DNA from: Geodermatophilus sabuli
GTDB taxonomy: Bacteria > Actinomycetota > Actinomycetes > Mycobacteriales > Geodermatophilaceae
NCBI RefSeq assembly: GCF_010686765.1
Contig: NZ_JAAGWF010000010.1
Coordinates: forward strand, 248,001 to 312,000
DNA length: 64,000 bases
Reading direction: 5' to 3'
Shown here: positions 1 to 64,000 of the stretch, piece after piece
Numbering within the stretch: the stretch's first letter is position 1
How the letters are laid out: every line of letters begins with the position of its first letter
The notes under the pieces: generated by a model
Seen by the model: only the letters and a program-made list of their open reading frames with translations
What the model was told of the DNA's origin: nothing
The model's database searches: none
Program-made: the position numbers and the translations under genes

Positions 1-1522
1 ACTCGTGGCTGGGCCGGGCGCGGCGGCGCTCGGGCAGCGAGGGCAGGTGCACCAGGCCGGCGTGCAGCCAGTCCTCGTAGGGGTGCTCGGCGGCCAGCGC
101 GCCCTTGACCGCCTCGTCCGAGACGATCTTCCCGGCGGCGGTGTCGACGAGGAACATCCGGCCAGGCTGCAGCCGGCCCTTGGCGACCACCTCGGCGTCG
201 GGGATCTCCAGCACGCCGACCTCGCTGGCCAGCACCACCAGGTCGTCCCTGGTGTGCCACCAGCGGCCGGGGCGCAGCCCGTTGCGGTCCAGGACGGCGC
301 CGATGAGGGTGCCGTCGGTGAAGGCCACCGCGGCGGGCCCGTCCCACGGCTCCATGATCGAGGCGTGGAACCGGTAGAAGGCCCGGCGGGCCGGGTCCAT
401 CTCGTCGTGGTTCTCCCACGCCTCCGGGATCATCATCAGCACCGCGTGCGGCAGGGACCGGCCGGACAGGTGCAGCAGCTCGAGCACCTCGTCGAAGGTG
501 GCCGAGTCGCTGAAGTCGCTGGCCGTGACGGGGAAGATCCGGTCCAGGCCGAGCTCGGACGCCGGACCGGCGGGCCCGTCGAACAGCGTCGTCTCCAGCT
601 TGGCCTCGCGGGCCCGCATCCGGTTCCGGTTGCCCTTGATGGTGTTGATCTCGCCGTTGTGCGCGATCAGCCGGAACGGGTGGGCCAGCGGCCAGCTCGG
701 GAACGTGTTGGTCGAGAACCGGCTGTGCACCAGCGCGATCGCCGACTCGTAGCGCTCGTCGCGCAGGTCGGGGAAGAACGCCGGCAGCTGGTCGGTGGTC
801 AGCATGCCCTTGTAGGTCACCGTGCGGGAGGACAGCGAGACGATGTAGAGCGAGCTGCCCGCCTCGGTCGCCGTCCGCTCGGCGCGCTTGCGCAGCACGA
901 AGGCGCGCCGCTCCAGCCGGGTGACGCCGTTGACGGCCGCGTTGCCGCCGAAGGCGGCCGCGTCGGCGCGACCGCCCATCGTCTCGGCGACGAACAGCTG
1001 CGCGAAGTGCGGCATGACGGCGCGCGCGGTGGGGCCGACGTCGGCGCCGTCCGGGTCGACCGGCAGCTCGCGCCAGCCCAGGACGGTGAGGCCCTCCTCC
1101 GCGGCGAGACGGGCGACGTCCTCGACCCGCGCGGCCCGCTCGGCCTCGTCGACGGGCAGGAACGCGATCCCGACCGCGTACTCCCCCAGCGGCGGCAGGT
1201 CGAAGCCGACCTCGGCGCGCAGCAACGCGTCGGGCACCTGGGTGAGGATGCCCGCGCCGTCGCCGGAGTTGGGCTCGGACCCCGCGGCACCGCGGTGGTC
1301 GAGGTTGTGCAGGGCGGTCAGCCCGGCCGCGACGATCTTCCGGGACCGGCGACCCCGGACGTCGGCGACGAAGGCGACGCCGCAGGCGTCGGTGTCGTTG
1401 GCCGGGTCGTAGAGGCCGCTGGCCGGGGGCACCGCGGAGAAGGGGACGGCCGTTGCGCGCGCGGTGGTGCGGCGGCCGCCGGAGGCGGGGGCCGCAGCGG
1501 CGGGGGCGGTGGACTCGGACAT
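1..1522 (-). CDS. gltB: Glutamate synthase large subunit, N-terminal part (cut by window edge)
   Basis: Large subunit of NADPH-dependent GOGAT, which makes two glutamates from glutamine and 2-oxoglutarate. About 507 N-terminal residues are present. After a 46-residue propeptide-like, Ala/Pro-rich leader comes DACGVAF, whose Cys47 is the expected N-terminal nucleophile of the class-II glutaminase domain once the leader is removed. Family landmarks follow: [18 protein letters not shown], the FSTNTFPSW and [11 protein letters not shown] motifs, and EPWDGPAA. The ATG at 1522 is chosen because the leader length fits GltB and no upstream in-frame start looks better. The gene lies downstream of lgt after a 319-bp gap, so it probably has its own promoter. 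The synthase and FMN domains lie outside the window. Confidence 0.95.
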
Positions 1523-1679
1523 GTCACTCCCGTCGTCGGCGCGCCGTCCGGCCGTCGTCGTCGACGGGGCGGGCGGGGGGCGTGGGCCCGGGCCGGTGGT
1601 CAGAGGCGGAGGGGGCGGCACTGCGGGAGAGCCATGAGCGGCGGTGGTCCGAGGATCACCGCTGCCGCTCGGGCTCGCG

Positions 1680-1708
1680 AGTCCAGGAGGGGTGGTGCCT
1701 CCTGGACT
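1680..1708 (-). promoter_or_regulatory. Perfect hairpin in the gltB leader
   Basis: An 11-bp arm AGTCCAGGAGG (1680-1690), a 7-nt loop and the exact complement (1698-1708). It lies about 160 nt upstream of the gltB start. There is no U-rich tail, so it could be an attenuator, a protein-binding hairpin or a leaky terminator. The structure is seen directly; the role is inferred. Confidence 0.45.
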
Positions 1709-1782
1709 GTCGTCCGCGGGGCGGCACTGGCCCGGTTCCGACGCGTGGGACCCCGCCAGGATCACTGGGAGGTCTGGGGGGA

Positions 1783-1788
1783 AGGGTA
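1783..1788 (-). promoter_or_regulatory. Candidate -10 element for gltB
   Basis: TACCCT on the minus strand, matching the TANNNT pattern of actinobacterial housekeeping promoters. No convincing -35 was found. The hisD promoter in this window has the same hexamer. Confidence 0.3.
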
Positions 1789-1841
1789 CACAGCCGTAAC
1801 CGCGGGTTCATCCGGCTTCTGCGGCGCCTCCTCCTCCCCTG

Positions 1842-2810
1842 TCAGGGTCTCTCGCGCCGCCGGACGTCGCCGTCACCTGCGGATTCGTCGCGGACGTCGT
1901 CCCCGGTGGGGGTCGCGACCGGAGGTGCGGCCGCTGCCGTCGTCTCGTCGGCGCCGTCCCTGTCGCTCGCGTCACGTCCGCGGGTGATCACCTCGCGGGG
2001 GCGGCCGCGCTGCCAGACGAGGTAGGCCACCGCCAGGAGGCCGACGACGACCGAGGTGAACACGTTGAGCCGGATGCCGGAGAAGGTCTCCGCCGGGTCG
2101 GTGCGCAGCAGCTCGATCCACAGTCGCCCGGCGCAGTAGCTGGCCACGTAGAGGGCGAAGGCCCGGCCGTGACCGAGCCGGAACCGGCGATCGGCCCAGA
2201 CCACGAGGGCCGCCGCCGCGAGGTTCCACAGCAGCTCGTAGAGGAAGGCCGGGTGGAAGGTGCCCAGGACGACCGGCTGGCCGTCGGTCCCGACGACCGC
2301 CCGGGTGCCGTCCCACTCGTAGATGCGCAGCGCCCACGGCAGGTCGGTCGGACCGCCGTAGAGCTCGTTGTTGAACCAGTTGCCGAGCCGGCCGATGGCC
2401 TGGGCGACCAGCAGCCCCGGGGCCAGCGCGTCGCCGAAGGCCGGCAGCGGGATCCCCCGGCGGCGGCAGGCGATCCAGGCGCCGACGGCCCCCAGGGCGA
2501 TGGCTCCCCAGATGCCGAGCCCGCCCTCCCAGATGGCGAAGGCACGCAGCGGGTCGCCGTCCTCGCCGAAGTAGGCCCGCGGGCTGGAGAGCACGTGGTA
2601 GAGGCGGCCACCCACGATGCCGAAGGGCACCGCCCAGACGGCGATGTCCATGACGTCGCCGGGCGCGCCGCCGCGGGCCACCCAGCGCCGCTCGGTCAGC
2701 CAGATCGCGGCCAGGATCCCGGCGATGATGCACAGCGCGTAGGCGCGGATCGGCAACGGCCCGAGCTCCCACACCCCCTGCGTCGGGCTGGGGAGGACGG
2801 CGAGGTTCAC
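1842..2810 (-). CDS. lgt: Prolipoprotein diacylglyceryl transferase
   Basis: Transfers diacylglycerol from phosphatidylglycerol to the lipobox cysteine of prolipoproteins, the first step of lipoprotein maturation, in the cytoplasmic membrane. The 322 residues carry about seven hydrophobic segments and the Lgt landmarks GGRLYHVL, WEGGLGIWG and the signature GRLGNWFNNELYG. The last 60 or so residues form a charged tail rich in Asp, Arg and Ala, as in actinobacterial Lgt proteins. The GTG start overlaps the trpA stop by 4 bp (GTGA), so translation is probably coupled to the trp operon, a linkage also seen in mycobacteria. Likely clients in this window are the two solute-binding lipoproteins of the accessory region, with lspA at 58079. 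Confidence 0.95.
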   Translation of the reverse strand: MNLAVLPSPTQGVWELGPLPIRAYALCIIAGILAAIWLTERRWVARGGAPGDVMDIAVWAVPFGIVGGRLYHVLSSPRAYFGEDGDPLRAFAIWEGGLGIWGAIALGAVGAWIACRRRGIPLPAFGDALAPGLLVAQAIGRLGNWFNNELYGGPTDLPWALRIYEWDGTRAVVGTDGQPVVLGTFHPAFLYELLWNLAAAALVVWADRRFRLGHGRAFALYVASYCAGRLWIELLRTDPAETFSGIRLNVFTSVVVGLLAVAYLVWQRGRPREVITRGRDASDRDGADETTAAAAPPVATPTGDDVRDESAGDGDVRRRERP

Positions 2811-3604
2811 GCGCCGGCCTGCCGGCGCACGCCCTCGGCCAGCTCACCGGAGAGGGCCCGGACGCCGTCGGCACCGCGCCCGTCGAGCATGGCGCGGACG
2901 TAGGCCGACCCGACGATCACGCCGTCGGCGAACCCGGCCACCTCGGCGGCCTGGTCGGCGTCGGAGACGCCCAGCCCCACGCAGACGGCGAGGTCGGGAG
3001 CGACCGCGCGGGTGCGGGCCACCAGCTTCTCGGCGGCGTCGCTGACCGTGCTCCGGGTCCCGGTCACGCCCATCGTCGAGGCGGCGTAGACGAAGCCGCG
3101 GCAGGCGGCCGTGGTGGAGGTCAGCCGGGCGTCGGTGGACGACGGCGCGACGAGGAAGACCCGGTCCAGGCCGAGCCGCTCGGTGGCGGCCAGCCAGGGA
3201 CCGGCCTCGTCGGGGATGAGGTCCGGGGTGATCGCCCCCGCTCCCCCGGCGGCGGCCAGGTCGTCGGCGAACCGGTCGACGCCGTAGCGCTCGATGGGGT
3301 TCCAGTAGCTCATCACCACCGGCACCGCGCCGGCCGCGGCGACCGCCTCGACCGCGCGCAGCACGTCGCGCATGCCCACCCCGGCCCGGACGGCGACGTC
3401 CACCGCCTGCTGGATCACCGGCCCGTCCATGCCCGGATCGCTGTAGGGGACGCCGATCTCGACGACGTCCGCCCCACCCTCGACCGCGGCCACCATGGCG
3501 GCGATCGACGCGTCCACGTCCGGGTAACCCACGGGCAGGTAGGCGATCAGCGCCGACCGTCCCTCGGCCGTCGCCGCGCCGATCCGCGTGCCCAGGGCGC
3601 TCAT
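2807..3604 (-). CDS. trpA: Tryptophan synthase alpha subunit
   Basis: Cleaves indole-3-glycerol phosphate to indole and glyceraldehyde 3-phosphate; the indole passes through a tunnel to the beta subunit. At 265 residues it has the normal length of this TIM-barrel protein. The family catalytic acids are visible as Glu49 in [11 protein letters not shown] and Asp60 just after it. It starts with ATG overlapping the trpB stop by 4 bp and ends overlapping the lgt start by 4 bp, so trpB-trpA-lgt form a coupled string. Confidence 0.97.
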
Positions 3605-4950
3605 GCCGTCTCCCCCGCGTCCTGCCCGGCGACCGCGTCGCCCTGGGTCACGGCCCCCTCGGTCGGCTGCTGGTCGGTGTCCAGGCCCGGGCCGGGGTCG
3701 ACCTCCTCGCGGTCGCCGAGGCCGAACCAGCGCGAGGCGGTCTCGACGTCCTTGTCGCCGCGGCCGGACAGGTTGACCAGCAGCAGCGTGTCAGGTCCCA
3801 GTTCCTGGCCCAGCCTCATCGCCCCGGCCAGCGCGTGGGCGGACTCGATCGCCGGGATGATGCCCTCGGTCCGGCACAGCAGCGCGAAGGCCTCCATGGC
3901 CTCGGCGTCGGTGACCGCCCGGTACTCCGCGCGGCCGATGTCGTGCAGGTGGGAGTGCTCGGGCCCGACGCCGGGGTAGTCCAGGCCCGCGCTGATGGAG
4001 TGCGACTCGATGGTCTGGCCGTTGTCGTCCTGCAGCAGGTAGGAGCGGGCGCCGTGCAGCACGCCCGGCGAGCCGCCGGTGATGGTGGCCGCGTGCCGGC
4101 CGGTGTCCACGCCGTCGCCGCCGGCCTCCAGGCCGACCAGCCGCACGCCGTCGTCGGGGACGAACGCGGTGAAGACGCCGATCGCGTTCGAGCCGCCACC
4201 CACGCAGGCCAGGACGGCGTCGGGCAGCCGGCCCTCCCGCTCGAGCAGCTGCGCACGCGCCTCGTCGCCGATGACCCGCTGGAAGTCGCGCACCATCTCG
4301 GGGAACGGGTGCGGACCGGCGACCGTGCCGAAGACGTAGTTGGTCGTCTCGACGTTGGTCACCCAGTCACGGAACGCCTCGTTGATGGCGTCCTTGAGCG
4401 TGCGGGAGCCGGTCGTCACCGGGATGACCTCGGCGCCCAGCAACCGCATGCGGGCCACGTTGAGCGCCTGCCTGCGGGTGTCCTCCTCGCCCATGTACAC
4501 GGTGCAGGACAGCCCCATGAGCGCGGCGGCCGTGGCGGTGGCGACCCCGTGCTGCCCGGCACCGGTCTCGGCGATGACCCGGCTCTTGCCGATCCGCTTG
4601 GTCAGCAGCGCCTGGCCCAGCACGTTGTTGATCTTGTGCGACCCGGTGTGGTTGAGGTCCTCGCGCTTGAGCAGCACCCGGGCGCCCCCGCAGTGCTCGG
4701 CGAACCGGGCCACCTCGGTGATCGGGCTCGGCCGGCCGGTGTAGTCGCGCTGCAGCCGGGCGAACTCCTCCTGGAAGGCGGGGTCGGCCCGCATCGCCCG
4801 GTAGGCCTCGGTCAGCTCGTCCAGCGCGGCGACGAGCGCCTCCGGGACGAAGCGGCCACCGAAGACCCCGAAGTGACCCGTCTCGTCGGGCCAGCTGGGG
4901 CGCGCCGGCTCGAGTCGCTGCTCGGGCGGGTGGACGGCGCTCGTCGTCAT
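3601..4950 (-). CDS. trpB: Tryptophan synthase beta subunit
   Basis: PLP enzyme that condenses indole with serine to give tryptophan. The 449 residues include the PLP lysine Lys106 in HTGSHKINN and the phosphate-binding GGGSNAIG loop, and end with ESAHALAGA and LSGRGDKD motifs. Beyond the usual C-terminus is an extra acidic, Gln/Thr-rich tail of about 35 residues after the WFGLGD stretch. It starts at ATG 4950, 127 bp downstream of trpC. Confidence 0.97.
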
Positions 4951-5077
4951 GCCCCCAGTGTGGCGCGCCGCCGCGCCGAGGTGGCGGAGGGGTGCCGCAC
5001 CGGCCGGTCGGCCCTCCTGCAGCGGCCCGCCACCGACCGCGTCCCGAGCGTTCGCGGGATGCGGAGGACGGGTCCGC
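4951..5077. other. trpC-trpB intergenic spacer
   Basis: A 127-bp gap inside an otherwise tight operon, highly GC-rich, without a credible leader peptide containing tandem Trp codons. It could hold an internal promoter for trpBA-lgt. Nothing definite can be called. Confidence 0.3.
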
Positions 5078-5887
5078 TCAGCGGGTCGTGCGGGGGGTGG
5101 CCGGGTGGGAGCCGGCCGTCACCAGGTCCGCGACGGCCTGACGGGCGTCGCCGGCGGTGACCAGGCCCTCGCCGACGAGCACCGCGTCGGCCCCGGCCGC
5201 GGCGTAGCTGATCAGGTCGTGCGGGCCGCGGACGCCGGACTCGGCGACCTTGACCACCTCCGACGGCAGCCCGGGCGCGATCCGCTCGAAGGTGGACCGG
5301 TCCACGGTCAGGGTGGTCAGGTCGCGGGCGTTGACGCCGATCACCGCGGCACCGGCGGCCAGTGCCCGGTCGGCCTCGGCCTCGGTGTGCACCTCCACCA
5401 GCGCGGTCATCCCGAGGGACTCCACCCGCTCGAGCAGGCCCAGCAGCGCGTTCTGCTCCAGGGCGGCCACGATCAGCAGCACCACGTCGGCGCCGTGGGC
5501 GCGGGCCTCGTGCACCTGGTAGCTGCTGACCACGAAGTCCTTGCACAGCACCGGGACGTCCACCGCCGCGCGCACGGCGGCCAGGTCGGCCTGGGACCCG
5601 CCGAACCGCCGCCGCTCGGTGAGCACGCTGATGACCCGGGCGCCGCCGTCGGCGTACTGGCGGGCGAGGACCGCGGGGTCGGGGATCGTGGCCAGCGCGC
5701 CCTTCGACGGGCTCTGCCGCTTCACCTCCGCGATGACCCCCACGCCGGGTGCGCGCAGGGCCGTGAGGGCGTCGAGGGCCGGCCGGGCGTCGCGCGCCGC
5801 CGCCTTCACGTCGGCCAGCGGCGTGCTCGCCTCGCGTGCGGCCAGGTCCTCGCGCACGCCGGCGACGATCTCGTCGAGGACGGTCAC
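5078..5887 (-). CDS. trpC: Indole-3-glycerol phosphate synthase
   Basis: Converts carboxyphenylamino-deoxyribulose phosphate to indole-3-glycerol phosphate. A 269-residue TIM barrel of normal length. It shows [13 protein letters not shown] with the catalytic lysine near residue 55, VLCKDFVV with a second lysine, [14 protein letters not shown], and [12 protein letters not shown]. The ATG start at 5887 gives the standard [12 protein letters not shown]-terminus. Neither trpD nor trpF is found in this cluster. Confidence 0.97.
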
Positions 5888-6032
5888 TGGGTCTCCCCGA
5901 TCGTCGGTTCGGCCACCGCTGGTGGCTCCGGTCGGTACCGGGAGCCCACTGTAGAGGCGCTGTGGGCACGTTCCGACCGGGGGGCCGACCGCGGCACGGA
6001 GACCGGCGGTTGACCGGGTGCCGCCGGGGTAG
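5888..6032. other. Spacer upstream of trpC with possible stem-loops
   Basis: A 145-bp gap between the Trp-associated membrane protein gene and trpC. Short inverted repeats are present, including GCCACC/GGTGGC with a 3-nt loop near 5920 and a GGCTCC/GGGAGCC pair just beside it. They could attenuate or stabilise the trpC message. No Trp-rich leader peptide was found. Confidence 0.3.
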
Positions 6033-6641
6033 TCAGCGCTGTTCCTCGCCCGCGGCGGCCGGCTCGGTGGGGTCCTCGCCGCGGTCCAGGGCGCGCCACG
6101 CGTCGACCGCCCGGTCCTCGTCGGTGCGGGCCCGGAGCGCCGGAGCGGGCCCGGCCGGGCGCTCGTGACGGCGGCCCATGCCGGGCCACCCGCGGCCGCG
6201 CAGCACGGTCAGCAGGCCGGTCGCCAGGGCGCCCGCCCCGGCGACCAGTGCCAGCACGGGCCCGGCGGGGTGCAGGTCGGTGCTCAGCGCCCCCCCGGCG
6301 TCCAGCGCGGCCGCCACGGCGGCGTCCAGGTCGCTGACGAGGGGGCGCAGGCCCGACCAGGCCAGGACGCCGCCCGCCGCGGCGACGAGCAGGCCGACCG
6401 CGACCCGTCCGGCGCCGCGGACGGCGAGCACGGCGACCGCCGCGGCGAGCAGCAGCAGGCCACCGGCGGGGACCAGCGGCGCCAGGGTGCTGCCGGCGAG
6501 CTCGGTGGTGGTCGGCGGCAGCGGCGGCGTGCGGGCCAGGGTCGCGGTCACCCAGCCCAGCCCGCCGGCCGACAGCGCCAGCCCGCCGGTGACCGCGGCG
6601 CCGCCCATCGCCGCGGTCAGCTCCCGGCGGGCACCGCTCAC
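6033..6641 (-). CDS. Trp biosynthesis-associated membrane protein
   Basis: A 202-residue protein of the actinobacterial family found between trpE and trpC (Trp_oprn_chp type); its molecular role is not established. It shows four hydrophobic segments, starting near residues 10-35, 45-70, 75-95 and 125-150, and ends in a charged Arg/Glu-rich cytoplasmic tail. The GTG at 6641 is chosen because it overlaps the trpE stop as GTGA, matching the coupling style of the whole operon. A longer in-frame reading would run deep into trpE. Role assignment rests on position and topology. Confidence 0.8.
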
Positions 6642-8161
6642 CGGACCTCCCGCATCCCCTCGGCGGTGGCGATCGCCGAGAGCACCGCCCGGGCCTTGTG
6701 CCGGGTCTCGGCCTCCTCGGTGGGGGCGTCGCTGTCGGCCACGATGCCGGCGCCGGCCTGCACGTAGGCCCGCCCCTGGTGCAGCACCGCCGTCCGGATG
6801 GCGATGGCCATGTCGAGGTCCCCGCTGGCGTCGACGTAGCCGACGGTGCCGGCGTAGAGCGCGCGGCGCGTCGGTTCCAGCGACTCGATGATCTCCATCG
6901 CGCGGGGCTTGGGGGCGCCGGAGACCGTGCCGGCGGGGAAGGTCGCGTCGAACACGTCGAGGGCGTCCCACTCGGGGGCGACCTCGCCGGCCACGGTCGA
7001 CACCAGGTGCATGACGTGGCTGTAGTGCTCGATCCGCATGAAGTCGGGCACCTCGACGGTGCCGGGCCGGCACACCCGACCGAGGTCGTTGCGGGCGAGG
7101 TCGACCAGCATCACGTGCTCGGCCCGCTCCTTGGGGTCGGCCAGGAGGTCCTCGGCCAGCCGGACGTCCTCGTCCGGCGTCGCCCCGCGCGGGCGGGTGC
7201 CGGCCGGCGGGTGCACCACCGCCGAGCTGCCGGTCACGGTCACCAGGGCCTCCGGGGAGGAGCCGACGACGTCGAAGGGCGTCTCCTGGCCCGCGAAGCG
7301 CAGCAGGTACATGTACGGCGAGGGGTTGGTCGCCCGCAGCACCCGGTAGAGGTCGAGGGCGTCGACGTCGGTGGGCACCTCGAAGCGCTGGGAGAGCACC
7401 ACCTGGAAGGCGTCGCCGGCCCGGATGTGCTCGCGGATCGTCTCGACCCCGTCAGCGAACACCCCGGGGGCCATGTTGCTCGTCGGCGACGGGGGCTCCG
7501 CGGTGGTGAAGACGGCGACGCCCGGCGGCACCGCCTTGGTGAGATCGGCGGCCATGGCGTCGAGCCGGGCGACCGCGTCGTCCCAGCCGGTGCCCGCCTC
7601 GCCCGACCCGCGCAGCGCGTTGGCGATGAGCAGCACGGTGCCGTCGGTGTGGTCGAGCACGGCGAGGTCGGTGACCAGCATCAGCGCCAGCTCGGGCATG
7701 CCGAGGTCGTCGACGCTGCGGTCGGGCAACCGCTCCAGCCGGCGGACGACGTCATAGCCCAGGTAGCCGACCAGGCCACCGGTCAGCCGGGGCAGGTCCG
7801 CGGTGCGCGGTGACCGCAGCCGCCGGGCCAGCGTGCGGACGGCGGCCAGCGGGTCGTCGGGGAGGTCGTCGGTCAGCCCGGGCAGCTCCGCGCCCAGCCA
7901 CTGCGCGACGCCGTCCCGCTCGGTGAGGACCCCCGCGCTGCGCACCCCCACGAAGCTGTACCGGGACCACTGCTTGCCCTGCTCGGCGGACTCCAGCAGC
8001 ACCGTGCCGGGCCGGTTGCCGGCCAGCTTGCGGTAGATGCCGACGGCGGTCTCCCCGTCGGCCAGCAGCCGCCGGGTGACCGGCACGACCGCCCGGCCGG
8101 GGCCCGCCCCGTCCAGCGCCGCGAACTCCTCCCGGGACGGCGAGGTCTCACCGAGCCGCAC
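6638..8161 (-). CDS. trpE: Anthranilate synthase component I
   Basis: Chorismate-utilising subunit that makes anthranilate, using ammonia from a TrpG-type partner encoded elsewhere. The 507 residues show the N-terminal tryptophan-feedback element LLESAEQGK near residue 55. The C-terminal chorismate-binding domain shows [36 protein letters not shown], and [12 protein letters not shown] with [17 protein letters not shown]. The GTG start at 8161 lies inside the end of hisI (14-bp overlap), so his and trp genes form one transcription unit here. Confidence 0.97.
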
Positions 8162-8522
8162 GGGACACCTCCAGGTCGCGGGAGAAGCACGAGCGCGCGC
8201 CGGTGTGGCAGGCCGGGCCCTCCTGGTCGACGAGGACGAGCAGCGCGTCGCCGTCGCAGTCCAGCCGGACGTCGCGGACCCACTGCCGGTGCCCGGAGGT
8301 CTCCCCCTTCACCCAGTACTCGCCGCGGCTGCGCGACCAGTAGGTGGCCCGGCCGGTGGTGAGGGTGCGGTGCAGCGCCTCGTCGTCCATCCAGGCGACC
8401 ATGAGCACCTCTCCGGTGTCGTGCTGCTGGACGACGGCGGCGACGAGGCCGGCGGGGTCGCGGCGCAGCAGCGCGGAGACGGCGGGATCCAGGGCGGACT
8501 CGGCGGCGGGGACGGCGGACAT
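8148..8522 (-). CDS. hisI: Phosphoribosyl-AMP cyclohydrolase
   Basis: Third step of histidine synthesis: opens the adenine ring of PR-AMP. At 124 residues it is a stand-alone cyclohydrolase without the HisE pyrophosphohydrolase domain. Metal and substrate motifs are complete: [30 protein letters not shown] and, near the end, LDCDGDALL followed by [12 protein letters not shown]. The ATG at 8522 gives a short N-terminus; open frame continues upstream but is not conserved-looking. It sits next to trpE and away from hisF, with the ABC exporter genes in between. Confidence 0.96.
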
Positions 8523-8566
8523 GCCGCCGATCGTCCCACCCGGCCGCGTCCGGCAAGGCCACCGGA

Positions 8567-9223
8567 TCAGCCGGTGGCCCGCTCCCCGGCGAACCACTCC
8601 CGCACGGGCCGGCTCACCAGCAGGCCGAGGGCCACGGCCGGGGCGACGGCGAAGCAGAAGACCCCGAACAGCAGGGCCGCCGACGGGTCCGGGCCGACGG
8701 CTCCCTCGAGCAGCGCGGACAGCCGCACCCCCCAGTACGCCGCCAGGGCCAGCTGCACCCCGAGCGCGCCGAGCAGCGTCCCCCGGGCGGCCCGGCTGCG
8801 GCGGTTGAGGACCATGATCCCGCCGACGACGAGGGCCACGACCGAGACCACCTGCACGGCCGCCAGCACGGTCGCCTCGGCCGCCAGCGACTGGCCGTCG
8901 CCGGGGAAGCCCTCCTGCCCGTCGGCGATGGTGAACAGCGAGGCGAGCAGGAAGACGTAGCCCGACGCGAGGGTCACCACCCCGGCCTGCACGAACGCCA
9001 GGACGGCCGACGCGATCAGCTGACCGGGCCGGCGCGGGCCGGTGGGCGGCACCGGCCACGGCGGCCCGTACCCGGCGTAGCCCGGCCACGAAGCGACCCC
9101 GGGCGGGCCGGGGAGCGGTGCGCCCCAGGCGGGCTGCGGCGCGGTCGCGGGCGGACCGGCGTAGGGAGCGCCCTGCTCGGTGGGGGTGGCCGGGTCCGAC
9201 CACGGGTTGCGCGGCGCGCTCAC
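8567..9223 (-). CDS. Proline-rich small membrane protein, function unknown
   Basis: A 218-residue protein not recognised. The first ~75 residues are Pro/Gly/Tyr/Ala-rich and disordered-looking ([15 protein letters not shown]). Four hydrophobic segments follow, about residues 75-100, 120-145, 155-175 and 185-205, then a short basic tail ending FAGERATG. This layout is common among actinobacterial DUF4190/DUF4064-like membrane proteins, but no family is claimed. The GTG at 9223 is chosen because the longer frame would overlap the FAD-dehydrogenase gene. Confidence 0.6.
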
Positions 9224-9251
9224 GGCGTCCCCCAGCCCGTCTCCTGTCCGC

Positions 9252-10904
9252 TCACAGTGCCGCCGCCAGGGCGCGGCCGGCCACCCGGCCGGAGAACAGG
9301 CAGCCACCGAGGAAGGTGCCCTCCAGCGAGCGGTACCCGTGCATGCCTCCGCCACCGAAGCCCGACGCCTCGCCCGCGGCGTAGAGGCCGCCGAAGACCT
9401 CGCCGCCCGGTCGCAGCACCCGGCCGGACAGGTCGGTCTCCAGCCCCCCGAGGGTCTTGCGGGTCAGCAGGTTGAGGCGCACCGCGATCAGCGGACCGGC
9501 CGCCGGGTCGAGCAGCCGGTGCGGCGGCGCGACCCGGATGAGCTTGTCGCCGAGGTAGTTGCGGGCGCCGCGGATGGCGGTGATCTGGAGGTCCTTGCTG
9601 AAGGCGTGCCCCACCTCGCGGTCCCGGCAGACGATCTCCGCCTCGACGGTGGCGAGGTCGAGCTCCGGCGTCCCGCCGGTGACCCGGTTCATGCCGGCCA
9701 CCAGCTGCGGCAGGGTGGCGGCGACGACGAAGTCCTCGCCACGGTCGAGGAACGCCTGCACCGGCCCGGCGACGCCGGCCTTGACCCGGTTGAGCAGCAG
9801 CCGGACGTCCTTGCCGGTGAGGTCGGGGTTCTGCTCGGAGCCGGAGAGGGCGAACTCCTTCTCGACGATCTTCTGTGTGGCGACGAACCAGGTGTGCTCG
9901 TGACCGGTCTGCCCGATGTGGGCCAGCGTGCCCAGGGTGTCGAAGCCGGGGAACAGCGGCACCGGCAGCCGCTTGCCGGTGGCGTCCAGCCACAGCGACG
10001 AGGGGCCGGGCAGGATCCGGATGCCGTGCCGCGCCCAGACCGGCGAGTGGTTGGCGACCCCCTCGGTGTAGTGCCACATCCGGTCCCGGTTGACGAGGTG
10101 CGCGCCGGCCGCCTCCGTGGCCTGCAGCATCCGCCCGTCGACGTGCGCCGGGACGCCGGACAGCAGGCGCTCGGGGGCCGGTCCGAGCCGGGCCGGCCAG
10201 TTCTGCCGGACCAGGTCGTGGTTGCCGCCGATGCCCCCGGAGGTGACGACCACGGCCGCGGCGGTGAGCTCGAAGTCGCCGGCCCGGTCCCGCGAGCTGG
10301 CCTCGCCGCGGGCGGCGTCGCTGTCCACCAGCACGGTGCCACGCACCCCGGTGACCGCGTTCCCGGTGACGACCAGCTCGTCCACCCGGTGACGGAACCG
10401 CAGCTCCACCAGGCCGCGCTCCACCGCGGCGCGGACGCGGCGGGCGAACGGGGCGACGATGGCCGGCCCGGTCCCCCAGACGATGTGGAACCGCGGCACC
10501 GAGTTGCCGTGCCCGGTGGCCGTGTAGCCGCCGCGCTCGGCCCAGCCGACGACGGGGAAGAAGCCGATGCCCTGCTCGCGCAGCCAGGCCCGCTTCTCCC
10601 CGGCGGCGAACTGCAGGTAGGCCTCGGCCCACTGACGGGGCCAGTGGTCCTCCGGGCGGTCGAAGCCCGCGGTGCCCAGCCAGTCCTGCCGGGCCAGCTC
10701 CAGGGAGTCGCGCACCCGGAGGCGGCGCTGCTCCGGGCTGTCGACGAGGAACAGCCCGCCGAAGGACCACCAGGCCTGGCCGCCGAACGACGCCTCCGGC
10801 TCCTGCTCGAGCAGCACGACCCGCTTCCCGGCGTCGGCCAGCTCGGCGGTGGCGACCAGTCCGGCCAGCCCCGCACCCACCACGACGACGTCAGTCTCGG
10901 TCAC
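9252..10904 (-). CDS. FAD-binding dehydrogenase (KstD/fumarate reductase-like superfamily)
   Basis: A flavoprotein of 550 residues resembling the mycobacterial FAD-binding dehydrogenase group related to 3-ketosteroid dehydrogenases. The N-terminus is the FAD motif VVVVGAGLAGLVATAEL, the middle has VVVTSGGIGGNHDLV, and the C-terminus has GLYAAGEASGFGGGGMHGYR, which closes the FAD site. The substrate is unknown; the real steroid KstD active-site set was not verified. The GTG at 10904 puts the start just before the Rossmann motif and clears the upstream gene. GTG 10913 or 10943 are alternatives, the latter overlapping the upstream gene by 29 bp. None has a strong Shine-Dalgarno. Confidence 0.8.
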   Translation of the reverse strand: MTETDVVVVGAGLAGLVATAELADAGKRVVLLEQEPEASFGGQAWWSFGGLFLVDSPEQRRLRVRDSLELARQDWLGTAGFDRPEDHWPRQWAEAYLQFAAGEKRAWLREQGIGFFPVVGWAERGGYTATGHGNSVPRFHIVWGTGPAIVAPFARRVRAAVERGLVELRFRHRVDELVVTGNAVTGVRGTVLVDSDAARGEASSRDRAGDFELTAAAVVVTSGGIGGNHDLVRQNWPARLGPAPERLLSGVPAHVDGRMLQATEAAGAHLVNRDRMWHYTEGVANHSPVWARHGIRILPGPSSLWLDATGKRLPVPLFPGFDTLGTLAHIGQTGHEHTWFVATQKIVEKEFALSGSEQNPDLTGKDVRLLLNRVKAGVAGPVQAFLDRGEDFVVAATLPQLVAGMNRVTGGTPELDLATVEAEIVCRDREVGHAFSKDLQITAIRGARNYLGDKLIRVAPPHRLLDPAAGPLIAVRLNLLTRKTLGGLETDLSGRVLRPGGEVFGGLYAAGEASGFGGGGMHGYRSLEGTFLGGCLFSGRVAGRALAAAL

Positions 10905-10914
10905 GTCGGGCACG

Positions 10915-11445
10915 CTAGCGGGCGCGGGTGCCGTCGCGGTCACGGCCGGCGGGCCGCGCCGCCCGGCCGGGCCGGGTCCACTCCCGGACGGGACGCCGGG
11001 TCGCGAGCACCAGGCAGCCCACCGGGCCGGCCAGGAGCAACGCCGCCCATCCGGCGGCCCGCCCGTCGCCGAGGGCAGCGAAGAGGAGCACCAACCCCGC
11101 CAGCGCCAGCAGCGGCGGGACGGCGGCAGCGGCCAGGACCGGCCAGGCCCGCCTCGCTCCCCGCTGCACCAGCACGGCCCCGGCCACCGCCCAGGCGGCC
11201 AGCAGCACCGGGATCCCGACGTACCAGTGCCAGCGGCGGTCGGGTTCCCAGAGCAGGTAGCCCAGGTAGAGGTCCTCCGCGGCGACGAGCAGACCGAACG
11301 CCGCCGCGAAGGGGACGAGCTCGGGACGCCCCTGCGGCGCCGGGAGCGGCCCCCGGCCGGCGGGCGGCCGCGCAGCCGGCCGCGGGGAACGCCGGGGCGC
11401 CGGCGGGCGCCGGGCGGGCGGCAGGCGACGGGATGACGGAGACAT
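10915..11445 (-). CDS. Membrane protein of unknown function
   Basis: A 176-residue protein with a Pro/Arg-rich N-terminal 40 residues, then three or four hydrophobic segments (about 42-65, 72-93, 98-125 and 130-150), ending in a basic tail. It contains ED-LYLGYLLWEP and HWYVGIPVLLAAW. Not recognised. It starts at ATG 11445 and lies between the FAD dehydrogenase and another small membrane protein on the same strand, possibly in one transcript. Confidence 0.55.
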   Translation of the reverse strand: MSPSSRRLPPARRPPAPRRSPRPAARPPAGRGPLPAPQGRPELVPFAAAFGLLVAAEDLYLGYLLWEPDRRWHWYVGIPVLLAAWAVAGAVLVQRGARRAWPVLAAAAVPPLLALAGLVLLFAALGDGRAAGWAALLLAGPVGCLVLATRRPVREWTRPGRAARPAGRDRDGTRAR

Positions 11446-11463
11446 GGCCGGGCTGCGGGCCGG

Positions 11464-11922
11464 TCAGCCGGCCCGGCGGGTCCGCTGCGGCCGGCCGGCC
11501 ACCCAGCGGCGGACGCGCGGCGTCTGGGCCAGGACGGCGGCGGCGATCGGGAGGACGAGCAGCAGCAGCGGCCAGCCCGAGCCCCCGACGTCCTCTGCCT
11601 GCGCCCCCGCCCAGATGACCGCGCCGGTGAGCACCGCCACCGGCAGCACGGCCAGGACGAGGAACAGCCAGCTGCGGCGGATCAGCAGCCACAGCGCCGC
11701 CCAGACCTGCAGGACCGGTGCCACGACGATCAGGTAGGTCCACGGGTCGGGACCGCTGTCCGCGCTCAGCCCGCCGAGGGCGACGGCGATGACGGCCAGG
11801 AAGGCCGGCGGCATGGCGCCGGCGATGCCCAGGACCGCCGCGGCGATGGCGGGCACGGGCATGCGGGGATCCGGCGGCGCGGTGTCGGACGGGCGCCCGG
11901 CGCGGCGGGTGGGAGGGGGCAC
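11464..11922 (-). CDS. Small membrane protein of unknown function
   Basis: 152 residues with a Pro-rich start (PPPTRRAGRPSD) and four hydrophobic stretches, including PAIAAAVLGIAGAMPPAFLAV and LFLVLAVLPVAVLTGAVIW, and a basic C-terminus. No family recognised. The GTG at 11922 is chosen so the gene begins 10 bp after the stop of the upstream ABC exporter gene. The longer frame would overlap that gene by about 50 bp. Confidence 0.5.
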   Translation of the reverse strand: MPPPTRRAGRPSDTAPPDPRMPVPAIAAAVLGIAGAMPPAFLAVIAVALGGLSADSGPDPWTYLIVVAPVLQVWAALWLLIRRSWLFLVLAVLPVAVLTGAVIWAGAQAEDVGGSGWPLLLLVLPIAAAVLAQTPRVRRWVAGRPQRTRRAG

Positions 11923-11932
11923 GCTGCGCAGG

Positions 11933-13822
11933 CTAGGGCGCCGGGGCGGGCTCCGGGCGGTCGGCCGCGCCCGACCGGCCACCCGTCGGCACCTGATCGG
12001 TCGAGGACCGCCGCCAGGAGGCGTGCAGGCGCGCGTAGGGGCCGACGGCGTCCACCAGCTCCTCGTGCGTGCCCCGCTGGACCACCCGGCCGGCGTCGAC
12101 GACCAGCACCTCGTCGGCCCGCTCGGCGCTGGACAACCGGTGCGCGATGGTCAGCGTGGTCCGCCCGTCGGTCAGGGTGTCCAGCGCGCGGGTCAGCCGC
12201 TGCTCGGTCGCCGGGTCGACGGCGCTGGTGGCCTCGTCGAGCACCAGCAGGTCGGGGTCGGCGACGTAGGCGCGGGCGACGGCGACCAGCTGCCGCTCCC
12301 CCGCCGACAGCGACTCCCCCCGCTGGCCGACCGCGGTGGCCACGCCGTCGGCCAGGCCCGCGATCCAGGCGGCGAGGCCCAGCTCGTCGAAGGCGGCGAG
12401 GACCTCGGCGTCGTCCATGCCGGGCCGGCCGTAGCGGACGTTGTCGGCCACGGTCGCGTCGAAGAGGAAGCCGTCCTGCGGCACCATCACCACCCGCTGC
12501 CGGAGCGAGGCGGAGGCGACCCGGTCCAGCGGCACCCACCCGGCGGTGTCGCTCCCGAGCAGCACGCGGCCGGCGGAGGGGTCCATCAGCCGGGTGACCA
12601 GCTTGGCGAACGTGGTCTTCCCCGAGCCCGTCTCGCCGACGATCGCCACCCGTCGCCGGGCCGCGATGTCGAGGTCGACGTCCGCCAACGCCGGCCGCGC
12701 CCCGGGGGCGTACCGGAAGGTGACGTGCTCGAAGCGCACCGCGAGCGGGCCCGGGGGCAGCACGCGCGCGGATGCCGGGTCGGTCACCGCCGGGTCCCGG
12801 ACGTCGGGCTCGGTCTCCAGGACGTCGAGGACGCGGCGGAACCCGGCGACGGCGTTCTGCGCCTCGTTGAGCACCTCGCTGGCGGTCTGCACGGGCGCGA
12901 CGAACAGCGTCACGAGGAACAGGAAGGCGATGAGGGTGCCGGCGGACAGGCCGCCGCCCACCCCGAGCAGCACCCCCACCACCACGACCGCGGCGTTGGC
13001 GAGGGCGGCGACGAACTCGCCGCTGACGAACACCGCCGCCGTGGTCTTCTGCGCGTCGACCTGGGCGCGGTAGTGCCGGGCGATGGCCCGGTCCAGCCGG
13101 GCCGCGGTCCGCTCCCGGATCCCGTAGGCGCGGACCGTGGGCGCCCCGACGACGGACTCGGACACCGCGGCCAGCACGTCGCCGACCCGCTCGCGGACGG
13201 TGCCGTAGGCCGTCGCCAGCCGGCGCGCGAAGAACCGCACCGCGAAGCCCAGCGGCACGAAGCAGGCCAGCACCAGCAGCGTCAGCTGCCAGGAGTAGAC
13301 CGCCATGACGACGGTGGCGACGAGCAGCTGGCCCAGGCTGATCACACCGAGGACGCCGCCCCACTGCATGAAGGTGGAGAGCTGGTCGACGTCGCTGGTG
13401 ACGCGGGAGACCAGCGACCCGCGGCGCTGCCCCTGCTGGTGCAGGACGGACAGGTCGTGCACGTGCCGGAAGGCCCGCGTGCGCAGCCCGGCCAGCGCCG
13501 TCTCGGTCGTCCGGAACAGCCGGACGTTCATCCGGTACACCGCGACGGCGGTCAGCACGACGACGAGCGCGCAGAGCAGGACGACGTTCCGGACGAGGTC
13601 GAGGTCCGGACCGCCGGGGGCGGCCAGGCCGCGGTCGACGACCTGCTGGACGGCGATCGGCACGACCACGCGGCCGGCGGTCGCGACGAGGGCGAGGGCG
13701 AAGGTGGCCGGCAGGCCGCGGCGGAACTCCGGCATCATCGCCAGACCCCGGCGCAGGGTGGCGAGAGCCCCCTCCTCGCGGTGCTCGGCGATGGGGCCCG
13801 CGGCGGCCACCTGGTCGCTCAC
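11933..13822 (-). CDS. ABC exporter half-transporter, canonical ATPase half
   Basis: Fused permease-ATPase of 629 residues: a six-helix type-IV exporter domain (about 35-330), then a nucleotide-binding domain with Walker A GETGSGKTT, signature LSAGERQ, Walker B LLVLDEATSAVD and switch IAHR. The catalytic Glu and switch His are present, but the signature departs from LSGGQ. The GTG start overlaps the stop of the sister gene by 4 bp. With that gene it should form a heterodimer with one consensus and one degenerate ATP site. The substrate is unknown; drugs or lipids are usual for this class. Confidence 0.9.
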   Translation of the reverse strand: MSDQVAAAGPIAEHREEGALATLRRGLAMMPEFRRGLPATFALALVATAGRVVVPIAVQQVVDRGLAAPGGPDLDLVRNVVLLCALVVVLTAVAVYRMNVRLFRTTETALAGLRTRAFRHVHDLSVLHQQGQRRGSLVSRVTSDVDQLSTFMQWGGVLGVISLGQLLVATVVMAVYSWQLTLLVLACFVPLGFAVRFFARRLATAYGTVRERVGDVLAAVSESVVGAPTVRAYGIRERTAARLDRAIARHYRAQVDAQKTTAAVFVSGEFVAALANAAVVVVGVLLGVGGGLSAGTLIAFLFLVTLFVAPVQTASEVLNEAQNAVAGFRRVLDVLETEPDVRDPAVTDPASARVLPPGPLAVRFEHVTFRYAPGARPALADVDLDIAARRRVAIVGETGSGKTTFAKLVTRLMDPSAGRVLLGSDTAGWVPLDRVASASLRQRVVMVPQDGFLFDATVADNVRYGRPGMDDAEVLAAFDELGLAAWIAGLADGVATAVGQRGESLSAGERQLVAVARAYVADPDLLVLDEATSAVDPATEQRLTRALDTLTDGRTTLTIAHRLSSAERADEVLVVDAGRVVQRGTHEELVDAVGPYARLHASWRRSSTDQVPTGGRSGAADRPEPAPAP

Positions 13823-15594
13823 GCCGCCACCTCCGTCTGCGCGTAGGCGCGCACCAGGGCGGCGTAACCGGGCACCTCGTCGAGCAACTGCTCGTGGGGG
13901 CCCCGCGCCAGGAGCCGGCCGTCCTCGAGCCAGACCACCTCGTCGGCCAGTGCGATGGTGGCCTGCCGGTAGGCGACGACGACCACGGTGGAGGGCCGGT
14001 CGGCGTCGCGGAGGGCGTCGAGGATGCGCGCCTCCACCGCCGGGTCGACCGCGCTCGTGGCGTCGTCGAGCACCAGCAGCCGGGGCCGGCGGACCACCGC
14101 GCGGGCCAGGGCCAGCCGCTGCCGCTGCCCGCCCGACAGGGAGGCGCCGCGCTCGCCGACCCGGGTGTCCAGGCCCTCGGGCAGCCGGGCGACGAACTCG
14201 TCGGCGGCGGCGGTCCGCAGAGCCGCCCAGACCTCCTCGTCGCCGAGGTCGGCGCCCAGGGTCACGTTGCCGCGCACGGTGTCGTCGAACAGGAACGTGC
14301 CCTGGGCGACGAAGGCCGCCTGCGTGCTGACCTCCCCCTCCCGGAGGGCGCGCAGGTCGACGCCGTCGAGGAGCACCCGCCCGCTGCCGGGGTCGACGAG
14401 GCGGACCAGCAGGCCGGCGAGGGTGGACTTGCCCGATCCGGTCGGCCCGACGACGGCGACCGTGCTGCCCGCTACGACGTCGAAGGTGACGTCGGACAGC
14501 GTCGGGCGGGCGGCGCCGGCGAAGGCGAACCCGACGTCGTGCAGCGCCAGGCCGGCACCGTCCGTGCCGCCGGCCGCGGTCCGGTCGCCGTGCGGCGTCT
14601 CGCCCGTGGCGTCGAGGACCGGGGTGACCCGGTCGAAGCCGGCCAGCGCACGCGGCAGGTCGGCCAGGACCCAGCCGATCGCGCGGATCGGCAGCGCCAG
14701 CAGGGTGAACAGGTAGGCGATGGACACCAGGTCACCGGCGTCGGCGGCCCCGTCGGCCACCCGCCCGGCCCCGATGAGCAGGACGGCGAGGGTGCCCAGG
14801 TTGGGCAGGGCCTCCATGAGCGGGTCGAACAGCCCCCGCACCCGGCCCACGGCGACCAGCCCGTCGCGCAGCTCGTCGGCGCGGGCGGCGAAGCGGGCGG
14901 TCTCGACGTCCTCCCGGCCGAGGGTCTTGACCACGAGCGCGGCGTCGAAGCTCTCGTGCGCGATCTCGCTGACCTCGGCCCGGAGCTGCTGGGCCCGCTG
15001 CATGCGCGGGCTCATCACCTGCGAGTAGACGGCGTTGACCACGAACACCAGCGGGAAGACGACCAGGCCCACCAGCGCCAGCCAGGGGTCGGTCGCCACC
15101 AGCGCGGCCACGGTGATGCCGATCATGACCACGGCGCCGCAGGCGAAGGGCAGCGGTGCCACGAAGAACCAGGCGGCCTCGACGTCGCTGTTGGCGTTGG
15201 ACAGCAGCTGCCCGGTGGGGTGGCGCTGGTGCCAGGACAGGGGCAGCCGCAGGTACTGGCCGGTGACCCGGCGGCGGTAGTCGGCCTGCAGCCGGTACCC
15301 CATGATCCCGGCGAACAGCCGGCGGCCGAGGATGCCGAGGATCTTGAGGACGGCGACGGCCAGGATCGCCACGGTCGCCAGCGTGAGTGCCGCGGCGGTG
15401 GTCGCGCCGTCCTCGAACGCCGGCAGGACGACGCGGCTGGTGATCTCCCCGATGACGTAGGCGCTGGCCACCGTCATCCCGCCGTAGAGGCTGCTGGCCA
15501 GGAAGGCCAGGGTGAACATGCCGGGCTGCTCGGCGACGGCGCGGCCGATGTGGCGCATCCCTCGCCGGACCACGGCATCTCGGCGGCGGGGCAC
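13819..15594 (-). CDS. ABC exporter half-transporter, degenerate-site half
   Basis: A 591-residue fused permease-ATPase. The membrane domain covers about residues 20-320. The ATPase domain has Walker A GPTGSGKST and a perfect LSGGQRQRLALARA signature, but Walker B reads LLVLDDATSAVD (Asp for the catalytic Glu) and the switch region VAYRQ lacks the usual His. It complements the partner, whose Walker B is intact and signature altered, as in heterodimeric exporters such as TM287/288. The start at GTG 15594 is set by AGGAG five bases upstream; the open frame continues far upstream but antisense to the next gene. Confidence 0.9.
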   Translation of the reverse strand: MPRRRDAVVRRGMRHIGRAVAEQPGMFTLAFLASSLYGGMTVASAYVIGEITSRVVLPAFEDGATTAAALTLATVAILAVAVLKILGILGRRLFAGIMGYRLQADYRRRVTGQYLRLPLSWHQRHPTGQLLSNANSDVEAAWFFVAPLPFACGAVVMIGITVAALVATDPWLALVGLVVFPLVFVVNAVYSQVMSPRMQRAQQLRAEVSEIAHESFDAALVVKTLGREDVETARFAARADELRDGLVAVGRVRGLFDPLMEALPNLGTLAVLLIGAGRVADGAADAGDLVSIAYLFTLLALPIRAIGWVLADLPRALAGFDRVTPVLDATGETPHGDRTAAGGTDGAGLALHDVGFAFAGAARPTLSDVTFDVVAGSTVAVVGPTGSGKSTLAGLLVRLVDPGSGRVLLDGVDLRALREGEVSTQAAFVAQGTFLFDDTVRGNVTLGADLGDEEVWAALRTAAADEFVARLPEGLDTRVGERGASLSGGQRQRLALARAVVRRPRLLVLDDATSAVDPAVEARILDALRDADRPSTVVVVAYRQATIALADEVVWLEDGRLLARGPHEQLLDEVPGYAALVRAYAQTEVAA

Positions 15595-15706
15595 AGCTCT
15601 CCTCGGTCGTCGTCCGGGCGGTGTCGGCGACCGTACGTGGCGCGTCCGACGCTTCCTGCCCACCGGGCCGGTCGTGCCGGCCCCGCACCGTCGGTAACTT
15701 CGGGGG

Positions 15707-16312
15707 GTGACCGCCTCTTCCCGGCCCCTGGCCGCCCGCGAGCGGGCCGAGCTCGCCGACCTGCTGGAGCGGCTGGGCCCGGACGCGCCGACCTGCTGTG
15801 CCGGCTGGTCGACCGCCCACCTGGCCGCCCACCTGGTGGTCCGGGAGCGACGGCCCGACGCCCTGCCCGGGCTGGGCGTCGAGCAGCTCGGCGTGGCCCG
15901 GCCGCTGACCGCGTGGTCGCACCGGCTGGAGGACCGGCTACGGACGTCGACGCCCTTCCCCGAGGTCGTCGGCCGGCTGCGCGCGGGTCCCCCGGCCTGG
16001 TCCCCGATGGGCCTGCCGGGGCTGGCCGACGCGGTGAACACCGCCGAGTTCGTCATCCACCACGAGGACGTCCGCCGCGCGCAACCCGACTGGACCGCGC
16101 GCACGCTCGACCGGGCCGACCAGGACAGGCTGTGGGGCGCCGCCGTGCTGTTCGCCCGCCGGCAGCGCGGGGGCGCCGTGCTCCGCCGCACCGACGTGCC
16201 CGCCGACGCCAAGCGGATCGGCGGCGGCGGCACGGCCGTGGCCGGTGAACCCCTCGAGCTGCTGCTGTGGGCCGCAGGCCGGCGCGACGTCGCCCGCGTC
16301 ACCGGCTCCTGA
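15707..16312 (+). CDS. TIGR03085-type metal-binding protein (mycothiol-dependent DinB-like fold)
   Basis: A 201-residue actinobacterial protein of the family related to mycothiol-dependent maleylpyruvate isomerase. The N-terminal helix has ERAELADLLERLGPDAPT, a likely metal ligand lies in WSTAHLAAHLVVRE, and a second histidine cluster in EFVIHHEDVRRAQP. The biochemical role of this subgroup is unknown; metal-dependent thiol chemistry is inferred from the family. It is the only plus-strand gene in the left 22 kb, divergent from the ABC exporters and convergent with hisF, the stops being 9 bp apart. Confidence 0.8.
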   Translation: MTASSRPLAARERAELADLLERLGPDAPTCCAGWSTAHLAAHLVVRERRPDALPGLGVEQLGVARPLTAWSHRLEDRLRTSTPFPEVVGRLRAGPPAWSPMGLPGLADAVNTAEFVIHHEDVRRAQPDWTARTLDRADQDRLWGAAVLFARRQRGGAVLRRTDVPADAKRIGGGGTAVAGEPLELLLWAAGRRDVARVTGS

Positions 16313-16321
16313 GCGCCGGAC

Positions 16322-17116
16322 CTACCGGCTCGGGTGGTCGGCCTCGCGTCGCACCGGGACGCCGGCGGCGTCCAGGGCGGCCTTCACGTCGCCGATCCGC
16401 AGCTTGCCGAAGTGGAAGACGCTCGCGGCCAGGACCGCGTCGGCGCCGGCCGTCACCGCCGGCGGGAAGTGCTCCGGCTCGCCCGCTCCCCCGCTGGCGA
16501 TCAGCGGCACCGTGACCTCCCGCCGCACCGCCTGGACCAGGTCCAGGTCGAACCCCGCCTGGGTGCCGTCGGCGTCCATCGAGTTGAGCAGCACCTCGCC
16601 GACGCCGAGCGCGGCGGCCTGGACCACCCACTCGACGGCGTCGCGGCCGGTGCCCCGGCGTCCGCCGTGGGTGGTGATCTCGAAGCCGGAGTCGGTGGCC
16701 GCGCCGTCCCGGCACCGTCGCGCGTCGAGGGACAGCACCAGCACCTGGTTGCCGAACCGGTCGGTGATCTCGCTGATCAGCTCGGGGCGGGCCACCGCCG
16801 CGGTGTTCACCGCGACCTTGTCCGCACCGGCCCGCAGCAACCGGTCGACGTCGGTGACGCTGCGGACGCCGCCGCCGACGGTGAGCGGGATGAACACGCT
16901 CTCCGCGGTCCGGCGGACGACGTCGTAGGTGGTCTCGCGGTCCCCGGAGCTGGCGGTGATGTCGAGGAAGGTGAGCTCGTCGGCGCCCTCGGCGTCGTAG
17001 ACGCGAGCCATCTCCACCGGGTCGCCGGCATCGCGCAGGTCGACGAAGTTGACGCCCTTCACGACCCGGCCGGCGTCCACGTCCAGGCACGGGATCACCC
17101 GCACGGCCAGGCTCAC
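16322..17116 (-). CDS. hisF: Imidazole glycerol phosphate synthase cyclase subunit
   Basis: Works with HisH: ammonia from the glutaminase enters the barrel and converts PRFAR to imidazole glycerol phosphate plus AICAR. The 264 residues form a TIM barrel with the catalytic aspartate in [15 protein letters not shown] and phosphate sites ASGGAG and VGGGVRSV. The protein is of usual length. The GTG start at 17116 is preceded by GAGGAG at the end of a repeat-like leader. Its partner hisH is about 29 kb away, across the accessory region. Confidence 0.97.
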
Positions 17117-17199
17117 GCCCTCTCCTCGCTGCCGCTCGTCGCGGTCGTTCGCCTCCAGCGGGCTCTGCTCGTGGACGAGCTCGCACGCTCGCTCGTCAC
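17117..17199 (-). repeat. Leader repeat element joining the ridA stop to the hisF start
   Basis: Reading toward hisF, the 80-nt spacer begins with the ridA stop region TGACGAGCGAGCGTGCGAGC, contains GCAGAGC, and ends GACGAGCGGCAGCGAGGAG just before the start codon. The ileS leader at 62161-62237 has the same order of blocks and a nearly identical end. It therefore looks like a dispersed unit that supplies a ribosome-binding site. Confidence 0.5.
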
Positions 17200-17588
17200 G
17201 CGACCACCCCCCGCACCGCGTCGGCCTCCACCTCGACCAGCATCGCCGGGTCGATCAGCGCGGCGACCTGCACCATCGAGGTGGCCGGCCGGACGTCGCC
17301 GAACACCTCGCCGTGGGCGCGCCCGATCTCCTCCCAGCGGGAGATGTCGGTGACGAACATCCGCGTGCGGACGACGTCGGCGACGGTGAACCCGGCCCGT
17401 TCCAGGGCCTCGACGACGTTGGCCAGCGCCTGACGGGTCTGCGCGCCGGCGTTCCCGGGGTGGACCACCGCGCCGTCGACGGTGGCGGTGGTCCCGCTGA
17501 CCCAGGCGAGGTCCCCGTGCACCACCACCCGGCTGTAGCCGACCACCGCCTCCCAGGGGCCCTCCGAGCCCAGCCGCACCACGTTCAC
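17196..17588 (-). CDS. RidA family protein
   Basis: A 130-residue YjgF/YER057c/UK114-type protein. RidA proteins hydrolyse reactive enamine/imine intermediates, mainly from PLP enzymes. The fold landmarks are present: [40 protein letters not shown] and the end [12 protein letters not shown]. The deaminase arginine normally found near the C-terminus in a C(I)R motif is not obvious, so activity may differ. The GTG at 17588 overlaps the hisA stop by 4 bp. A RidA gene between hisA and hisF is a known arrangement in actinomycetes. Confidence 0.85.
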
Positions 17589-18340
17589 GAGAGCTCCGTG
17601 GTGATCGCGAGCGCCTCCGGCAGGGTGAACGCGCCGGCGTAGAGCGCCTTGCCCACGATCGCGCCCTCCACCCCGACCGTGGTCAGCCCCGCCAGCGCGC
17701 GGATGTCCTCGAGGGAGCTGACCCCGCCCGACGCCACCACCGGACGCGGCGTCGCGGCGCAGACCTCCCGCAGCAGCTCGAGGTTCGGGCCGCGGAGCGT
17801 GCCGTCCTTGGTGATGTCGGTGACCACGTAGCGGGCGCAGCCCTCGGCGTCGAGCCGGGCGAGGGTCTCGTAGAGCTCGCCGCCCTCGCGGGTCCAGCCC
17901 CGGGCGGCCAGCCGGGTGCCGCGGACGTCGAGGCCGACGGCGATCCGGTCGCCGTGCTCGGCGATGGCCCGGGCGCACCACTCGGGGGACTCGAGCGCGG
18001 CGGTGCCCAGGTTGACCCGCCGGCAGCCGGTGGCCAGCGCCGCCGCCAGCGTCTCGTCGTCCCGGATGCCGCCCGACAGCTCGACGTCGACGTCGAGTTC
18101 CCCGACGACGCGGGCCAGCAGCTCCCGGTTGCTGCCGCGGCCGAAGGCCGCGTCCAGGTCGACCAGGTGCACCCACTCGGCGCCGTCCCGCTGCCAGTTC
18201 AGCGCGGCCTCCAGGGGATCGCCGTAGGCGGTCTCGCTGCCGGCCTCCCCCTGCACGAGACGGACGGCCTGTCCGTCGGCGACGTCGACGGCGGGGAGCA
18301 GTTGCAGCGTGGGCACCGGCACAGCGTATTGACCGGTCAC
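17585..18340 (-). CDS. hisA: Phosphoribosyl isomerase A (HisA, probably bifunctional HisA/TrpF)
   Basis: Aldose-ketose isomerase acting on ProFAR in histidine synthesis. Actinobacteria generally use this enzyme, PriA, for the TrpF reaction as well, and no trpF gene is seen in the trp cluster here. The 251 residues show the first catalytic Asp in [19 protein letters not shown], the PriA-like [10 protein letters not shown] loop, and the second catalytic Asp in [14 protein letters not shown]. The GTG at 18340 is favoured by a 4-bp overlap with the SDR stop; a GTG six codons later is also possible. Confidence 0.95.
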
Positions 18341-19260
18341 CTGTAGCCCGCGTCACCGGCCGGGCGGCCGGCGTCCTGCACCTCGACGACGTAGCGCCAG
18401 GCGTCGGGCTGGGTGCCGTCGGTGTCGGGGAAGCCGTAGACCCGGGCGAGCTCGCCACTGGACGTGGAGCGCCCCGACCACCGCGCGCGGCCGGGGTCGG
18501 CCGCCAGCGCGGCCACCGCCCGGCCGACGAACAGCGGGCTCTCCGAGATGCAGAAGTGCGGTTCCACCGCGGTGCCCGCGCGCCAGTCCTCCTCGGTGAC
18601 GCCGAACAGGTCGAGCATCATCTCCGAGCGCAGCCAGCCCGGGGTGAGCGCGACCGCGGTGCCGCCGACGGCGCGCAGCTCGTGCGCCTGGGAGAACGCC
18701 AGCCGGGTGACCGCCACCTTCGCGAGGTCGTAGAAGACCGAGAGCCGGTAGGTGCGGTCGTTGTAGGCCGCCGTCCCGTCGGTCATCTCGACGACGAGGC
18801 CCCCGGGCCGCCGGGTCAGCAACCGCAACGCGTGCGCGCTGGTGACCAGGTGGGTCTCGACCGCCAGCCGGAGCAGCCGCAGTCCGCGGTCGAGGTCGGA
18901 CTCCCACAGCGGGACGCCGCCCTGGTACAGCAGCTCGCCGCCCCAGACGTCGTTGACCAGGACGTCGAGCCGCTGCGACTCCGCGTCGATGCGGGCCACG
19001 AGGGCGGCCACCTGCGCCGGGTCCAGGTGGTCGACGACGACCGCGATGCCGCGCCCGCCGGCCGCGGTGACCAGCTCGGCGGTCTGCTCGATCGTCTCGG
19101 GGCGGTGGTACTCCGAGGGTCGCCCGGCGGTGCTGCGGCCGGTGCACCAGACGGTGGTCCCGGCCGTCCCCAGCGCCACGGCGATCCCCCGGCCGGCGCC
19201 GCGGGTGGCCCCGGCCACGAGGGCGACGGTGCCCGACAGGTCCGGCGGCGTGTACTCCAT
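18337..19260 (-). CDS. Short-chain dehydrogenase coupled to hisA
   Basis: An NAD(P)-dependent SDR of 307 residues. It has the cofactor loop [17 protein letters not shown], a variant NNAG motif VNDVWGG, and the catalytic Tyr/Lys pair in FYDLAKVAV. It is longer than a classical SDR and has an extended C-terminal part (WRYVVEVQD), like DHRS1-type proteins. The substrate is unknown. ATG 19260 is chosen because the GTG at 19275 falls inside a strong hairpin. Its stop overlaps the hisA start by 4 bp, so hisA expression depends on this gene, which is unusual. It may mark the left edge of the inserted region. Confidence 0.85.
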
Positions 19261-19271
19261 GCCGGCACCCT

Positions 19272-19306
19272 GCACCGGACCACCGACGGAACGGGTGGTC
19301 CGGTGC
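19272..19306 (-). terminator. Hairpin after the left accessory operon
   Basis: A perfect 13-bp stem GCACCGGACCACC (19272-19284), a 9-nt loop and its complement (19294-19306). It follows the stop at 19321 and lies 12 nt upstream of the next gene's ATG. It probably ends transcription of the UGSC-SDR operon. No U-tract, which is usual in GC-rich actinobacteria. Confidence 0.6.
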
Positions 19307-19320
19307 CGGCTACCGGGCGG

Positions 19321-20187
19321 TCAGCGACCGGCGCCGTCGGACCCCACGGGGTCGGGCCGGCGCAACGGGAAGGGGCTCATCCCGCCGCCGTCGATCGGGA
19401 TCGCCTGCGCGGTGACGTAGCCGGCCTCCTCGGAGGCGAGGAAGGCCACCGCGGCGGCGACGTCCTCGGGGAGCCCGACCCGGCCGACCGGGATGCTGCG
19501 GCCGCGCTGCTGCATGAGGGCGGCCTCGTCGACGTCGGGAGCGGCGGACAGGAACGCGCGGCTGGTGCCGACCAGCCCCGGGCACAGCGCGTTGACCGTG
19601 ATCCCCCACGGGCCGAGGTCCATGGCCAGGGCGCGGGTGAGGCCGATGACACCGGCCTTGGACGCCGAGTACGGCCCGGAGAACGGCGCCGCGGTCAGCC
19701 CGGCCATCGAGGAGATGTTCACGATCCGGCCCGACCGCTGGGCGCGCATGACCGGTACGGCGGCCCGGCACATCAGCCAGGGGCCGCGCAGGTTGACCGC
19801 GACCACGCGGTCGAAGACCTCGACCGGGACGTCGGCCACGTCGGCACGGTCGGGACCCTGGGGCGCGGCGGCGTTGTTGACCAGGACGTCGAGCCGGCCG
19901 AACCGCTGCACCGCCTCGGCGACCATCCGGTCGGCGTCGGCCTCGACCGAGACGTCACCGAGGGCGGAGGCCGCCGTCCCGCCCGCGGCGGTGATGTCGG
20001 CGACCAGTGCGTCGACCCCGCCCCAGCCGGCCGAGCGGTCCTCCTGCTGCCGGTTGGGCACCCCGGCCGGCTGCAGGTCGGTGACGACGACGGCGGTGCC
20101 CTGCGACGCCAGCCTCCGGGCGATCGCCTGCCCCATCCCGTCGGGCTTGCCGCAGCCGGTGACCAGCGCGACCCGCTGCTGGGTCAC
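19321..20187 (-). CDS. Short-chain dehydrogenase, FabG-like
   Basis: A 288-residue classical SDR: cofactor loop VTGCGKPDGMGQAIARRL, VNNAAAPQG, catalytic NISSMAG with PYSASKAGVIGL, and the end VTAQAIPIDGGG. An insertion near residues 40-60 (RQQEDRSAGWGG) is unusual. The GTG at 20187 overlaps the upstream SDR stop by 4 bp. It is the last gene of a four-gene minus-strand operon with the CGSC pair, suggesting oxidation or reduction of a hydroxyl/keto group on the same substrate. The substrate is unknown. Confidence 0.85.
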   Translation of the reverse strand: MTQQRVALVTGCGKPDGMGQAIARRLASQGTAVVVTDLQPAGVPNRQQEDRSAGWGGVDALVADITAAGGTAASALGDVSVEADADRMVAEAVQRFGRLDVLVNNAAAPQGPDRADVADVPVEVFDRVVAVNLRGPWLMCRAAVPVMRAQRSGRIVNISSMAGLTAAPFSGPYSASKAGVIGLTRALAMDLGPWGITVNALCPGLVGTSRAFLSAAPDVDEAALMQQRGRSIPVGRVGLPEDVAAAVAFLASEEAGYVTAQAIPIDGGGMSPFPLRRPDPVGSDGAGR

Positions 20188-21071
20188 GCGTGCACCGACG
20201 GGACGCCCTCGGGGGTGGTGACCTCGACGGTCTCGGCGACCGGCGGCGCCGCGAGCTTCGGCGGCTTGGGGCTGGTCGGACCGCCGTCCACGGACAGGAT
20301 CTGACCGGACACCCAGCGGGCCCGGTCGCTGGACAGGAACAGCGTCGCCTGGGCGATGTCCCAGGGGCTGCCCTCGGTGCCCAGCCCCACCCAGCCCCGG
20401 CGGACCGCGCGCATCTCCTGGGACATGTTGGCCGCGGCGAAGGCGCCCCAGATCGCGCCGACCTGCACGCAGTTCACCCGGATGCCGCGCTCGCCCAGGG
20501 TGTTGGCGGCGCCGACGGTCATGTTCTCCAGCGCGGCCTTGGCCAGGTTGTAGACCATGCCGGGGCCGCGGGCGCGGACGCCGACGGAGCTGATGTTGAC
20601 GATGGCGCTGCCGGTGGGCAGCACCTCGACCGCGTGCCGGGTCATCTGCCAGGCGGTCGTGAGGTTGAGGTCCATGAGCTGGTGGAACCGCTCGACGTCC
20701 ACCTCGAAGATGCCCGCGCGGTCGCCGACGGCGACGTTGTTGACCAGCGTGTCGAACCCGCCGAACCGCTCGACGGTCTCCTCGACGGCCCGCTTGCAGG
20801 CGGCGTCGTCGAGCAGGTCGGCGACGACGGTGATCGCCGTCCCGCCGTCGGCCTCGATCGCGTCGACGGTCCGCTGGGCGGCGGCAGGGTCCCGGTCCAG
20901 CACGGCGACGCGGGCCCCGTGCGCGGCGAACACCCGGCTGATGGCGTAGCCGACGCCCGGCTCGTTGTCGCTCTGCTGGCCGCCACCGGTGACCAGGGCG
21001 GTCCGGCCCGCCATCCACGGACCGCCGGCGGCACCGAAGGGGTCGGTGAGGGACTCGCTGAACTCGGTCAC
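20184..21071 (-). CDS. Short-chain dehydrogenase
   Basis: A 295-residue SDR with cofactor loop VTGGGQQSDNEPGVGYAISR (an atypically long glycine loop), TLVNNVAVGD, NISSVGVRA and the YxxxK pair in MVYNLAKAAL. The C-terminus adds about 35 residues rich in Pro/Val/Thr after the normal VSGQILSVDGG end. It starts at GTG 21071, overlapping the stop of the CGSC partner gene by 4 bp, so the two are translationally coupled. The substrate is unknown; the coupling suggests a shared pathway. Confidence 0.85.
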   Translation of the reverse strand: MTEFSESLTDPFGAAGGPWMAGRTALVTGGGQQSDNEPGVGYAISRVFAAHGARVAVLDRDPAAAQRTVDAIEADGGTAITVVADLLDDAACKRAVEETVERFGGFDTLVNNVAVGDRAGIFEVDVERFHQLMDLNLTTAWQMTRHAVEVLPTGSAIVNISSVGVRARGPGMVYNLAKAALENMTVGAANTLGERGIRVNCVQVGAIWGAFAAANMSQEMRAVRRGWVGLGTEGSPWDIAQATLFLSSDRARWVSGQILSVDGGPTSPKPPKLAAPPVAETVEVTTPEGVPSVHA

Positions 21072-22171
21072 TGCTGGGCTCCTGCCTGGGTCGTGGGGGT
21101 GGTCCGGCCGACGACCGGGACGGAGCTGGCCGACCACCCGGCGAAGACCCGCACGACCATCGAGATGCCGGCGTTGCGGGCCCCGGCGACGACGATGGGC
21201 AGCGCCTCCGGCCCGCCGGTGGCGAACAGCCGGTCGAACACCTCCGGGTCGGTGGTGCCGTCGGCGGAGCGGACGCCGTTGTCACCGACGCCGTCCTTGC
21301 CGACGCGGATCAGGTCGGCCTTCGACTTGCCGCAGCGCTCGACCAGCCAGGCACGGACGTCGGCCTTGCTCATCCCCGCCCCGGCCAGCATCTGCGCGTG
21401 CTCGGGGCAGAAGACCACCGCGGCCGGGTGGTGGCGGAAGATCGCGGCGCCGCTGCGGGAGATGGTGTCGGCGAAGTCGGCCAGCAGCTGCTCCGGGTCG
21501 GCGGTGTGCCGGTTGTCGACGTACTCGGCCGTGCGGGTGAGCATGCCGGAGACCGCGGAGGTGCCGGCGGGGACGCCGCCCTCGACCGACAGCGGCTCCC
21601 AGGGGCTCTCCTCCTCGTTCTCGGCGAGGCAGACCTGCCACCGGCCGGGCAGGCCCTGGGTGGCCTGCTCGAACCCGTGCGGGACGACGCCGAGGGCGTT
21701 GCGGACCATGAGGCCGATGGACCGGGCCACCGTCATGTTGGGCCGGAAGCCGGGGCCGAACACCCCACCGGCCGCGTTGAACCCGAGCTCCTCGCGGACC
21801 GGCCCGTTGACCACCAGGAGGGGCGAGGGTCCGCTGGTCGACTGCCAGCCGCCGCCCTTGGCGGAGCGGTCGCGCTGGACGGCCTCCCAGGCGGCGAGCA
21901 CGACCGGGAAGTACTCCGGCCGGCAGCCGGCCATGGCCGCGTTGACCGCGGCGAGCTCCACGGTGACGGTGCGGTTGAGGTGCTCGAGCGCCCCGATCAC
22001 CTCGTCGGGCTGCCGGTCCACGGTCGCCAGGAACCGGTCGACCAGCGAGCGGGTCGCCGGTACCAGCGGCAGGCCGTCGGACCAGCCCTGGGCGTAGCAG
22101 TGCTCGATGGCGGCCTGGGCGGCCTCCGGGTCGGCGTCGGGGACGACGGCAGGTGCCTCCGTCACGGTCAC
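21068..22171 (-). CDS. Large partner of CGSC (UGSC-family) protein, copy 1
   Basis: A 367-residue protein of unknown function, always next to a CGSC protein here. Visible motifs: GWSDGLPLVPATRSLV, VNAAMAGCRPEYFPVVLAAWEA, a WQSTSGPSPLLVVNGPVR block, GGVFGPGFRPNMTVARSIG, and ENEEESPWEPLSVEGG. No signal peptide or membrane segment. The invariant Cys in AGCRPEYFPV, also present in copy 2, is a candidate functional residue. The GTG at 22171 overlaps the small subunit stop by 4 bp, implying 1:1 synthesis and probably a complex. It shares most motifs with the protein at 32014-33099. Enzymatic role unknown. Confidence 0.75.
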   Translation of the reverse strand: MTVTEAPAVVPDADPEAAQAAIEHCYAQGWSDGLPLVPATRSLVDRFLATVDRQPDEVIGALEHLNRTVTVELAAVNAAMAGCRPEYFPVVLAAWEAVQRDRSAKGGGWQSTSGPSPLLVVNGPVREELGFNAAGGVFGPGFRPNMTVARSIGLMVRNALGVVPHGFEQATQGLPGRWQVCLAENEEESPWEPLSVEGGVPAGTSAVSGMLTRTAEYVDNRHTADPEQLLADFADTISRSGAAIFRHHPAAVVFCPEHAQMLAGAGMSKADVRAWLVERCGKSKADLIRVGKDGVGDNGVRSADGTTDPEVFDRLFATGGPEALPIVVAGARNAGISMVVRVFAGWSASSVPVVGRTTPTTQAGAQQ

Positions 22172-22734
22172 GAGGCCTGCTTCTGCACCGCGGAGGCGCC
22201 GGTCACCGTGGTGAGGACCTCCGGCAGCAGCTGCCGGGCCCGCTCGGCGACGGCCTCGGGGTCGAGGATCGCCACCGGGTGCGCGGTGGTCAGGTAGTGG
22301 TAGCCGGGTGCGCCCTGGACCTCGGCCATGCCGCTGGCGGTGGCGGTGAAGGCGTCGGAGCAGATGACGGCCGCGGGGACGCCGGCACGCTCGAGGGCGA
22401 TGCCGTCGGCGACCGCCGACGCGCTGCACGACCCGCAGTCGCCCACCCCGACGAGGACGACGTCGCACTCGCGGACGAGCTCGGTGAGCTGCTCCTCCGG
22501 GAGCGGCAGCGCGAACGCGGTCTTGGTGCGGCGCAGCACGGTGGTCGACGCGCCGTGCTGCTCCTGCAGCAGGGTCGCCAGCTCCTCGAGGAGGAGGGCC
22601 GCGTTGTGCTTGGTGTTCTCCAGCAGCCCCAGGCGGACGCCGGTGAGGTCGGTCCGCCGCGGTGCGCTGGCCGCCCCGCCGATGCGGGTGGTGGTCTGGC
22701 CGGTCGGGTCGAGGATGTCGGCGAGCGTCGCCAT
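22168..22734 (-). CDS. UGSC-family protein, cysteine form (CGSC motif), copy 1
   Basis: A 188-residue protein with GVGDCGSCSASAVADG, where Cys100 and Cys103 form a CxxC-like redox motif. In selenoprotein members of the family the first Cys is selenocysteine; here the codon is TGC, read directly, so this is the Cys form. N-terminal LLENTKHNAALLLEEL and the later GVPAAVICSDAF and TTAHPVA are family-like. Function is not established; thiol redox or reductive cleavage is inferred. The start ATG 22734 follows GGAGGTGA (an adjacent GTG is equally possible). First gene of an operon divergent from the IclR gene at 23039. Confidence 0.8.
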   Translation of the reverse strand: MATLADILDPTGQTTTRIGGAASAPRRTDLTGVRLGLLENTKHNAALLLEELATLLQEQHGASTTVLRRTKTAFALPLPEEQLTELVRECDVVLVGVGDCGSCSASAVADGIALERAGVPAAVICSDAFTATASGMAEVQGAPGYHYLTTAHPVAILDPEAVAERARQLLPEVLTTVTGASAVQKQAS

Positions 22735-22895
22735 CACGCGGTCACCTCCGGCGCGACGGGTGCCCGCCGCGCGGTCGTCGGGGAGTGGGGACACGGGGTC
22801 TGGCGTCCTCTCGGCGCTGCGGCCGATGGGTGGACCGGGGAGCCCGCCACCCGTGCAGGATGATGGTGTCGAGGGCCACCCGCGCGCAGCGACGC

Positions 22896-22916
22896 CACTT
22901 CCCCCCGGTGGAAGCC
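22896..22916. promoter_or_regulatory. Putative IclR operator O1
   Basis: CACTTCC, 7 nt, GGAAGCC: an inverted repeat with core CTTCC/GGAAG at the spacing shared by the other sites in this region. It lies in the divergent region between the CGSC operon and an IclR gene. Binding by IclR is inferred from position and symmetry. Confidence 0.5.
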
Positions 22917-22946
22917 CGAGGTCACGGCGCCGCGCCTGGAGCGTGC

Positions 22947-22976
22947 TTGACACCGAGTGCCACAGCGCCGCAGAGT
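22947..22976 (+). promoter_or_regulatory. Promoter of IclR gene 1
   Basis: A perfect -35 TTGACA (22947-22952), an 18-nt spacer and CAGAGT (22971-22976), followed by GACCCGG. The second IclR gene has the same arrangement at 39892-39920, which supports this call. Confidence 0.5.
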
Positions 22977-23038
22977 GACCCGGCCCACCACAACGGTGTA
23001 CTTCCCAACCACCTGGGCGCGCCGAGGAGAGGACGTAG

Positions 23039-23893
23039 ATGGGAGCGACGGAACCGTTGACCGCAGCCGCCACCGAGAGCCGGACGAGCAGGATCCCCAC
23101 CGGCGGTGCGGCCACCGCGGCCGGCCGGGTGCTCGCCGTCCTCTCCGCCTTCGGGCCCGCGCACCCCTCGCTGACGCTCAGCGAGATCAGCCGCCGCTCG
23201 GGTCTGACCCTCACGACCACCCATCGTCTGGTGGGCGAGCTGCGGCAGTGGGGCGGCCTGGAGCGCGCCCCCGACGGCCGGTACGCGATCGGGCTGCGGC
23301 TGCTGGAGCTCGGCGCCCTCGCCCCGCACGGCCTGCAGCTGCGCGAGCTGGCGCTGCCCTACCTCGACGACCTCCACCAGGCCACCCGCGCGAACGTGCA
23401 CCTCGCTGTGCGGGACGGCTCCGACGGCGTCTACGTCGAGGCGCTGCGCGCCCGGGGTGCGGTCCAGGTGCTCAGCCGGCTGGGCGGGCGCTGGCCGCTG
23501 CACGCCACGGGCACCGGTCAGGTGCTGCTGGCCTTCGCCGACCGTGACGTGCAGGACGAGCTGCTGTCGACCCCGCTCAAGCGGTTCACCGCCGACACGA
23601 TCACCTCCATCGGCGAGCTGCGGCGGGTGCTGGCCGAGGTGCGGCGCACCGGGGTGGCCATCGCCGAGAACCAGCTGACGCCCGACGCGCTGGCCGTCGC
23701 CGTCCCGGTGCGGGGCCAGCGCGACGAGGTGGTCGCGGCCCTCGGCGTGACCGTGCAGCGCGGCGTGGTGCAGAGCCACGCGCTGGTGCCGGCGCTGGCC
23801 GCCACCGCGCGCGGCATCTCGCGGGCCCTGGGCGCGCCCTCGGCGAAGCCCGAGACCAGCAGCGCCCTCCGGAGTTCCTGCGCTCCCCGCTGA
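23039..23893 (+). CDS. IclR-family transcriptional regulator 1
   Basis: A 284-residue regulator: winged helix-turn-helix near residues 25-85 (LTLSEISRRSGLTLTTTHRL), then the IclR effector-binding domain (LPYLDDLHQATRANVHLAVRDG, GRWPLHATGTGQVLLAF, IAENQLTPDALAVAVPV). IclR proteins bind small aromatic or organic acids and control catabolic operons. It is a close paralogue of the protein at 39983-40825, sharing nearly identical HTH and effector blocks. It is divergent from CGSC operon 1, whose shared upstream region has a palindrome repeated elsewhere in the region. Start ATG 23039 follows a clear Shine-Dalgarno. Confidence 0.92.
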   Translation: MGATEPLTAAATESRTSRIPTGGAATAAGRVLAVLSAFGPAHPSLTLSEISRRSGLTLTTTHRLVGELRQWGGLERAPDGRYAIGLRLLELGALAPHGLQLRELALPYLDDLHQATRANVHLAVRDGSDGVYVEALRARGAVQVLSRLGGRWPLHATGTGQVLLAFADRDVQDELLSTPLKRFTADTITSIGELRRVLAEVRRTGVAIAENQLTPDALAVAVPVRGQRDEVVAALGVTVQRGVVQSHALVPALAATARGISRALGAPSAKPETSSALRSSCAPR

Positions 23894-23915
23894 GCCCGCT
23901 CGCCCGGCGCGGACG

Positions 23916-23958
23916 ACAGAGGCCGCCGGCCCCCTCGCGGGGAGCCGGCGGCCTCTGT
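23916..23958. terminator. Bidirectional hairpin between IclR 1 and the alcohol dehydrogenase
   Basis: A perfect 15-bp stem ACAGAGGCCGCCGGC (23916-23930) paired with 23944-23958, with a further CCCC/GGGG pairing in the loop. It lies between convergent genes. Confidence 0.65.
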
Positions 23959-23961
23959 TCC

Positions 23962-23991
23962 GGCCGGCCCCGTCCCGGGACGGGGCCGGCC
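23962..23991. repeat. Perfect 30-nt dyad
   Basis: Two 15-nt arms with no loop; the left arm is GGCCGGCCCCGTCCC. Immediately follows the terminator hairpin and probably adds to termination between the convergent genes. Confidence 0.5.
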
Positions 23992-23994
23992 CCC

Positions 23995-24042
23995 TTGCAG
24001 GGCCCCGCCGCGAGCCTGCGAGCGGCGGGGGCAGGGGTCCTC
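23995..24042 (-). repeat. Gene-end hairpin repeat, copy 1
   Basis: On the minus strand, directly after the alcohol dehydrogenase stop, GGACCCC leads into the core CCCCCGCCGCTCGCAGGCTC and closes with GCGGCGGGGCCCTGC, forming a GC-rich stem-loop. Two more copies follow the mqo and antiporter genes in the same orientation relative to the gene, suggesting a mobile or repeated terminator. Confidence 0.55.
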
Positions 24043-25161
24043 CTAGTCGTGGATGATCACGCCACGGATGTTCTTGCCGTCCGCGAGGTCCTTATAGGCC
24101 TCGTTGACCTGGTCGAGCGAGTACTTCCGGGTGACCAGCTCGTCGAGCTTGAGCTGGCCGGCCCGGTAGAGACCGAGCAGCCGGGGGACGTCGTAGAGCG
24201 GGTTGCAGTCGCCGAAGAGCGCGCCCCGCACCTGGCGCTGGTAGCCGATGAGCGCGCCGGCGTGGAAGTGCGCGGCCTTCTCGGTCAGCTTGCCGACGCC
24301 GGTGATGGTGACCTTGCCGCCCTTGCCGGTCATCTGGAGCGCCGAGTTGACCATCTCCTCGGTCACCACACCGGGCGTGAGGATGGCGTGGTCGGCCAGC
24401 TGGCCCCACGTCGTCTCGACGACGAACTCGTGCGCCTCCTTGGCCGTCGCGAAGGTGTGCGTCGCGCCGAACACGGTGGCCATCTCGCGCTTGAACTCGA
24501 CCGGGTCGACGACGACGACGTTCTTCGCGCCGGCGTACTTGGCGCCCTGGACGGCGTTGCTGCCGACCCCACCGGACCCGAAGACCACCACGGTGTCACC
24601 GGCGCGGACGCCCGCGGCGTAGACCGCCGAACCCCAGCCGGTCGGGACGCCGCACCCGACGAGGCAGGCGACCTCCCACGGGATGTCGTCGGCCAGCGGG
24701 ATGGCGGCCCACTCGGAGATCACCGCGTACTGCGAGAAGGAGCCCACGGTGCAGAAGCCGCCGAGGTCCTCGTCGCCGAGGTGGAACCGGAACGTGCCGT
24801 CGAGGAACATGCCGGTGCCGGCGTTGAGCCCCTTGACGCACATGTTCTGGTGCCCGGTCGAACACGGCCGGCAGGCTCCGCACGCGGGGATGTAGGAGCA
24901 GACGACCCGGTCACCGGGCTTGACCCGGGTGACGTTCGGGCCGACCGACTCGACGATCCCGGCGCCCTCGTGGCCGCCCACCACGGGCATGCGCACCGGC
25001 GCGTCGCCCTGGGTGATGTGGTCGTCGGAGTGGCACAGCCCGGATGCCGCGAACTTGACGCGGACCTCGTGCTCCTTGGGGTCGTCGAGCTGGAGGTCGA
25101 CCATCTCCCAGCCCCGGTGCGCCGCACGGGCGATGGCCGCCCTCGTCGTGATGGTGCTCAT
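24043..25161 (-). CDS. NDMA-dependent-type zinc alcohol dehydrogenase 1
   Basis: A 372-residue medium-chain zinc dehydrogenase of the actinobacterial NDMA-dependent methanol/alcohol dehydrogenase type, with tightly bound nicotinamide cofactor. Catalytic zinc ligands lie in GLCHSDDH and GGHEGAGIV, structural zinc cysteines in CGACRPCSTGHQNMC, and the cofactor loop is GSGGVGSNAVQG. Starts at ATG 25161, 10 bp after the aldehyde dehydrogenase stop. It ends with IRGVIIHD, as does its paralogue at 26663. The two share long stretches of near-identical DNA. Probable role: primary alcohol to aldehyde, passed to the neighbouring aldehyde dehydrogenase. Confidence 0.9.
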   Translation of the reverse strand: MSTITTRAAIARAAHRGWEMVDLQLDDPKEHEVRVKFAASGLCHSDDHITQGDAPVRMPVVGGHEGAGIVESVGPNVTRVKPGDRVVCSYIPACGACRPCSTGHQNMCVKGLNAGTGMFLDGTFRFHLGDEDLGGFCTVGSFSQYAVISEWAAIPLADDIPWEVACLVGCGVPTGWGSAVYAAGVRAGDTVVVFGSGGVGSNAVQGAKYAGAKNVVVVDPVEFKREMATVFGATHTFATAKEAHEFVVETTWGQLADHAILTPGVVTEEMVNSALQMTGKGGKVTITGVGKLTEKAAHFHAGALIGYQRQVRGALFGDCNPLYDVPRLLGLYRAGQLKLDELVTRKYSLDQVNEAYKDLADGKNIRGVIIHD

Positions 25162-25171
25162 GCGATCCCTC

Positions 25172-26650
25172 TCAGTTGCCGGTGCCACGGAGGGACACGG
25201 TCTTGACCTGCGTGTAGTCCAGGACGGCGTCCGCACCCATGGACCGGCCGAAGCCACTGCGCTTGTAGCCGCCGAAGGGGCCACCGATGACGCCGGCGCC
25301 GAGGGCCGCGTTGACCGCCACCTGGCCGGCCTGCAGCCCGCGGGCGAACTTCACGGCCTTGCCGACGTCGCGGGTCCAGACGGAGGCGACCAGGCCGTAG
25401 TCGGTGCCGTTGGCGACCTGGAGGGCCTGCTCGTCGTCGTCCACCGGGGTGACGCCGAGGACGGGGCCGAAGATCTCCTCCTGGTGGATCCGCATCGCCG
25501 GGTCGACGTTGTCGAACAGGGTGGGCTCGACGAAGAAGCCGCGCTCGAACTGGTCGCCGGCCGGGCGCCCGCCGCCGAGGACGAGGTCGGCGCCCTCCTC
25601 CTGGCCGAGCTGCATGTACTTGAGCACCCGCTCCTGCTGCTTGGCGTTGATCAGGGGGCCCATGTTGACCTGCTCGTGCCAGGGGCCGACCTTGACCTGC
25701 GACATGTGCTCGGCCAGCCGCTGCACGACCTCGGACTGGATCGAGCGGGCGACCACGACCCGCGAGCCGGCCGCGCAGATCTGGCCGGTGTTGAGCGTGA
25801 TGCCGCGGGCGATCGCCGGGATCGCGGCGTCGAGGTCGGCGTCGGCCAGGATCACCTGCGGCGACTTGCCCCCGAGCTCCAGGTGGAGCGGGGTGAGGTT
25901 CTTGGCGCAGGCGGCCATGATCAGCTCGCCGGTCTGCGGGGAGCCGGTGAAGCTGATCCGGCGGATCCGCGGGTGCGCCGGGATCGCGGCGCCGGCCTCG
26001 TGCCCGTAGCCGGTCACGACGTTGACCACGCCCGGCGGGATGCCGGCCTCGAGCGCCAGCTTGGCCAGCGCCAGCCCGGTCAGCGGAGCGTCCTCGGCCG
26101 GCTTGATCACGATGGTGTTGCCGGCCGCGATCGCCGGGCCCACGTCGGTGACGAACATCGGGCCGGGTGCGTTCCAGGGGATGATCGCGCCGACGACGCC
26201 GTAGGGCTCGCGGAGGGTCAGCCCGAGGGCGTCCGGGGTGTAGGTCGGCAGGGAGAGGCCCTGGACCTTGTCCGCCTGCCCGGCCGTGAACCGGAGCTGC
26301 CCGGCCATCGGCGGCGGCCCCCAGTGCGGGCGGCCGACCTCGCGGGACTCCAGGGCGTCCAGCTCGGTGATGTTCTCCTCGATCAGCGCGGCCCAGCGGA
26401 ACAGCAGCGCGGCGCGGGCGGTGGCGTTGGTGTCCCGCCAGGCCGGGAAGGCGGCCTCGGCGGCCCGGACGGCGGCCTCGACGTCGGCGGCGGTGCCGCG
26501 GGGCACCCGGGCGAGCAGCTCGCCGGTGGCCGGGTTGATGACCTCGAGGGTCTGGCCGGAGGCGGCGGGGACCCAGTCGCCGCCGATGAGCTGGGCGTTG
26601 TCGATGATCAGGGAGGTGCCGGCCTGCGGGCCGGGAGGGGCGATCGTCAT
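25172..26650 (-). CDS. NAD(P)-dependent aldehyde dehydrogenase
   Basis: Oxidises an aldehyde to the acid. A 492-residue ALDH-superfamily enzyme with the cofactor motif FTGSPQTGELIM, general-base Glu in LELGGKSP (near residue 265), nucleophile Cys in NTGQICAAGSR (near 300) and the EEIFGPVLGV motif. Normal family length, no deletion. It lies between the two zinc alcohol dehydrogenase genes on the minus strand, with gaps of 10 and 12 bp, so ADH2-ALDH-ADH1 form a three-gene operon. The physiological aldehyde is unknown. Confidence 0.93.
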   Translation of the reverse strand: MTIAPPGPQAGTSLIIDNAQLIGGDWVPAASGQTLEVINPATGELLARVPRGTAADVEAAVRAAEAAFPAWRDTNATARAALLFRWAALIEENITELDALESREVGRPHWGPPPMAGQLRFTAGQADKVQGLSLPTYTPDALGLTLREPYGVVGAIIPWNAPGPMFVTDVGPAIAAGNTIVIKPAEDAPLTGLALAKLALEAGIPPGVVNVVTGYGHEAGAAIPAHPRIRRISFTGSPQTGELIMAACAKNLTPLHLELGGKSPQVILADADLDAAIPAIARGITLNTGQICAAGSRVVVARSIQSEVVQRLAEHMSQVKVGPWHEQVNMGPLINAKQQERVLKYMQLGQEEGADLVLGGGRPAGDQFERGFFVEPTLFDNVDPAMRIHQEEIFGPVLGVTPVDDDEQALQVANGTDYGLVASVWTRDVGKAVKFARGLQAGQVAVNAALGAGVIGGPFGGYKRSGFGRSMGADAVLDYTQVKTVSLRGTGN

Positions 26651-26662
26651 GTCTGTCCGTCC

Positions 26663-27772
26663 TCAGTGCTCGTGGATGATCACGCCGCGGATGTTCTTGC
26701 CATCCAGCATGTCCTGGTAGCCCTGGTTGACCTCTTCGAGCTTGTACGTCCGGGTCACCAGCTCGTCGAGCTTGAGCTTCCCGGAGCGGTAGAGGCTCAG
26801 CAGGCGCGGGACGTCGTGCAGCGGGTTGCAGCCACCGAAGATGCCGCCCTGGATGCGGCGCTGGTAGCCGATGAACACGCCGGGGTGCTCGTCGACCCAG
26901 CCGTTGCCGACGGCGGTGACCGAGACCTGACCGGTCTTGCCCACGACCTGGAGGGCGTCGGCGATGACCTCGTCGTGGAGGATGCCGACGGTGATGATGG
27001 CGTGGTCGGCCAGCTCGCCCCACGTCGACTCGACGACGAAGTCGTGGGCCTCCTTGGCGGTGGCGAACGTGTGCGTCGCGCCGAAGACGGTGGCCATCTC
27101 CCGCTTGAACTCGACCGGGTCGACGACGACGACCCGCTCGGCACCGGCCAGGGCCGCGCCCTGGACGGCGTTGCTGCCGACGCCGCCGGCGCCGTAGACG
27201 ACCACGGTGTCACCGGCCTTGACGCCGGCGAGGTGCACCGCGCTCCCCCAACCGGTGGGCACGCCGCACCCGACGAGGCAGGCGACCTCCCACGGGATGT
27301 CCTCGGGGATCTGGATGACCGAGTACTCGCTGACGACCGCGTACTGGGAGAAGGTGCCCAGCACGCAGAGGCCACCGAAGTCCTCGCCGTCCTGGTGGAA
27401 GCGGAAGGTGCCGTCGGGGAAGATCCCGGTCGAGGCGTTCTTGCCCTCGTCGCAGAGGTTCTGCCGGCCGGTGGAGCAGTAGCGGCACTTGCCGCAGGCG
27501 GGGATGAAGGAGCAGACGACGTGGTCGCCGACCTTCACCCGCGTGACGCCCTCGCCGACGGCGTCGACGATCCCGGCACCCTCGTGCCCGCCGACCACGG
27601 GCATCCGCATCATCGCGTCGCCCTTCTGGATGTGGTCGTCGGAGTGGCACATCCCGGCCGCCATGAACTTGATGCGGACCTCGTTGGCCTTCGGGTCGTC
27701 GAGCTCGAGCTCGGTGATCTCCCACGGCCGACCCGGCTCGCGGCAGACCGCGGCGCGCGTGGTCATGCTCAT
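26663..27772 (-). CDS. NDMA-dependent-type zinc alcohol dehydrogenase 2
   Basis: A 369-residue paralogue of the enzyme at 24043-25161: catalytic zinc motifs GMCHSDDH and GGHEGAGIV, structural zinc cysteines CGKCRYCSTGRQNLC, cofactor loop GAGGVGSNAVQG, and end IRGVIIHEH. The proteins differ mainly in the substrate-side region (residues 230-300), so specificities probably differ. First gene of the ADH-ALDH-ADH operon, starting at ATG 27772 opposite the CoA-transferase operon. Its promoter region contains two TTCC-7-GGAA palindromes. Confidence 0.9.
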   Translation of the reverse strand: MSMTTRAAVCREPGRPWEITELELDDPKANEVRIKFMAAGMCHSDDHIQKGDAMMRMPVVGGHEGAGIVDAVGEGVTRVKVGDHVVCSFIPACGKCRYCSTGRQNLCDEGKNASTGIFPDGTFRFHQDGEDFGGLCVLGTFSQYAVVSEYSVIQIPEDIPWEVACLVGCGVPTGWGSAVHLAGVKAGDTVVVYGAGGVGSNAVQGAALAGAERVVVVDPVEFKREMATVFGATHTFATAKEAHDFVVESTWGELADHAIITVGILHDEVIADALQVVGKTGQVSVTAVGNGWVDEHPGVFIGYQRRIQGGIFGGCNPLHDVPRLLSLYRSGKLKLDELVTRTYKLEEVNQGYQDMLDGKNIRGVIIHEH

Positions 27773-27917
27773 ATGGGCTCCTTCCCAGTACTGGACGTCG
27801 GCCGCAGCGGGGTGCCCGGCAGGACGGTGGCGGCCTGGAACGCGGCCTCCGTGCGCTGCCCGGGCACGCTCCCGGCCGGGTCCCACCCTGCGCGGCGCGG
27901 GGTGGCGCGGACCACAG

Positions 27918-27938
27918 GTCTTCCCCATCACGGAAGAC
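27918..27938. promoter_or_regulatory. Putative IclR operator O2 (perfect)
   Basis: GTCTTCC, 7 nt, GGAAGAC: a perfect inverted repeat, the best match to the shared pattern and therefore the likely consensus. Confidence 0.55.
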
Positions 27939-27981
27939 GACGCCACGGCGGGTCGGAGCGGGCCCGCTGTGCCGCCCGTCT

Positions 27982-28002
27982 CCTTTCCGGGACGTGGAAG
28001 GG
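27982..28002. promoter_or_regulatory. Putative IclR operator O3
   Basis: CCTTTCC, 7 nt, GGAAGGG: six of seven positions are symmetric, with the same core and spacing as O2. It lies 174 bp upstream of the CoA-transferase start. Confidence 0.5.
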
Positions 28003-28175
28003 GTGGTTCTGCCCCGGCGGCGCGGCTGCTGGACTCCTCCCGCTCGACCACCGCCGACCGCCGACGGTCGTGCCGGTCCCCTGGCGCTGCGCCGCCCGCA
28101 CCCCCGCGGACGCCCCGCCGACCCGGCCCGCGAGCCAGCCCACCTGTGGAAGGACGTCCCCGTGGAGGACCGCCA

Positions 28176-28937
28176 GTGATCGACAAGTTCCGATCGGACG
28201 TCCTGTCCGTCGTCGACGCCGTGCCGTCGGGGGCGTCCATCGCCGTCGGTGGCTTCGGCAGCTCGGGCCGGCCCGACGCGCTGATCGACGCGCTGTGCGA
28301 GCTGGACCGTCGCGACCTGCACGTGTACGTCAACAACGTCGGGCACGACTTCACCGGCGTCGGCCGACTGCTGCACGAGGGGCGGCTGCGCCGGGTGACG
28401 GCGTCCTTCCCGATCCTGCAGGAGTTCTACGACGAGTACTTCGCCGGGAGGGTCGAGCTGGAGCTGATCCCGCAGGGCACCCTCGCCGAGCGGATGCGGG
28501 CCGGCGGCGCCGGCATCCCCGCCTTCTTCACCCCCTCCGGCGCCGGGACGATGCTCTCCGACGGTTCCTTCACGCTGCGCTACTCCCCCGAGGGCGGCGT
28601 CGCCGAGCACGTGCCGGCCAAGGAGACCCGGATGATCAACGGCCGGGAGTACGTGCTGGAGGAGGGCATCGTCGCCGACTTCGGCTTCGTGAAGGCGCAC
28701 AAGGCCGACCGCAAGGGCAACCTGCGGTTCCGCCTCTCCGCGCGGAACTTCAACCCGATGGCCGGCATGTCCGGCCGCACCACCTTCGCCGAGATCGAGC
28801 AGCTGGTCGACGTCGACGAGCTGCACCCCGACGACGTCCACCTGCCCGGCGTCTTCGTGGACGACCTGGTGATGTCCACGGGCAAGGCGCCCGCGACCGA
28901 CGAGCCCGCGGCCGCGGCCACGAGGAAGGCCTCCTGA
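28176..28937 (+). CDS. CoA-transferase subunit A
   Basis: Subunit A of a 3-oxoacid CoA-transferase-type (family I) enzyme, which moves CoA from a donor thioester to a carboxylic acid. The 253 residues include the glycine loop IAVGGFGSSGRPDALI (a variant of the usual GGFGxxG-P motif), TPSGAGTML, and EEGIVADFGFVKAHKADRKGNL. The Ser/Arg-rich loop differs from typical succinyl-CoA transferases, so substrate preference may differ. The GTG at 28176 follows GGAGG by seven bases. Its stop overlaps the start of subunit B by one base (TGATG). Confidence 0.9.
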   Translation: MIDKFRSDVLSVVDAVPSGASIAVGGFGSSGRPDALIDALCELDRRDLHVYVNNVGHDFTGVGRLLHEGRLRRVTASFPILQEFYDEYFAGRVELELIPQGTLAERMRAGGAGIPAFFTPSGAGTMLSDGSFTLRYSPEGGVAEHVPAKETRMINGREYVLEEGIVADFGFVKAHKADRKGNLRFRLSARNFNPMAGMSGRTTFAEIEQLVDVDELHPDDVHLPGVFVDDLVMSTGKAPATDEPAAAATRKAS

Positions 28938-29608
28938 TGACCGACACCATCCCCGCGCCCGCGCCCGTCACCGGCCGGACCCGGGAGGGCATCGCCGAAC
29001 GGCTCGCCCAGGACCTGCAGGACGGCTACGTCGTCAACCTCGGGGTCGGCATCCCGCTGCTGGTCCCCCGCTTCCTCCCGGCGGACAAGGAGGTCGTCCT
29101 GCACGCGGAGAACGGCGTCCTGGGCATCGGCGGCGACGCCGACCCGCACGAGGCGGACCCCGACCTCACCGACGCCGGCAAGCAGCCGATCACCCTGATC
29201 CCCGGCGCGGCGATCACCGACTCGGCGCTCTCCTTCGCGATCATCCGCGGCGGCCACCTCGACGCCACGATCCTCGGCGCGCTGCAGGTCTCGGCGTCGG
29301 GTGACCTGGCCAACTGGTACGTCCCCGGCAAGAACCCCGCCGTCGGCGGCGCCATGGACCTGGTCGCCGGCACCCCGCAGGTGTGGGTCGCCATGGAGCA
29401 CGTGGACCGCAAGGGCCGGCCCAAGATCGTGGCCGAGTGCACGATGCCGCTGACCGGCAAGGGCGTGGTCACCCGCGTCTACACCGACCTGGCGGTCTTC
29501 CACGTCGTCGACGGCCAGCTGCGACTGGTCGAGTGCGCTCCCGGCGTCACCCCCGAGGACGTCCGCGCCCGCACCGGCGCGCCCTACACCGAGCACCTGG
29601 CCGGCTGA
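28937..29608 (+). CDS. CoA-transferase subunit B
   Basis: The 223-residue catalytic subunit. The glutamate expected to form the glutamyl-CoA intermediate lies in LHAENGVLGIGG (the SENGxxG motif, here with Ala). Also visible are ITDSALSFAIIRGGHLD, GKNPAVGGAMDLV and ECTMPLTGKGVV. It starts at ATG 28937 inside the subunit A stop, so the two are made together. With A it likely activates an acid formed by the neighbouring aldehyde dehydrogenase; that link is inferred from position. Confidence 0.92.
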   Translation: MTDTIPAPAPVTGRTREGIAERLAQDLQDGYVVNLGVGIPLLVPRFLPADKEVVLHAENGVLGIGGDADPHEADPDLTDAGKQPITLIPGAAITDSALSFAIIRGGHLDATILGALQVSASGDLANWYVPGKNPAVGGAMDLVAGTPQVWVAMEHVDRKGRPKIVAECTMPLTGKGVVTRVYTDLAVFHVVDGQLRLVECAPGVTPEDVRARTGAPYTEHLAG

Positions 29609-29691
29609 CCCCGCCGGTCCCGCACCTCCCGGGCCCGTACCGCATCCCCGCGGTGCGGGCCCGGACCGTCGTCGACACGAGGAGAGCACAC

Positions 29692-30600
29692 ATGCAGGAC
29701 GTCGAGGGCAAGGTCGCCTTCATCACCGGCGGGTCCAGCGGCATCGGCCGCGGCATCGGGCTGGCGTTCGCCCGCGCCGGCATGCAGGTCGTCATCAGCG
29801 GCCGCAAGCAGGAGCACATCGACGAGACCGAGGCCGAGTTCGCCGACGCCGGGCTGTCGGTCGACGCCGTGACGCTGGACGTCACCGACGCCGAGGCCGT
29901 CGAGCGGGCCGCCGAGGAGACGGTGCAGCGGTACGGGCGGGTCGACGTCCTGGTGAACAACGCCGGGATCGGGCTGACCGGGCCGGTCATGTCGGCCACC
30001 CCGGCGGACTGGGACTGGGTGATCGACGTCAACATCAAGGGCGTCGCGCACGGCATCCACGCCTTCGTGCCGCGCATCCAGGCGCACGGCCAGGGCGGGC
30101 ACGTGGTCAACACCTCGTCGATGGCCGGCCTGCTGCCGATCGTGGCCGGGCTGTACTCGATGACCAAGGCCGCGGTCATCGCGCTGTCGGAGGCCCTGGC
30201 GATCGAGCTCGCGCCCGACGGCATCGGCGTCTCGGCGTACTGCCCCGGCCCGACGCACAGCAACATCGCCGGCGGCGTCGCCCGGCGCCCGGCCCAGTAC
30301 GGGGAGAGCGGCTACAGCGCGCCGCCCGCGGAGTTCCTGGAGCGCGCCAAGGCGCAGCCGTACATGAGCTACGTCGAGGCCGGCGAGCGGGTGCTGAACG
30401 GCGTCCGCCGCAACGACCTGTTCATCCTCACCCACCCCGAGTTCCGGGACGGTGTGCGCGACCGGTTCGACACGACGCTGGCGGCCTTCCCCGACGAGCC
30501 GATCGACGAGGAGCGGGCCGCGGTGATCCCGTTCCTGACCGCGCACACGATCTACGCGCCGGAGAAGCGCCTCCCCTCCCCCCGCCTCGACCGCCCCTGA
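29692..30600 (+). CDS. Short-chain dehydrogenase
   Basis: A 302-residue SDR with ITGGSSGIGRGIGLAFA, VNNAGIGLTG, NTSSMAG and YSMTKAAVIAL. The long C-terminal part after position 210 (GYSAPPAEFLERAKAQPYMS, EAGERVLNGVRRNDLFILTHPEFRD) resembles SDRs acting on bulky hydrophobic substrates; such SDRs occur in steroid or terpenoid clusters, but the substrate here is unknown. ATG 29692 follows AGGAGA by six bases. It lies 83 bp after CoA-transferase B on the same strand and probably belongs to that operon. Confidence 0.87.
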   Translation: MQDVEGKVAFITGGSSGIGRGIGLAFARAGMQVVISGRKQEHIDETEAEFADAGLSVDAVTLDVTDAEAVERAAEETVQRYGRVDVLVNNAGIGLTGPVMSATPADWDWVIDVNIKGVAHGIHAFVPRIQAHGQGGHVVNTSSMAGLLPIVAGLYSMTKAAVIALSEALAIELAPDGIGVSAYCPGPTHSNIAGGVARRPAQYGESGYSAPPAEFLERAKAQPYMSYVEAGERVLNGVRRNDLFILTHPEFRDGVRDRFDTTLAAFPDEPIDEERAAVIPFLTAHTIYAPEKRLPSPRLDRP

Positions 30601-30629
30601 CCCGCCCCGGCGGGGCAGGCCCCGCGACG

Positions 30630-30679
30630 GTGTGCGCGGAAGCGTGGTTCCAGGCTCGGAACTGCGCTTCCGCGCACAC
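30630..30679. terminator. Nested bidirectional hairpin between convergent dehydrogenases
   Basis: A perfect 15-bp outer stem GTGTGCGCGGAAGCG (30630-30644) and its complement (30665-30679). The loop holds a second inverted repeat GTTCC/GGAAC. The position between two convergent SDR genes fits a two-way terminator. Confidence 0.7.
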
Positions 30680-30698
30680 GGTCGGCGGCCCGGCGGGT

Positions 30699-31631
30699 TC
30701 AGGGGGCGGGGGTGTCGTCCAGGGGGATGAGCGGCACCGGGCCGGCGATGTCCTCGGGGGCGGCCGGGAAGTAGGCGAAGTTCTTCGCCCGCGCCCCGCC
30801 GTCGACGACCAGGTCGGTGCCGGTGATCAGTCGGGCGTAGTCCGAGCACAGCCAGGCGACCGCGTGACCGATGTCGGTCGGGGTCCCGGTCGAGCCCATC
30901 GGCACCAGCGGCGGGCGCTCACCCGACCAGCGGGACGGCCGGCGCCACTCCTCCTCGCCGGTGCCGCCGCCCAGGCCGCCGCCCTTGCGTCCGGCGTTGA
31001 GCATGTCGGCGGGCCGGCCCTGTGCGGCCAGCCGGGCCAGCAGCTCGGGGTTGTCGATGGTCGGCGCGGTCGGGGTGTAGCTGTTGACCCGGATGCCGTA
31101 CGGCGCGAGGTCCATGGCCGCGGCACGGACGAAGTTGTTCACGCCGCCCTTGTTGAAGGCGTAGGCGATGACGCCGGCCGACCCGTTCCAGCCGTTGGAC
31201 GACGAGATGCAGACGATCGAGCCGCGGATGCCCCGCTCGGCCATCGCCCGGCCGACGATCTTGGTGTTGAGGAAGTAGCCGAGGCCGGAGACCTTGATCG
31301 ACCGCTCGAAGGTCTCGGCGGTCTCGTCGAGCACGCCCTTGCCACCCAGCATCGCGGCGTTGTTCACCAGGATGTCGATGCGGCCCCACTTCTCCAGGAC
31401 GGCGTCGACGTAGCCCTGGACCGCGGCCTCGTCCGTCACGTCGCCGGGAGCGGCCATGGCCTCCCCGCCGTTGCGCTCGATGCGGGCCATCGCCTCCTTG
31501 ATCACGTCGTCGCTGACGTCGTTGCAGGCGACCTTGGCGCCGTACTTCGACAGCGCCAAGGCGATGCCGCTGCCGATGTTGGGGCCGACGCCGGTGACCA
31601 GCGCGACCTTCCCCTCCAGCGAGATCTCCAC
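30699..31631 (-). CDS. Short-chain dehydrogenase
   Basis: A 310-residue SDR with VTGVGPNIGSGIALALS, VNNAAMLGGKG, CISSSNGW and the YxxxK variant YAFNKGGVNNF. A Gly/Lys-rich insertion (GRKGGGLGGGTGEEEW, near residues 215-230) is unusual and may form a lid or interface. The GTG at 31631 follows GGAG by six bases. It reads from the minus strand, downstream of the CGSC pair 2 operon but behind a strong hairpin, so it probably has its own promoter. The substrate is unknown. Confidence 0.87.
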   Translation of the reverse strand: MEISLEGKVALVTGVGPNIGSGIALALSKYGAKVACNDVSDDVIKEAMARIERNGGEAMAAPGDVTDEAAVQGYVDAVLEKWGRIDILVNNAAMLGGKGVLDETAETFERSIKVSGLGYFLNTKIVGRAMAERGIRGSIVCISSSNGWNGSAGVIAYAFNKGGVNNFVRAAAMDLAPYGIRVNSYTPTAPTIDNPELLARLAAQGRPADMLNAGRKGGGLGGGTGEEEWRRPSRWSGERPPLVPMGSTGTPTDIGHAVAWLCSDYARLITGTDLVVDGGARAKNFAYFPAAPEDIAGPVPLIPLDDTPAP

Positions 31632-31699
31632 TCGGTGCTCCGTTCCGTTCGGGCCGCAGCCGCGCTGCAGCGGGTCCTCGGGGGTGGTGCGGGCATGCC

Positions 31700-31739
31700 G
31701 AGGACCCGTGGGCGGGCGCGAGCGCACCCACGGGTCCTC
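31700..31739 (-). terminator. Terminator of CGSC operon 2
   Basis: A perfect 13-bp stem GAGGACCCGTGGG (31700-31712) and its complement (31727-31739), located 48 bp downstream of the small CxxC gene. A second palindrome, CGTCCGGACG, occurs twice just upstream (about 31747 and 31774). Confidence 0.6.
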
Positions 31740-31786
31740 CGGCGGGCGTCCGGACGGCGGGGTGTCCCCCGCACGTCCGGACGGGG

Positions 31787-32017
31787 TCAGGCCGGGTCGG
31801 TCGGGTAGACCAGCCGGATGCTCTCCGGCTGCACGCCGAGCACCGGGGCCAGCATCGACTGCATGAGCGGCTTGGGCACGAGGCACTCCTCGCACGCGTC
31901 GGGGCCGGCGACGATGGCCACGTCGGCCGAGTCGCCCTGCACGTCGACGTCGAGCCGGTAGTCGTCGGCCTGCAGCGTCTGCTTCAGCTGGTCCAGCTGT
32001 GCCTGGTCGATGCTCAT
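31787..32017 (-). CDS. Small CxxC protein coupled to CGSC pair 2
   Basis: A 76-residue acidic protein, not recognised. The centre carries DACEECLVPKPLMQSML, with Cys42 and Cys45 in a CxxC motif; the rest looks like a small alpha/beta fold (DYRLDVDVQGDSADVAIVAG, then PESIRLVYP). No signal or membrane segment. The ATG at 32017 overlaps the stop of the large CGSC partner by 4 bp, so it is made with that pair. It could be an electron-transfer or metal-handling accessory. No equivalent accompanies CGSC pair 1. Confidence 0.65.
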   Translation of the reverse strand: MSIDQAQLDQLKQTLQADDYRLDVDVQGDSADVAIVAGPDACEECLVPKPLMQSMLAPVLGVQPESIRLVYPTDPA

Positions 32018-33099
32018 GGGGTGACCTCCTGGACGGGGGACGGCCGGGATGCGGCCGCGTACTGGACGGGGACCGAGCGGCCGGACCAGGAGGCCCAGCC
32101 GAAGGGGCGGAAGACCATCGAGATGGCCGCGTTGGCGGCCCCCGCGACGATCACGGGGATCTCGGCGGCCGAGGGCATCATCGCGACCACGCCGTCGGTC
32201 ACGGGGGCGCCGCCACCCTTGCCGGCTGCGGCCAACTCGGCCTCGGTGTGGGTGGCGTGCTCGAAGAGCCACTGCTGGACGTCGGCCCGGCTGTAGCCGG
32301 CGTCGGCGAGGGTCTTCGCGTGCTCGGGACCCAGCACCAGGCCACCGCTGGAGTGGCGGAAGCCGAGGTAGGCGCCGATCCGCGACAGCGAGTCGGCGAA
32401 GTCCTGCAACACGGCCTCGGCGCTCTCGGTGTGCCGGTTGTCGACGTACTCGCAGGCGCGGATCAGCGTCGCCGAGACCGCGTCGACGCCGCGCTCGAGG
32501 CCGCCCACGACGCTGAGCGGCTCCCACGGGGAGAGCTCCTCGTGCTCGCCGATCACCATCTGCCACCGCCCGGGGACGCCCTGGGTGGCCTGCTCCAGCT
32601 CCTGCGGCTTGATGCCGTAGCCGTTGCGGACCAGCAGCCCGATGGCCCGGCCGATGGTGGCGTTGGCGCGGAACCCGGGGCCGAACACGCCGCCGGCGTG
32701 GTTGATGCCCAGCCGCTGGCGCACCGGGCCGTTGACGACGAGCAGCGGCGCGGGGCCGCTGGTGGACTGCCAGGCGCCGCCGTTGGTCGACGGCTCGCCG
32801 TTGAGCGCGTCCCAGGCGGCCAGCACGACCGGGAAGTACTCCGGCTCGCACCCGGCCATGATGGCGTTCACCGCCGCCTGCCGGACGGTCACCCGCCGGT
32901 TGAGGTGCTCCTGGGCGCCGATGACCTCGTCGGGATCGCGATCGGTGGTGGCCAGGAAGGCCTCGAGGTCCTCCTGGGTGGCGGGGACGACGGGGAGGCC
33001 GTCGGTCCAGCCCTGCTCGTAGCAGTACCGGATCGCCTCCGCGGCCGTCCGCGCCGGGTCCTGCGCCGCCGTCCACGCCGGGTCCGCCACCGTCGTCAC
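32014..33099 (-). CDS. Large partner of CGSC protein, copy 2
   Basis: A 361-residue paralogue of the protein at 21068-22171. Shared blocks include GWTDGLPVVPAT, VNAIMAGCEPEYFPVVLAAW, WQSTSGPAPLLVVNGPVRQR, GGVFGPGFRANATIGRAIG, and HEELSPWEPLSVVGG. The cysteine in AGCEPEYFPV is conserved. Function unknown. The GTG at 33099 overlaps the small subunit stop by 4 bp. Copy 2 is followed by the 76-aa CxxC protein, whereas copy 1 is followed by two SDRs. Confidence 0.75.
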   Translation of the reverse strand: MTTVADPAWTAAQDPARTAAEAIRYCYEQGWTDGLPVVPATQEDLEAFLATTDRDPDEVIGAQEHLNRRVTVRQAAVNAIMAGCEPEYFPVVLAAWDALNGEPSTNGGAWQSTSGPAPLLVVNGPVRQRLGINHAGGVFGPGFRANATIGRAIGLLVRNGYGIKPQELEQATQGVPGRWQMVIGEHEELSPWEPLSVVGGLERGVDAVSATLIRACEYVDNRHTESAEAVLQDFADSLSRIGAYLGFRHSSGGLVLGPEHAKTLADAGYSRADVQQWLFEHATHTEAELAAAGKGGGAPVTDGVVAMMPSAAEIPVIVAGAANAAISMVFRPFGWASWSGRSVPVQYAAASRPSPVQEVTP

Positions 33100-33653
33100 G
33101 AGGCCACCGCGACCGCGTGCCGGGTCAGCATCGAGACGATCTCCGGCAGGGCCTGCTCCGCGCGCTCGCGGACGCCGTCCCGGGAGAGGCTCGCCACCGG
33201 GTGCGCGGTGGTGACGTACTCGTAGCCCGGCGTCCCCTGCAGGCTGGCCATCGCGTCGGCGCTCACGCGGAAGGCGTCGCTGCAGATCACCGCGGCGGGG
33301 ATGCCGGCGGCCTCGAGCTGCAGCCCGTCGGCGACCGCCGAGGCGCTGCAGGACCCGCAGTCCCCCACCCCGACCACCACGACGTCGCTCTCGCCGCGCA
33401 GCTCGTCGAGCATCTCCGGCGGGGCCGGGTGCACGATGCTGGGCTTGGTGCGGGTCAGCGTGGTGATGACGCCGTACCGGTCGGCGAGCAGCCCGGAGAC
33501 CTCCTCGAGGAAGTCCGCCGCGTTCCGCTTGGTGTTGACCAGCAGCCCGAGCCGCAGGCCGGCCAGGTCGGCCGGCCGGGTGGCCAGCGCCGTGCGGCCG
33601 CGCTCGGCGTCGCCGGGTGCCCCGACGGTGGGATCGATGATGGTGTCGAACAC
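33096..33653 (-). CDS. UGSC-family protein, cysteine form (CGSC motif), copy 2
   Basis: A 185-residue paralogue of the protein at 22168-22734, with GVGDCGSCSASAVADG (Cys99 and Cys102; codon for the first Cys is TGC). Also LLVNTKRNAADFLEEV, GIPAAVICSDAFR and TTAHPVA are shared. The first ~30 residues differ strongly between copies. Start GTG 33653 follows AGGAGAAGG. First gene of a three-gene operon. The role is inferred only from the redox-like motif and coupling. Confidence 0.8.
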   Translation of the reverse strand: MFDTIIDPTVGAPGDAERGRTALATRPADLAGLRLGLLVNTKRNAADFLEEVSGLLADRYGVITTLTRTKPSIVHPAPPEMLDELRGESDVVVVGVGDCGSCSASAVADGLQLEAAGIPAAVICSDAFRVSADAMASLQGTPGYEYVTTAHPVASLSRDGVRERAEQALPEIVSMLTRHAVAVAS

Positions 33654-33730
33654 GCCTTCTCCTCGATTCGGCCTGGGACGCCGCCGACGACGGCATCCAC
33701 GCTGCTCACGACGGTAGGGCCGCCGGGACG

Positions 33731-33766
33731 GCCGGTTCCACGCTCCTCCCGCCGCATGGAACCGGC
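33731..33766. repeat. Inverted repeat between CGSC operon 2 and the transporter operon
   Basis: GCCGGTTCCA (33731-33740), 16 nt, and its exact complement (33757-33766). It may terminate the transporter operon, which ends at 33798, or be a wide-spaced operator: it holds TTCC and GGAA 18 nt apart, 11 more than the regular sites. Both readings are open. Confidence 0.4.
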
Positions 33767-33797
33767 CGCGGCCCGATGTGATTCCCGTCGCGGCGGC

Positions 33798-34895
33798 TCA
33801 GGCCGCCGACTCCCCCGGGACCGCACCGGGGGCCAGCGTGGCGCCGCCGGTCATCTTCGGCACCTCGGGCATCGGCAGGTCGAGGGGGAAGTGGCAGGCC
33901 ACCCGGTGGCCGGGCTGGTGCTCCACCAGCGCGGGAGCCTCCTCGGCGCACTTGATCTGCGCCCGGGGGCAGCGGGTGCGGAAGCGGCACCCGCTGGGCG
34001 GCTCGATCGGCGACGGCGGCTCGCCGGGCAGGGCCACCGGGCGGTGCGCCTTGCCGGTGAGCGGGTCCACCCGCGGGATGGAGTCCAGCAGGGCCGACGT
34101 GTACGGGTGCAGCGGCGACCGGTACATGGCCTCGGACGGGCCGATCTCGGCCAGCTGGCCGAGGTACATGACGGCCACCCGGTCGCTGACCTGCTTGACC
34201 ATCGCCAGGTCGTGCGCGATGAACAGGTAGGACAGGTTCATCTCCCGGCGCAGCTTCTCGAACAGGTTGAGCACCTGCGCCTGGATCAGCACGTCCAGGG
34301 AGGACACCGCCTCGTCGGCGACGATGAGGGCCGGCTCCAGCGCGATCGCGCGGGCGATCGCCACCCGCTGGCACTGGCCACCGGAGAGCTCGAACGGCCG
34401 CCGCTTGGCGTACTGGGACGGGTCCAGACCGACGAGGTCCAGCAGCTCCTCGACCCGCCGCCGGCGGGAGGTGGTGGTACCCCACCCATGGCCGACCAGC
34501 GGCTCCTCGACGACCTCGGTCACCCGCCAGCGCGGGTTCAGCGAGCCGAAGGGGTCCTGGTAGACCATCTGCATCTGCCGACGGGACTCCTTGAGCTCGC
34601 GGCGGCCCAGCGTCATGAGGTCCTTGCCCTGGAACTCCACGACGCCGGACTTCGGCCGGGGCAGCTGGATCACCGACCGCGCCAGCGTCGACTTGCCCGA
34701 CCCGGTCTCCCCCACCACGCCCAGCGTCTCCCCGGGGTAGATGTCGAAGGAGACGTCGGACACGGCGTGGACGACGCCGCCCTTGACGCCGCCGGCGGCA
34801 CGGACGGGGAACTCCTGGACGAGGTTGCGGGCGCTCAGCAGCGGGGTGCGCGAGTCCGCGCGGTCACCCGCCGGACGTTCCTCGACCGCGGTCAT
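33798..34895 (-). CDS. Oligopeptide-type ABC transporter ATP-binding protein (OppF/DppF-like)
   Basis: A 365-residue ATPase with Walker A GETGSGKSTL, Q-loop MVYQDPFGSLNPR, signature LSGGQCQRVAIARA, Walker B LIVADEAVSSLD, and the Opp/Dpp C-terminal zinc-like block CRFRTRCPRAQIKCAEE. Note the ADEAVSSLD variant. ATG 34895 overlaps the stop of the D subunit by 4 bp. It is the last gene of the SBP-B-C-D-F operon and powers uptake of an oligopeptide-like or other organic substrate. Confidence 0.93.
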   Translation of the reverse strand: MTAVEERPAGDRADSRTPLLSARNLVQEFPVRAAGGVKGGVVHAVSDVSFDIYPGETLGVVGETGSGKSTLARSVIQLPRPKSGVVEFQGKDLMTLGRRELKESRRQMQMVYQDPFGSLNPRWRVTEVVEEPLVGHGWGTTTSRRRRVEELLDLVGLDPSQYAKRRPFELSGGQCQRVAIARAIALEPALIVADEAVSSLDVLIQAQVLNLFEKLRREMNLSYLFIAHDLAMVKQVSDRVAVMYLGQLAEIGPSEAMYRSPLHPYTSALLDSIPRVDPLTGKAHRPVALPGEPPSPIEPPSGCRFRTRCPRAQIKCAEEAPALVEHQPGHRVACHFPLDLPMPEVPKMTGGATLAPGAVPGESAA

Positions 34896-36106
34896 CGCTG
34901 CTCTCCGTTCGGGGTGTGGTGGCGGCCGGGGCCGGCCGCCTCGTCCGGGCCGTCGGCCAGGCCGGGGTCGTCGGCCGCCACCGCCGGGTCGAGCGGGCCG
35001 GTGCCGGCCCGCGGGCCGGGGTCGTTGCCCAGACCGGAGCCGACGGGGTGCCAGCACGCCCACCAGTGCTCGGGCTCGTGCTCGGTCAGCGGCGGGTCGT
35101 CGAGGCACTTGTCGGTGGCGTTGGGACACCGCGGCCGGAAGGGACACCCCTTGGGAAGGGCCGACAGGTCCGGCGGCTGCCCCGGGGTGACCTCGAACAG
35201 CGAGTGCGGCTCCCGGTCGAGCGCGGGGATGGCACCCAGCAGGGCGTGGGTGTACGGCATCCGGACGTTGGCGAACAGCGTCCCGGTGGGGGCGTGCTCC
35301 ACGGCCCGGCCGGCGTACATGACGACGACGTCCTGCGCGTAGCTGGCCGCCAGCCCCAGGTCGTGGCTGATCATGATGACCGCCATGCCCAGTCGCTGCT
35401 GCAGCTCGACCAGCAGCTCCATGATCTGGGCCTGGGTCGTGACGTCCAGCGCCGTCGTGGCCTCGTCGGCGATCAGCAGCCGCGGCTCGCCGGCGAGCGC
35501 GATGGCGATCATGACCCGCTGGCGCATGCCGCCCGACAGCTGGTGCGGGTACTCGTGGAAGCGGCGCTCGGCGGCGGGCAGCCGGACCAGCTTCAGCAGC
35601 TCGACCGCCCGGGCGTGCGCGCCCTTCTTGTCGAGGTCGCTGTGCAGCTTGACCGCCTCGGTGATCTGCGCACCGATCTTCATGGTCGGGTTGAGCGAGC
35701 GGGCCGGGTCCTGGAACACCATCGCGATGTCGCCACCGCGCAGGGCCCGCATGTCCCGCTCGGGCATCCCGATGAGCTCGCGGCCCTCGAAGCGCACCGA
35801 GCCGGTGATCTTCGCCGTCGGGGGCAGCAGGCCCATCAGCGCCCGGGAGCTCACGCTCTTGCCCGACCCGGACTCGCCGATGATCGCCATCATCGAGCCG
35901 GGGGTCAGCTCGTAGGAGAGCCCGTTGACCGCGTTGATCTTCCGGCCGCCGCGGGTGAACTGGACCCGGAGGTCCTCCACCACCAGCAGGGGCTCGCCGG
36001 GCTGCGCCGCGGAGGCCCGCGACGGCTTCCCGAGCGAGACCGGGTCGATCACGCCCTCGGACACCCCGCTGTCGCCGGAGGCATAGGTCGCCGTTCGCTT
36101 GCTCAT
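34892..36106 (-). CDS. Oligopeptide-type ABC transporter ATP-binding protein (OppD/DppD-like)
   Basis: A 404-residue ATPase: Walker A GESGSGKSV, signature LSGGMRQRVMIAIAL, Walker B LLIADEATTALD, and C-terminal FRPRCPNATDKCLDD. Walker A ends in Ser-Val rather than Ser-Thr, as in many OppD proteins. An acidic, Pro/Asp/Gly-rich tail of about 45 residues follows the family end. ATG 36106 overlaps the OppC-like stop by 4 bp. Works with the F subunit to drive the permease. Confidence 0.93.
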   Translation of the reverse strand: MSKRTATYASGDSGVSEGVIDPVSLGKPSRASAAQPGEPLLVVEDLRVQFTRGGRKINAVNGLSYELTPGSMMAIIGESGSGKSVSSRALMGLLPPTAKITGSVRFEGRELIGMPERDMRALRGGDIAMVFQDPARSLNPTMKIGAQITEAVKLHSDLDKKGAHARAVELLKLVRLPAAERRFHEYPHQLSGGMRQRVMIAIALAGEPRLLIADEATTALDVTTQAQIMELLVELQQRLGMAVIMISHDLGLAASYAQDVVVMYAGRAVEHAPTGTLFANVRMPYTHALLGAIPALDREPHSLFEVTPGQPPDLSALPKGCPFRPRCPNATDKCLDDPPLTEHEPEHWWACWHPVGSGLGNDPGPRAGTGPLDPAVAADDPGLADGPDEAAGPGRHHTPNGEQR

Positions 36107-36999
36107 CGACCACTCCAACGTGCACGCAGGTTCTCGCCCAGCAGGTTGAAGGCGAGGACGGTGACCAGCAGGGCCACGCTGGGCCAGACGACGAGCATCG
36201 GGGTCGCCGAGAGGCTCAGCTGGCCGGTGGCCACCATGTTGCCCCAGCTGGGGGCCGGGTCGGGGATGCCCAGGCCCAGGAAGCTGAGGGCGCCCTCGAT
36301 GATGATCACGATGCCCATCCCCAGCATGCCGAAGGTGATCAGCTGCGGGGCGATGTTGGGCGCCAGGTGCTTGAACAGCATCCGGCGCGCCGTCGTCCCG
36401 GACAGCTGCGCGGCCGCCATGAACGGCATCTCCCGCAGGCGGAGCACCGCCGAGCGGGCGACCCGGGCGAAGGCCGGGATGCTGAAGAAGGCCAGCGCGA
36501 AGATCGTGTTCGTCATGCTCGGGCCGAGCGCCTGCGCCACCGCGAGGGTGAGCACCAGCGACGGGAAGGCGATCAGCACGTCGAGGAGCCGCATGATGAT
36601 CGTGTCGGCGATCCCGCCGACGTAGCCCGACAGCGCACCCAGCGTGCCGCCGATCGCCAGGCCGATGAGGTTGACCGCCACCGCGATCCACAGCGAGGAC
36701 CGCCCGCCGTTGAGCAGCCGCGACAGGATGTCGTTGCCGTTGGGGTCGGTGCCCAGGATGTGGCCCGGGGAGAGGGCCGGCTGGTTGCTCTCCAGGATGT
36801 TGCCGCCCACCGGGCTGGGCAGGGAGAGCAGCGTCGGGCCCAGGAAGCAGGCGACGAGCACGAAGAGGATCAGGCCGGCGGGGATCCAGGTGCCGAGGTT
36901 GTTGCGCCAGCGGCCACGGCCGCGGCCGCCGGCCTTGGCCTCGGCCTGGTCGATCTCCGGGCCCAGGGAGAACGACGGGGCCGGCTCAACTACTGCCAT
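36103..36999 (-). CDS. Oligopeptide-type ABC transporter permease (OppC/DppC-like)
   Basis: A 298-residue inner-membrane permease with six predicted helices, the N-terminal extension typical of OppC (about 45 residues before the first helix), and the conserved loop region MPFMAAAQLSGTTARRMLFK followed by GALSFLGLGIPDP. ATG 36999 is chosen because GAGG lies seven bases upstream; a TTG six codons earlier has no better site. Overlaps the B gene stop by 14 bp. Confidence 0.92.
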   Translation of the reverse strand: MAVVEPAPSFSLGPEIDQAEAKAGGRGRGRWRNNLGTWIPAGLILFVLVACFLGPTLLSLPSPVGGNILESNQPALSPGHILGTDPNGNDILSRLLNGGRSSLWIAVAVNLIGLAIGGTLGALSGYVGGIADTIIMRLLDVLIAFPSLVLTLAVAQALGPSMTNTIFALAFFSIPAFARVARSAVLRLREMPFMAAAQLSGTTARRMLFKHLAPNIAPQLITFGMLGMGIVIIIEGALSFLGLGIPDPAPSWGNMVATGQLSLSATPMLVVWPSVALLVTVLAFNLLGENLRARWSGR

Positions 37000-38026
37000 A
37001 TCGGATCCTCGGGTCAAGGACGGCGTACAGGAGGTCGACGATCAGGTTCGCCAGCACCGCGACCAGCGCGAAGATGACGACCGCCGCCTGCACGACGACG
37101 AAGTCTCGGGTGTTGATGGCCTGGAGCAGCATCTGACCGATGCCCGGCAGCGCGAAGATCTGCTCGATGATCACGGTGCCACCGATCAGCGCGCCCAGGT
37201 TCAGGCCGACGATGGTGATCAGGCCGAAGGACGAGTTCCGGAACGCGTGCTTGATCAGCACCGACCAGGACCCCACCCCCTTGGCGCGCGCCGTGGTGAC
37301 GTACTCCTCCTGCTGCATCTGGTCCACCAGGTCGCCGCGGAGGAACCGGGTGTAGAAGCAGAACAGCGGGAGCCCGATCGCGGCGGACGGCAGGATCATC
37401 GACCGCAGGTTGGGCCACAGCCCGTCCTCGAGCGGGACGAAGCCGATGGCCGGGAGCCAGCCGAGGGTCACGGCGAACACCAGGACGAGCAGCAGGGCCA
37501 GCACGTAGTTGGCCACCGACAGCCCCAGGGTGCTGACGACCATGCTGATCCGGTCCATGACGCCGTCCGGCTTGTGCGCCGCCAGCAGCGCCACCGGGAT
37601 GGCCAGGACGAGCGAGACGACGAACGCCAGGAGCACGATCTCGCCGGTCACCGGCAGCCGCTGGGACAGGATCTCGCTGACCGGCTGGCGGCTCACGATC
37701 GACTGGCCCAGGTCACCGGTGACGGCGCCCTGCAGCCACTCCAGGTAGCGGACCACACCGGGCTTGTCGAGGCCCAGCTGCTGCTCGAGCAGCGCGATGT
37801 CCTCGGGGGTGGCCTCCGGGCCCAGCAGCTGCTGGGCGGCGTTGCCCGGGATGAGGCTGAGCACCCAGAACGTCAGGACCGTGACGCCCAGCATGATCGG
37901 GATGGCCATCAGCAGCCGCTTGACGACCAGCCGGAGGACCGGTGAACCGGTCACGCGCCCGACGCGGGAGGCCCGCGGGCCCCGGCTGTCAGCCGGGACC
38001 CGCGGGGTCGTGGCGGTAGCGGTCAC
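36986..38026 (-). CDS. Oligopeptide-type ABC transporter permease (OppB/DppB-like)
   Basis: A 346-residue permease. After a basic Pro/Arg-rich N-terminal stretch of about 30 residues come six membrane helices, with the loop RGDLVDQMQQEEYVTTARAKG and the end GGTVIIEQIFALPGIGQMLLQAI, typical of OppB. The GTG at 38026 overlaps the binding-protein stop by 4 bp, so the receptor and permease are translationally coupled. Confidence 0.92.
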   Translation of the reverse strand: MTATATTPRVPADSRGPRASRVGRVTGSPVLRLVVKRLLMAIPIMLGVTVLTFWVLSLIPGNAAQQLLGPEATPEDIALLEQQLGLDKPGVVRYLEWLQGAVTGDLGQSIVSRQPVSEILSQRLPVTGEIVLLAFVVSLVLAIPVALLAAHKPDGVMDRISMVVSTLGLSVANYVLALLLVLVFAVTLGWLPAIGFVPLEDGLWPNLRSMILPSAAIGLPLFCFYTRFLRGDLVDQMQQEEYVTTARAKGVGSWSVLIKHAFRNSSFGLITIVGLNLGALIGGTVIIEQIFALPGIGQMLLQAINTRDFVVVQAAVVIFALVAVLANLIVDLLYAVLDPRIRYGSS

Positions 38027-39639
38027 TGCTCCCGCCAGACCTCGTCCCAGATGACCCCGGCGTTGACCAGGATCGGCGGGATCTTGGTGGTGAGACCCGG
38101 ACCGTGGACACCGACGGCGGCGATGTTCGCCGGCGCGAAGGCCAGACCGAACGGCGCGTAGAAGTTCTCCGCGATCAGCTCGGCGGCCTGTCGGTACAGG
38201 TCGGCCCGCTGCTGCTCGTCGAGCGTCGCCGAGGCGTCGCTCAGGAGCTGGTCCAGCGTCGGGTCGGCGACGCCGCTGTACGGGACGCCGGAGTTGAAGC
38301 GGAAGCCGACGCCGACACCGGCCGCCGGGTCCCAGGCGCCCGCGGTCTGCAGCATGGCCTGCCACTGACCACCGGTGAACTCCTGGATGACACCGGAGAG
38401 CTGGTAGTCCGCGATCTCGACGTCGATGCCGGCCTCCTGCCACTGCGTCTGCAGGGCGGTGTTGATCTGCGTCGCGACGTAGTTGCTGATCGTGCCGAGC
38501 CGGACGGTGAGGCCGCCGAGCTCCTGCACCAGCTCCTTGGCGCGGTCGAGGTCGAACTCCGGGTACCCCTCGACGGTCTCCTCGTAGAACAGACCGCCGG
38601 GGCCGGTGAAGCCCTGGCTCACGTCGTAGTTGCCACCGAAGATGCCCTCGTTGATCGCGTCGAAGTCGGTCGCCCGGTAGATCGCCTCACGGGCGCGGAC
38701 GTCGTCGAACGGTGCGATCTTCGTGTTCAGCTGGACCACGTACGGGGACGTCGCCGGCTGGATGGTCACCTGCAGCTGGTCGTTGGCCTGGGCCTGCTCC
38801 AGCAGCGGGGTGGTGTTGAGGCCCTCGTAGGCCTGCGCCTGACCGGCCTGCAGCGCCTGGTAGGCCGGCTGGTCGCCACCGATCGACTGGAAGGTGAGCC
38901 GGTCCAGGTAGGGCTGGCCCTCCTTGAAGTAGCTCTCGTTGCGCTCGAGTTCGAGCGCCGAGCTGAGCTGGTTCTCGACGACCGTGAACGGACCGGCGCC
39001 GACCGGGGTGATCTTGAAGGCGTCCTCACCCTGGGCCTCGAGGGCCGCCGGGGAGGCGATCCAGTTGACGTTCGCGGCCGGGAAGGAGGCCAGGACCGCC
39101 GGGTAGGGCCGGGTGAAGGAGAGCTGGATGGTCAGCGGGTCGATCACCTGGATGCCACCCTCGGCCAGCGGCCAGGTGGGCTTGCAGGTGCAGGGGTTGG
39201 CGAGGTCGCGCTCCCAGTTGAACCGGACGGCCTCGGCGTCCAGCGGCGTGCCGTCGCTGAACTCGATGCCCTCACGCAGCTTGACGGTGAAGGTGAGCCC
39301 GTCCTCGGAGAACTCGTAGCTCTCCGCCTGGTTGCCCGTGACCTCGGCGTTGCTGCCGTCCTCGTCGGCGGTCAGCAGGAAGAGCCCGCCGAAGATCGCC
39401 TGCATCATCGCGATGTTGGAGCCACCGGTGGTGTTGGTGGCCGGGTCGAGGCCGGCCGGCCAGCTGCCGGCGAAGGCGGCGTCCTCGAGGACGGTCAGCT
39501 CGCCGCCCTGCTGCGGCTCGCCCGCCGGGGCGCCGGATCCGGAGGCGGAGCCCCCGGTGCCGCTGTCGCTTCCACCGCCGCAGGCTGTCAACGCCAGCGC
39601 TGCTGCGGTGAGGAGGGACAGGATCGTCCGTTGCTTCAT
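38023..39639 (-). CDS. ABC transporter substrate-binding lipoprotein (family 5), copy 1
   Basis: A 538-residue extracellular receptor of the oligopeptide/nickel SBP family 5. A lipoprotein signal peptide ends at the lipobox LTAC with Cys20, followed by a Gly/Ser-rich linker. The mature part shows FTVKLREGIEFSDGTPLDAE and the usual EWREQ-type C-terminal region. It is the first gene of the transporter operon, with ATG 39639 after AAGGGGAG. The protein at 43256 is a close paralogue. The substrate is unknown: family 5 binds peptides, but also sugars, metals or opines. Confidence 0.93.
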   Translation of the reverse strand: MKQRTILSLLTAAALALTACGGGSDSGTGGSASGSGAPAGEPQQGGELTVLEDAAFAGSWPAGLDPATNTTGGSNIAMMQAIFGGLFLLTADEDGSNAEVTGNQAESYEFSEDGLTFTVKLREGIEFSDGTPLDAEAVRFNWERDLANPCTCKPTWPLAEGGIQVIDPLTIQLSFTRPYPAVLASFPAANVNWIASPAALEAQGEDAFKITPVGAGPFTVVENQLSSALELERNESYFKEGQPYLDRLTFQSIGGDQPAYQALQAGQAQAYEGLNTTPLLEQAQANDQLQVTIQPATSPYVVQLNTKIAPFDDVRAREAIYRATDFDAINEGIFGGNYDVSQGFTGPGGLFYEETVEGYPEFDLDRAKELVQELGGLTVRLGTISNYVATQINTALQTQWQEAGIDVEIADYQLSGVIQEFTGGQWQAMLQTAGAWDPAAGVGVGFRFNSGVPYSGVADPTLDQLLSDASATLDEQQRADLYRQAAELIAENFYAPFGLAFAPANIAAVGVHGPGLTTKIPPILVNAGVIWDEVWREQ

Positions 39640-39740
39640 GTGTAGGTGCTCCCCTTGGGGCCTCGGTGACTCTGGGGTGTGGACGGTGGAGCTGCACGCC
39701 GAGGACTCACTCGAACGGGCGGGATCGGTCGGCACGCCCC

Positions 39741-39754
39741 GTGATGGCGGTCAC
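39741..39754. promoter_or_regulatory. CRP-like site upstream of SBP 1
   Basis: GTGATGGCGGTCAC: half-sites GTGA and TCAC, 6 nt apart, matching the CRP/GlxR core. It is about 100 bp upstream of SBP 1; SBP 2 has an equivalent at 44914-44927. Suggests control by carbon supply; the regulator is not in the window. Confidence 0.5.
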
Positions 39755-39800
39755 TGGCGGCCGGTCCAGGTTCGATGAGCGGGCCTCTCCTCGACCCCGC

Positions 39801-39821
39801 CGCTTCCCTCCCGCGGAAGAC
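39801..39821. promoter_or_regulatory. Putative IclR operator O4
   Basis: CGCTTCC, 7 nt, GGAAGAC; the symmetric core is CTTCC/GGAAG. It is followed by AAGTTCG, as is O5. Confidence 0.5.
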
Positions 39822-39891
39822 AAGTTCGTCCCTGCGGGGACCGGACCGGCCGGTCGGCGACCCGGGCCGGCCCCGGCTCGCAGCGGCCGGT

Positions 39892-39920
39892 TTGACAGCC
39901 TCCCACCGCGGACGGACAGT
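39892..39920 (+). promoter_or_regulatory. Promoter of IclR gene 2
   Basis: -35 TTGACA (39892-39897), a 17-nt spacer, then GACAGT (39915-39920) followed by GACCCGG, closely matching the promoter of IclR gene 1. Confidence 0.5.
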
Positions 39921-39982
39921 GACCCGGGACACGCCGCGCGCCGCCGTCGGTCGCTGGCCGCGCGGCCGAGCGGGAGGGTGGA

Positions 39983-40825
39983 GTGACGACGACGCGACCA
40001 CTGGTCCCGGGGGCCGGCTCCCCCGCGGCGGGAGCGCCGTCGAGCCGGGTGCCGGTCACCGCCACGGCGGCCGGCCGGGTGCTGGCCGTCCTGGACGCGT
40101 TCGGCCCCAGCCATGCCGCGCTGACCCTCAGCGAGATCAGCCGCCGCTCCGGCCTGTCGCTCACGACCACGCACCGCCTGGTCGGCGAGCTGCGCGCCTG
40201 GGGAGCCCTGGAACGCAGCCCGGACGGGCGCTACGGGATCGGTCTGCGACTGCTGGAGCTGGGCGCCCTCGCCCCGCACGGGCTGCAGCTGCGCGAGGTC
40301 GCCGTCCCCTACGTCGACGACCTGCACCAGGCCACCCGGGCCAACGTCGTGGTGGGCGTGCGCGACGGCTCGGACGTCGTGTACGTGGAGGCCCTGCGGG
40401 CCCGCACCGCCGTGAAGCTGATGAGCCGGATCGGTGGCCGGTGGCCGCTGCACGTCACGGGCACGGGCCTGGTCCTGCTCGCGTACGCGTCGCCGGAGGT
40501 GCAGGAGGAGGTGCTCAGCGGGCCGCTGGAGCGGTTCACGCCGCAGACGGTCACCGATCCCGCGGTGCTGCGGCGCACGCTGGCGGAGGTCCGCCGCACC
40601 GGCGTGGGCATCGCGGAGAACCAGCTGACCGCGGAGGCCCCGGCACTCGCCGTCGCCGTCCCGGTGCGGGGGGCCGGTGACGAGGTCGTCGCCGCGCTCG
40701 GGGTCACCGTGGAGCGCGGCACGGTCCAGGCCCAGGCGCTGATCCCGGCGCTCAACGCGACCGCGCGGGGCATCTCCCGCGCACTGGGCGCGCCGTCGGC
40801 CCAGCCACCTCGCCGCCGGACCTGA
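39983..40825 (+). CDS. IclR-family transcriptional regulator 2
   Basis: A 280-residue paralogue of the regulator at 23039-23893. HTH with LTLSEISRRSGLSLTTTHRL, effector domain with VPYVDDLHQATRANVVVGVRDG, GRWPLHVTGTGLVLLAY, and IAENQLT-APALAVAVPVRG. The recognition-helix sequences of the two differ by only one or two residues (GLTLTTTH, GLSLTTTH), so both should bind the same operator. Effector-binding residues differ more, so they may sense different compounds. GTG 39983 follows GGAGG. Divergent from SBP 1. Confidence 0.92.
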   Translation: MTTTRPLVPGAGSPAAGAPSSRVPVTATAAGRVLAVLDAFGPSHAALTLSEISRRSGLSLTTTHRLVGELRAWGALERSPDGRYGIGLRLLELGALAPHGLQLREVAVPYVDDLHQATRANVVVGVRDGSDVVYVEALRARTAVKLMSRIGGRWPLHVTGTGLVLLAYASPEVQEEVLSGPLERFTPQTVTDPAVLRRTLAEVRRTGVGIAENQLTAEAPALAVAVPVRGAGDEVVAALGVTVERGTVQAQALIPALNATARGISRALGAPSAQPPRRRT

Positions 40826-40866
40826 GGGGTGGCTCCGGCGCCGGGACGGGCCCCGGAGCCACCCCT
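40825..40866. terminator. Bidirectional hairpin between IclR 2 and amidohydrolase
   Basis: A perfect 14-bp stem AGGGGTGGCTCCGG (40825-40838) and its complement (40853-40866), between convergent genes. Confidence 0.7.
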
Positions 40867-40878
40867 GTCACGGCAGGG

Positions 40879-41883
40879 TCAGCGGGTGGGCTCCATGCCC
40901 AGCCACTGCCAGGCGTTGTCCCACAGGATCTGCTGGAGGGTCTCCTCGGGCAGGCCCATCGACTTCAGCGTCCGGGCGGCGGGGTCCTCCCGCAGCATGG
41001 CCGGGAAGTCCGACCCGACGAGCAGACGGTCGGCGCCGAGCGTGTCGATCAGGTAGGTCAGCGCCCGCCGGTCGAAGACCATCGAGTCGTACCAGAAGCG
41101 CCGCGCGAACTCGAACGGCGAGGGGCCGTCATCGGGCATGACCGCGCGCTCGGGGTCCACCGGCTCCTCGTTCCACGAGCCGCCCCAGAAGTACTGGTGG
41201 CGCGGGATCATCAGCGGGAAGCCGCCGGCCGCGTGGCTGAACGAGATCCGCAGGTCGGGGCAGGCCGCCGCGGTGCCGCCGGTGACCATGGAGCCGGCCG
41301 CGAAGGCGCCCTCGACGCCGACGACGTAGGTCCCCATCGCCGACATCGGCAGCCGCTCGGTGGGCGAGGGCATGGCGTGCACGAAGACCGACAGGCCCAG
41401 GCGCTCGACCTCCTGGAAGAACGGCAGGAACTTCTCGTGCCCGATCGAGGAGCCCACGACGTTGGAGGCGATCTCCACGCCCCGGAGCCCCTGGTCCTTG
41501 ATGGCCTGCAGCTCCTTGGTGGCCACCTCGGGGTCCTGCATCGGCACCATGCCGAGGGCGATCAGCCGGGTCGGGTCGAACTGGGCCAGGGTGGCGCTGA
41601 ACTCGTTGACGTGCCGGGCCAGCGACAGGCCGTCGTCGACCGGCAGGTCGTACTTCAGCAGCGGCGGCATCGGGCTGAGCACCTCGACGTCGACGCCGGA
41701 GGCGTCCTGGGCCTCGATGCGGCGCTCGGCGTCGAAGAAGACGTCCTTGGCCTTGAACGTCATGGGCCCGAACAGCAGGGTGCGGGCGGACTCGCCGTCC
41801 ACCGCCTCCATGCGCGGGAAGCACTCGGGCGCGTCGGCCGGGTAGTCGTACGGCAGCAGGTGGGCGTGGGTGTCGACGAGCAT
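40879..41883 (-). CDS. Amidohydrolase-family protein (ACMSD-like)
   Basis: A 334-residue metal-dependent TIM-barrel protein of the amidohydrolase-2 (PF04909) type, which includes ACMSD and aromatic decarboxylases. Metal ligands are visible as VDTHAHLL at the start, HAMPSP in the middle, ISFSHAAGGFP and the Asp in LVGSDFPAML. Usual length. ATG 41883; 17 bp downstream of a zinc dehydrogenase. It could decarboxylate or hydrolyse a ring or lactone intermediate. The reaction cannot be assigned by sequence alone. Confidence 0.85.
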   Translation of the reverse strand: MLVDTHAHLLPYDYPADAPECFPRMEAVDGESARTLLFGPMTFKAKDVFFDAERRIEAQDASGVDVEVLSPMPPLLKYDLPVDDGLSLARHVNEFSATLAQFDPTRLIALGMVPMQDPEVATKELQAIKDQGLRGVEIASNVVGSSIGHEKFLPFFQEVERLGLSVFVHAMPSPTERLPMSAMGTYVVGVEGAFAAGSMVTGGTAAACPDLRISFSHAAGGFPLMIPRHQYFWGGSWNEEPVDPERAVMPDDGPSPFEFARRFWYDSMVFDRRALTYLIDTLGADRLLVGSDFPAMLREDPAARTLKSMGLPEETLQQILWDNAWQWLGMEPTR

Positions 41884-41900
41884 GCGGAAGGCCTCCGGGA

Positions 41901-43004
41901 TCAGTGGTGGGGGTGGACGGACACGTGGACGGCGGCCTCGCCCGGCACGTCGCCGGCGAGGACCTCGATGGCGTGTGCGGTGTCGTCCAGGCCGAACGTG
42001 TGCGTGTGCATCCGCTCGAGCGGGAAGCGGCGGGACTCGATGAGCGCGATCGCCTCGGCCATGGCCTTGGCGTCGACGCCGAACGCCCCCTGCACCGTGA
42101 GGGCGCGGTTGATGATCACGTCGGTGCGGATCGGGATCTCGCGGTCGCCCTTGATGCCGGCGAGCACCACCCGGCCGCCGTGCTTCGTGGCCAGCAGCGC
42201 GTCGCTGACCGGCCCGGCGGCCATCGGGGTGAGCTCGAGGGTCACGTCGACCCCGCGGCCGTCGGTGATCTCGCGGACGCGCTCGACGACGTCCACGGCG
42301 TCGTCGCCGTCGACGACGAGGGTGTGGTCGGCACCGAACTCGCGGGCCAGCGCCAGCTTGTGCGCGTCGGCCTCCAGGCCGGTGATCAGCACGGTGCCGG
42401 CCCCGGCCGACTTGGCGGCGATGACCGCGGCGATGCCGCGCTGTCCGGCGCCGAGCACCAGGACGGTGTCGCCGAGCCGGACCTGGCCGTAGTGCAGTGC
42501 CCACCGGACGCCGGCGCCCATGCCGTTGTACATCGCCGCGACCTCGGCCGGCAGCGTCTTGTCGATCTTGTGCACCACCGCGCCCGGCGCGAGGTACATG
42601 TACTCGGCGAACCCGCCCCACAGGGCCGGCGCGACCTCGACGGGGGTCACCCCGTGACCCCCGACCCGGTTGCGGCAGGCCTGGTAGTTGCCGGTCAGGC
42701 AGTCGAAGCAGTTCCGGCAGGGGATGACCACCTCCATGGCCACCCGGTCACCGGGCTGCACGCCCCAGCGCTTGGCCGCGTTCTCCCCCACCTCCTCGAT
42801 GATGCCCATCGGCTCGTGCCCGGGGATGAACGCGGGCATGCCCTGCCGCAGGTGGCCCTTGTAGAACTCGACGTCGCTGCCGCACAGGCCGTTGGCCTCG
42901 ACCCGGATCAGCCCGTCGTCGGCACCGGTCGCCGGCCGGGGGAACTCCTGGATCTCGATCTTCCGCGGCCCCACCTGGACCGCGGCACGCACCATCTCGC
43001 TCAC
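41901..43004 (-). CDS. Zinc-dependent alcohol/polyol dehydrogenase (threonine dehydrogenase-like)
   Basis: A 367-residue medium-chain dehydrogenase distinct from the two NDMA-type enzymes. Catalytic zinc ligands lie in GLCGSDVEF and PGHEPMGII, structural zinc cysteines in CRNCFDCLTGNYQAC, and the cofactor loop is VLGAGQRGIAAV. The MDR subfamily resembles threonine, sorbitol or L-idonate dehydrogenases. The GTG at 43004 follows AGAGG. It pairs with the amidohydrolase gene in a two-gene operon. Confidence 0.88.
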   Translation of the reverse strand: MSEMVRAAVQVGPRKIEIQEFPRPATGADDGLIRVEANGLCGSDVEFYKGHLRQGMPAFIPGHEPMGIIEEVGENAAKRWGVQPGDRVAMEVVIPCRNCFDCLTGNYQACRNRVGGHGVTPVEVAPALWGGFAEYMYLAPGAVVHKIDKTLPAEVAAMYNGMGAGVRWALHYGQVRLGDTVLVLGAGQRGIAAVIAAKSAGAGTVLITGLEADAHKLALAREFGADHTLVVDGDDAVDVVERVREITDGRGVDVTLELTPMAAGPVSDALLATKHGGRVVLAGIKGDREIPIRTDVIINRALTVQGAFGVDAKAMAEAIALIESRRFPLERMHTHTFGLDDTAHAIEVLAGDVPGEAAVHVSVHPHH

Positions 43005-43204
43005 TACGGACCTCTTCTCGTCTCGAGCCGGGGACGGCGCGTGCCGCCCGCCCGGCCGTGGGCGGCGTGACGCCGATCGCGCACCGCCCCTGTGCCCCCG
43101 GTCACGCTAGGTCGCCCGGTGCAGGGCCACCACGCGCCTTCCGTCCGGCGGACGGGCCCGCGGGGTCGGCCGCGGGTGGGAGCCGGCGCGGCCCGGGCAC
43201 GCCA

Positions 43205-43243
43205 CGGCCCCGCGGTCCCGGACGAGCCGGGACCGCGGGGCCG
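43205..43243 (-). terminator. Strong hairpin after SBP 2
   Basis: A 17-bp perfect stem with a 5-nt loop (arms 43205-43221 and 43227-43243; the outer arm begins CGGCCCCGCGGTCCCGG). It is 13 bp downstream of the SBP 2 stop. No U-tract. Confidence 0.75.
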
Positions 43244-43255
43244 CGGGTGGAGAGG

Positions 43256-44872
43256 TCAGCCCTGCTCGCGCCAGACCTCGTCCCAGATGACGCCGGTGTT
43301 GACCAGGATCGGCGGGATCATGGTGGTCAGACCGGGACCGTGCACCCCCTGGGCGGCGAGGTTGGCCGGTGCGAAGGCCAGACCGAACGGCGCGTAGAAG
43401 TTCTCCGCGATGTGCTGCGACGCCTGCTCGTAGAGGTCGGCGCGCTGGTCCTCGTCCAGGGTGCCGGCCGCGTCGGTCAGCAGCTGGTCGAGCTCCGGGT
43501 CGGAGATGCCGCTGAACGGCGACGTGGACGCGAAGCGGAACGCCACGCCGACACCGGCGGCCGGGTCCCAGGCGCCGGCGGTCTGCAGCATCGCCTGCCA
43601 GGTGCCACCGGTGAACTCCTGGATGAGGGTGGACAGCTGGTAGTCCTCGATCGTCACGTCGATGCCCGCCTCCTGCCACTGGGTCTGCAGCGCCGTGTTG
43701 ACCTGGGTGGCCACGTAGGCGCCGAGCGTGCCCAGCTTCACCTGCAGGCCGCCGAGCTCCTCGACGAGCTGCCGCGCCCGCTCCGGGTCGTACTCCGGGT
43801 AGCCCTCGACGTCCTCCATGTAGAAGAGCCCGCCCGGCCCGGTGAAGGACTGGCTGACCGGGTACTCGCCGCCGAACAGGCCCTCGGCGATGGCGTCGAA
43901 GTCGGTCGCCGCGTAGATGGCCTCACGGGCCCGCGGGTCGTCGAACGGCGCCGCCCGGGTGTTGAGCTGGATGACGTAGGGCGACGTCGCCGGCTGCACG
44001 GTCACCTGCAGCTGGTCGTTGGACTGGGCCTGCTCCAGCAGCGGGGTGGTGCTCAGGCCCTCGTAGGCCTGCGCCTGACCGGCCTGCAGCGCCTGGTAGG
44101 CCGGCTGGTCGCCACCGATCGACTGGAAGGTGAGCCGGTCCAGGTAGGGCAGGCCCTCCTCGAAGTAGTTCTCGTTGCGCTCGAGCACCAGCGTGGAGCT
44201 GAGCTGGTTCTCGACGACCGTGAACGGACCGGCGCCGACCGGGGTGATCTTGAACGACTCCTCGCCCTGCTGCTGCAGCGCGGTCGGCGAGGCGATCCAG
44301 TTGACGTTGCTGGCCGGGAACGACGCCAGCACCGAGGCGTTCGGTGCGGTGAAGTTGAGCCGGATCGTCAGCGGGTCGAGCACCTCGATGGCCGGGTCGG
44401 CCAGCTGCCAGGTCGGCTTGCAGGTGCAGGGCGAGGCCAGGGCCCGCTCCCAGTTGAACCGCACCGCCTCGGCGTCCATCGGGGTGCCGTCGGAGAACTG
44501 GATGCCGTCGCGCAGCGTGACGGTGAAGCTCAGGCCGTCCTCGGCGATCTCGAAGCTCTCGGCCTGGTTGGGCTCGATGCGGGCGTTGGAGCCGTCGTCG
44601 TCGGCCCGGAGGAGGAACAGCCCGCCGAAGATGGCTTGCTGCATGGAGATGTTCGCCCCGCCGGTGGTGTTGGTCGCCGGGTCGAGGCCGGTGGGCCAGC
44701 TGCCGGCGAAGGCGGCGTCCTCGAGCACCGTCACCTCACCGCCGCGCTGCGGTTCCCCCGCGTCGGTCTGAGCGGCTCCGGTACCGCTGTCTCCTCCGTC
44801 GTCGCCGCCGCCGCAGGCCGTGAGGGCCAGGGCGGTGGCGAGGAGGAGGGACGGGATCGTCCTCTTCGTCAT
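43256..44872 (-). CDS. ABC transporter substrate-binding lipoprotein (family 5), copy 2, without its own permease
   Basis: A 538-residue paralogue of SBP 1, exactly the same length. Lipobox LTAC with Cys20 after a 19-residue signal peptide. It shares long identical stretches with copy 1, including a 96-nt identical DNA block. It stands alone: a strong terminator follows and no permease or ATPase is next to it, so it probably feeds the transporter encoded at 33798-38026 and widens its substrate range. ATG 44872 follows AAGGGGAG. It lies behind a CRP-like site and operator O5. Confidence 0.92.
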   Translation of the reverse strand: MTKRTIPSLLLATALALTACGGGDDGGDSGTGAAQTDAGEPQRGGEVTVLEDAAFAGSWPTGLDPATNTTGGANISMQQAIFGGLFLLRADDDGSNARIEPNQAESFEIAEDGLSFTVTLRDGIQFSDGTPMDAEAVRFNWERALASPCTCKPTWQLADPAIEVLDPLTIRLNFTAPNASVLASFPASNVNWIASPTALQQQGEESFKITPVGAGPFTVVENQLSSTLVLERNENYFEEGLPYLDRLTFQSIGGDQPAYQALQAGQAQAYEGLSTTPLLEQAQSNDQLQVTVQPATSPYVIQLNTRAAPFDDPRAREAIYAATDFDAIAEGLFGGEYPVSQSFTGPGGLFYMEDVEGYPEYDPERARQLVEELGGLQVKLGTLGAYVATQVNTALQTQWQEAGIDVTIEDYQLSTLIQEFTGGTWQAMLQTAGAWDPAAGVGVAFRFASTSPFSGISDPELDQLLTDAAGTLDEDQRADLYEQASQHIAENFYAPFGLAFAPANLAAQGVHGPGLTTMIPPILVNTGVIWDEVWREQG

Positions 44873-44913
44873 GTGGGTGCTCCCCTTGCTGGGATCGCGG
44901 GATCGGCCTGCGC

Positions 44914-44927
44914 GTGATGCAGGTCAC
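44914..44927. promoter_or_regulatory. CRP-like site upstream of SBP 2
   Basis: GTGATGCAGGTCAC: GTGA and TCAC half-sites with 6 nt between. It lies 42-55 nt upstream of the SBP 2 start, nearly the same distance from operator O5 as its counterpart is from O4 (43 and 46 nt). Confidence 0.5.
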
Positions 44928-44970
44928 TGCGCGCGTCAACGTCCACCGGCGGGCGCGACCATCGTGAGAT

Positions 44971-44991
44971 GTCTTCCGCCTCACGGGAGAC
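44971..44991. promoter_or_regulatory. Putative IclR operator O5
   Basis: GTCTTCC, 7 nt, GGGAGAC: symmetric in six of seven positions. It is between SBP 2 and the divergent nitroreductase gene and is followed by AAGTTCG as in O4. Confidence 0.5.
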
Positions 44992-45086
44992 AAGTTCGCT
45001 GCCGGCGCGCTGACCTGGGGCTTCGTCCATAACGGTTCGATCGCGACGGGCTCTCCGGCGGCTCCCCACCGTGGCAGGCTCGCGCG

Positions 45087-45695
45087 GTGGAGTTCGCCGA
45101 CGTCGTCCGCCGCCGCCGCATGGTCCGGGACTACGACCCCGACCGGCCGGTGCCTCCGGAGGTGCGGGAGCGCCTGCTGGAGCACGCCGTCCGCGCGCCG
45201 TCGGCCGGCTTCACCCAGGGGTGGGCGTTCCTCGTGCTCGAGTCCCCCGAGGAGCGCGAGCGGTTCTGGACGGCGACCGCCCCGGCCCGGCCGGCAGGGG
45301 CGCCCGACGCCTGGCTGACCCGGATGCGCCGGGCGCCCCTGCTGGTGGTGCCGATGTCGGACGAGTCGGCGTACCTGGCCCGCTATGCCGAGCCCGACAA
45401 GGGCTGGACCGACCGCGACCGGGCCCGCTGGCCGGTCCCCTACTGGGACGTCGACACCGGCATGGCGGCGCTGCTGGTGCTGCTGACCGCGGTCGACGAG
45501 GGGCTGGGCGCCTGCTTCTTCGGCGTCCCCGGGGACCGGGTCGACGCGTTCCGGGCGGCGTTCGGCGTGCCGGAGGCCTACCGGCCGGTGGGCTGCGTCT
45601 CCGTCGGTTATCCGGGCCCCGGGGACCGGCGCTCACCGTCGCTGCGACGGGGCCGGCGGCCGCTGGACGAGACCGTGCACCGCGGCCGCTGGTGA
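45087..45695 (+). CDS. Nitroreductase-family protein
   Basis: A 202-residue FMN-dependent oxidoreductase-like protein with the N-terminal FADVVRRRRMVRDYDPDRPVP block, HAVRAPSAGFTQGWAFLVL, and C-terminal GLGACFFGVPGDRVDAFRAAFG. The natural substrate is unknown. GTG 45087; the stop is immediately followed by the start of the next SDR gene, so the two form an operon. It is divergent from SBP 2 across operator O5, so it may belong to the same regulon. Confidence 0.88.
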   Translation: MEFADVVRRRRMVRDYDPDRPVPPEVRERLLEHAVRAPSAGFTQGWAFLVLESPEERERFWTATAPARPAGAPDAWLTRMRRAPLLVVPMSDESAYLARYAEPDKGWTDRDRARWPVPYWDVDTGMAALLVLLTAVDEGLGACFFGVPGDRVDAFRAAFGVPEAYRPVGCVSVGYPGPGDRRSPSLRRGRRPLDETVHRGRW

Positions 45696-46475
45696 GTGGT
45701 TGACTCCTCCCCCGTGCCCTCCGAGAACTCCCGCGCCGTCCTGGTCACCGGCGGCTCCCGCGGCATCGGCCGCGCGATCGCGCAGGCCTTCGCCGCCCGT
45801 GGCGACCGCGTCGCCGTCCACTGGGGCAGCTCCCGGGAGCGCGCCGAGCAGGTGCTGGCCGAGCTCCCCGGCGTCGGGCACCTGCTGGTGCAGGCCGACC
45901 TGGGCGACCCGGACGCGGTGGCGCGGATGGTCGACGAGGCGGCGGCGGGCCTGGACGGGCTGCAGGTGCTGGTCAACAACGCGGGGGTCTTCACCGCGCA
46001 CCCGCCGCTGCGCACCTCCTACGCCGAGTGGCAGGCCGCCTGGTCCCGGACGCTGGCGGTCAACCTGATCGGTGCCGCCAACGCCACCTTCCGGGCGGTG
46101 CCGCACCTGGTCGCGGCCGGCGGCGGTGCGGTCGTCAACGTCTCCAGCCGGGGCGCGTTCCGGGGCGAGCCGGACAACCCGGCGTACGGGGCGTCCAAGG
46201 CCGGGCTCAACGCCTTCGGGCAGTCGATGGCGCTCGCACTGGCGCCGCACGGCATCTCGGTCGGCACGGTCGCGCCCGGCTTCGTCCAGACGGAGATGGC
46301 CCGCGAGGTGCTCGACGGCCCGGGTGGGGACGCCGTCCGGGCGCAGTCGCCCTACGGCCGGGTCGCCCGCCCGGAGGAGGTGGCCTCGGCGGTGCTGTGG
46401 CTGGCGTCGGCGGAGGCGCGGTTCTCCACCGGCACCATCATCGACGTCAACGGGGCGTCCTACCTACGGCAGTGA
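45696..46475 (+). CDS. Short-chain dehydrogenase, FabG-like
   Basis: A 259-residue classical SDR with VTGGSRGIGRAIAQAFA, VNNAGVFTAH, NVSSRGAFRG and YGASKAGLNAF, ending with FSTGTIIDVNGA. It resembles 3-oxoacyl-ACP reductase (FabG) but its location in a catabolic island makes a dedicated role more likely. The GTG at 45696 abuts the nitroreductase stop with no gap; a GTG six codons later is an alternative. Last plus-strand gene before hisH. Confidence 0.85.
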   Translation: MVDSSPVPSENSRAVLVTGGSRGIGRAIAQAFAARGDRVAVHWGSSRERAEQVLAELPGVGHLLVQADLGDPDAVARMVDEAAAGLDGLQVLVNNAGVFTAHPPLRTSYAEWQAAWSRTLAVNLIGAANATFRAVPHLVAAGGGAVVNVSSRGAFRGEPDNPAYGASKAGLNAFGQSMALALAPHGISVGTVAPGFVQTEMAREVLDGPGGDAVRAQSPYGRVARPEEVASAVLWLASAEARFSTGTIIDVNGASYLRQ

Positions 46476-46479
46476 CATG

Positions 46480-46497
46480 GCGGTCCTACCGGACCGC
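46480..46497. terminator. Small bidirectional hairpin between the SDR and hisH
   Basis: GCGGTCC, a 4-nt loop and GGACCGC, in the 26-bp gap between convergent genes. Confidence 0.5.
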
Positions 46498-46501
46498 GAC
46501 G

Positions 46502-47146
46502 TCACAGGCTGCGCAGCCAGTTGCTGAGCAGCTGGGCTCCGGCGTCCCCGCTCTTCTCGGGGTGGAACTGGGTCGCCGACAGCGCGCCGTTCTCGACCCC
46601 GGCCACGAACCGGTCGCCGTGCTCGGCCCAGGTGACCACCGGCGGCTTCAGCGGGGAGGGCGTGCCGTCGCTGCCGAGCGGGAAGTCCCGCACGCCGTAG
46701 GAGTGCACGAAGTAGAAGCGCTGGTCCTCGAGCCCGTCGAACAGCACGCTGCTCTCGGGCACCTGCACGGTGTTCCAGCCCATGTGCGGCAGGACCGGGG
46801 CGTCCAGCGGCTCGACGACGCCGGGCCACTCGCCGCAGCCCTCGGCGTCGTGGCCGTGCTCCACTCCCCGCTCGAAGAGGATCTGCATGCCCACGCAGAC
46901 GCCGAGCACCGGCCGCCCGCCGGCCAGCCGCCGGCCGATCACCCGCGGACCGTCGACGGCGCGCAGCCCGTCCATGCACGCGGCGAACGCGCCGACCCCG
47001 GGGACGACGAGCCCGTCGGCCTCCAGGGCCTCCTGCGGGTCGGCGGTCACCGTGACGTCGGCACCGACGCGGGCCAGCGCCCGCTCGGCCGAGCGCAGGT
47101 TGCCCGAGCCGTAGTCGAGGACCGCCACCTTCTTCACGCCTGCCAC
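46502..47146 (-). CDS. hisH: Imidazole glycerol phosphate synthase glutaminase subunit
   Basis: Supplies ammonia from glutamine to HisF. The 214 residues form a class-I amidotransferase with the catalytic triad: Cys in [13 protein letters not shown], His and Glu in [10 protein letters not shown]. Usual length. The GTG at 47146 is chosen; another GTG three codons later is possible. It is the last gene of the hisDCB-(small)-hisH unit. The normal next gene, hisA, is about 28 kb away. Confidence 0.96.
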
Positions 47147-47206
47147 GCTACCGACCAGCGCGGGGCGGCCTGCGTCTGTTCCCGCCGGCCGGCCCCGTCC
47201 ACGGCT

Positions 47207-47380
47207 CTACAGCCGGAGGATGGCCGAGGCGGTGGCCAGCAGGGCCGCGACCAGCAGGACGACGGCGAAGAACACCTGCGGACCGGTGCGGCCCTCGGTG
47301 TCGGAGTCGGCCTTCCAGATGCTCCAGGCACCCCCGAGCAGGAAACCGCCCAGCACCAGCAGCAGGACCTCGAACGTCAT
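47207..47380 (-). CDS. Small membrane protein of the his operon (57 aa)
   Basis: A 57-residue protein, not recognised by name. Two hydrophobic segments: MTFEVLLLVLGGFLLGGAW and VFFAVVLLVAALLATASAIL, joined by a charged loop (KADSDTEGRTGPQ). ATG 47380, stop TAG at 47207. It lies 19 bp after hisB and 60 bp before hisH on the same strand. Small membrane proteins at this place also occur in other actinomycete his operons. The function is unknown. Confidence 0.6.
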   Translation of the reverse strand: MTFEVLLLVLGGFLLGGAWSIWKADSDTEGRTGPQVFFAVVLLVAALLATASAILRL

Positions 47381-47399
47381 GCGGGGAGTGCCACGGCGG

Positions 47400-48005
47400 C
47401 TACAGCGCGCCCTTCGTGGAGGGGACGTCGGTGATGCGGGGGTCGAGGGCGACGGCGGCGCGCAGGGCGCGGGCCAGCGCCTTGAACTGGCCCTCGACGA
47501 TGTGGTGGGCGTCGCGGCCGGCGTAGAGGACCCGGACGTGCAGGCTGATCCGCGCGTTGAACGCGAAGGACTCCAGCACGTGCTTGGTCAGGCTGGTCGG
47601 GTAGTCCGGCCCGATCATCGGCGTCATGTCCGCCGGCTCGGCGTGCACGAAGTACGGCCGGCCGGAGAGGTCGACCGCCGCCTGGGCGAGCACCTCGTCC
47701 ATGGGGATGGTGGCGTCGCCGTAGCGGGTGATGCCGCGCTTGTCCCCCAGCGCCTGCGCGAAGGCCTGGCCCAGGGCGATCGCGACGTCCTCGACGGTGT
47801 GGTGGGCGTCGATGTGCAGGTCGCCGTCGGCCCGCACGGTCAGGTCGATGCCGCTGTGCCGGGACAGCGCCGTGAGCATGTGGTCGTAGAAGCCGACCCC
47901 GGTGCTGATCGAGCTCGTGCCGGTGCCGTCGAGGTCGAGCTCGACGACGAGCTTGGTCTCACTGGTCTCCCGCTCGACCCGTGCGGTGCGCGTCATGTGG
48001 CTCAT
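47400..48005 (-). CDS. hisB: Imidazoleglycerol-phosphate dehydratase
   Basis: Converts imidazole glycerol phosphate to imidazole acetol phosphate. The 201 residues are of the monofunctional type, without the phosphatase domain of enterobacterial HisB. The metal-binding motifs [12 protein letters not shown] and [16 protein letters not shown] are intact, as is [12 protein letters not shown]. The ATG at 48005 overlaps the hisC stop by 4 bp. Confidence 0.96.
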
Positions 48006-49114
48006 CCTCCCTCAGTGGTGCGGTGCTCCGGCGCGACCTCACCCAACGCGGTGAGGAAGGCCTCGGTCTCCTCCGTGGTGCCCGCGGTGACCCGCAGCCA
48101 GCCGGGCAGCCCGACGTCGCGGACCAGCACGTCGTGCTCCAGCAGGGCCCGCCAGGCGGCCGGGGCGTCGGCGAAGCGACCGAAGAGGACGAAGTTCGCG
48201 TCGCTGGGCACGCTGGTCAGCCCCAGGCCCGGCAGTGCGGCGACGATGCGGTCGCGCTCGGCCCGGACCGCGTCGACGGTGGCCAGCAGCGCGTCGGTGT
48301 GCGCCAGCGCCGTCCGCGCGGCCGCCTGGGTCAGCGAGCTCAGGTGGTAGGGCAGCCGGACCAGCTGCAGGGCGTCGACGACGGCGGGGTCGGCGGCCAG
48401 GTAGCCCAGCCGGAGTCCGGCCATGCCGAAGGCCTTGCTCATCGTGCGGCTGACGACCAGCCGCGGGCGGCCGGGCAGCAGGGTGAGGGCCGAGGCGGTG
48501 CCCGCCCGGGCGAACTCGGCGTAGGCCTCGTCGACGACGACCACCCCGCTGGTCGCGTCGTAGAGCTCGCAGACGGTGTCGAGCGGCACCGCGGTGCCGG
48601 TCGGGTTGTTGGGGCTGGTCACGAAGACGACGTCGGGCGCGACCTCGCGGACCTGGGCCGCGGCGGCGGCCGGGTCGATGCCGAAGTCGGGACGGCGGTG
48701 CCCGTCGACCCACGCGGTGCCTGTGCCCGCGGCGATGATCGGGTGCATCGAGTAGGACGGCGTGAAGCCCAGCGCCGTGCGGCCGGACCCGCCGAAGGTC
48801 TGCAGGACCTGCTGGAGGACCTCGTTGCTGCCGTTGGCCGCCCACACCTGTTCCCGGGCGATCGTCGCGCCGCCGGTCCGGCCCAGGTAGGCCGCCAGGT
48901 CGCTGCGCAGCTCGAGGGCGTCCCGGTCGGGGTAGCGGTTGAGCTCCCGCGCCGCCGTGGCCAGCGCCGCGCCGAGGTCGGCGAGCAGCGCCGGCGGCAG
49001 CGGGTGCGGGTTCTCGTTGGTGTTGAGCCGGTAACGGGCCGGCAGCTGCGGTGCGCCGTAGGGCGAGCGGCCGCGCAGCTCCGGCCGCAGCGGGAGGTCG
49101 TCGAGCGACGTCAT
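48002..49114 (-). CDS. hisC: Histidinol-phosphate aminotransferase
   Basis: PLP-dependent transamination of imidazole acetol phosphate. A 370-residue class-II aminotransferase with [12 protein letters not shown], a TSPNNPTGT motif, a DEAYAEFA cofactor-binding block and the PLP lysine in [18 protein letters not shown]. Normal length. The ATG at 49114 overlaps the hisD stop by 4 bp. Confidence 0.96.
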
Positions 49115-50415
49115 GCGCGCTGCCGGGCCCGGACGGCGGCGGCGTGCGCCGGCAGGTCCTCGGATCCGGCGAGGGCGTCGATGTGCGCGGCGGCCCCGGC
49201 GAGGGCCTGCTCGTCGTACTCGACGACGTGGATGCCGCGCAGGAACGACTGCACCGACAGGCCGCTGGAGTGCCGGGCGCAGCCGCCGGTCGGCAGCACG
49301 TGGTTGGAGCCGGCCAGGTAGTCGCCGAGGGACACCGGCGACCAGGCGCCGACGAAGACCGCGCCGGCGTTGCGCACCCGCAGGGCGACCGCCCGCGGGT
49401 CGCGGGTCTGGATCTCCAGGTGCTCGGCGGCGTACGCGTCGACCACCCGGAGCCCGGCGTCGAGGTCGTCGACCAGGACGACGCCGGACTGGCTGCCGTC
49501 CAGCGCGGTGGTGATCCGGTCGGAGTGCTTGGTCGCCGCCACCTGGCCGGGGACGAGCGCCAGGACGGCGTCGGCCAGCTGCTCGCTCGTCGTCACCAGC
49601 ACCGCACCGGCCAGCGGGTCGTGCTCGGCCTGGCTGATCAGGTCGGCGGCCACGTGCACGGGGTCGGCGGTGTCGTCGGCGAGGATCGCCACTTCGGTGG
49701 GGCCGGCCTCGGAGTCGATCCCGATCAGACCGCGCAGCAGCCGCTTGGCCGCCGTCACGTAGACGTTGCCCGGGCCGGTGACCATGTCCACCGGCTCGCA
49801 GCTGCCCGCGCCGTAGCCGAACACGGCGATCGCCTGGGCGCCGCCCACGGCGTACACCTCGGTGATGCCCAGCAGGGCACAGGCGGCGAGGACGCCGGGG
49901 TCGGGCAGCCCGCCGTTGTCGCGCTGCGGCGGGGAGGCGACCGCGATCGACTCCACGCCGGCGAGCTGGGCCGGGACGACGTTCATCACGACGCTGGACA
50001 GCAGCGGAGCCAGGCCGCCCGGGACGTAGAGGCCCACCCGGCGCACCGGCAGCCAGCGCTCGGTGACCGTGCCGCCGGGGACGACCTGGGTGGTGACGTC
50101 GGTGCGGCGCTGGTCGGCGTGCACCCGGCGGACGCGGGCGATCGCCTCCTCGAGCGCCGCCCGGACGGCGGGGTCGATCCCGGCCAGCGCGGCCTCGATC
50201 GCCTGCGGCGGGACGGCGGGGTCCTCGAGGTCCACGCCGTCGAGGCGCGCGGTGATCTCACGGACGGCCTGGGCGCCGCGCAGCCGCACGTCCTCGCACA
50301 GCGGACGCACCGTGGCCAGCACCGAGTCGATGTCGGTCGCGGCACGGGGCAGCAGGCCGGCGAGCTCACGCACTCCCGGCAGGGCCGATCCACGCAGGTC
50401 GATGCGGGCGAGCAC
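49111..50415 (-). CDS. hisD: Histidinol dehydrogenase
   Basis: Zinc enzyme that catalyses the last two steps of histidine synthesis. The 434 residues show [38 protein letters not shown], and the C-terminal [18 protein letters not shown]. The GTG at 50415 has GGAGG seven bases upstream. Leading gene of the his operon, transcribed from a promoter with TACCCT about 35 bp upstream. Confidence 0.97.
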
Positions 50416-50449
50416 GGGCGGACCTCCGGAGCGGGATCGGGAACACCCC

Positions 50450-50455
50450 AGGGTA
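50450..50455 (-). promoter_or_regulatory. Candidate -10 element of the his operon
   Basis: TACCCT on the minus strand, 35-40 bp upstream of hisD. It would give a short leader that includes the GGAGG site. No good -35 element was seen. Confidence 0.4.
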
Positions 50456-50511
50456 GCCGCCGCCCTCAGGGCCCCCGGCGTCCTCCCGGTCGCCGGGCCG
50501 GAGCCCCGCCG

Positions 50512-50517
50512 TAGGCT
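50512..50517 (+). promoter_or_regulatory. Candidate -10 element for a leaderless LON-domain transcript
   Basis: TAGGCT ends 8 nt before the GTG start, so transcription would start at or next to the initiation codon. There is no Shine-Dalgarno upstream. Leaderless mRNAs are common in actinomycetes. Confidence 0.45.
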
Positions 50518-50525
50518 CCGCAGAC

Positions 50526-51329
50526 GTGGGCGACCTGATCCCGCTCTTCCCGCTGGGGACCCCGCTGTTCCCCGGGGTGGTCCTCCCCCTGCAGGTCTTC
50601 GAGCCGCGGTACCGGCGGCTGGTCCGGGACCTGCTGGCCGTGCCAGAGGGCCGGCCGCGCTCCTTCGGCGTGGTCGCCATCCGGCAGGGCTGGGAGGTCG
50701 AGCAGGTCGCCCCGGCAGAGGCGCTCTACGACGTCGGCTGCACGGCCCGTGTGCAGGGCATCCGCCCCCAGCCCGACGGCGGGTTCCGGCTGGTGACGGT
50801 CGGGGGCGACCGCTTCCGGCTGCTCGACCTGGTGGTCGCCGAGGACCCGCCCTACCTGCGCGCCGAGGTCGAGTGGCTGGCCGACGAGGAGGCCGCCGAG
50901 GAGGCCGCCGGCGACCAGGACGAGCTCGGCCCGCCCGAGGGGGCCGAGCACCCCGCCGTTCTGGACGACCTGGTGTCCGACGTCGCCCGCGGGTCGATGG
51001 AGGTGCTGGTCCGGGGCGTCGGTGAGCTGTTCACCCGGTACGTGGTCGCCGTCGCCGGGTTGACCGGCGAGGGGCCCGATCTCGAGGGGGTCGGTGCCGG
51101 TGGGCTGCTCACCTCGGTGTCGGGCAACCCCCGGGCGCTGTCCTACCTGGTGGCCTCGGCGGCGCTGCTGACCACCGAGGACCGGCAGGCGCTGCTGGCC
51201 GAGTCCGCCACCCGGCGCCGGCTGCGCGCCGAGTCGCGGCTGCTGCGCCGCGAGCTGACCCTGCTGGAGACGGTCGGGGCGGTACCGGCCCCGCTGCAGC
51301 GGTTCGCCGGCCCCCGCAGCGTCAACTAG
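50526..51329 (+). CDS. LON peptidase substrate-binding domain protein
   Basis: A 267-residue protein with an N-terminal LON substrate-binding domain ([27 protein letters not shown] start, about residues 3-210) and no AAA+ or protease domain. A low-complexity acidic stretch ([14 protein letters not shown]) interrupts the fold near residues 120-135. Such stand-alone domains are common in actinobacteria; function is not settled. Starts at GTG 50526, probably leaderless. Divergent from hisD; its stop is interleaved with that of the next gene. Confidence 0.85.
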
Positions 51330-52021
51330 CCACGCGTGGCGCCCTGGCGGGGCGCGGCACCGAGGGGCACCGGGCCGTAGGCCGGCGGCGGGGTGCCGTT
51401 GGCAGGGGGCGGGCCGTCGACCGGGGGTACCGGCGCCGCCGGCGCCGGGTCGGGACGGTCGAGGTCCTCCGCGGCGGCGAACAGCGTGGCCACGACGTAG
51501 ACGAGGACGGCGGCGAACGGGCCGACGGCGAGGGCGGCCATGGACCCCAGCGACAGCCCCGTGGTCACCCGCGCGCCGACGTCGGTCAGCTGCCCCTGGG
51601 TGGGACCAGGGCCGAGGAGCTCGCCGAGCTGCCAGGCGACCAGGGCGGCGAGCAGCGTGCCCGCGGCCAGGCCGAGCAGCGTGCCCACGCCGCGCCGGCG
51701 CCGCAGCCGCCAGGCGACCAGCCCGGCCAGCAGGCCCAGGCCGGTCAGCACGAGGGTGAAGACGCCGTCGTCGGCGACGAGCAGCTCGGCCGGGGGCCGG
51801 CCGACCACCACGGGGCCGTCCGCGGTCACCTCGAACCGGGCTCTCGGTGCCAGCGCCCACCACAGCAGCCCGGCGGGGACGCCGGTGACCAGGAGCAGCC
51901 CGGCCAGCAGCAGGGAGCCCCGCAGATCGGCCCGCAGCTCCGCGGCGCCGGGCCACCGGCGACCGCCGGCCCGGGCGGTCGGCGGAGGCCCGGCGGGGCC
52001 GGGGACGGGTGCGCTGTCCAC
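51326..52021 (-). CDS. DUF2567-like membrane protein
   Basis: A 231-residue actinobacterial protein resembling the DUF2567 family. A Pro/Ala-rich start, then helices around residues 35-60, 85-105, 110-135 and 155-180, with an extracytoplasmic-looking segment (FEVTADGPVVVGRPPAELLVADDG) between the first two. The C-terminus is Pro-rich. The GTG at 52021 is chosen; a TTG four codons earlier is possible. The stop codon shares CTAG with the convergent LON gene. Function unknown. Confidence 0.65.
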   Translation of the reverse strand: MDSAPVPGPAGPPPTARAGGRRWPGAAELRADLRGSLLLAGLLLVTGVPAGLLWWALAPRARFEVTADGPVVVGRPPAELLVADDGVFTLVLTGLGLLAGLVAWRLRRRRGVGTLLGLAAGTLLAALVAWQLGELLGPGPTQGQLTDVGARVTTGLSLGSMAALAVGPFAAVLVYVVATLFAAAEDLDRPDPAPAAPVPPVDGPPPANGTPPPAYGPVPLGAAPRQGATRG

Positions 52022-52088
52022 GACCCGAGTCAACCCCGGGCCGCGGTCGGGCTGTTCCCGGACCGCGGCCCGGCCGTCGGCGCCGGCG

Positions 52089-55000
52089 TCACAGGAGCGC
52101 GACGCTGGTGGGGCCCAGCAGCGCCTTGATGTCGCCCATGAGCGCGGTGCTCGGCCGGACCCGCAGCCCCTGGTCGAGGCGGAGCACGGTCTCCCGGCTG
52201 CCGTTGACCAGCTTGAGCTGGACCTCGGTGGTGCCGGGGTGGCTGCCGAGCACCTCGCGCAGCCGTTCGACGACCGGCGGGGTGCAGCGCGCCGCCGGCA
52301 TCGAGACGAGGACCGGACCGCGGGGGCCCTCGGTCAGCTCGGGGACGCTCACCTCGGAGCCGAACAGCGAGGGCTGGTCGTCCCGCCGGCTGATGCGGCC
52401 CTTGATGACCACGATCTGGTCCCGGACGATCTTGTCCGACACCTGGGCCCAGGTCTTGGGGAAGAACAGCACCTCGATGCCGGACTCGAGGTCCTCCAGC
52501 GTGGCGATCGCCCACGGCGCGCCCTGCTTGTTGGTCCGCGGGGAGACCGCCGTGAGGATGCCGGCGATGGTCACGTTCGCGCCGTCCTCCACCCCGCCGG
52601 CGTTGATCTCGGCGATGGGGGTGTCGGCGTGCGAGGTGAGCACGTGCTCCACGCCGTGCAGCGGGTGGTCGGAGACGTACAGCCCGAGCATGTCGCGCTC
52701 GAACACCAGCCGCTCGCTCTTGGACCAGTCCGCCGTCGGGATGGTGATGTCCAGAGCACTGCCGAAGGGGTCGTCCTCGGCCGGGCCGTCGCCGAAGCTG
52801 CCGAACAGGTCGAACTGCCCCTCGGCCTCCTTGCGCTTGAGCCCCATCGCGGAGTCGACGGCCTGGGCGTGGATGGCCACGATGCCCTGCCGCGAGTGGC
52901 CCATCGAGTCGAACGCGCCGGCCTTGGCCAGCGACTCGATCACCTTCTTGTTGCAGGCGACCGTGTCGATCTTGCGCATGAAGTCGGCGAAGTCCTTGAA
53001 CGGGCCCTTCTCCTCGCGGGCCCGGACGATCGAGTCGACGACGTTGACCCCGACGTTGCGGACCGAGGCCATGCCGAAACGGATGTCGGTGCCGACGGCG
53101 GTGAAGTCCCAGGAGGACTCGTTGACGTCGGGCGGCAGCACCTTGATGCCCATCCGGCGGCACTCGGCCAGGTAGATGGGCCGGCGGTCCTTGTCGTCGC
53201 CGACGCTGGTGAGCAGCCCGGCCATGTACTCGGCCGGGTAGTTGGCCTTGAGGTAGGCGGTCCAGTACGAGATGAGCCCGTAGGCCGCCGAGTGCGCCTT
53301 GTTGAAGGCGTAGTCGGCGAACGGGACGAGGATGTCCCAGAGCGTCTTGACCGCCGCGGCGGAGAAGCCGTTGGCCTTCATGCCGGCCTCGAACCCGACG
53401 TACTCGGCGTCCAGGACCGACTTCTTCTTCTTGCCCATCGCGCGGCGCAGCAGGTCGGCCTTGCCGAGGGAGTACCCGGCGACCTTCTGCGCGATCGCCA
53501 TGACCTGCTCCTGGTAGACGATGAGGCCGTAGGTCTGGCCGAGGATCTCGTCGAGGGGCTCGGCCAGCTCGGGGTGGATCGGCGTGATCTCCTGCTGCCC
53601 GTTCTTGCGCAGCGCGTAGTTGGTGTGCGAGTTCGCGCCCATCGGTCCCGGCCGGTAGAGGGCGCCGACGGCCGAGATGTCCTCGAAGTTGTCGGGGCGC
53701 ATGAGGCGCAGCAGCGACCGCATCGGCCCGCCGTCGAACTGGAAGACACCGAGGGTGTCGCCCCGGCCCAGGAGCTCGTAGGTGGCCTTGTCGGTGAGGT
53801 CCTTGCTGAGCTCGTCGAGGTCGATCGGCTCCTTGCCGTTCAGCACGATGTTGCGCAGCGCGTCGTCCAGGACGGTGAGGTTGCGCAGCCCGAGGAAGTC
53901 CATCTTGAGCAGGCCGAGCGTCTCGCAGGTCGGGTAGTCGAACTGCGTGATGACGGCGCCGTCGGACTCGCGCCGCATGATCGGGATGCTGTCGATGAGC
54001 GGGTAGCGGCCGATGATGACCCCGGCCGCGTGCACGCCCCACTGGCGCTTGAGCCCCTCGAGCTTGCGGGCCTGGTCGACGACCTCGGCCGCACCCGGGT
54101 CGGACTCGTAGCGGGCGCGGAACTCCGAGGCCTCCTTGTAGCGGTCGTGCTTGGGGTCGAAGATCCCCGACAGCGGGATGTCCTTGCCCATGACCCCCGG
54201 CGGCATGAGCTTGGTCAGCTCGTCGCCCACCGAGTAGGGCCGGTCGAGCACGCGGGCGGCGTCCTTGATCGCGGCCTTGGCCTTGATCGTCCCGTAGGTG
54301 ACGATCTGGCTGACCCGCTCCTCGCCGTACTTCTCCGACACGTAGCGGATGACCTCGCCGCGCCGGCGGTCGTCGAAGTCGATGTCGACGTCGGGCATGG
54401 AGACGCGCTCGGGGTTCAGGAACCGCTCGAAGATCAGCCCGTGGGCCAGCGGGTCGAGGTCGGTGATGCCCATCGCGTAGGCGGCCAGCGAGCCGGCGGC
54501 CGAGCCACGGCCGGGACCGACCCGGATGCCCTGGTCCTTGGCCCAGTTGATGAAGTCGGCGACCACGAGGAAGTACCCCGGGAAGCCCATCTGGGTGATG
54601 ATCCCGACCTCGTAGTCGGCCTGCTTGCGCACGTGGTCGGGGATGCCGTTCGGCCAGCGCTTGTGCAGGCCGCGCTCGACCTCCTTGACGAACCAGGAGG
54701 TCTCGTCCTCCCCCGGCGGCAGGGGGAAGCGCGGCATGAGGTCGGCGCCCTCGGTGAACGACACCTCGCACTGCTCGGCGACGAGCAGGGTGTTGTCGCA
54801 GGCCTCGGGCATCTCGGCGAACAGCGACCGCATCTCCGCGGCGCTCTTGAGGTAGTAGCCGTCGCCGTTGAACTTGAAGCGGTTGGTCTCGTTGAGCCGC
54901 GACCCGGTCTGGATGCACAGGAGCGCGTCGTGGGCCTGCGCGTCCTCCTTGTGCGTGTAGTGCAGGTCGTTGGTGCCCAGCAGCGGGATGCCGAGGTCCT

Positions 55001-55652
55001 GGGCGATCTCCAGCAGCGCCGGGCGGGTCTTCTTCTCGATGGACAGCCCGTGGTCCATCACCTCGGCGTAGAAGTTGTCCTTGCCGAAGATGTCCTGGAA
55101 GTCCGCCGCCGCCTGGCGGGCCCGGTCGACCTTGCCGGCGCGCAGCCACATGTTGACCTCGCCCGACGGGCACCCGGTCGTGGCGATCAGGCCGGTGCCG
55201 TACTTCTCCAGCAGGTCGCGGTCGAACCGCGGCTTGCGGTACTGGCCCTCCAGGCTGGCCAGCGAGGAGATGCGGAAGAGGTTGTGCATCCCCTCGGTGG
55301 TGCGGGCGAGCAGCGTCATGTGCGTGTACGCGGCCTTGCCCCGGTTGCTCCCGCCCTCGCCGTCCTCGTCGATGAGGTTGTCGCCGAAGTCGAAGGGCGC
55401 GCGGTCGAACCGGGAGCCGGGCGTGTAGTAGCCCTCCATCCCGATGATCGGCTTCACACCGGCCCCGGTGGCCTGCTTGTAGAAGTCGTAGGCGCCGAAC
55501 ACGTTGCCGTGGTCGGTCATCGCCAGCGCCGGCATCCCCTGCTCGGCGGCGGCCTTGGTGACCTCCGGCAGCTTGGCCGCACCGTCGAGCATCGAGTACT
55601 CGGTGTGGACGTGCAGGTGCACGAACGAGTCGGACGGGGTGCTGCTGCTCAC
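52089..55652 (-). CDS. dnaE: DNA polymerase III alpha subunit, DnaE1 type
   Basis: Replicative polymerase, 1187 residues. N-terminal PHP domain: FVHLHVHTEYSMLDGAAKL and ALAMTDHGNVFG. Polymerase core with GPGRGSAAGSLAAYAMGI and the catalytic aspartates in MPDVDIDFDD. Then the VAGYSLGKADLLRRAMGKK motif, helix-hairpin-helix region and C-terminal OB-fold (VTIAGILTAVS). Length and order are normal for DnaE1. GTG 55652. The 189-bp upstream gap holds a 13-bp palindrome. Confidence 0.97.
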   Translation of the reverse strand: MSSSTPSDSFVHLHVHTEYSMLDGAAKLPEVTKAAAEQGMPALAMTDHGNVFGAYDFYKQATGAGVKPIIGMEGYYTPGSRFDRAPFDFGDNLIDEDGEGGSNRGKAAYTHMTLLARTTEGMHNLFRISSLASLEGQYRKPRFDRDLLEKYGTGLIATTGCPSGEVNMWLRAGKVDRARQAAADFQDIFGKDNFYAEVMDHGLSIEKKTRPALLEIAQDLGIPLLGTNDLHYTHKEDAQAHDALLCIQTGSRLNETNRFKFNGDGYYLKSAAEMRSLFAEMPEACDNTLLVAEQCEVSFTEGADLMPRFPLPPGEDETSWFVKEVERGLHKRWPNGIPDHVRKQADYEVGIITQMGFPGYFLVVADFINWAKDQGIRVGPGRGSAAGSLAAYAMGITDLDPLAHGLIFERFLNPERVSMPDVDIDFDDRRRGEVIRYVSEKYGEERVSQIVTYGTIKAKAAIKDAARVLDRPYSVGDELTKLMPPGVMGKDIPLSGIFDPKHDRYKEASEFRARYESDPGAAEVVDQARKLEGLKRQWGVHAAGVIIGRYPLIDSIPIMRRESDGAVITQFDYPTCETLGLLKMDFLGLRNLTVLDDALRNIVLNGKEPIDLDELSKDLTDKATYELLGRGDTLGVFQFDGGPMRSLLRLMRPDNFEDISAVGALYRPGPMGANSHTNYALRKNGQQEITPIHPELAEPLDEILGQTYGLIVYQEQVMAIAQKVAGYSLGKADLLRRAMGKKKKSVLDAEYVGFEAGMKANGFSAAAVKTLWDILVPFADYAFNKAHSAAYGLISYWTAYLKANYPAEYMAGLLTSVGDDKDRRPIYLAECRRMGIKVLPPDVNESSWDFTAVGTDIRFGMASVRNVGVNVVDSIVRAREEKGPFKDFADFMRKIDTVACNKKVIESLAKAGAFDSMGHSRQGIVAIHAQAVDSAMGLKRKEAEGQFDLFGSFGDGPAEDDPFGSALDITIPTADWSKSERLVFERDMLGLYVSDHPLHGVEHVLTSHADTPIAEINAGGVEDGANVTIAGILTAVSPRTNKQGAPWAIATLEDLESGIEVLFFPKTWAQVSDKIVRDQIVVIKGRISRRDDQPSLFGSEVSVPELTEGPRGPVLVSMPAARCTPPVVERLREVLGSHPGTTEVQLKLVNGSRETVLRLDQGLRVRPSTALMGDIKALLGPTSVALL

Positions 55653-55806
55653 GGGTGTGCGTGCTCCTCACAGGTCGTGCGTGCCCGGCCGTCGAGGTCC
55701 GCGGCGGGCGACCGGCGGGGAAGACCGGCGGTGCGGGTGCGCGGCCGGTGTCCCGGCGGGCCGGCACACTGATCCTCGCACTGAGGAGGGTCTACTCCGA
55801 GGGTCT

Positions 55807-55819
55807 GACACGACGTGTC
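55807..55819. promoter_or_regulatory. 13-bp palindrome upstream of dnaE
   Basis: GACACGACGTGTC, a perfect palindrome around a central A, about 155 bp upstream of the dnaE start and just past the GNAT stop. It does not match the actinobacterial SOS box. Possible operator; low certainty. Confidence 0.3.
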
Positions 55820-55841
55820 TCGCAACGGCCGGACCGCTCCG

Positions 55842-56297
55842 TCACACCGGCCCCTGCTCCGCCGGCGGCAGCGTTCGGCGCATCGTCACGTGCACGATGC
55901 CGGCCTCCACGTACTCCTCCCCCACGGCGGCGTAGCCGGCCCGCTCGTAGAACCCCCGGGCGCCCACCTGCGCGTGCAGCTCCACCTCGGCCAGCCCCAG
56001 CGCGGCCGCCTGGCGGTGCAGCTCGGTGAGCACCGCCGCACCGTGCCCGCGCCCACGGACACCGGCGTCCACCGCCATCCGGCCCACCACCGCCCGGCCG
56101 TCGCGCACCAGCAGCCGCCCCGTCGCGACCACCCGGCCGTCGTCGTCGCGGCTGAGGGCGTGCACGGCGGCGGCGTCCGCGGCGTCCCGCTCGATCTCCG
56201 GGGGGACGCCCTGCTCCTCGACGAACACGCGGGTCCGCAGCGCGGCCACCTCGTGCCAGTCGGCAGGCCCGGCCACCACGGCGCGCGGCCGGCTCAC
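55842..56297 (-). CDS. GNAT-family N-acetyltransferase
   Basis: A 151-residue acetyl-CoA-dependent acyltransferase. N-terminal LRTRVFVEEQGVPPEIERD resembles the ElaA-type subgroup; the acetyl-CoA loop is GRMAVDAGVRGRGHGAAVL, followed by LHAQVGARGFYERAGYAAVG. The substrate is unknown. The GTG at 56297 overlaps the stop of the CPBP gene by 4 bp. Confidence 0.85.
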   Translation of the reverse strand: MSRPRAVVAGPADWHEVAALRTRVFVEEQGVPPEIERDAADAAAVHALSRDDDGRVVATGRLLVRDGRAVVGRMAVDAGVRGRGHGAAVLTELHRQAAALGLAEVELHAQVGARGFYERAGYAAVGEEYVEAGIVHVTMRRTLPPAEQGPV

Positions 56298-57076
56298 CGG
56301 GCCCCCGCCGGCAGCGCGCTGGCCGGGACCAGCAGGAAGCGCAGGTCGATGAGCACGTGCAGCAGGACCGGCAGCAGCAGCGACCCGGTGTCCAGGTACA
56401 GGCCGGCCAGGACGCCGCCGAGCACGCCGGTGGTGACCACTCCGGCCACGCCCTGGTAGGCGTGCGCCAGCCCGAAGGCGGCGGCCGCGACGAGCACCAG
56501 GAGCGGCTCCGGCAGACCGCCGGCCAGCGCCGCGGCGACGGCGAGGAAGAACCCGCGGTAGAGCCACTCCTCGCACACCCCGGCGGTGACGCCGACCAGG
56601 GTGAACAGCCGCCGCTCGCCCGGCGTCCGCGGCAGCAGCGCCAGCGTGGCGTGCACCGGCGGCTCGGAGTGCCGTCCCTCCCCCGGCCGGCGGCGCACCG
56701 TCGCCGCCGCCTCGGCCAGCGCCCCGGAGCGCAGCGCCCGGGTGGAGAGGACGACGAAGGCGAGCACCAGGACGGCGGCCGCACCCGCGACCGGCCCCGG
56801 CCAGGCCTGCGGCCACCGCAGGCCCACGCCCGCGGCGCCGACGTCCGGGGAGGACAGCCAGACGGCGAGGGTCAGCACGGCCAGGCCCCACTCCAGGACC
56901 AGCAGCCGCCGGTAGAAGGACCGCCGCGCGCCGCCGTCGGTGCGCAGCCGGCCCTCGAAGCGGCGGTGCAGGACGTGCCCGACCACCGGCTCCCCGAGCA
57001 CCAGGTACCCGGCGACCACCACCGCCGCCAGCGCCGCGGGGCCGAAGTCGGCGAGCGAGCCGGGCAGCTCCTGCAC
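56294..57076 (-). CDS. CPBP-family intramembrane metalloprotease
   Basis: A 260-residue membrane protein of the Abi/CAAX-prenyl protease type. The catalytic motif EEWLYRG and the second motif FGLAHAYQG lie in the C-terminal membrane helices, as expected for the glutamate/histidine metal site; a further His lies in LLHVLIDLRF. About seven hydrophobic segments. Starts at GTG 57076, 9 bp after rluD. The substrate protein is unknown. Confidence 0.85.
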   Translation of the reverse strand: MQELPGSLADFGPAALAAVVVAGYLVLGEPVVGHVLHRRFEGRLRTDGGARRSFYRRLLVLEWGLAVLTLAVWLSSPDVGAAGVGLRWPQAWPGPVAGAAAVLVLAFVVLSTRALRSGALAEAAATVRRRPGEGRHSEPPVHATLALLPRTPGERRLFTLVGVTAGVCEEWLYRGFFLAVAAALAGGLPEPLLVLVAAAAFGLAHAYQGVAGVVTTGVLGGVLAGLYLDTGSLLLPVLLHVLIDLRFLLVPASALPAGAR

Positions 57077-57085
57077 CGCCGGGCC

Positions 57086-58033
57086 TCAGGCCTCGGCGCG
57101 CAGGATGTCGAGCGCGCCGGCCAGGTCGGGCGGGTACGGGCTGGTGAACTCCATCCAGCGCCCGTCGGCGGGGTGCGGGATGCCCAGCCGCACGGCGTGC
57201 AGCCACTGCCGGGAGACGCCCAGCCGGGCGGCCAGCGTCGGGTCGGCGCCGTACGTGGCGTCGCCGACGCAGGGGTGGCGCAGCGCGGAGAAGTGCACCC
57301 GGATCTGGTGGGTGCGACCGGTCTCCAGCGCGATGTCGACCAGGCTGGCGGCCGCGAACGCCTCGATGACCTGGTAGTGGGTGACCGACGGGCGGCCGCC
57401 CTGGACGACGGCGAAGCGCCAGTCGTGCTTGGGGTGCCGGTCGATCGGCGCGTCGATGGTGCCGCGGGACGGGTCGGGGTGGCCCTGCACCAGGGCGTTG
57501 TAGCCCTTCTCGACCGTGCGCTCCTTGAACGCCGCCTTGAGCGCGGTGTAGGCCCGCTCGCTCTTGGCCACGACCATGAGGCCGGTCGTGGCGGCGTCCA
57601 GCCGGTGCACGACGCCCTGCCGCTCGGCGGCGCCGGAGGTGGAGATGCGGTAGCCGGCCGCCGCGAGCCCCCCGATGACGGTCGGGCCCGCCCAGCCGGG
57701 GCTGGGGTGGGCGGCCACGCCGACCGGCTTGTCGACGACCACGAGGTCGTCGTCGTCGTGGACGACGGTCAGCCCGGCGACCGGCTGCGGTGCCACCGGC
57801 TCCCCGGGCGGGGCCGGCAGCTCGACCTCCAGCCAGCTGCCGCCGGTCACGCGGTCGCCCTTGCCGCGGGCCCGCCCGTCGATGAGCACAGCGCCACCGT
57901 CGGCGAGGTCGGCGGCGGCGGTGCGGGAGAGCCCGAAGAGCCGGGACAGCGCCTGGTCGACGCGCTGCCCCTCCAGCCCGTCGGGCACCGGGAGCGCCCG
58001 GTGCTGGCCCGCGGAGCTGCTCACGGCGCCCAT
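57086..58033 (-). CDS. rluD: Ribosomal large subunit pseudouridine synthase
   Basis: RluA-family enzyme that isomerises uridines of 23S rRNA. The 315 residues begin with an S4-like RNA-binding domain ([26 protein letters not shown]) and carry the catalytic Asp in [16 protein letters not shown] and later [15 protein letters not shown] 58033; a GTG four codons later is also possible. In mycobacteria the same gene lies next to lspA, as here. Exact target uridines are not evident. Confidence 0.92.
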
Positions 58034-58078
58034 TGTGACCGGTGGCGACGGCCGCCCGGCGCACCGCCGCCCGCGCCG

Positions 58079-58672
58079 TCAGTCGGAGGCCGCTCCGCGG
58101 TCGCGCACGGCCCGGGTGCCCGACGCGCGCGTGCCGTCGAACTCGATGCCCCGCAGCGCCAGCACCACGCCGAGGACGCCGCCGCAGACGATCGCGGAGT
58201 CGGCCACGTTGAAGATCGGGTAGACCTCGCCGTCCGGCGCGAACACCGAGACGAAGTCGACCACGCCTCCGCGGAGGAAGCCGGGGTCGCGGAACACCCG
58301 GTCGATCAGGTTGCCGACGGCCCCGCCGAGCACCAGCCCGAGGGTCACCGCCCAGGCCGTGGAGAACAGCCGGCGCGCGGTGCGCACGATGACCACCGCG
58401 ACGACCGCGGCGATCAGCGTGAAGACGACGGTGAAGCCCTCGGCGAAGGAGAAGGCCGCGCCGGTGTTGCGGGCGTGGGTGAGGTACACCGCCCCGCCGA
58501 GCAGCCGGATGTTCTCGCCCCGCTCGATGGTGGCGACGACGAGCAGCTTGGTGCCGAGGTCGAGCAGCAGCACCACGGCCGCCAGCAGGAGCAGCAGGCG
58601 GGTGCGGGGGCGCCCGGGCGACTCCGGGGCCGCGTCGACCGCGCCGTCCTGGGGGTCGGTCGTCTCGGACAG
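58079..58672 (-). CDS. lspA: Signal peptidase II, probably starting at CTG
   Basis: Aspartic membrane protease that removes the signal peptide of diacylated prolipoproteins, after Lgt. The conserved motifs are NTGAAFSF, the first catalytic Asp in GNLIDRVF and the second in FNVADSAIV; four membrane helices. The start is odd: the normal N-terminus, SETTDPQDG, is preceded by a CTG with GAGGAG five bases upstream, and the only upstream in-frame ATG or GTG would add more than 40 residues without a ribosome site. This gives 197 residues, a usual LspA length. The CTG start is inferred; confidence in the gene is high. Confidence 0.9.
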   Translation of the reverse strand: MSETTDPQDGAVDAAPESPGRPRTRLLLLLAAVVLLLDLGTKLLVVATIERGENIRLLGGAVYLTHARNTGAAFSFAEGFTVVFTLIAAVVAVVIVRTARRLFSTAWAVTLGLVLGGAVGNLIDRVFRDPGFLRGGVVDFVSVFAPDGEVYPIFNVADSAIVCGGVLGVVLALRGIEFDGTRASGTRAVRDRGAASD

Positions 58673-58908
58673 GAGGGCTCCTCGGTCGGCGCGGGCTGGA
58701 GCTGGCGGGGCGGGTCGCCGCCGTCCGTCGACGATAGCCGCGGGGCCGTCCGGGGCGCTGACACCTCGGTCGACCGGCCGCAACTCGGGCGCGACGTGAT
58801 CCATCTCATGACGGAGTGCGACCGATCTCACCTCGCCGGGTCACATGTTCCGGCGCGATTGGGCCGAGGTTGGAGGGGAGAGCACGCACCCGAGCACGGA
58901 AGGCCCTC

Positions 58909-60399
58909 GTGTCCACCGACCTCGCACCATCGACAGACCCTGACGTCGTCCTCGTGGGCGCCGGCATCATGAGCGCGACCCTCGCGTCGCTGCTCGGTGT
59001 CGTCGCCCCCGACTGGAGCGTCACCCTCTTCGAGTCCGGACCCGAGGTGGCCGGTGAGAGCTCCGACGCCTGGAACAACGCCGGGACCGGCCACGCGGCC
59101 CTCTGCGAGCTCAACTACACCCCGGCCGGGCCGGACGGCTCGGTGGACGTCAGCAAGGCCGAGACGATCAACGAGCAGTTCCAGGTGTCGCGGCAGTTCT
59201 GGTCGCACCTCGTCCGCTCGGGCCTGACGGGCGCGCCGAAGGAGTTCATCACCCCGATCCCGCACGTCAGCTTCGTCACCGGTGAGGCCGGCCGCGCCTA
59301 CATGCGCAGCCGGCACGCGGCGATGTCGGCGTCCCCGCTGTTCGACGGTCTGGAGTACACCGACGACAGCGCCGAGCTCGCCTCGTGGATCCCGCTGATG
59401 ATGGCCGGCCGGCCGGCCGACCAGGTCGTCGCCGCGACCCGCTCGGTCGCCGGCACCGACGTCGACTTCGGCTCCCTGACCCGACTCCTGGTCGACTCGG
59501 CCTCGGCGCGCGGCGTGCACGTGCACTGCGACCAGCGGGTCACCGGGATCGAGCGGCGGACCGACGGCCGGTGGGCGGTGACCGTCCGCGACGCCGTCAC
59601 CGGTGAGCTGCGCACCGTCCGCACCCGGTTCGTGTTCGTCGGCGCCGGCGGTGGCGCCCTGCCCCTGCTGCAGCGGTCGGGCATCCCGGAGATCCGCGGG
59701 TTCGGCGGCTTCCCGGTCAGCGGCAAGTTCCTGCGCAGCAGCTCCCCCGAGCTGGTCTCTGCGCACCAGGCCAAGGTCTACGGCCAGGCGGCCGTCGGCG
59801 CCCCGCCGATGTCGGTCCCCCACCTGGACCTGCGGATGATCGACGGAGACCACTCGCTGCTGTTCGGCCCCTACGCCGGCTTCTCGCCGAAGTTCCTCAA
59901 GGCCGGGAAGCTGTGGGACCTGCCGGCCTCGGTCCGCGGGCACAACCTCGGCTCGATGCTCGGGGTCGCCAAGGACAACGTGCCGCTGACCAAGTACCTC
60001 GTCACCGAGCTGCTGAAGGGTGCCGACGCGCGGCACGCCACCCTCACCGACTTCGTCCCCCAGGCCGAGGCCGCCGACTGGGACCTCATCACCGCCGGGC
60101 AGCGGGTCCAGGTCATCAAGCGGGACGCCGCCGGCCGGCCGGTGCTGCAGTTCGGCACCGAGCTCGTCGTCGGCGGCGAGGGCACCATCGCCGGCCTGCT
60201 GGGCGCCTCGCCCGGCGCGTCGACGGCGGTGTCGGCGATGCTGGGCGTGCTGGAGCGCTGCTTCCCCGAGCGGATCGACGCCTGGCGCCCCGCGCTCGCC
60301 GACGCCATCCCCTCCTACGGTCGCAGCCTGGCCGAGGACCCGGCGCTGCTGGCCGAGGTCCGCGCCGAGACCCGGCAGACCCTCGAGCTCAACGGCTGA
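58909..60399 (+). CDS. mqo: Malate:quinone oxidoreductase
   Basis: FAD-dependent membrane-associated enzyme oxidising malate to oxaloacetate and reducing quinone, an alternative to NAD-malate dehydrogenase. The 496 residues begin with the FAD loop VVLVGAGIMSATLASLL, then WNNAGTGHAALCELNYTP (an MQO hallmark) and INEQFQVSRQFWSHLV. Later, LFGPYAGFSPKFLK and VGGEGTIAGLLGASPGAST. GTG 58909 with GGAAGG five bases upstream. Divergent from lspA. Confidence 0.96.
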   Translation: MSTDLAPSTDPDVVLVGAGIMSATLASLLGVVAPDWSVTLFESGPEVAGESSDAWNNAGTGHAALCELNYTPAGPDGSVDVSKAETINEQFQVSRQFWSHLVRSGLTGAPKEFITPIPHVSFVTGEAGRAYMRSRHAAMSASPLFDGLEYTDDSAELASWIPLMMAGRPADQVVAATRSVAGTDVDFGSLTRLLVDSASARGVHVHCDQRVTGIERRTDGRWAVTVRDAVTGELRTVRTRFVFVGAGGGALPLLQRSGIPEIRGFGGFPVSGKFLRSSSPELVSAHQAKVYGQAAVGAPPMSVPHLDLRMIDGDHSLLFGPYAGFSPKFLKAGKLWDLPASVRGHNLGSMLGVAKDNVPLTKYLVTELLKGADARHATLTDFVPQAEAADWDLITAGQRVQVIKRDAAGRPVLQFGTELVVGGEGTIAGLLGASPGASTAVSAMLGVLERCFPERIDAWRPALADAIPSYGRSLAEDPALLAEVRAETRQTLELNG

Positions 60400-60403
60400 G
60401 AGA

Positions 60404-60456
60404 GGACCCTCCTGCCCCCACCCCTCGCGAGCTCGGGGCGGGGCCCTGCAGGAGGG
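60404..60456 (+). repeat. Gene-end hairpin repeat, copy 2
   Basis: Directly after the mqo stop. An outer 9-bp stem CCCTCCTGC (60407-60415) pairs with 60448-60456, with inner GCCCC/GGGGC pairing around CCCTCGCGAGC. It has the same order of blocks as copies 1 and 3. Probably terminates mqo. Confidence 0.6.
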
Positions 60457-60497
60457 CCGGCGGTCGGGAGCCTCCGGCCCCGCCACCGGTCACCCGG

Positions 60498-60548
60498 GCG
60501 GCGGGGCCGCGACGAGCCTGCGAGCGGTGGGGGCAGCGGGGTCCCTCC
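60498..60548 (-). repeat. Gene-end hairpin repeat, copy 3
   Basis: On the minus strand, after the antiporter stop: GGACCCCGCTGCCCCC, then CCGCTCGCAGGCTCGTCGCG and a closing GCCCCGCC. Same orientation relative to the gene as the other copies. Confidence 0.55.
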
Positions 60549-62060
60549 TCAGTCGGCGCCGGTGGGGGCGCCGCTCTCACCGCGCCAGGTGGCCAGCCGG
60601 CCGGCCCGGCTGACCGCACGCAACCGCCGCTCCGCCTCGGCCCGGGACCGCCGCGCCGACACGAGCAGCGCCTGGTCACCCCGTACCAGCCGGGTGGACG
60701 CGTCGGGCACGAACGAGCGGCCGTCGCGCACGATGAGCACCACCGAGGCGTCCTCGGGCAGCCGCAGCTCGGGCAGGTAGACGCCGTGCAGGCGGGAGCC
60801 CTCGGGCACCGTCAGCTGCAGCAGGTCGGCGTCCAGCTGCTCCAGCGGCGCGGACTCGACCTCGACGTCCCGCGGCGTCAGGGGTGCCGCGATCCGCAGC
60901 CTGCGGGCCATCCAGGGCAGCGACCCGCCCTGGATCAGGGTGAAGACGACGACCAGCACGAACACGGTGTCGAAGATCCGTACCGCGCCCTGGACCCCGG
61001 CGGCCACGGGGAAGGTCGCGAGGACGATCGGCACCGCCCCCCGCAGCCCGGCCCAGGAGATGAACGCCTGCTGGGACAGGGGGATGCGGAACCAGGCGAG
61101 GCTGGCCACGACCGACAGCGGCCGGGCGACCAGCAGCAGCGCCCCGCCGACCAGGAGCGCCGGCGGCAGGGCCTCCCCCAGCCGGGACGGCGAGGCCAGC
61201 AGGCCGAGCAGGACGAACAGCCCGATCTGGGCGAGCGACGCCATGCCCTCCGCGAAGCCGATGCTGGCCGACCGGTGCGGCAGCGCGGCGTTGCCGAGGA
61301 CCACGCCGCAGAGGTAGACCGCGACGAAACCGGAGGTGTGCGCCAGCGTCGCCGTCGCGAAGGCGAGCACGCACAGCGCCAGCGTGGCGAGCGGGTAGAA
61401 GCCGGCCAGGGGCAGCGCCACCCGGCGGAGCAGCTCGGCGCCGCCGAAGCCGACGGCGACCCCGATCGCGGTCCCGCCGACCAGCTCGACCACGATCTCC
61501 ACCCCGACCCACCACCACGGCCCGGCGTGCCCGCCGGTGAGGTAGGCCGCCAGCGCGGTGACCAGCAGGATGGCGGGCGCGTCGTTGAGCCCGCTCTCGG
61601 CCTCGATCGACGCCGCCAGCCGGCGGGGCAGCGGCAGCCGGCGCAGGGCGGCGAACACCGCCGCGGCGTCCGTCGAGCTGATCACGGCGCCCAGCAGCAG
61701 CGCGAAGGGCCACGAGAAGCCGAGCAGCCCGACGGTGATGGCGGCGGTGACGACCACGCTCACCGTCACACCGACCGTCGCCAGGGACACCCCGGGCCCG
61801 ATCGCCCGCCGGACGTCGTTCCAGCGGGTGGTCAGGCCACCCTCGGCCAGGATGACCACGAGCGCGGCGACGCCGAGGGTCTGGGTGAGCTGCACGTCCT
61901 CGAACTCGACGCCCACGCCGCTCTCCCCCAGGGCGACGCCGAGGGCCAGGTAGATGAGCAGGCTGGGCAGGCCGAGCCGGTCGGCGAGCCGGAGGGCGAC
62001 GGCCGCGATCAGCACCACCAGCGCACCGAGCGCGAGGCCCAGGGCGACCGTCGTGTTCAC
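60549..62060 (-). CDS. Cation:proton antiporter with TrkA-C domain (NhaP/CvrA-like)
   Basis: A 503-residue CPA1-type antiporter. The N-terminal Na+/H+ exchanger domain (about 1-385) has a conserved ion-binding ND pair in EAESGLNDAPAIL, plus SSTDAAAVFAALR and GLRGAVPIVLATFPVA. The C-terminal 110 residues look like a TrkA-C regulatory domain (LTVPEGSRLHG, VRDGRSFVPDASTRLVRGDQ). Ion specificity (Na+ or K+) is not readable. GTG 62060, divergent from ileS. Confidence 0.92.
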   Translation of the reverse strand: MNTTVALGLALGALVVLIAAVALRLADRLGLPSLLIYLALGVALGESGVGVEFEDVQLTQTLGVAALVVILAEGGLTTRWNDVRRAIGPGVSLATVGVTVSVVVTAAITVGLLGFSWPFALLLGAVISSTDAAAVFAALRRLPLPRRLAASIEAESGLNDAPAILLVTALAAYLTGGHAGPWWWVGVEIVVELVGGTAIGVAVGFGGAELLRRVALPLAGFYPLATLALCVLAFATATLAHTSGFVAVYLCGVVLGNAALPHRSASIGFAEGMASLAQIGLFVLLGLLASPSRLGEALPPALLVGGALLLVARPLSVVASLAWFRIPLSQQAFISWAGLRGAVPIVLATFPVAAGVQGAVRIFDTVFVLVVVFTLIQGGSLPWMARRLRIAAPLTPRDVEVESAPLEQLDADLLQLTVPEGSRLHGVYLPELRLPEDASVVLIVRDGRSFVPDASTRLVRGDQALLVSARRSRAEAERRLRAVSRAGRLATWRGESGAPTGAD

Positions 62061-62237
62061 CGATCGCCCCTGTCCACCTCCGCAGTCTCCCGTACCCGCG
62101 TGCCGGGACGGTTTCCTATGCTGCCGCCGGCGCCCGCGGCGTCTCGGGGATGATGGTGACGTGAGCGAGCTTGCGAGCGAACCGGTGGGCAGAGCAGTGG
62201 CACGCACGAGGACGACGAGCGCCGGCGAGGAGGACTC
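62061..62237. promoter_or_regulatory. Antiporter/ileS intergenic region
   Basis: A 177-bp spacer. A TATGCT hexamer at 62117-62122 could be the ileS -10 element. The last 77 nt are a leader-type repeat. A translational T-box was looked for and not recognised. Confidence 0.35.
62161..62237 (+). repeat. Leader repeat element upstream of ileS
   Basis: Begins GTGAGCGAGCTTGCGAGCG, holds GCAGAGC and ends GACGAGCGCCGGCGAGGAGG before the ileS start, paralleling the hisF leader at 17117-17199. It supplies the ribosome-binding site. Confidence 0.5.
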
Positions 62238-64000
62238 GTGAGTGCTCCCGGCCCCTTCCGCGCGCTGCCCCCGCAGGTCGACCTGCCCGCCCTCGAGCGG
62301 GAGGTCCTCGGTCGCTGGGAGGCCGACAAGGTCTTCGCGCGCACCCTGGACGACGCCGCCGGCCGGCCGCAGTGGAACTTCTACGAGGGCCCGCCCACGG
62401 CCAACGGCCGGCCCGGCACCCACCACATCGAGGCGCGCGCGTTCAAGGACGTCTTCCCCCGGTTCAAGACCATGCAGGGCTGGCACGTGCCCCGCCGCGC
62501 CGGCTGGGACTGCCACGGTCTGCCGGTGGAGATCGCCGTCGAGCAGGAGCTCGGGTTCGCGGGCAAGCCGGACATCGAGCGTTTCGGCATCGCCGAGTTC
62601 AACGCCCGGTGCCGGGAGTCCGTCGAGCGGCACGTCGACGCCTTCACCGAGCTGACCCAGCGGATGGGCTACTGGGTCGACATGTCCACCGCCTACTGGA
62701 CGATGGACCCGGCCTACATCGAGAGCGTCTGGTGGTCGCTCAAGGTCGTCTTCGAGAAGGGCCTGCTGGTCGAGGACCACCGGGTGTCGCCGTACTGCCC
62801 GCGGTGCGGCACCGGCCTGTCCGACCACGAGGTCGCCCAGGGGTACGAGTCGATCACCGACCCGTCGGTGTACGTGCGGCTGCCGGTCACCGACGGCGAG
62901 TGGGCCGGCCGGGCCGACCTGCTGGTCTGGACGACGACGCCGTGGACGCTGCCCTCCAACACCGCCGTCGCGATGCACCCCGACGTCACCTACGTCGTGG
63001 CGCGCACGGACGCCGGCACGTTCGTCGTCGCCGAGCCGCTGCTGGCCGCCGTCCTGGGCGAGGACGCCGAGGTGCTGGCCCGCACCACCGGCCGGGACTG
63101 GGAACGGGTGCACTACCGCCGCCCGTTCGAGCTGGTCGACTTCCCCGAGGGCGAGGACGCGCACTACGTCGTCCTGGCCGACTACGTCACCACCGACGAC
63201 GGCACCGGGCTGGTTCACCAGTCCCCCGCCTTCGGCGCCGACGACCTCGCCGTGTGCCGCTCCTACGGGCTGCCGGTGGTCAACCCGATCGACCCGACCG
63301 GGCACTTCCTCCCCGAGGTGCCGCTGGTCGGCGGGCACTTCTTCAAGGCCGCCGACGACGCGCTGGTCGTCGACCTGGCCCAGCGGGGTGTGCTGTTCCG
63401 CGAGCTGCGCTACGAGCACAGCTATCCGCACTGCTGGCGCTGCCACACGCCGCTCATGTACTACGCCCAGCCGTCCTGGTACATCCGGACGTCGGCGGTC
63501 AAGGACCAGCTGCTCGCCGAGAACGAGAAGACCACCTGGCGCCCGGAGACCATCCAGTGGGGCCGCTACGGCGACTGGCTGCGCAACAACGTCGACTGGG
63601 CGCTGTCCCGCGACCGGTACTGGGGCACGCCCCTGCCGATCTGGCGCAACGACGCCGACCCGTCCCGGATGGTCGCCGTCGGGTCGCTGGCGGAGCTCTC
63701 GGAGCTCACCGGCCGGGACCTGTCGGACCTGGACCCGCACCGGCCGTTCATCGACGACGTGACCTTCACCCGCCCCGGCGAGGAGGGCACCTACCGGCGG
63801 GTCCGGCAGGTCATCGACGCCTGGTACGACTCCGGCTCGATGCCCTTCGCCCAGTGGGGCGCGCCGCACCGCAACCAGGCGGAGTTCGAGGCCGCCTACC
63901 CGGCGCAGTTCATCTGCGAGGCGATCGACCAGACCCGCGGCTGGTTCTACACGCTGATGGCCATCGGCACGCTGGTGTTCGAGCGGAGCTCCTACGAGAA
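62238..64000 (+). CDS. ileS: Isoleucyl-tRNA synthetase, N-terminal part (cut by window edge)
   Basis: Charges tRNA(Ile). The first 587 residues are present. The Rossmann core has WNFYEGPPTANGRPGTHHIE, where GTHH (residues 60-63) stands in place of the canonical HIGH motif, then GWDCHGLPVEIAVEQELGF. The editing-domain start LVWTTTPWTLPSNTAVA and WALSRDRYWGTPLPIW are also present. The motif and eukaryote-like insert pattern fit the IleRS2 type, which is usually mupirocin-tolerant. GTG 62238 with GAGGAGG upstream. The KMSKS loop lies outside the window. Confidence 0.95.
   Translation, partial: MSAPGPFRALPPQVDLPALEREVLGRWEADKVFARTLDDAAGRPQWNFYEGPPTANGRPGTHHIEARAFKDVFPRFKTMQGWHVPRRAGWDCHGLPVEIAVEQELGFAGKPDIERFGIAEFNARCRESVERHVDAFTELTQRMGYWVDMSTAYWTMDPAYIESVWWSLKVVFEKGLLVEDHRVSPYCPRCGTGLSDHEVAQGYESITDPSVYVRLPVTDGEWAGRADLLVWTTTPWTLPSNTAVAMHPDVTYVVARTDAGTFVVAEPLLAAVLGEDAEVLARTTGRDWERVHYRRPFELVDFPEGEDAHYVVLADYVTTDDGTGLVHQSPAFGADDLAVCRSYGLPVVNPIDPTGHFLPEVPLVGGHFFKAADDALVVDLAQRGVLFRELRYEHSYPHCWRCHTPLMYYAQPSWYIRTSAVKDQLLAENEKTTWRPETIQWGRYGDWLRNNVDWALSRDRYWGTPLPIWRNDADPSRMVAVGSLAELSELTGRDLSDLDPHRPFIDDVTFTRPGEEGTYRRVRQVIDAWYDSGSMPFAQWGAPHRNQAEFEAAYPAQFICEAIDQTRGWFYTLMAIGTLVFERSSYE

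Follow-up and report, generated by a model that had tools for sequence, protein, structure and literature searches.

Operators of the first group of IclR-family regulators follow the consensus WTTYCRYW3RYGRAAW (Suvorova and Gelfand 2021, PMC8222616), and the same survey describes three-box sites for 32 orthologous groups; in such sites an extra box makes a group-2 pair, TGRAACA-N1-2-TGTTYCA. A table in this source gives ATTCC-N7(5)-GGAAT as the motif of GenR, the 3-hydroxybenzoate/gentisate regulator of C. glutamicum, and also lists a site for E. coli IclR, TGGAAATNATTTCCA. For regulators of the Crp type, TGTGA-N6-TCACA is given as the site of GlxR and of mycobacterial Crp in parts of two other papers (PMC7999487, PMC12713383).

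The DNA analysed here, a stretch of 64 kb called the window in what follows, carries a gene island with two IclR-family genes and five palindromes, S1 to S5, of the type TTCC-N7-GGAA. Their order and spacing are those of the WTT-11-AAW subgroup of the group-1 operators (TTYC-N7-GRAA, exact in S1-S4 and with one mismatch in S5; PMC8222616), and, as in that group, the promoters that carry the sites belong to dehydrogenase, CoA-transferase and ABC-transporter genes, with the footprint conserved upstream of the regulator and of regulated operons. The inner positions deviate. Whereas group 1 has a W3 centre, the central three positions here are C or G in 69 of the 84 cells of 28 exact sites, and of the flanking RY pairs the right one agrees (25 and 28 of 28) but the left R is present in only 12 of 28. 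Because RY-W3-RY is not matched, the sites are described only as group-1-like. Tandem sites, which in group 1 are usually 18-22 bp apart, are separated here by 58-74 bp (PMC8222616).

The motif given for GenR has the same core and spacing; its pathway genes differ, and the outer bases here are mostly C and G. The sequence-only reading had named E. coli IclR as the precedent. That protein belongs to the same family and its half-sites consist of the letters TTCC and GGAA, but in its listed site they stand in the opposite order, and group 1 and GenR fit better.

The palindromic sites and the genes around them

S1 (22899..22913, exact core) lies between ugsc1 (21068..22735, minus strand) and iclR1 (23039..23893, plus). 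S2 (27921..27935; 27918-27938 in its 7+7 form) and S3 (27985..27999), both exact, form a tandem 64 bp apart between adh1 (26663..27772, minus) and cotA (28176..28937, plus). S4, an exact core with an inverted third half-site (GGAAGACAAGTTCG; together 39804..39828), is located between sbp1 (38023..39638, minus) and iclR2 (39983..40825, plus), and S5, also with a third half-site (44974..44998), between sbp2 (43256..44872, minus) and a nitroreductase-family gene (45087..45695, plus). All five stand between divergently read genes, as the sequence-only reading had it. Its claim of one core and one 7-nt spacing is borne out for the spacing at five of five sites and for the core at four; the fifth core (44974-44988, TTCCGCCTCACGGGA) has GGGA for GGAA, one core mismatch, and its orthologs in G. 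sabuli and G. ruber read TTGC-N7-GGAAGACA. S1-S3 are conserved in G. sabuli and G. ruber. The centres of the five sites precede the nearest predicted start codon by about 106-184 bp, a placement that would speak for activation or dual control rather than for simple steric repression.

The paralogs IclR1 (284 aa) and IclR2 (280 aa) are 74% identical overall, and each carries an N-terminal HTH_IclR and a C-terminal IclR_C effector domain (PF09339 and PF01614, above cut-off). Their recognition helices, correctly described earlier as almost the same, differ in a single residue, T to S, and in a tree the two proteins fall into separate subclades. Membership of the PcaR/PcaU/PobR subfamily (TIGR02431) was rejected for both at 141.1 and 135.3 bits against a cut-off of 284.75, although this was the best NCBIfam match.

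The genes adh1 and adh2 (24043..25245, minus, start approximate) encode NDMA-dependent alcohol dehydrogenases of the mycofactocin type (TIGR03989, 527.1 and 510.6 bits, cut-off 440). Between them lies an aldehyde dehydrogenase gene (25172..26650, minus) that matches NCBIfam aldehyde-dehydrogenase models with a best E of 1.5e-134, below the equivalog cut-off. Subunits A and B of a 3-oxoacid CoA-transferase are encoded by cotA and cotB (28934..29608, plus; TIGR02429, 240.4 bits, and TIGR02428, 281.9 bits). An oligopeptide-type ABC transporter with two ATPases and two permeases (33798..38443, minus, starts approximate; PF00005, PF08352, PF00528) is accompanied by the family 5 solute-binding proteins Sbp1 and Sbp2 (PF00496, 228.3 and 236.6 bits); the gene divergent from sbp2 gave 101 bits with the nitroreductase model PF00881. 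The name ugsc1 is our own label for a gene of unassigned family with orthologs in related islands. A CGSC motif in the translation had suggested the UGSC family for ugsc1 and ugsc2, but Pfam and NCBIfam gave no support for this with either protein; ugsc1, which was also compared with the PDB, has no match in any of the three.

Conservation of the sites and their probable sharing by the two regulators

Orthologous islands in two Geodermatophilaceae genera have the sites at the same promoters, and the sites accompany an IclR clade; in Microbacterium album and M. elymi, too, the IclR gene has one upstream. When 256 half-sites were combined with 16 spacings (4,096 combinations) over 31 regions, TTCC-N7-GGAA ranked first with 25, and the next non-overlapping combination was GTGA-N6-TCAC with 12; the region limits had been fixed after the first sites were already seen, and the Geodermatophilus islands are close relatives, hence not independent samples. 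By class, 17 sites were found in 9 of 11 adh1/cotA regions (shuffle mean 0.02) and nine sites in 9 of 11 iclR1/ugsc1 regions (shuffle mean 0.04), after a 48-bp stub (G116) had been removed, two further regions of G. sp. TF02-6 added and its iclR2 region moved from the iclR1 to the sbp1 class. URHA0031 (L099) and G120 are apparently one genome, of which only G120 was counted, and the region counts exclude the Metallococcus (L105), G055, G040 and G048 loci, in which no orthologous gene pairs were found.

The core tandem is present in all eight regions with an intact adh1/cotA pair, our own included, with spacings of 58, 62, 62, 63, 64, 66, 67 and 74 bp; among the genomes concerned are G015 and the genus-g6 genomes G115, G119, G120 and G133. 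Strict helical phasing finds no support in these spacings. Two sites precede the island adh1 in each of four island genomes, whereas in the control, the best adh1 matches of genus genomes without the island, the core is upstream in 1 of 22 cases; the island adh2 has it in none of four. Exact sites are lacking upstream of the IclR gene in G116 and throughout a 20.7-kb Phytoactinopolyspora island (L101) whose IclR is 65% identical. Exact cores also occur within genes of related islands, for instance an amidohydrolase gene (L118:865, L120:675, L123:15332).

Two separate circuits could be envisaged, with IclR1 acting on the symmetric sites S1-S3, IclR2 on the degenerate three-box sites S4-S5, and little cross-binding. 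The architecture of S4 and S5 is indeed unlike that of S1-S3, one site class adjoins each regulator gene, and the paralogs belong to separate subclades. However, this arrangement is unlikely in view of the genomes that have a single regulator. G. sp. TF02-6 lacks iclR1 and has only an iclR2-type gene (its three matches are 80, 51 and 47% identical), yet it keeps S1-, S2- and S3-type sites, the first upstream of ugsc1 (L167:10872), together with an S4 variant, and one regulator therefore probably serves all site classes. Likewise, G115, G120, G119 and G133, each with one clade IclR, have the adh1/cotA pair of sites; the S1 position upstream of iclR is exact in the first three and has a one-mismatch form in G133, and the sbp1 sites of G119 and G133, with one core mismatch, mean that both site classes occur in genomes with a single IclR of the clade. 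Taken with the nearly identical recognition helices, the retention of several operator classes in single-IclR genomes supports the one shared control circuit that had been proposed at the outset.

Copies of the core and the proposed operator

In the 64 kb scanned, the exact core is found only at 22899-22913, 27921-27935, 27985-27999 and 39804-39818, four copies against 0.18 expected, a number reached in none of 100 shuffles. Looser versions are uninformative, since CTTCC-N7-GGAAG with up to two mismatches is only mildly in excess in the window (37 versus 23 expected). The genome (4.79 Mb) has 24 exact cores versus 3 for the reversed control, and when 24 sites were placed at random, four fell inside 16.9 kb in 32 of 20,000 placements. 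In the genome scan proposed in the sequence-only reading, for CTTCC-N7-GGAAG, three of the six exact copies are in the window, and within one mismatch there are 138 copies against 75 in the control. GTCTTCC-N7-GGAAGAC, reported as perfect at 27918-27938, is perfect there and nowhere else in the genome; with up to three mismatches (634 versus 258 in the control) it is too loose to define a regulon. An exact GGAAGACAANTTCG is specific: of 26 genus genomes only three contain it, each of them island-bearing; it is absent from the G. ruber genome despite the island there, and within one mismatch our genome has two more copies outside the island.

The core is not specific to the island, because 20 exact copies lie outside the window, and equal matches elsewhere, which the earlier reading had counted as evidence against itself, thus exist in part. 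By codon-usage score nine of these are in DNA that looks non-coding, two are clearly coding and nine are undecided. Only one, C60:68553, is within 1 kb of any of 45 HTH_IclR matches, as would be expected if the palindrome were bound by some other transcription factor, whose gene lies elsewhere, and the IclR genes were mere neighbours. We regard this as very improbable: in several genera the site is found together with the IclR clade, its order and spacing fit published group-1 sites (PMC8222616), and of 26 more distant IclR homologs four have the core within 500 bp upstream, while none has it in the gene itself or in the 500 bp downstream of it. Chance or the composition of a 74% GC genome, for which the core's mere eight fixed bases, its 24 genome copies and the mild excess of the two-mismatch form might be cited, is a negligible explanation given that the window, spacing, placement, no-island and shuffle controls all go against it and that the sites are conserved in diverged intergenic DNA.

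TTCC-N7-GGAA is thus very probably the operator through which the island's own IclR-family regulators switch its divergent operons, and the likely IclR regulon of the sequence-only reading gains support from comparative genomics. IclR1 and IclR2 would bind the palindrome as dimers and share operators, and a pathway metabolite may act as the ligand that sets the switch. The predicted regulon comprises adh1-aldh-adh2 for oxidation, cotAB for CoA activation, the ugsc1/iclR1 pair, and sbp1 with the ABC transporter and sbp2 for uptake; its enzyme promoters have symmetric two-box sites, in tandem at adh1/cotA. An island of uncharacterised genes would in this way become a defined regulon with a predicted operator, in which two mycofactocin-type alcohol dehydrogenases, a CoA-transferase and two solute-binding proteins are linked to one signal. 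The regulator, duplicated in some species and single in others, offers a natural experiment on operator sharing by paralogs.

Transporter promoters and a CRP-like palindrome

The sites are not uniform: a degenerate form, frequently of three boxes, is seen in S5 and in the majority of the orthologous transporter sites. The exact core is present in 2 of 10 sbp promoters (sbp1 2/7, sbp2 0/3), while TTYC-N7-GGRA is found in all seven sbp1 promoters, four of which have the third box. S4 and S5 have, besides their group-1 pair, a third inverted half-site (GAA-N6-TTC), which may correspond to the group-2 arrangement and recalls the three-box sites of PcaU, PobR and HmgR; this box, as G(A/G)A-N6-TTC, is present in 7 of the 10 sbp promoters, whereas G. 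ruber sbp1, G119 and G133 have it in changed form or not at all.

A second palindrome, CRP-like, accompanies these sites. It is GTGATGGCGGTCAC in the sbp1 promoter (39741..39754, 63 bp from S4), conserved in seven of seven sbp1 promoters, and GTGATGCAGGTCAC in the sbp2 promoter (44914..44927, 60 bp from S5), conserved in three of three. GTGA-N6-TCAC, the inner core of the Crp/GlxR site, is thus kept in all ten at 59-63 bp from the IclR-type core, whereas the outer T/A is not conserved; the near-constant distance to an IclR-type site sets it apart from Crp/GlxR sites. A Crp homolog whose helix reads ASRETVNKALADF (RETV helix) is encoded on contig C115 of the genome.

That the window holds two copies (0.66 expected) proves nothing by itself, since at least two occurred in 15 of 100 shuffles. 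Other regulator families may use half-sites like GTGA/TCAC, and with half-sites so short and a window count within chance, a GntR-type or other regulator might be the one that binds. We consider this the less likely assignment, because the core agrees with the GlxR and mycobacterial Crp sites as given in the cited parts of the literature (PMC7999487, PMC12713383) and a Crp homolog with the RETV helix is present. At the transporter promoters the degenerate site, often with its third half-site, and the CRP-like palindrome are some 60 bp apart, so on the CRP reading uptake would probably also be gated by cAMP or carbon status.

As a switch, the IclR operator is of a common type; what is unusual and interesting is its pairing with a CRP-like site at a nearly fixed distance. 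In the open-access papers searched, nothing was found on such a composite in these genera or on this island. We tentatively suggest that an IclR operator and a CRP-like site at fixed distance might form a recurrent composite cis-module in these actinobacteria, at which a specific IclR activator and Crp act together. Uptake would then need the inducer plus a carbon-status signal, and the pairing, if functional, would show specific and global control combined in a little-studied family. In such a module the two elements would stand about 62 bp apart at the sbp promoters and about 34 bp apart at certain others that seem to be catabolic.

A recurrent core in the island promoters

The sequence-only reading had assigned five sites to one core, TTCC-N7-GGAA. 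This was borne out for four of them, which are exact copies, whereas the fifth carries one core mismatch. The four copies compare with 0.18 expected in the window, which has a GC content of 74%. When the 24 copies in the 4.79-Mb genome (window on contig C87, 248001-312000) were placed at random, 4 fell within 16.9 kb in 32 of 20,000 placements. The core is clustered in the island, yet is not unique to it within the genome. Equal matches elsewhere had been named as evidence against a regulon, and on this point the outcome was divided: the 20 other genome copies comprise 9 in non-coding-looking sequence, 2 in coding sequence and 9 undecided. One outside copy, on contig C60, precedes another IclR-type gene by about 200 bp.

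Site S1 lies between iclR1 (from 23039, forward strand) and the divergent ugsc1 (21068-22735; our own label), which encodes a protein unassigned to a family. S2 and S3 lie between adh1 and the divergent CoA-transferase genes cotAB, S4 between iclR2 (from 39983, forward strand) and the divergent sbp1 with an oligopeptide-type ABC transporter, and S5 between the solute-binding protein gene sbp2 and a divergent nitroreductase-family gene. Both adh1 and adh2, which flank an aldehyde dehydrogenase gene, encode NDMA-dependent alcohol dehydrogenases. Such enzymes are linked to mycofactocin, and a mycofactocin radical SAM enzyme encoded in the genome, scoring over the cut-off, is consistent with this link. 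The gene content suggests import of a compound, oxidation of its alcohol group to an acid and linkage of that acid to CoA. The 21068-22735 protein is related to that at 32014-33705, matching the orthologs of the latter at 52-57% identity. Searches of Pfam and NCBIfam gave no match for either protein, nor did a PDB search for the first. One or both occur in most islands read, and a CGSC-like motif was noticed in translation.

The half-site order and spacing of the island core match those given in PMC8222616 for group-1 IclR sites and for GenR sites; the island sites depart from the group-1 consensus published there in their G/C-rich centre. The comparison with E. coli IclR drawn in the earlier reading fails on half-site order. 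The putative regulon is new, of a kind already known, and is supported comparatively.

Conservation in related islands and control loci

An orthologous island is found in the close relatives Geodermatophilus sabuli, G. ruber and G. sp. TF02-6. In an alignment of intergenic regions from three species, S1, S2 and S3 are kept, with partly diverged flanks. The tandem core pair occurs in 8/8 regions with an intact adh1/cotA pair and the exact site in 9/11 regions of the iclR1/ugsc1 class. A ninth adh1/cotA-type region, from G116 (cotA, adh1 not detected), has one site, and the Microbacterium elymi and Phytoactinopolyspora regions, with adh1 beside sdrA and cotA not found, have none. Among the 11 regions, the exceptions are G133, with a one-mismatch form, and Phytoactinopolyspora, without an exact site; the iclR region of G116, a stub without an exact site, was excluded from this count. 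A scan of 256 four-base half-sites at 16 spacings over 31 regions (10,585 bases) ranked TTCC-N7-GGAA first with 25 copies. CTTC-N9-GAAG (15 copies) overlaps it, and the next independent palindrome is GTGA-N6-TCAC (12 copies). These regional counts are not independent trials, because the Geodermatophilus islands are close kin and the regions were delimited by gene ends once the first sites were known. In the M. elymi locus, adh1, aldh, sdrA, iclR and amidohydrolase each match in two pieces, which suggests frameshifts or sequencing errors.

As a control, the 500 bp preceding each of 30 adh loci were compared. Each of the four island adh1 genes has two sites, the island adh2 genes have none (0/4), and the best adh1 matches in genus genomes without the island have a site in 1/22. 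The sole exact upstream site among those 22 (L152, on contig C48 of G001) reads TTCCCCTGGGTGGAA. Among 30 IclR loci, an exact site lies within 500 bp upstream in 3/4 clade members and 4/26 more distant homologs; the genes themselves and the 500 bp downstream of them hold none (0/30). Exact cores within genes of related islands, for example the amidohydrolase gene (L118:865, L120:675, L123:15332), are counter-evidence.

Regulators and mode of control

The IclR1 and IclR2 proteins belong to separate subclades of one clade in the tree, and their recognition helices, described earlier as near-identical, are indeed one residue apart. TF02-6 has an iclR2-type gene only, its other two IclR matches being 51 and 47% identical; among the adh1/cotA, ugsc1 and sbp1 promoters covered there, it nevertheless has two sites at adh1/cotA, one upstream of ugsc1 and an S4 variant. 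G119 and G133, with a single clade IclR each, have exact enzyme sites and transporter sites one mismatch off. The presence of both site classes in these three genomes, each with one IclR of the clade, argues that one regulator probably serves all of these putative operators, and we infer that both paralogs may share operators in the present genome. At L167:10872 in TF02-6, a predicted iclR1-position operator stands upstream of ugsc1 although iclR1 is missing; either the regulator was lost and the site retained, or the state precedes the arrival of iclR1.

The nearest predicted start codon is about 106-184 bp downstream of the S1-S5 centres, which puts the sites farther out than the -20 to -80 zone that holds the majority of IclR-family sites according to PMC8222616. 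On the iclR1 side of S1, about 41 bp from its centre, three species share a TTGACA, and S1 is therefore clear of this candidate -35 box. Site distance and TTGACA position each lean towards activation or dual control.

A CRP-like site beside the core

Of ten sbp promoters, seven of sbp1 and three of sbp2, 2 have an exact core and 8 a core with one mismatch; in all ten, GTGA-N6-TCAC lies 59-63 bp from the core. In 7/10 the right half runs on into another, inverted half-site (G(A/G)A-N6-TTC), making three in all; this addition is missing in G. ruber sbp1, G119 and G133. In the promoters of their regulator genes, G119 and G133 again carry the CRP-like site, here at 65-66 bp. The case for this site is its conservation, because the window count is itself not beyond chance (two versus 0.66 expected; 15/100 shuffles). 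The genome encodes a Crp homolog whose helix reads ASRETVNKALADF, and Crp/GlxR sites are given as TGTGA-N6-TCACA in PMC7999487 and PMC12713383. Pairs of core and CRP-like site up to 400 bp apart, both directions counted, fall at 32-35, 41, 59-67 and 192-193 bp in 169 overlapping sequences (1.14 Mb), an island-enriched set and not a random sample.

At L086, on contig C31 of the present genome, CRP-like GTGA-N6-TCAC stands about 34 bp away on each side of an IclR-type palindrome (core at C31:178921). The ORF downstream looks, by eye, like a dioxygenase reductase. L091 and L081 have comparable pairs at 32-35 bp. In a Micromonosporaceae MAG (L103:17327), a CRP-like site and TTTC-N7-GGAA are paired 65 bp apart, adjoining an adh1 ortholog.
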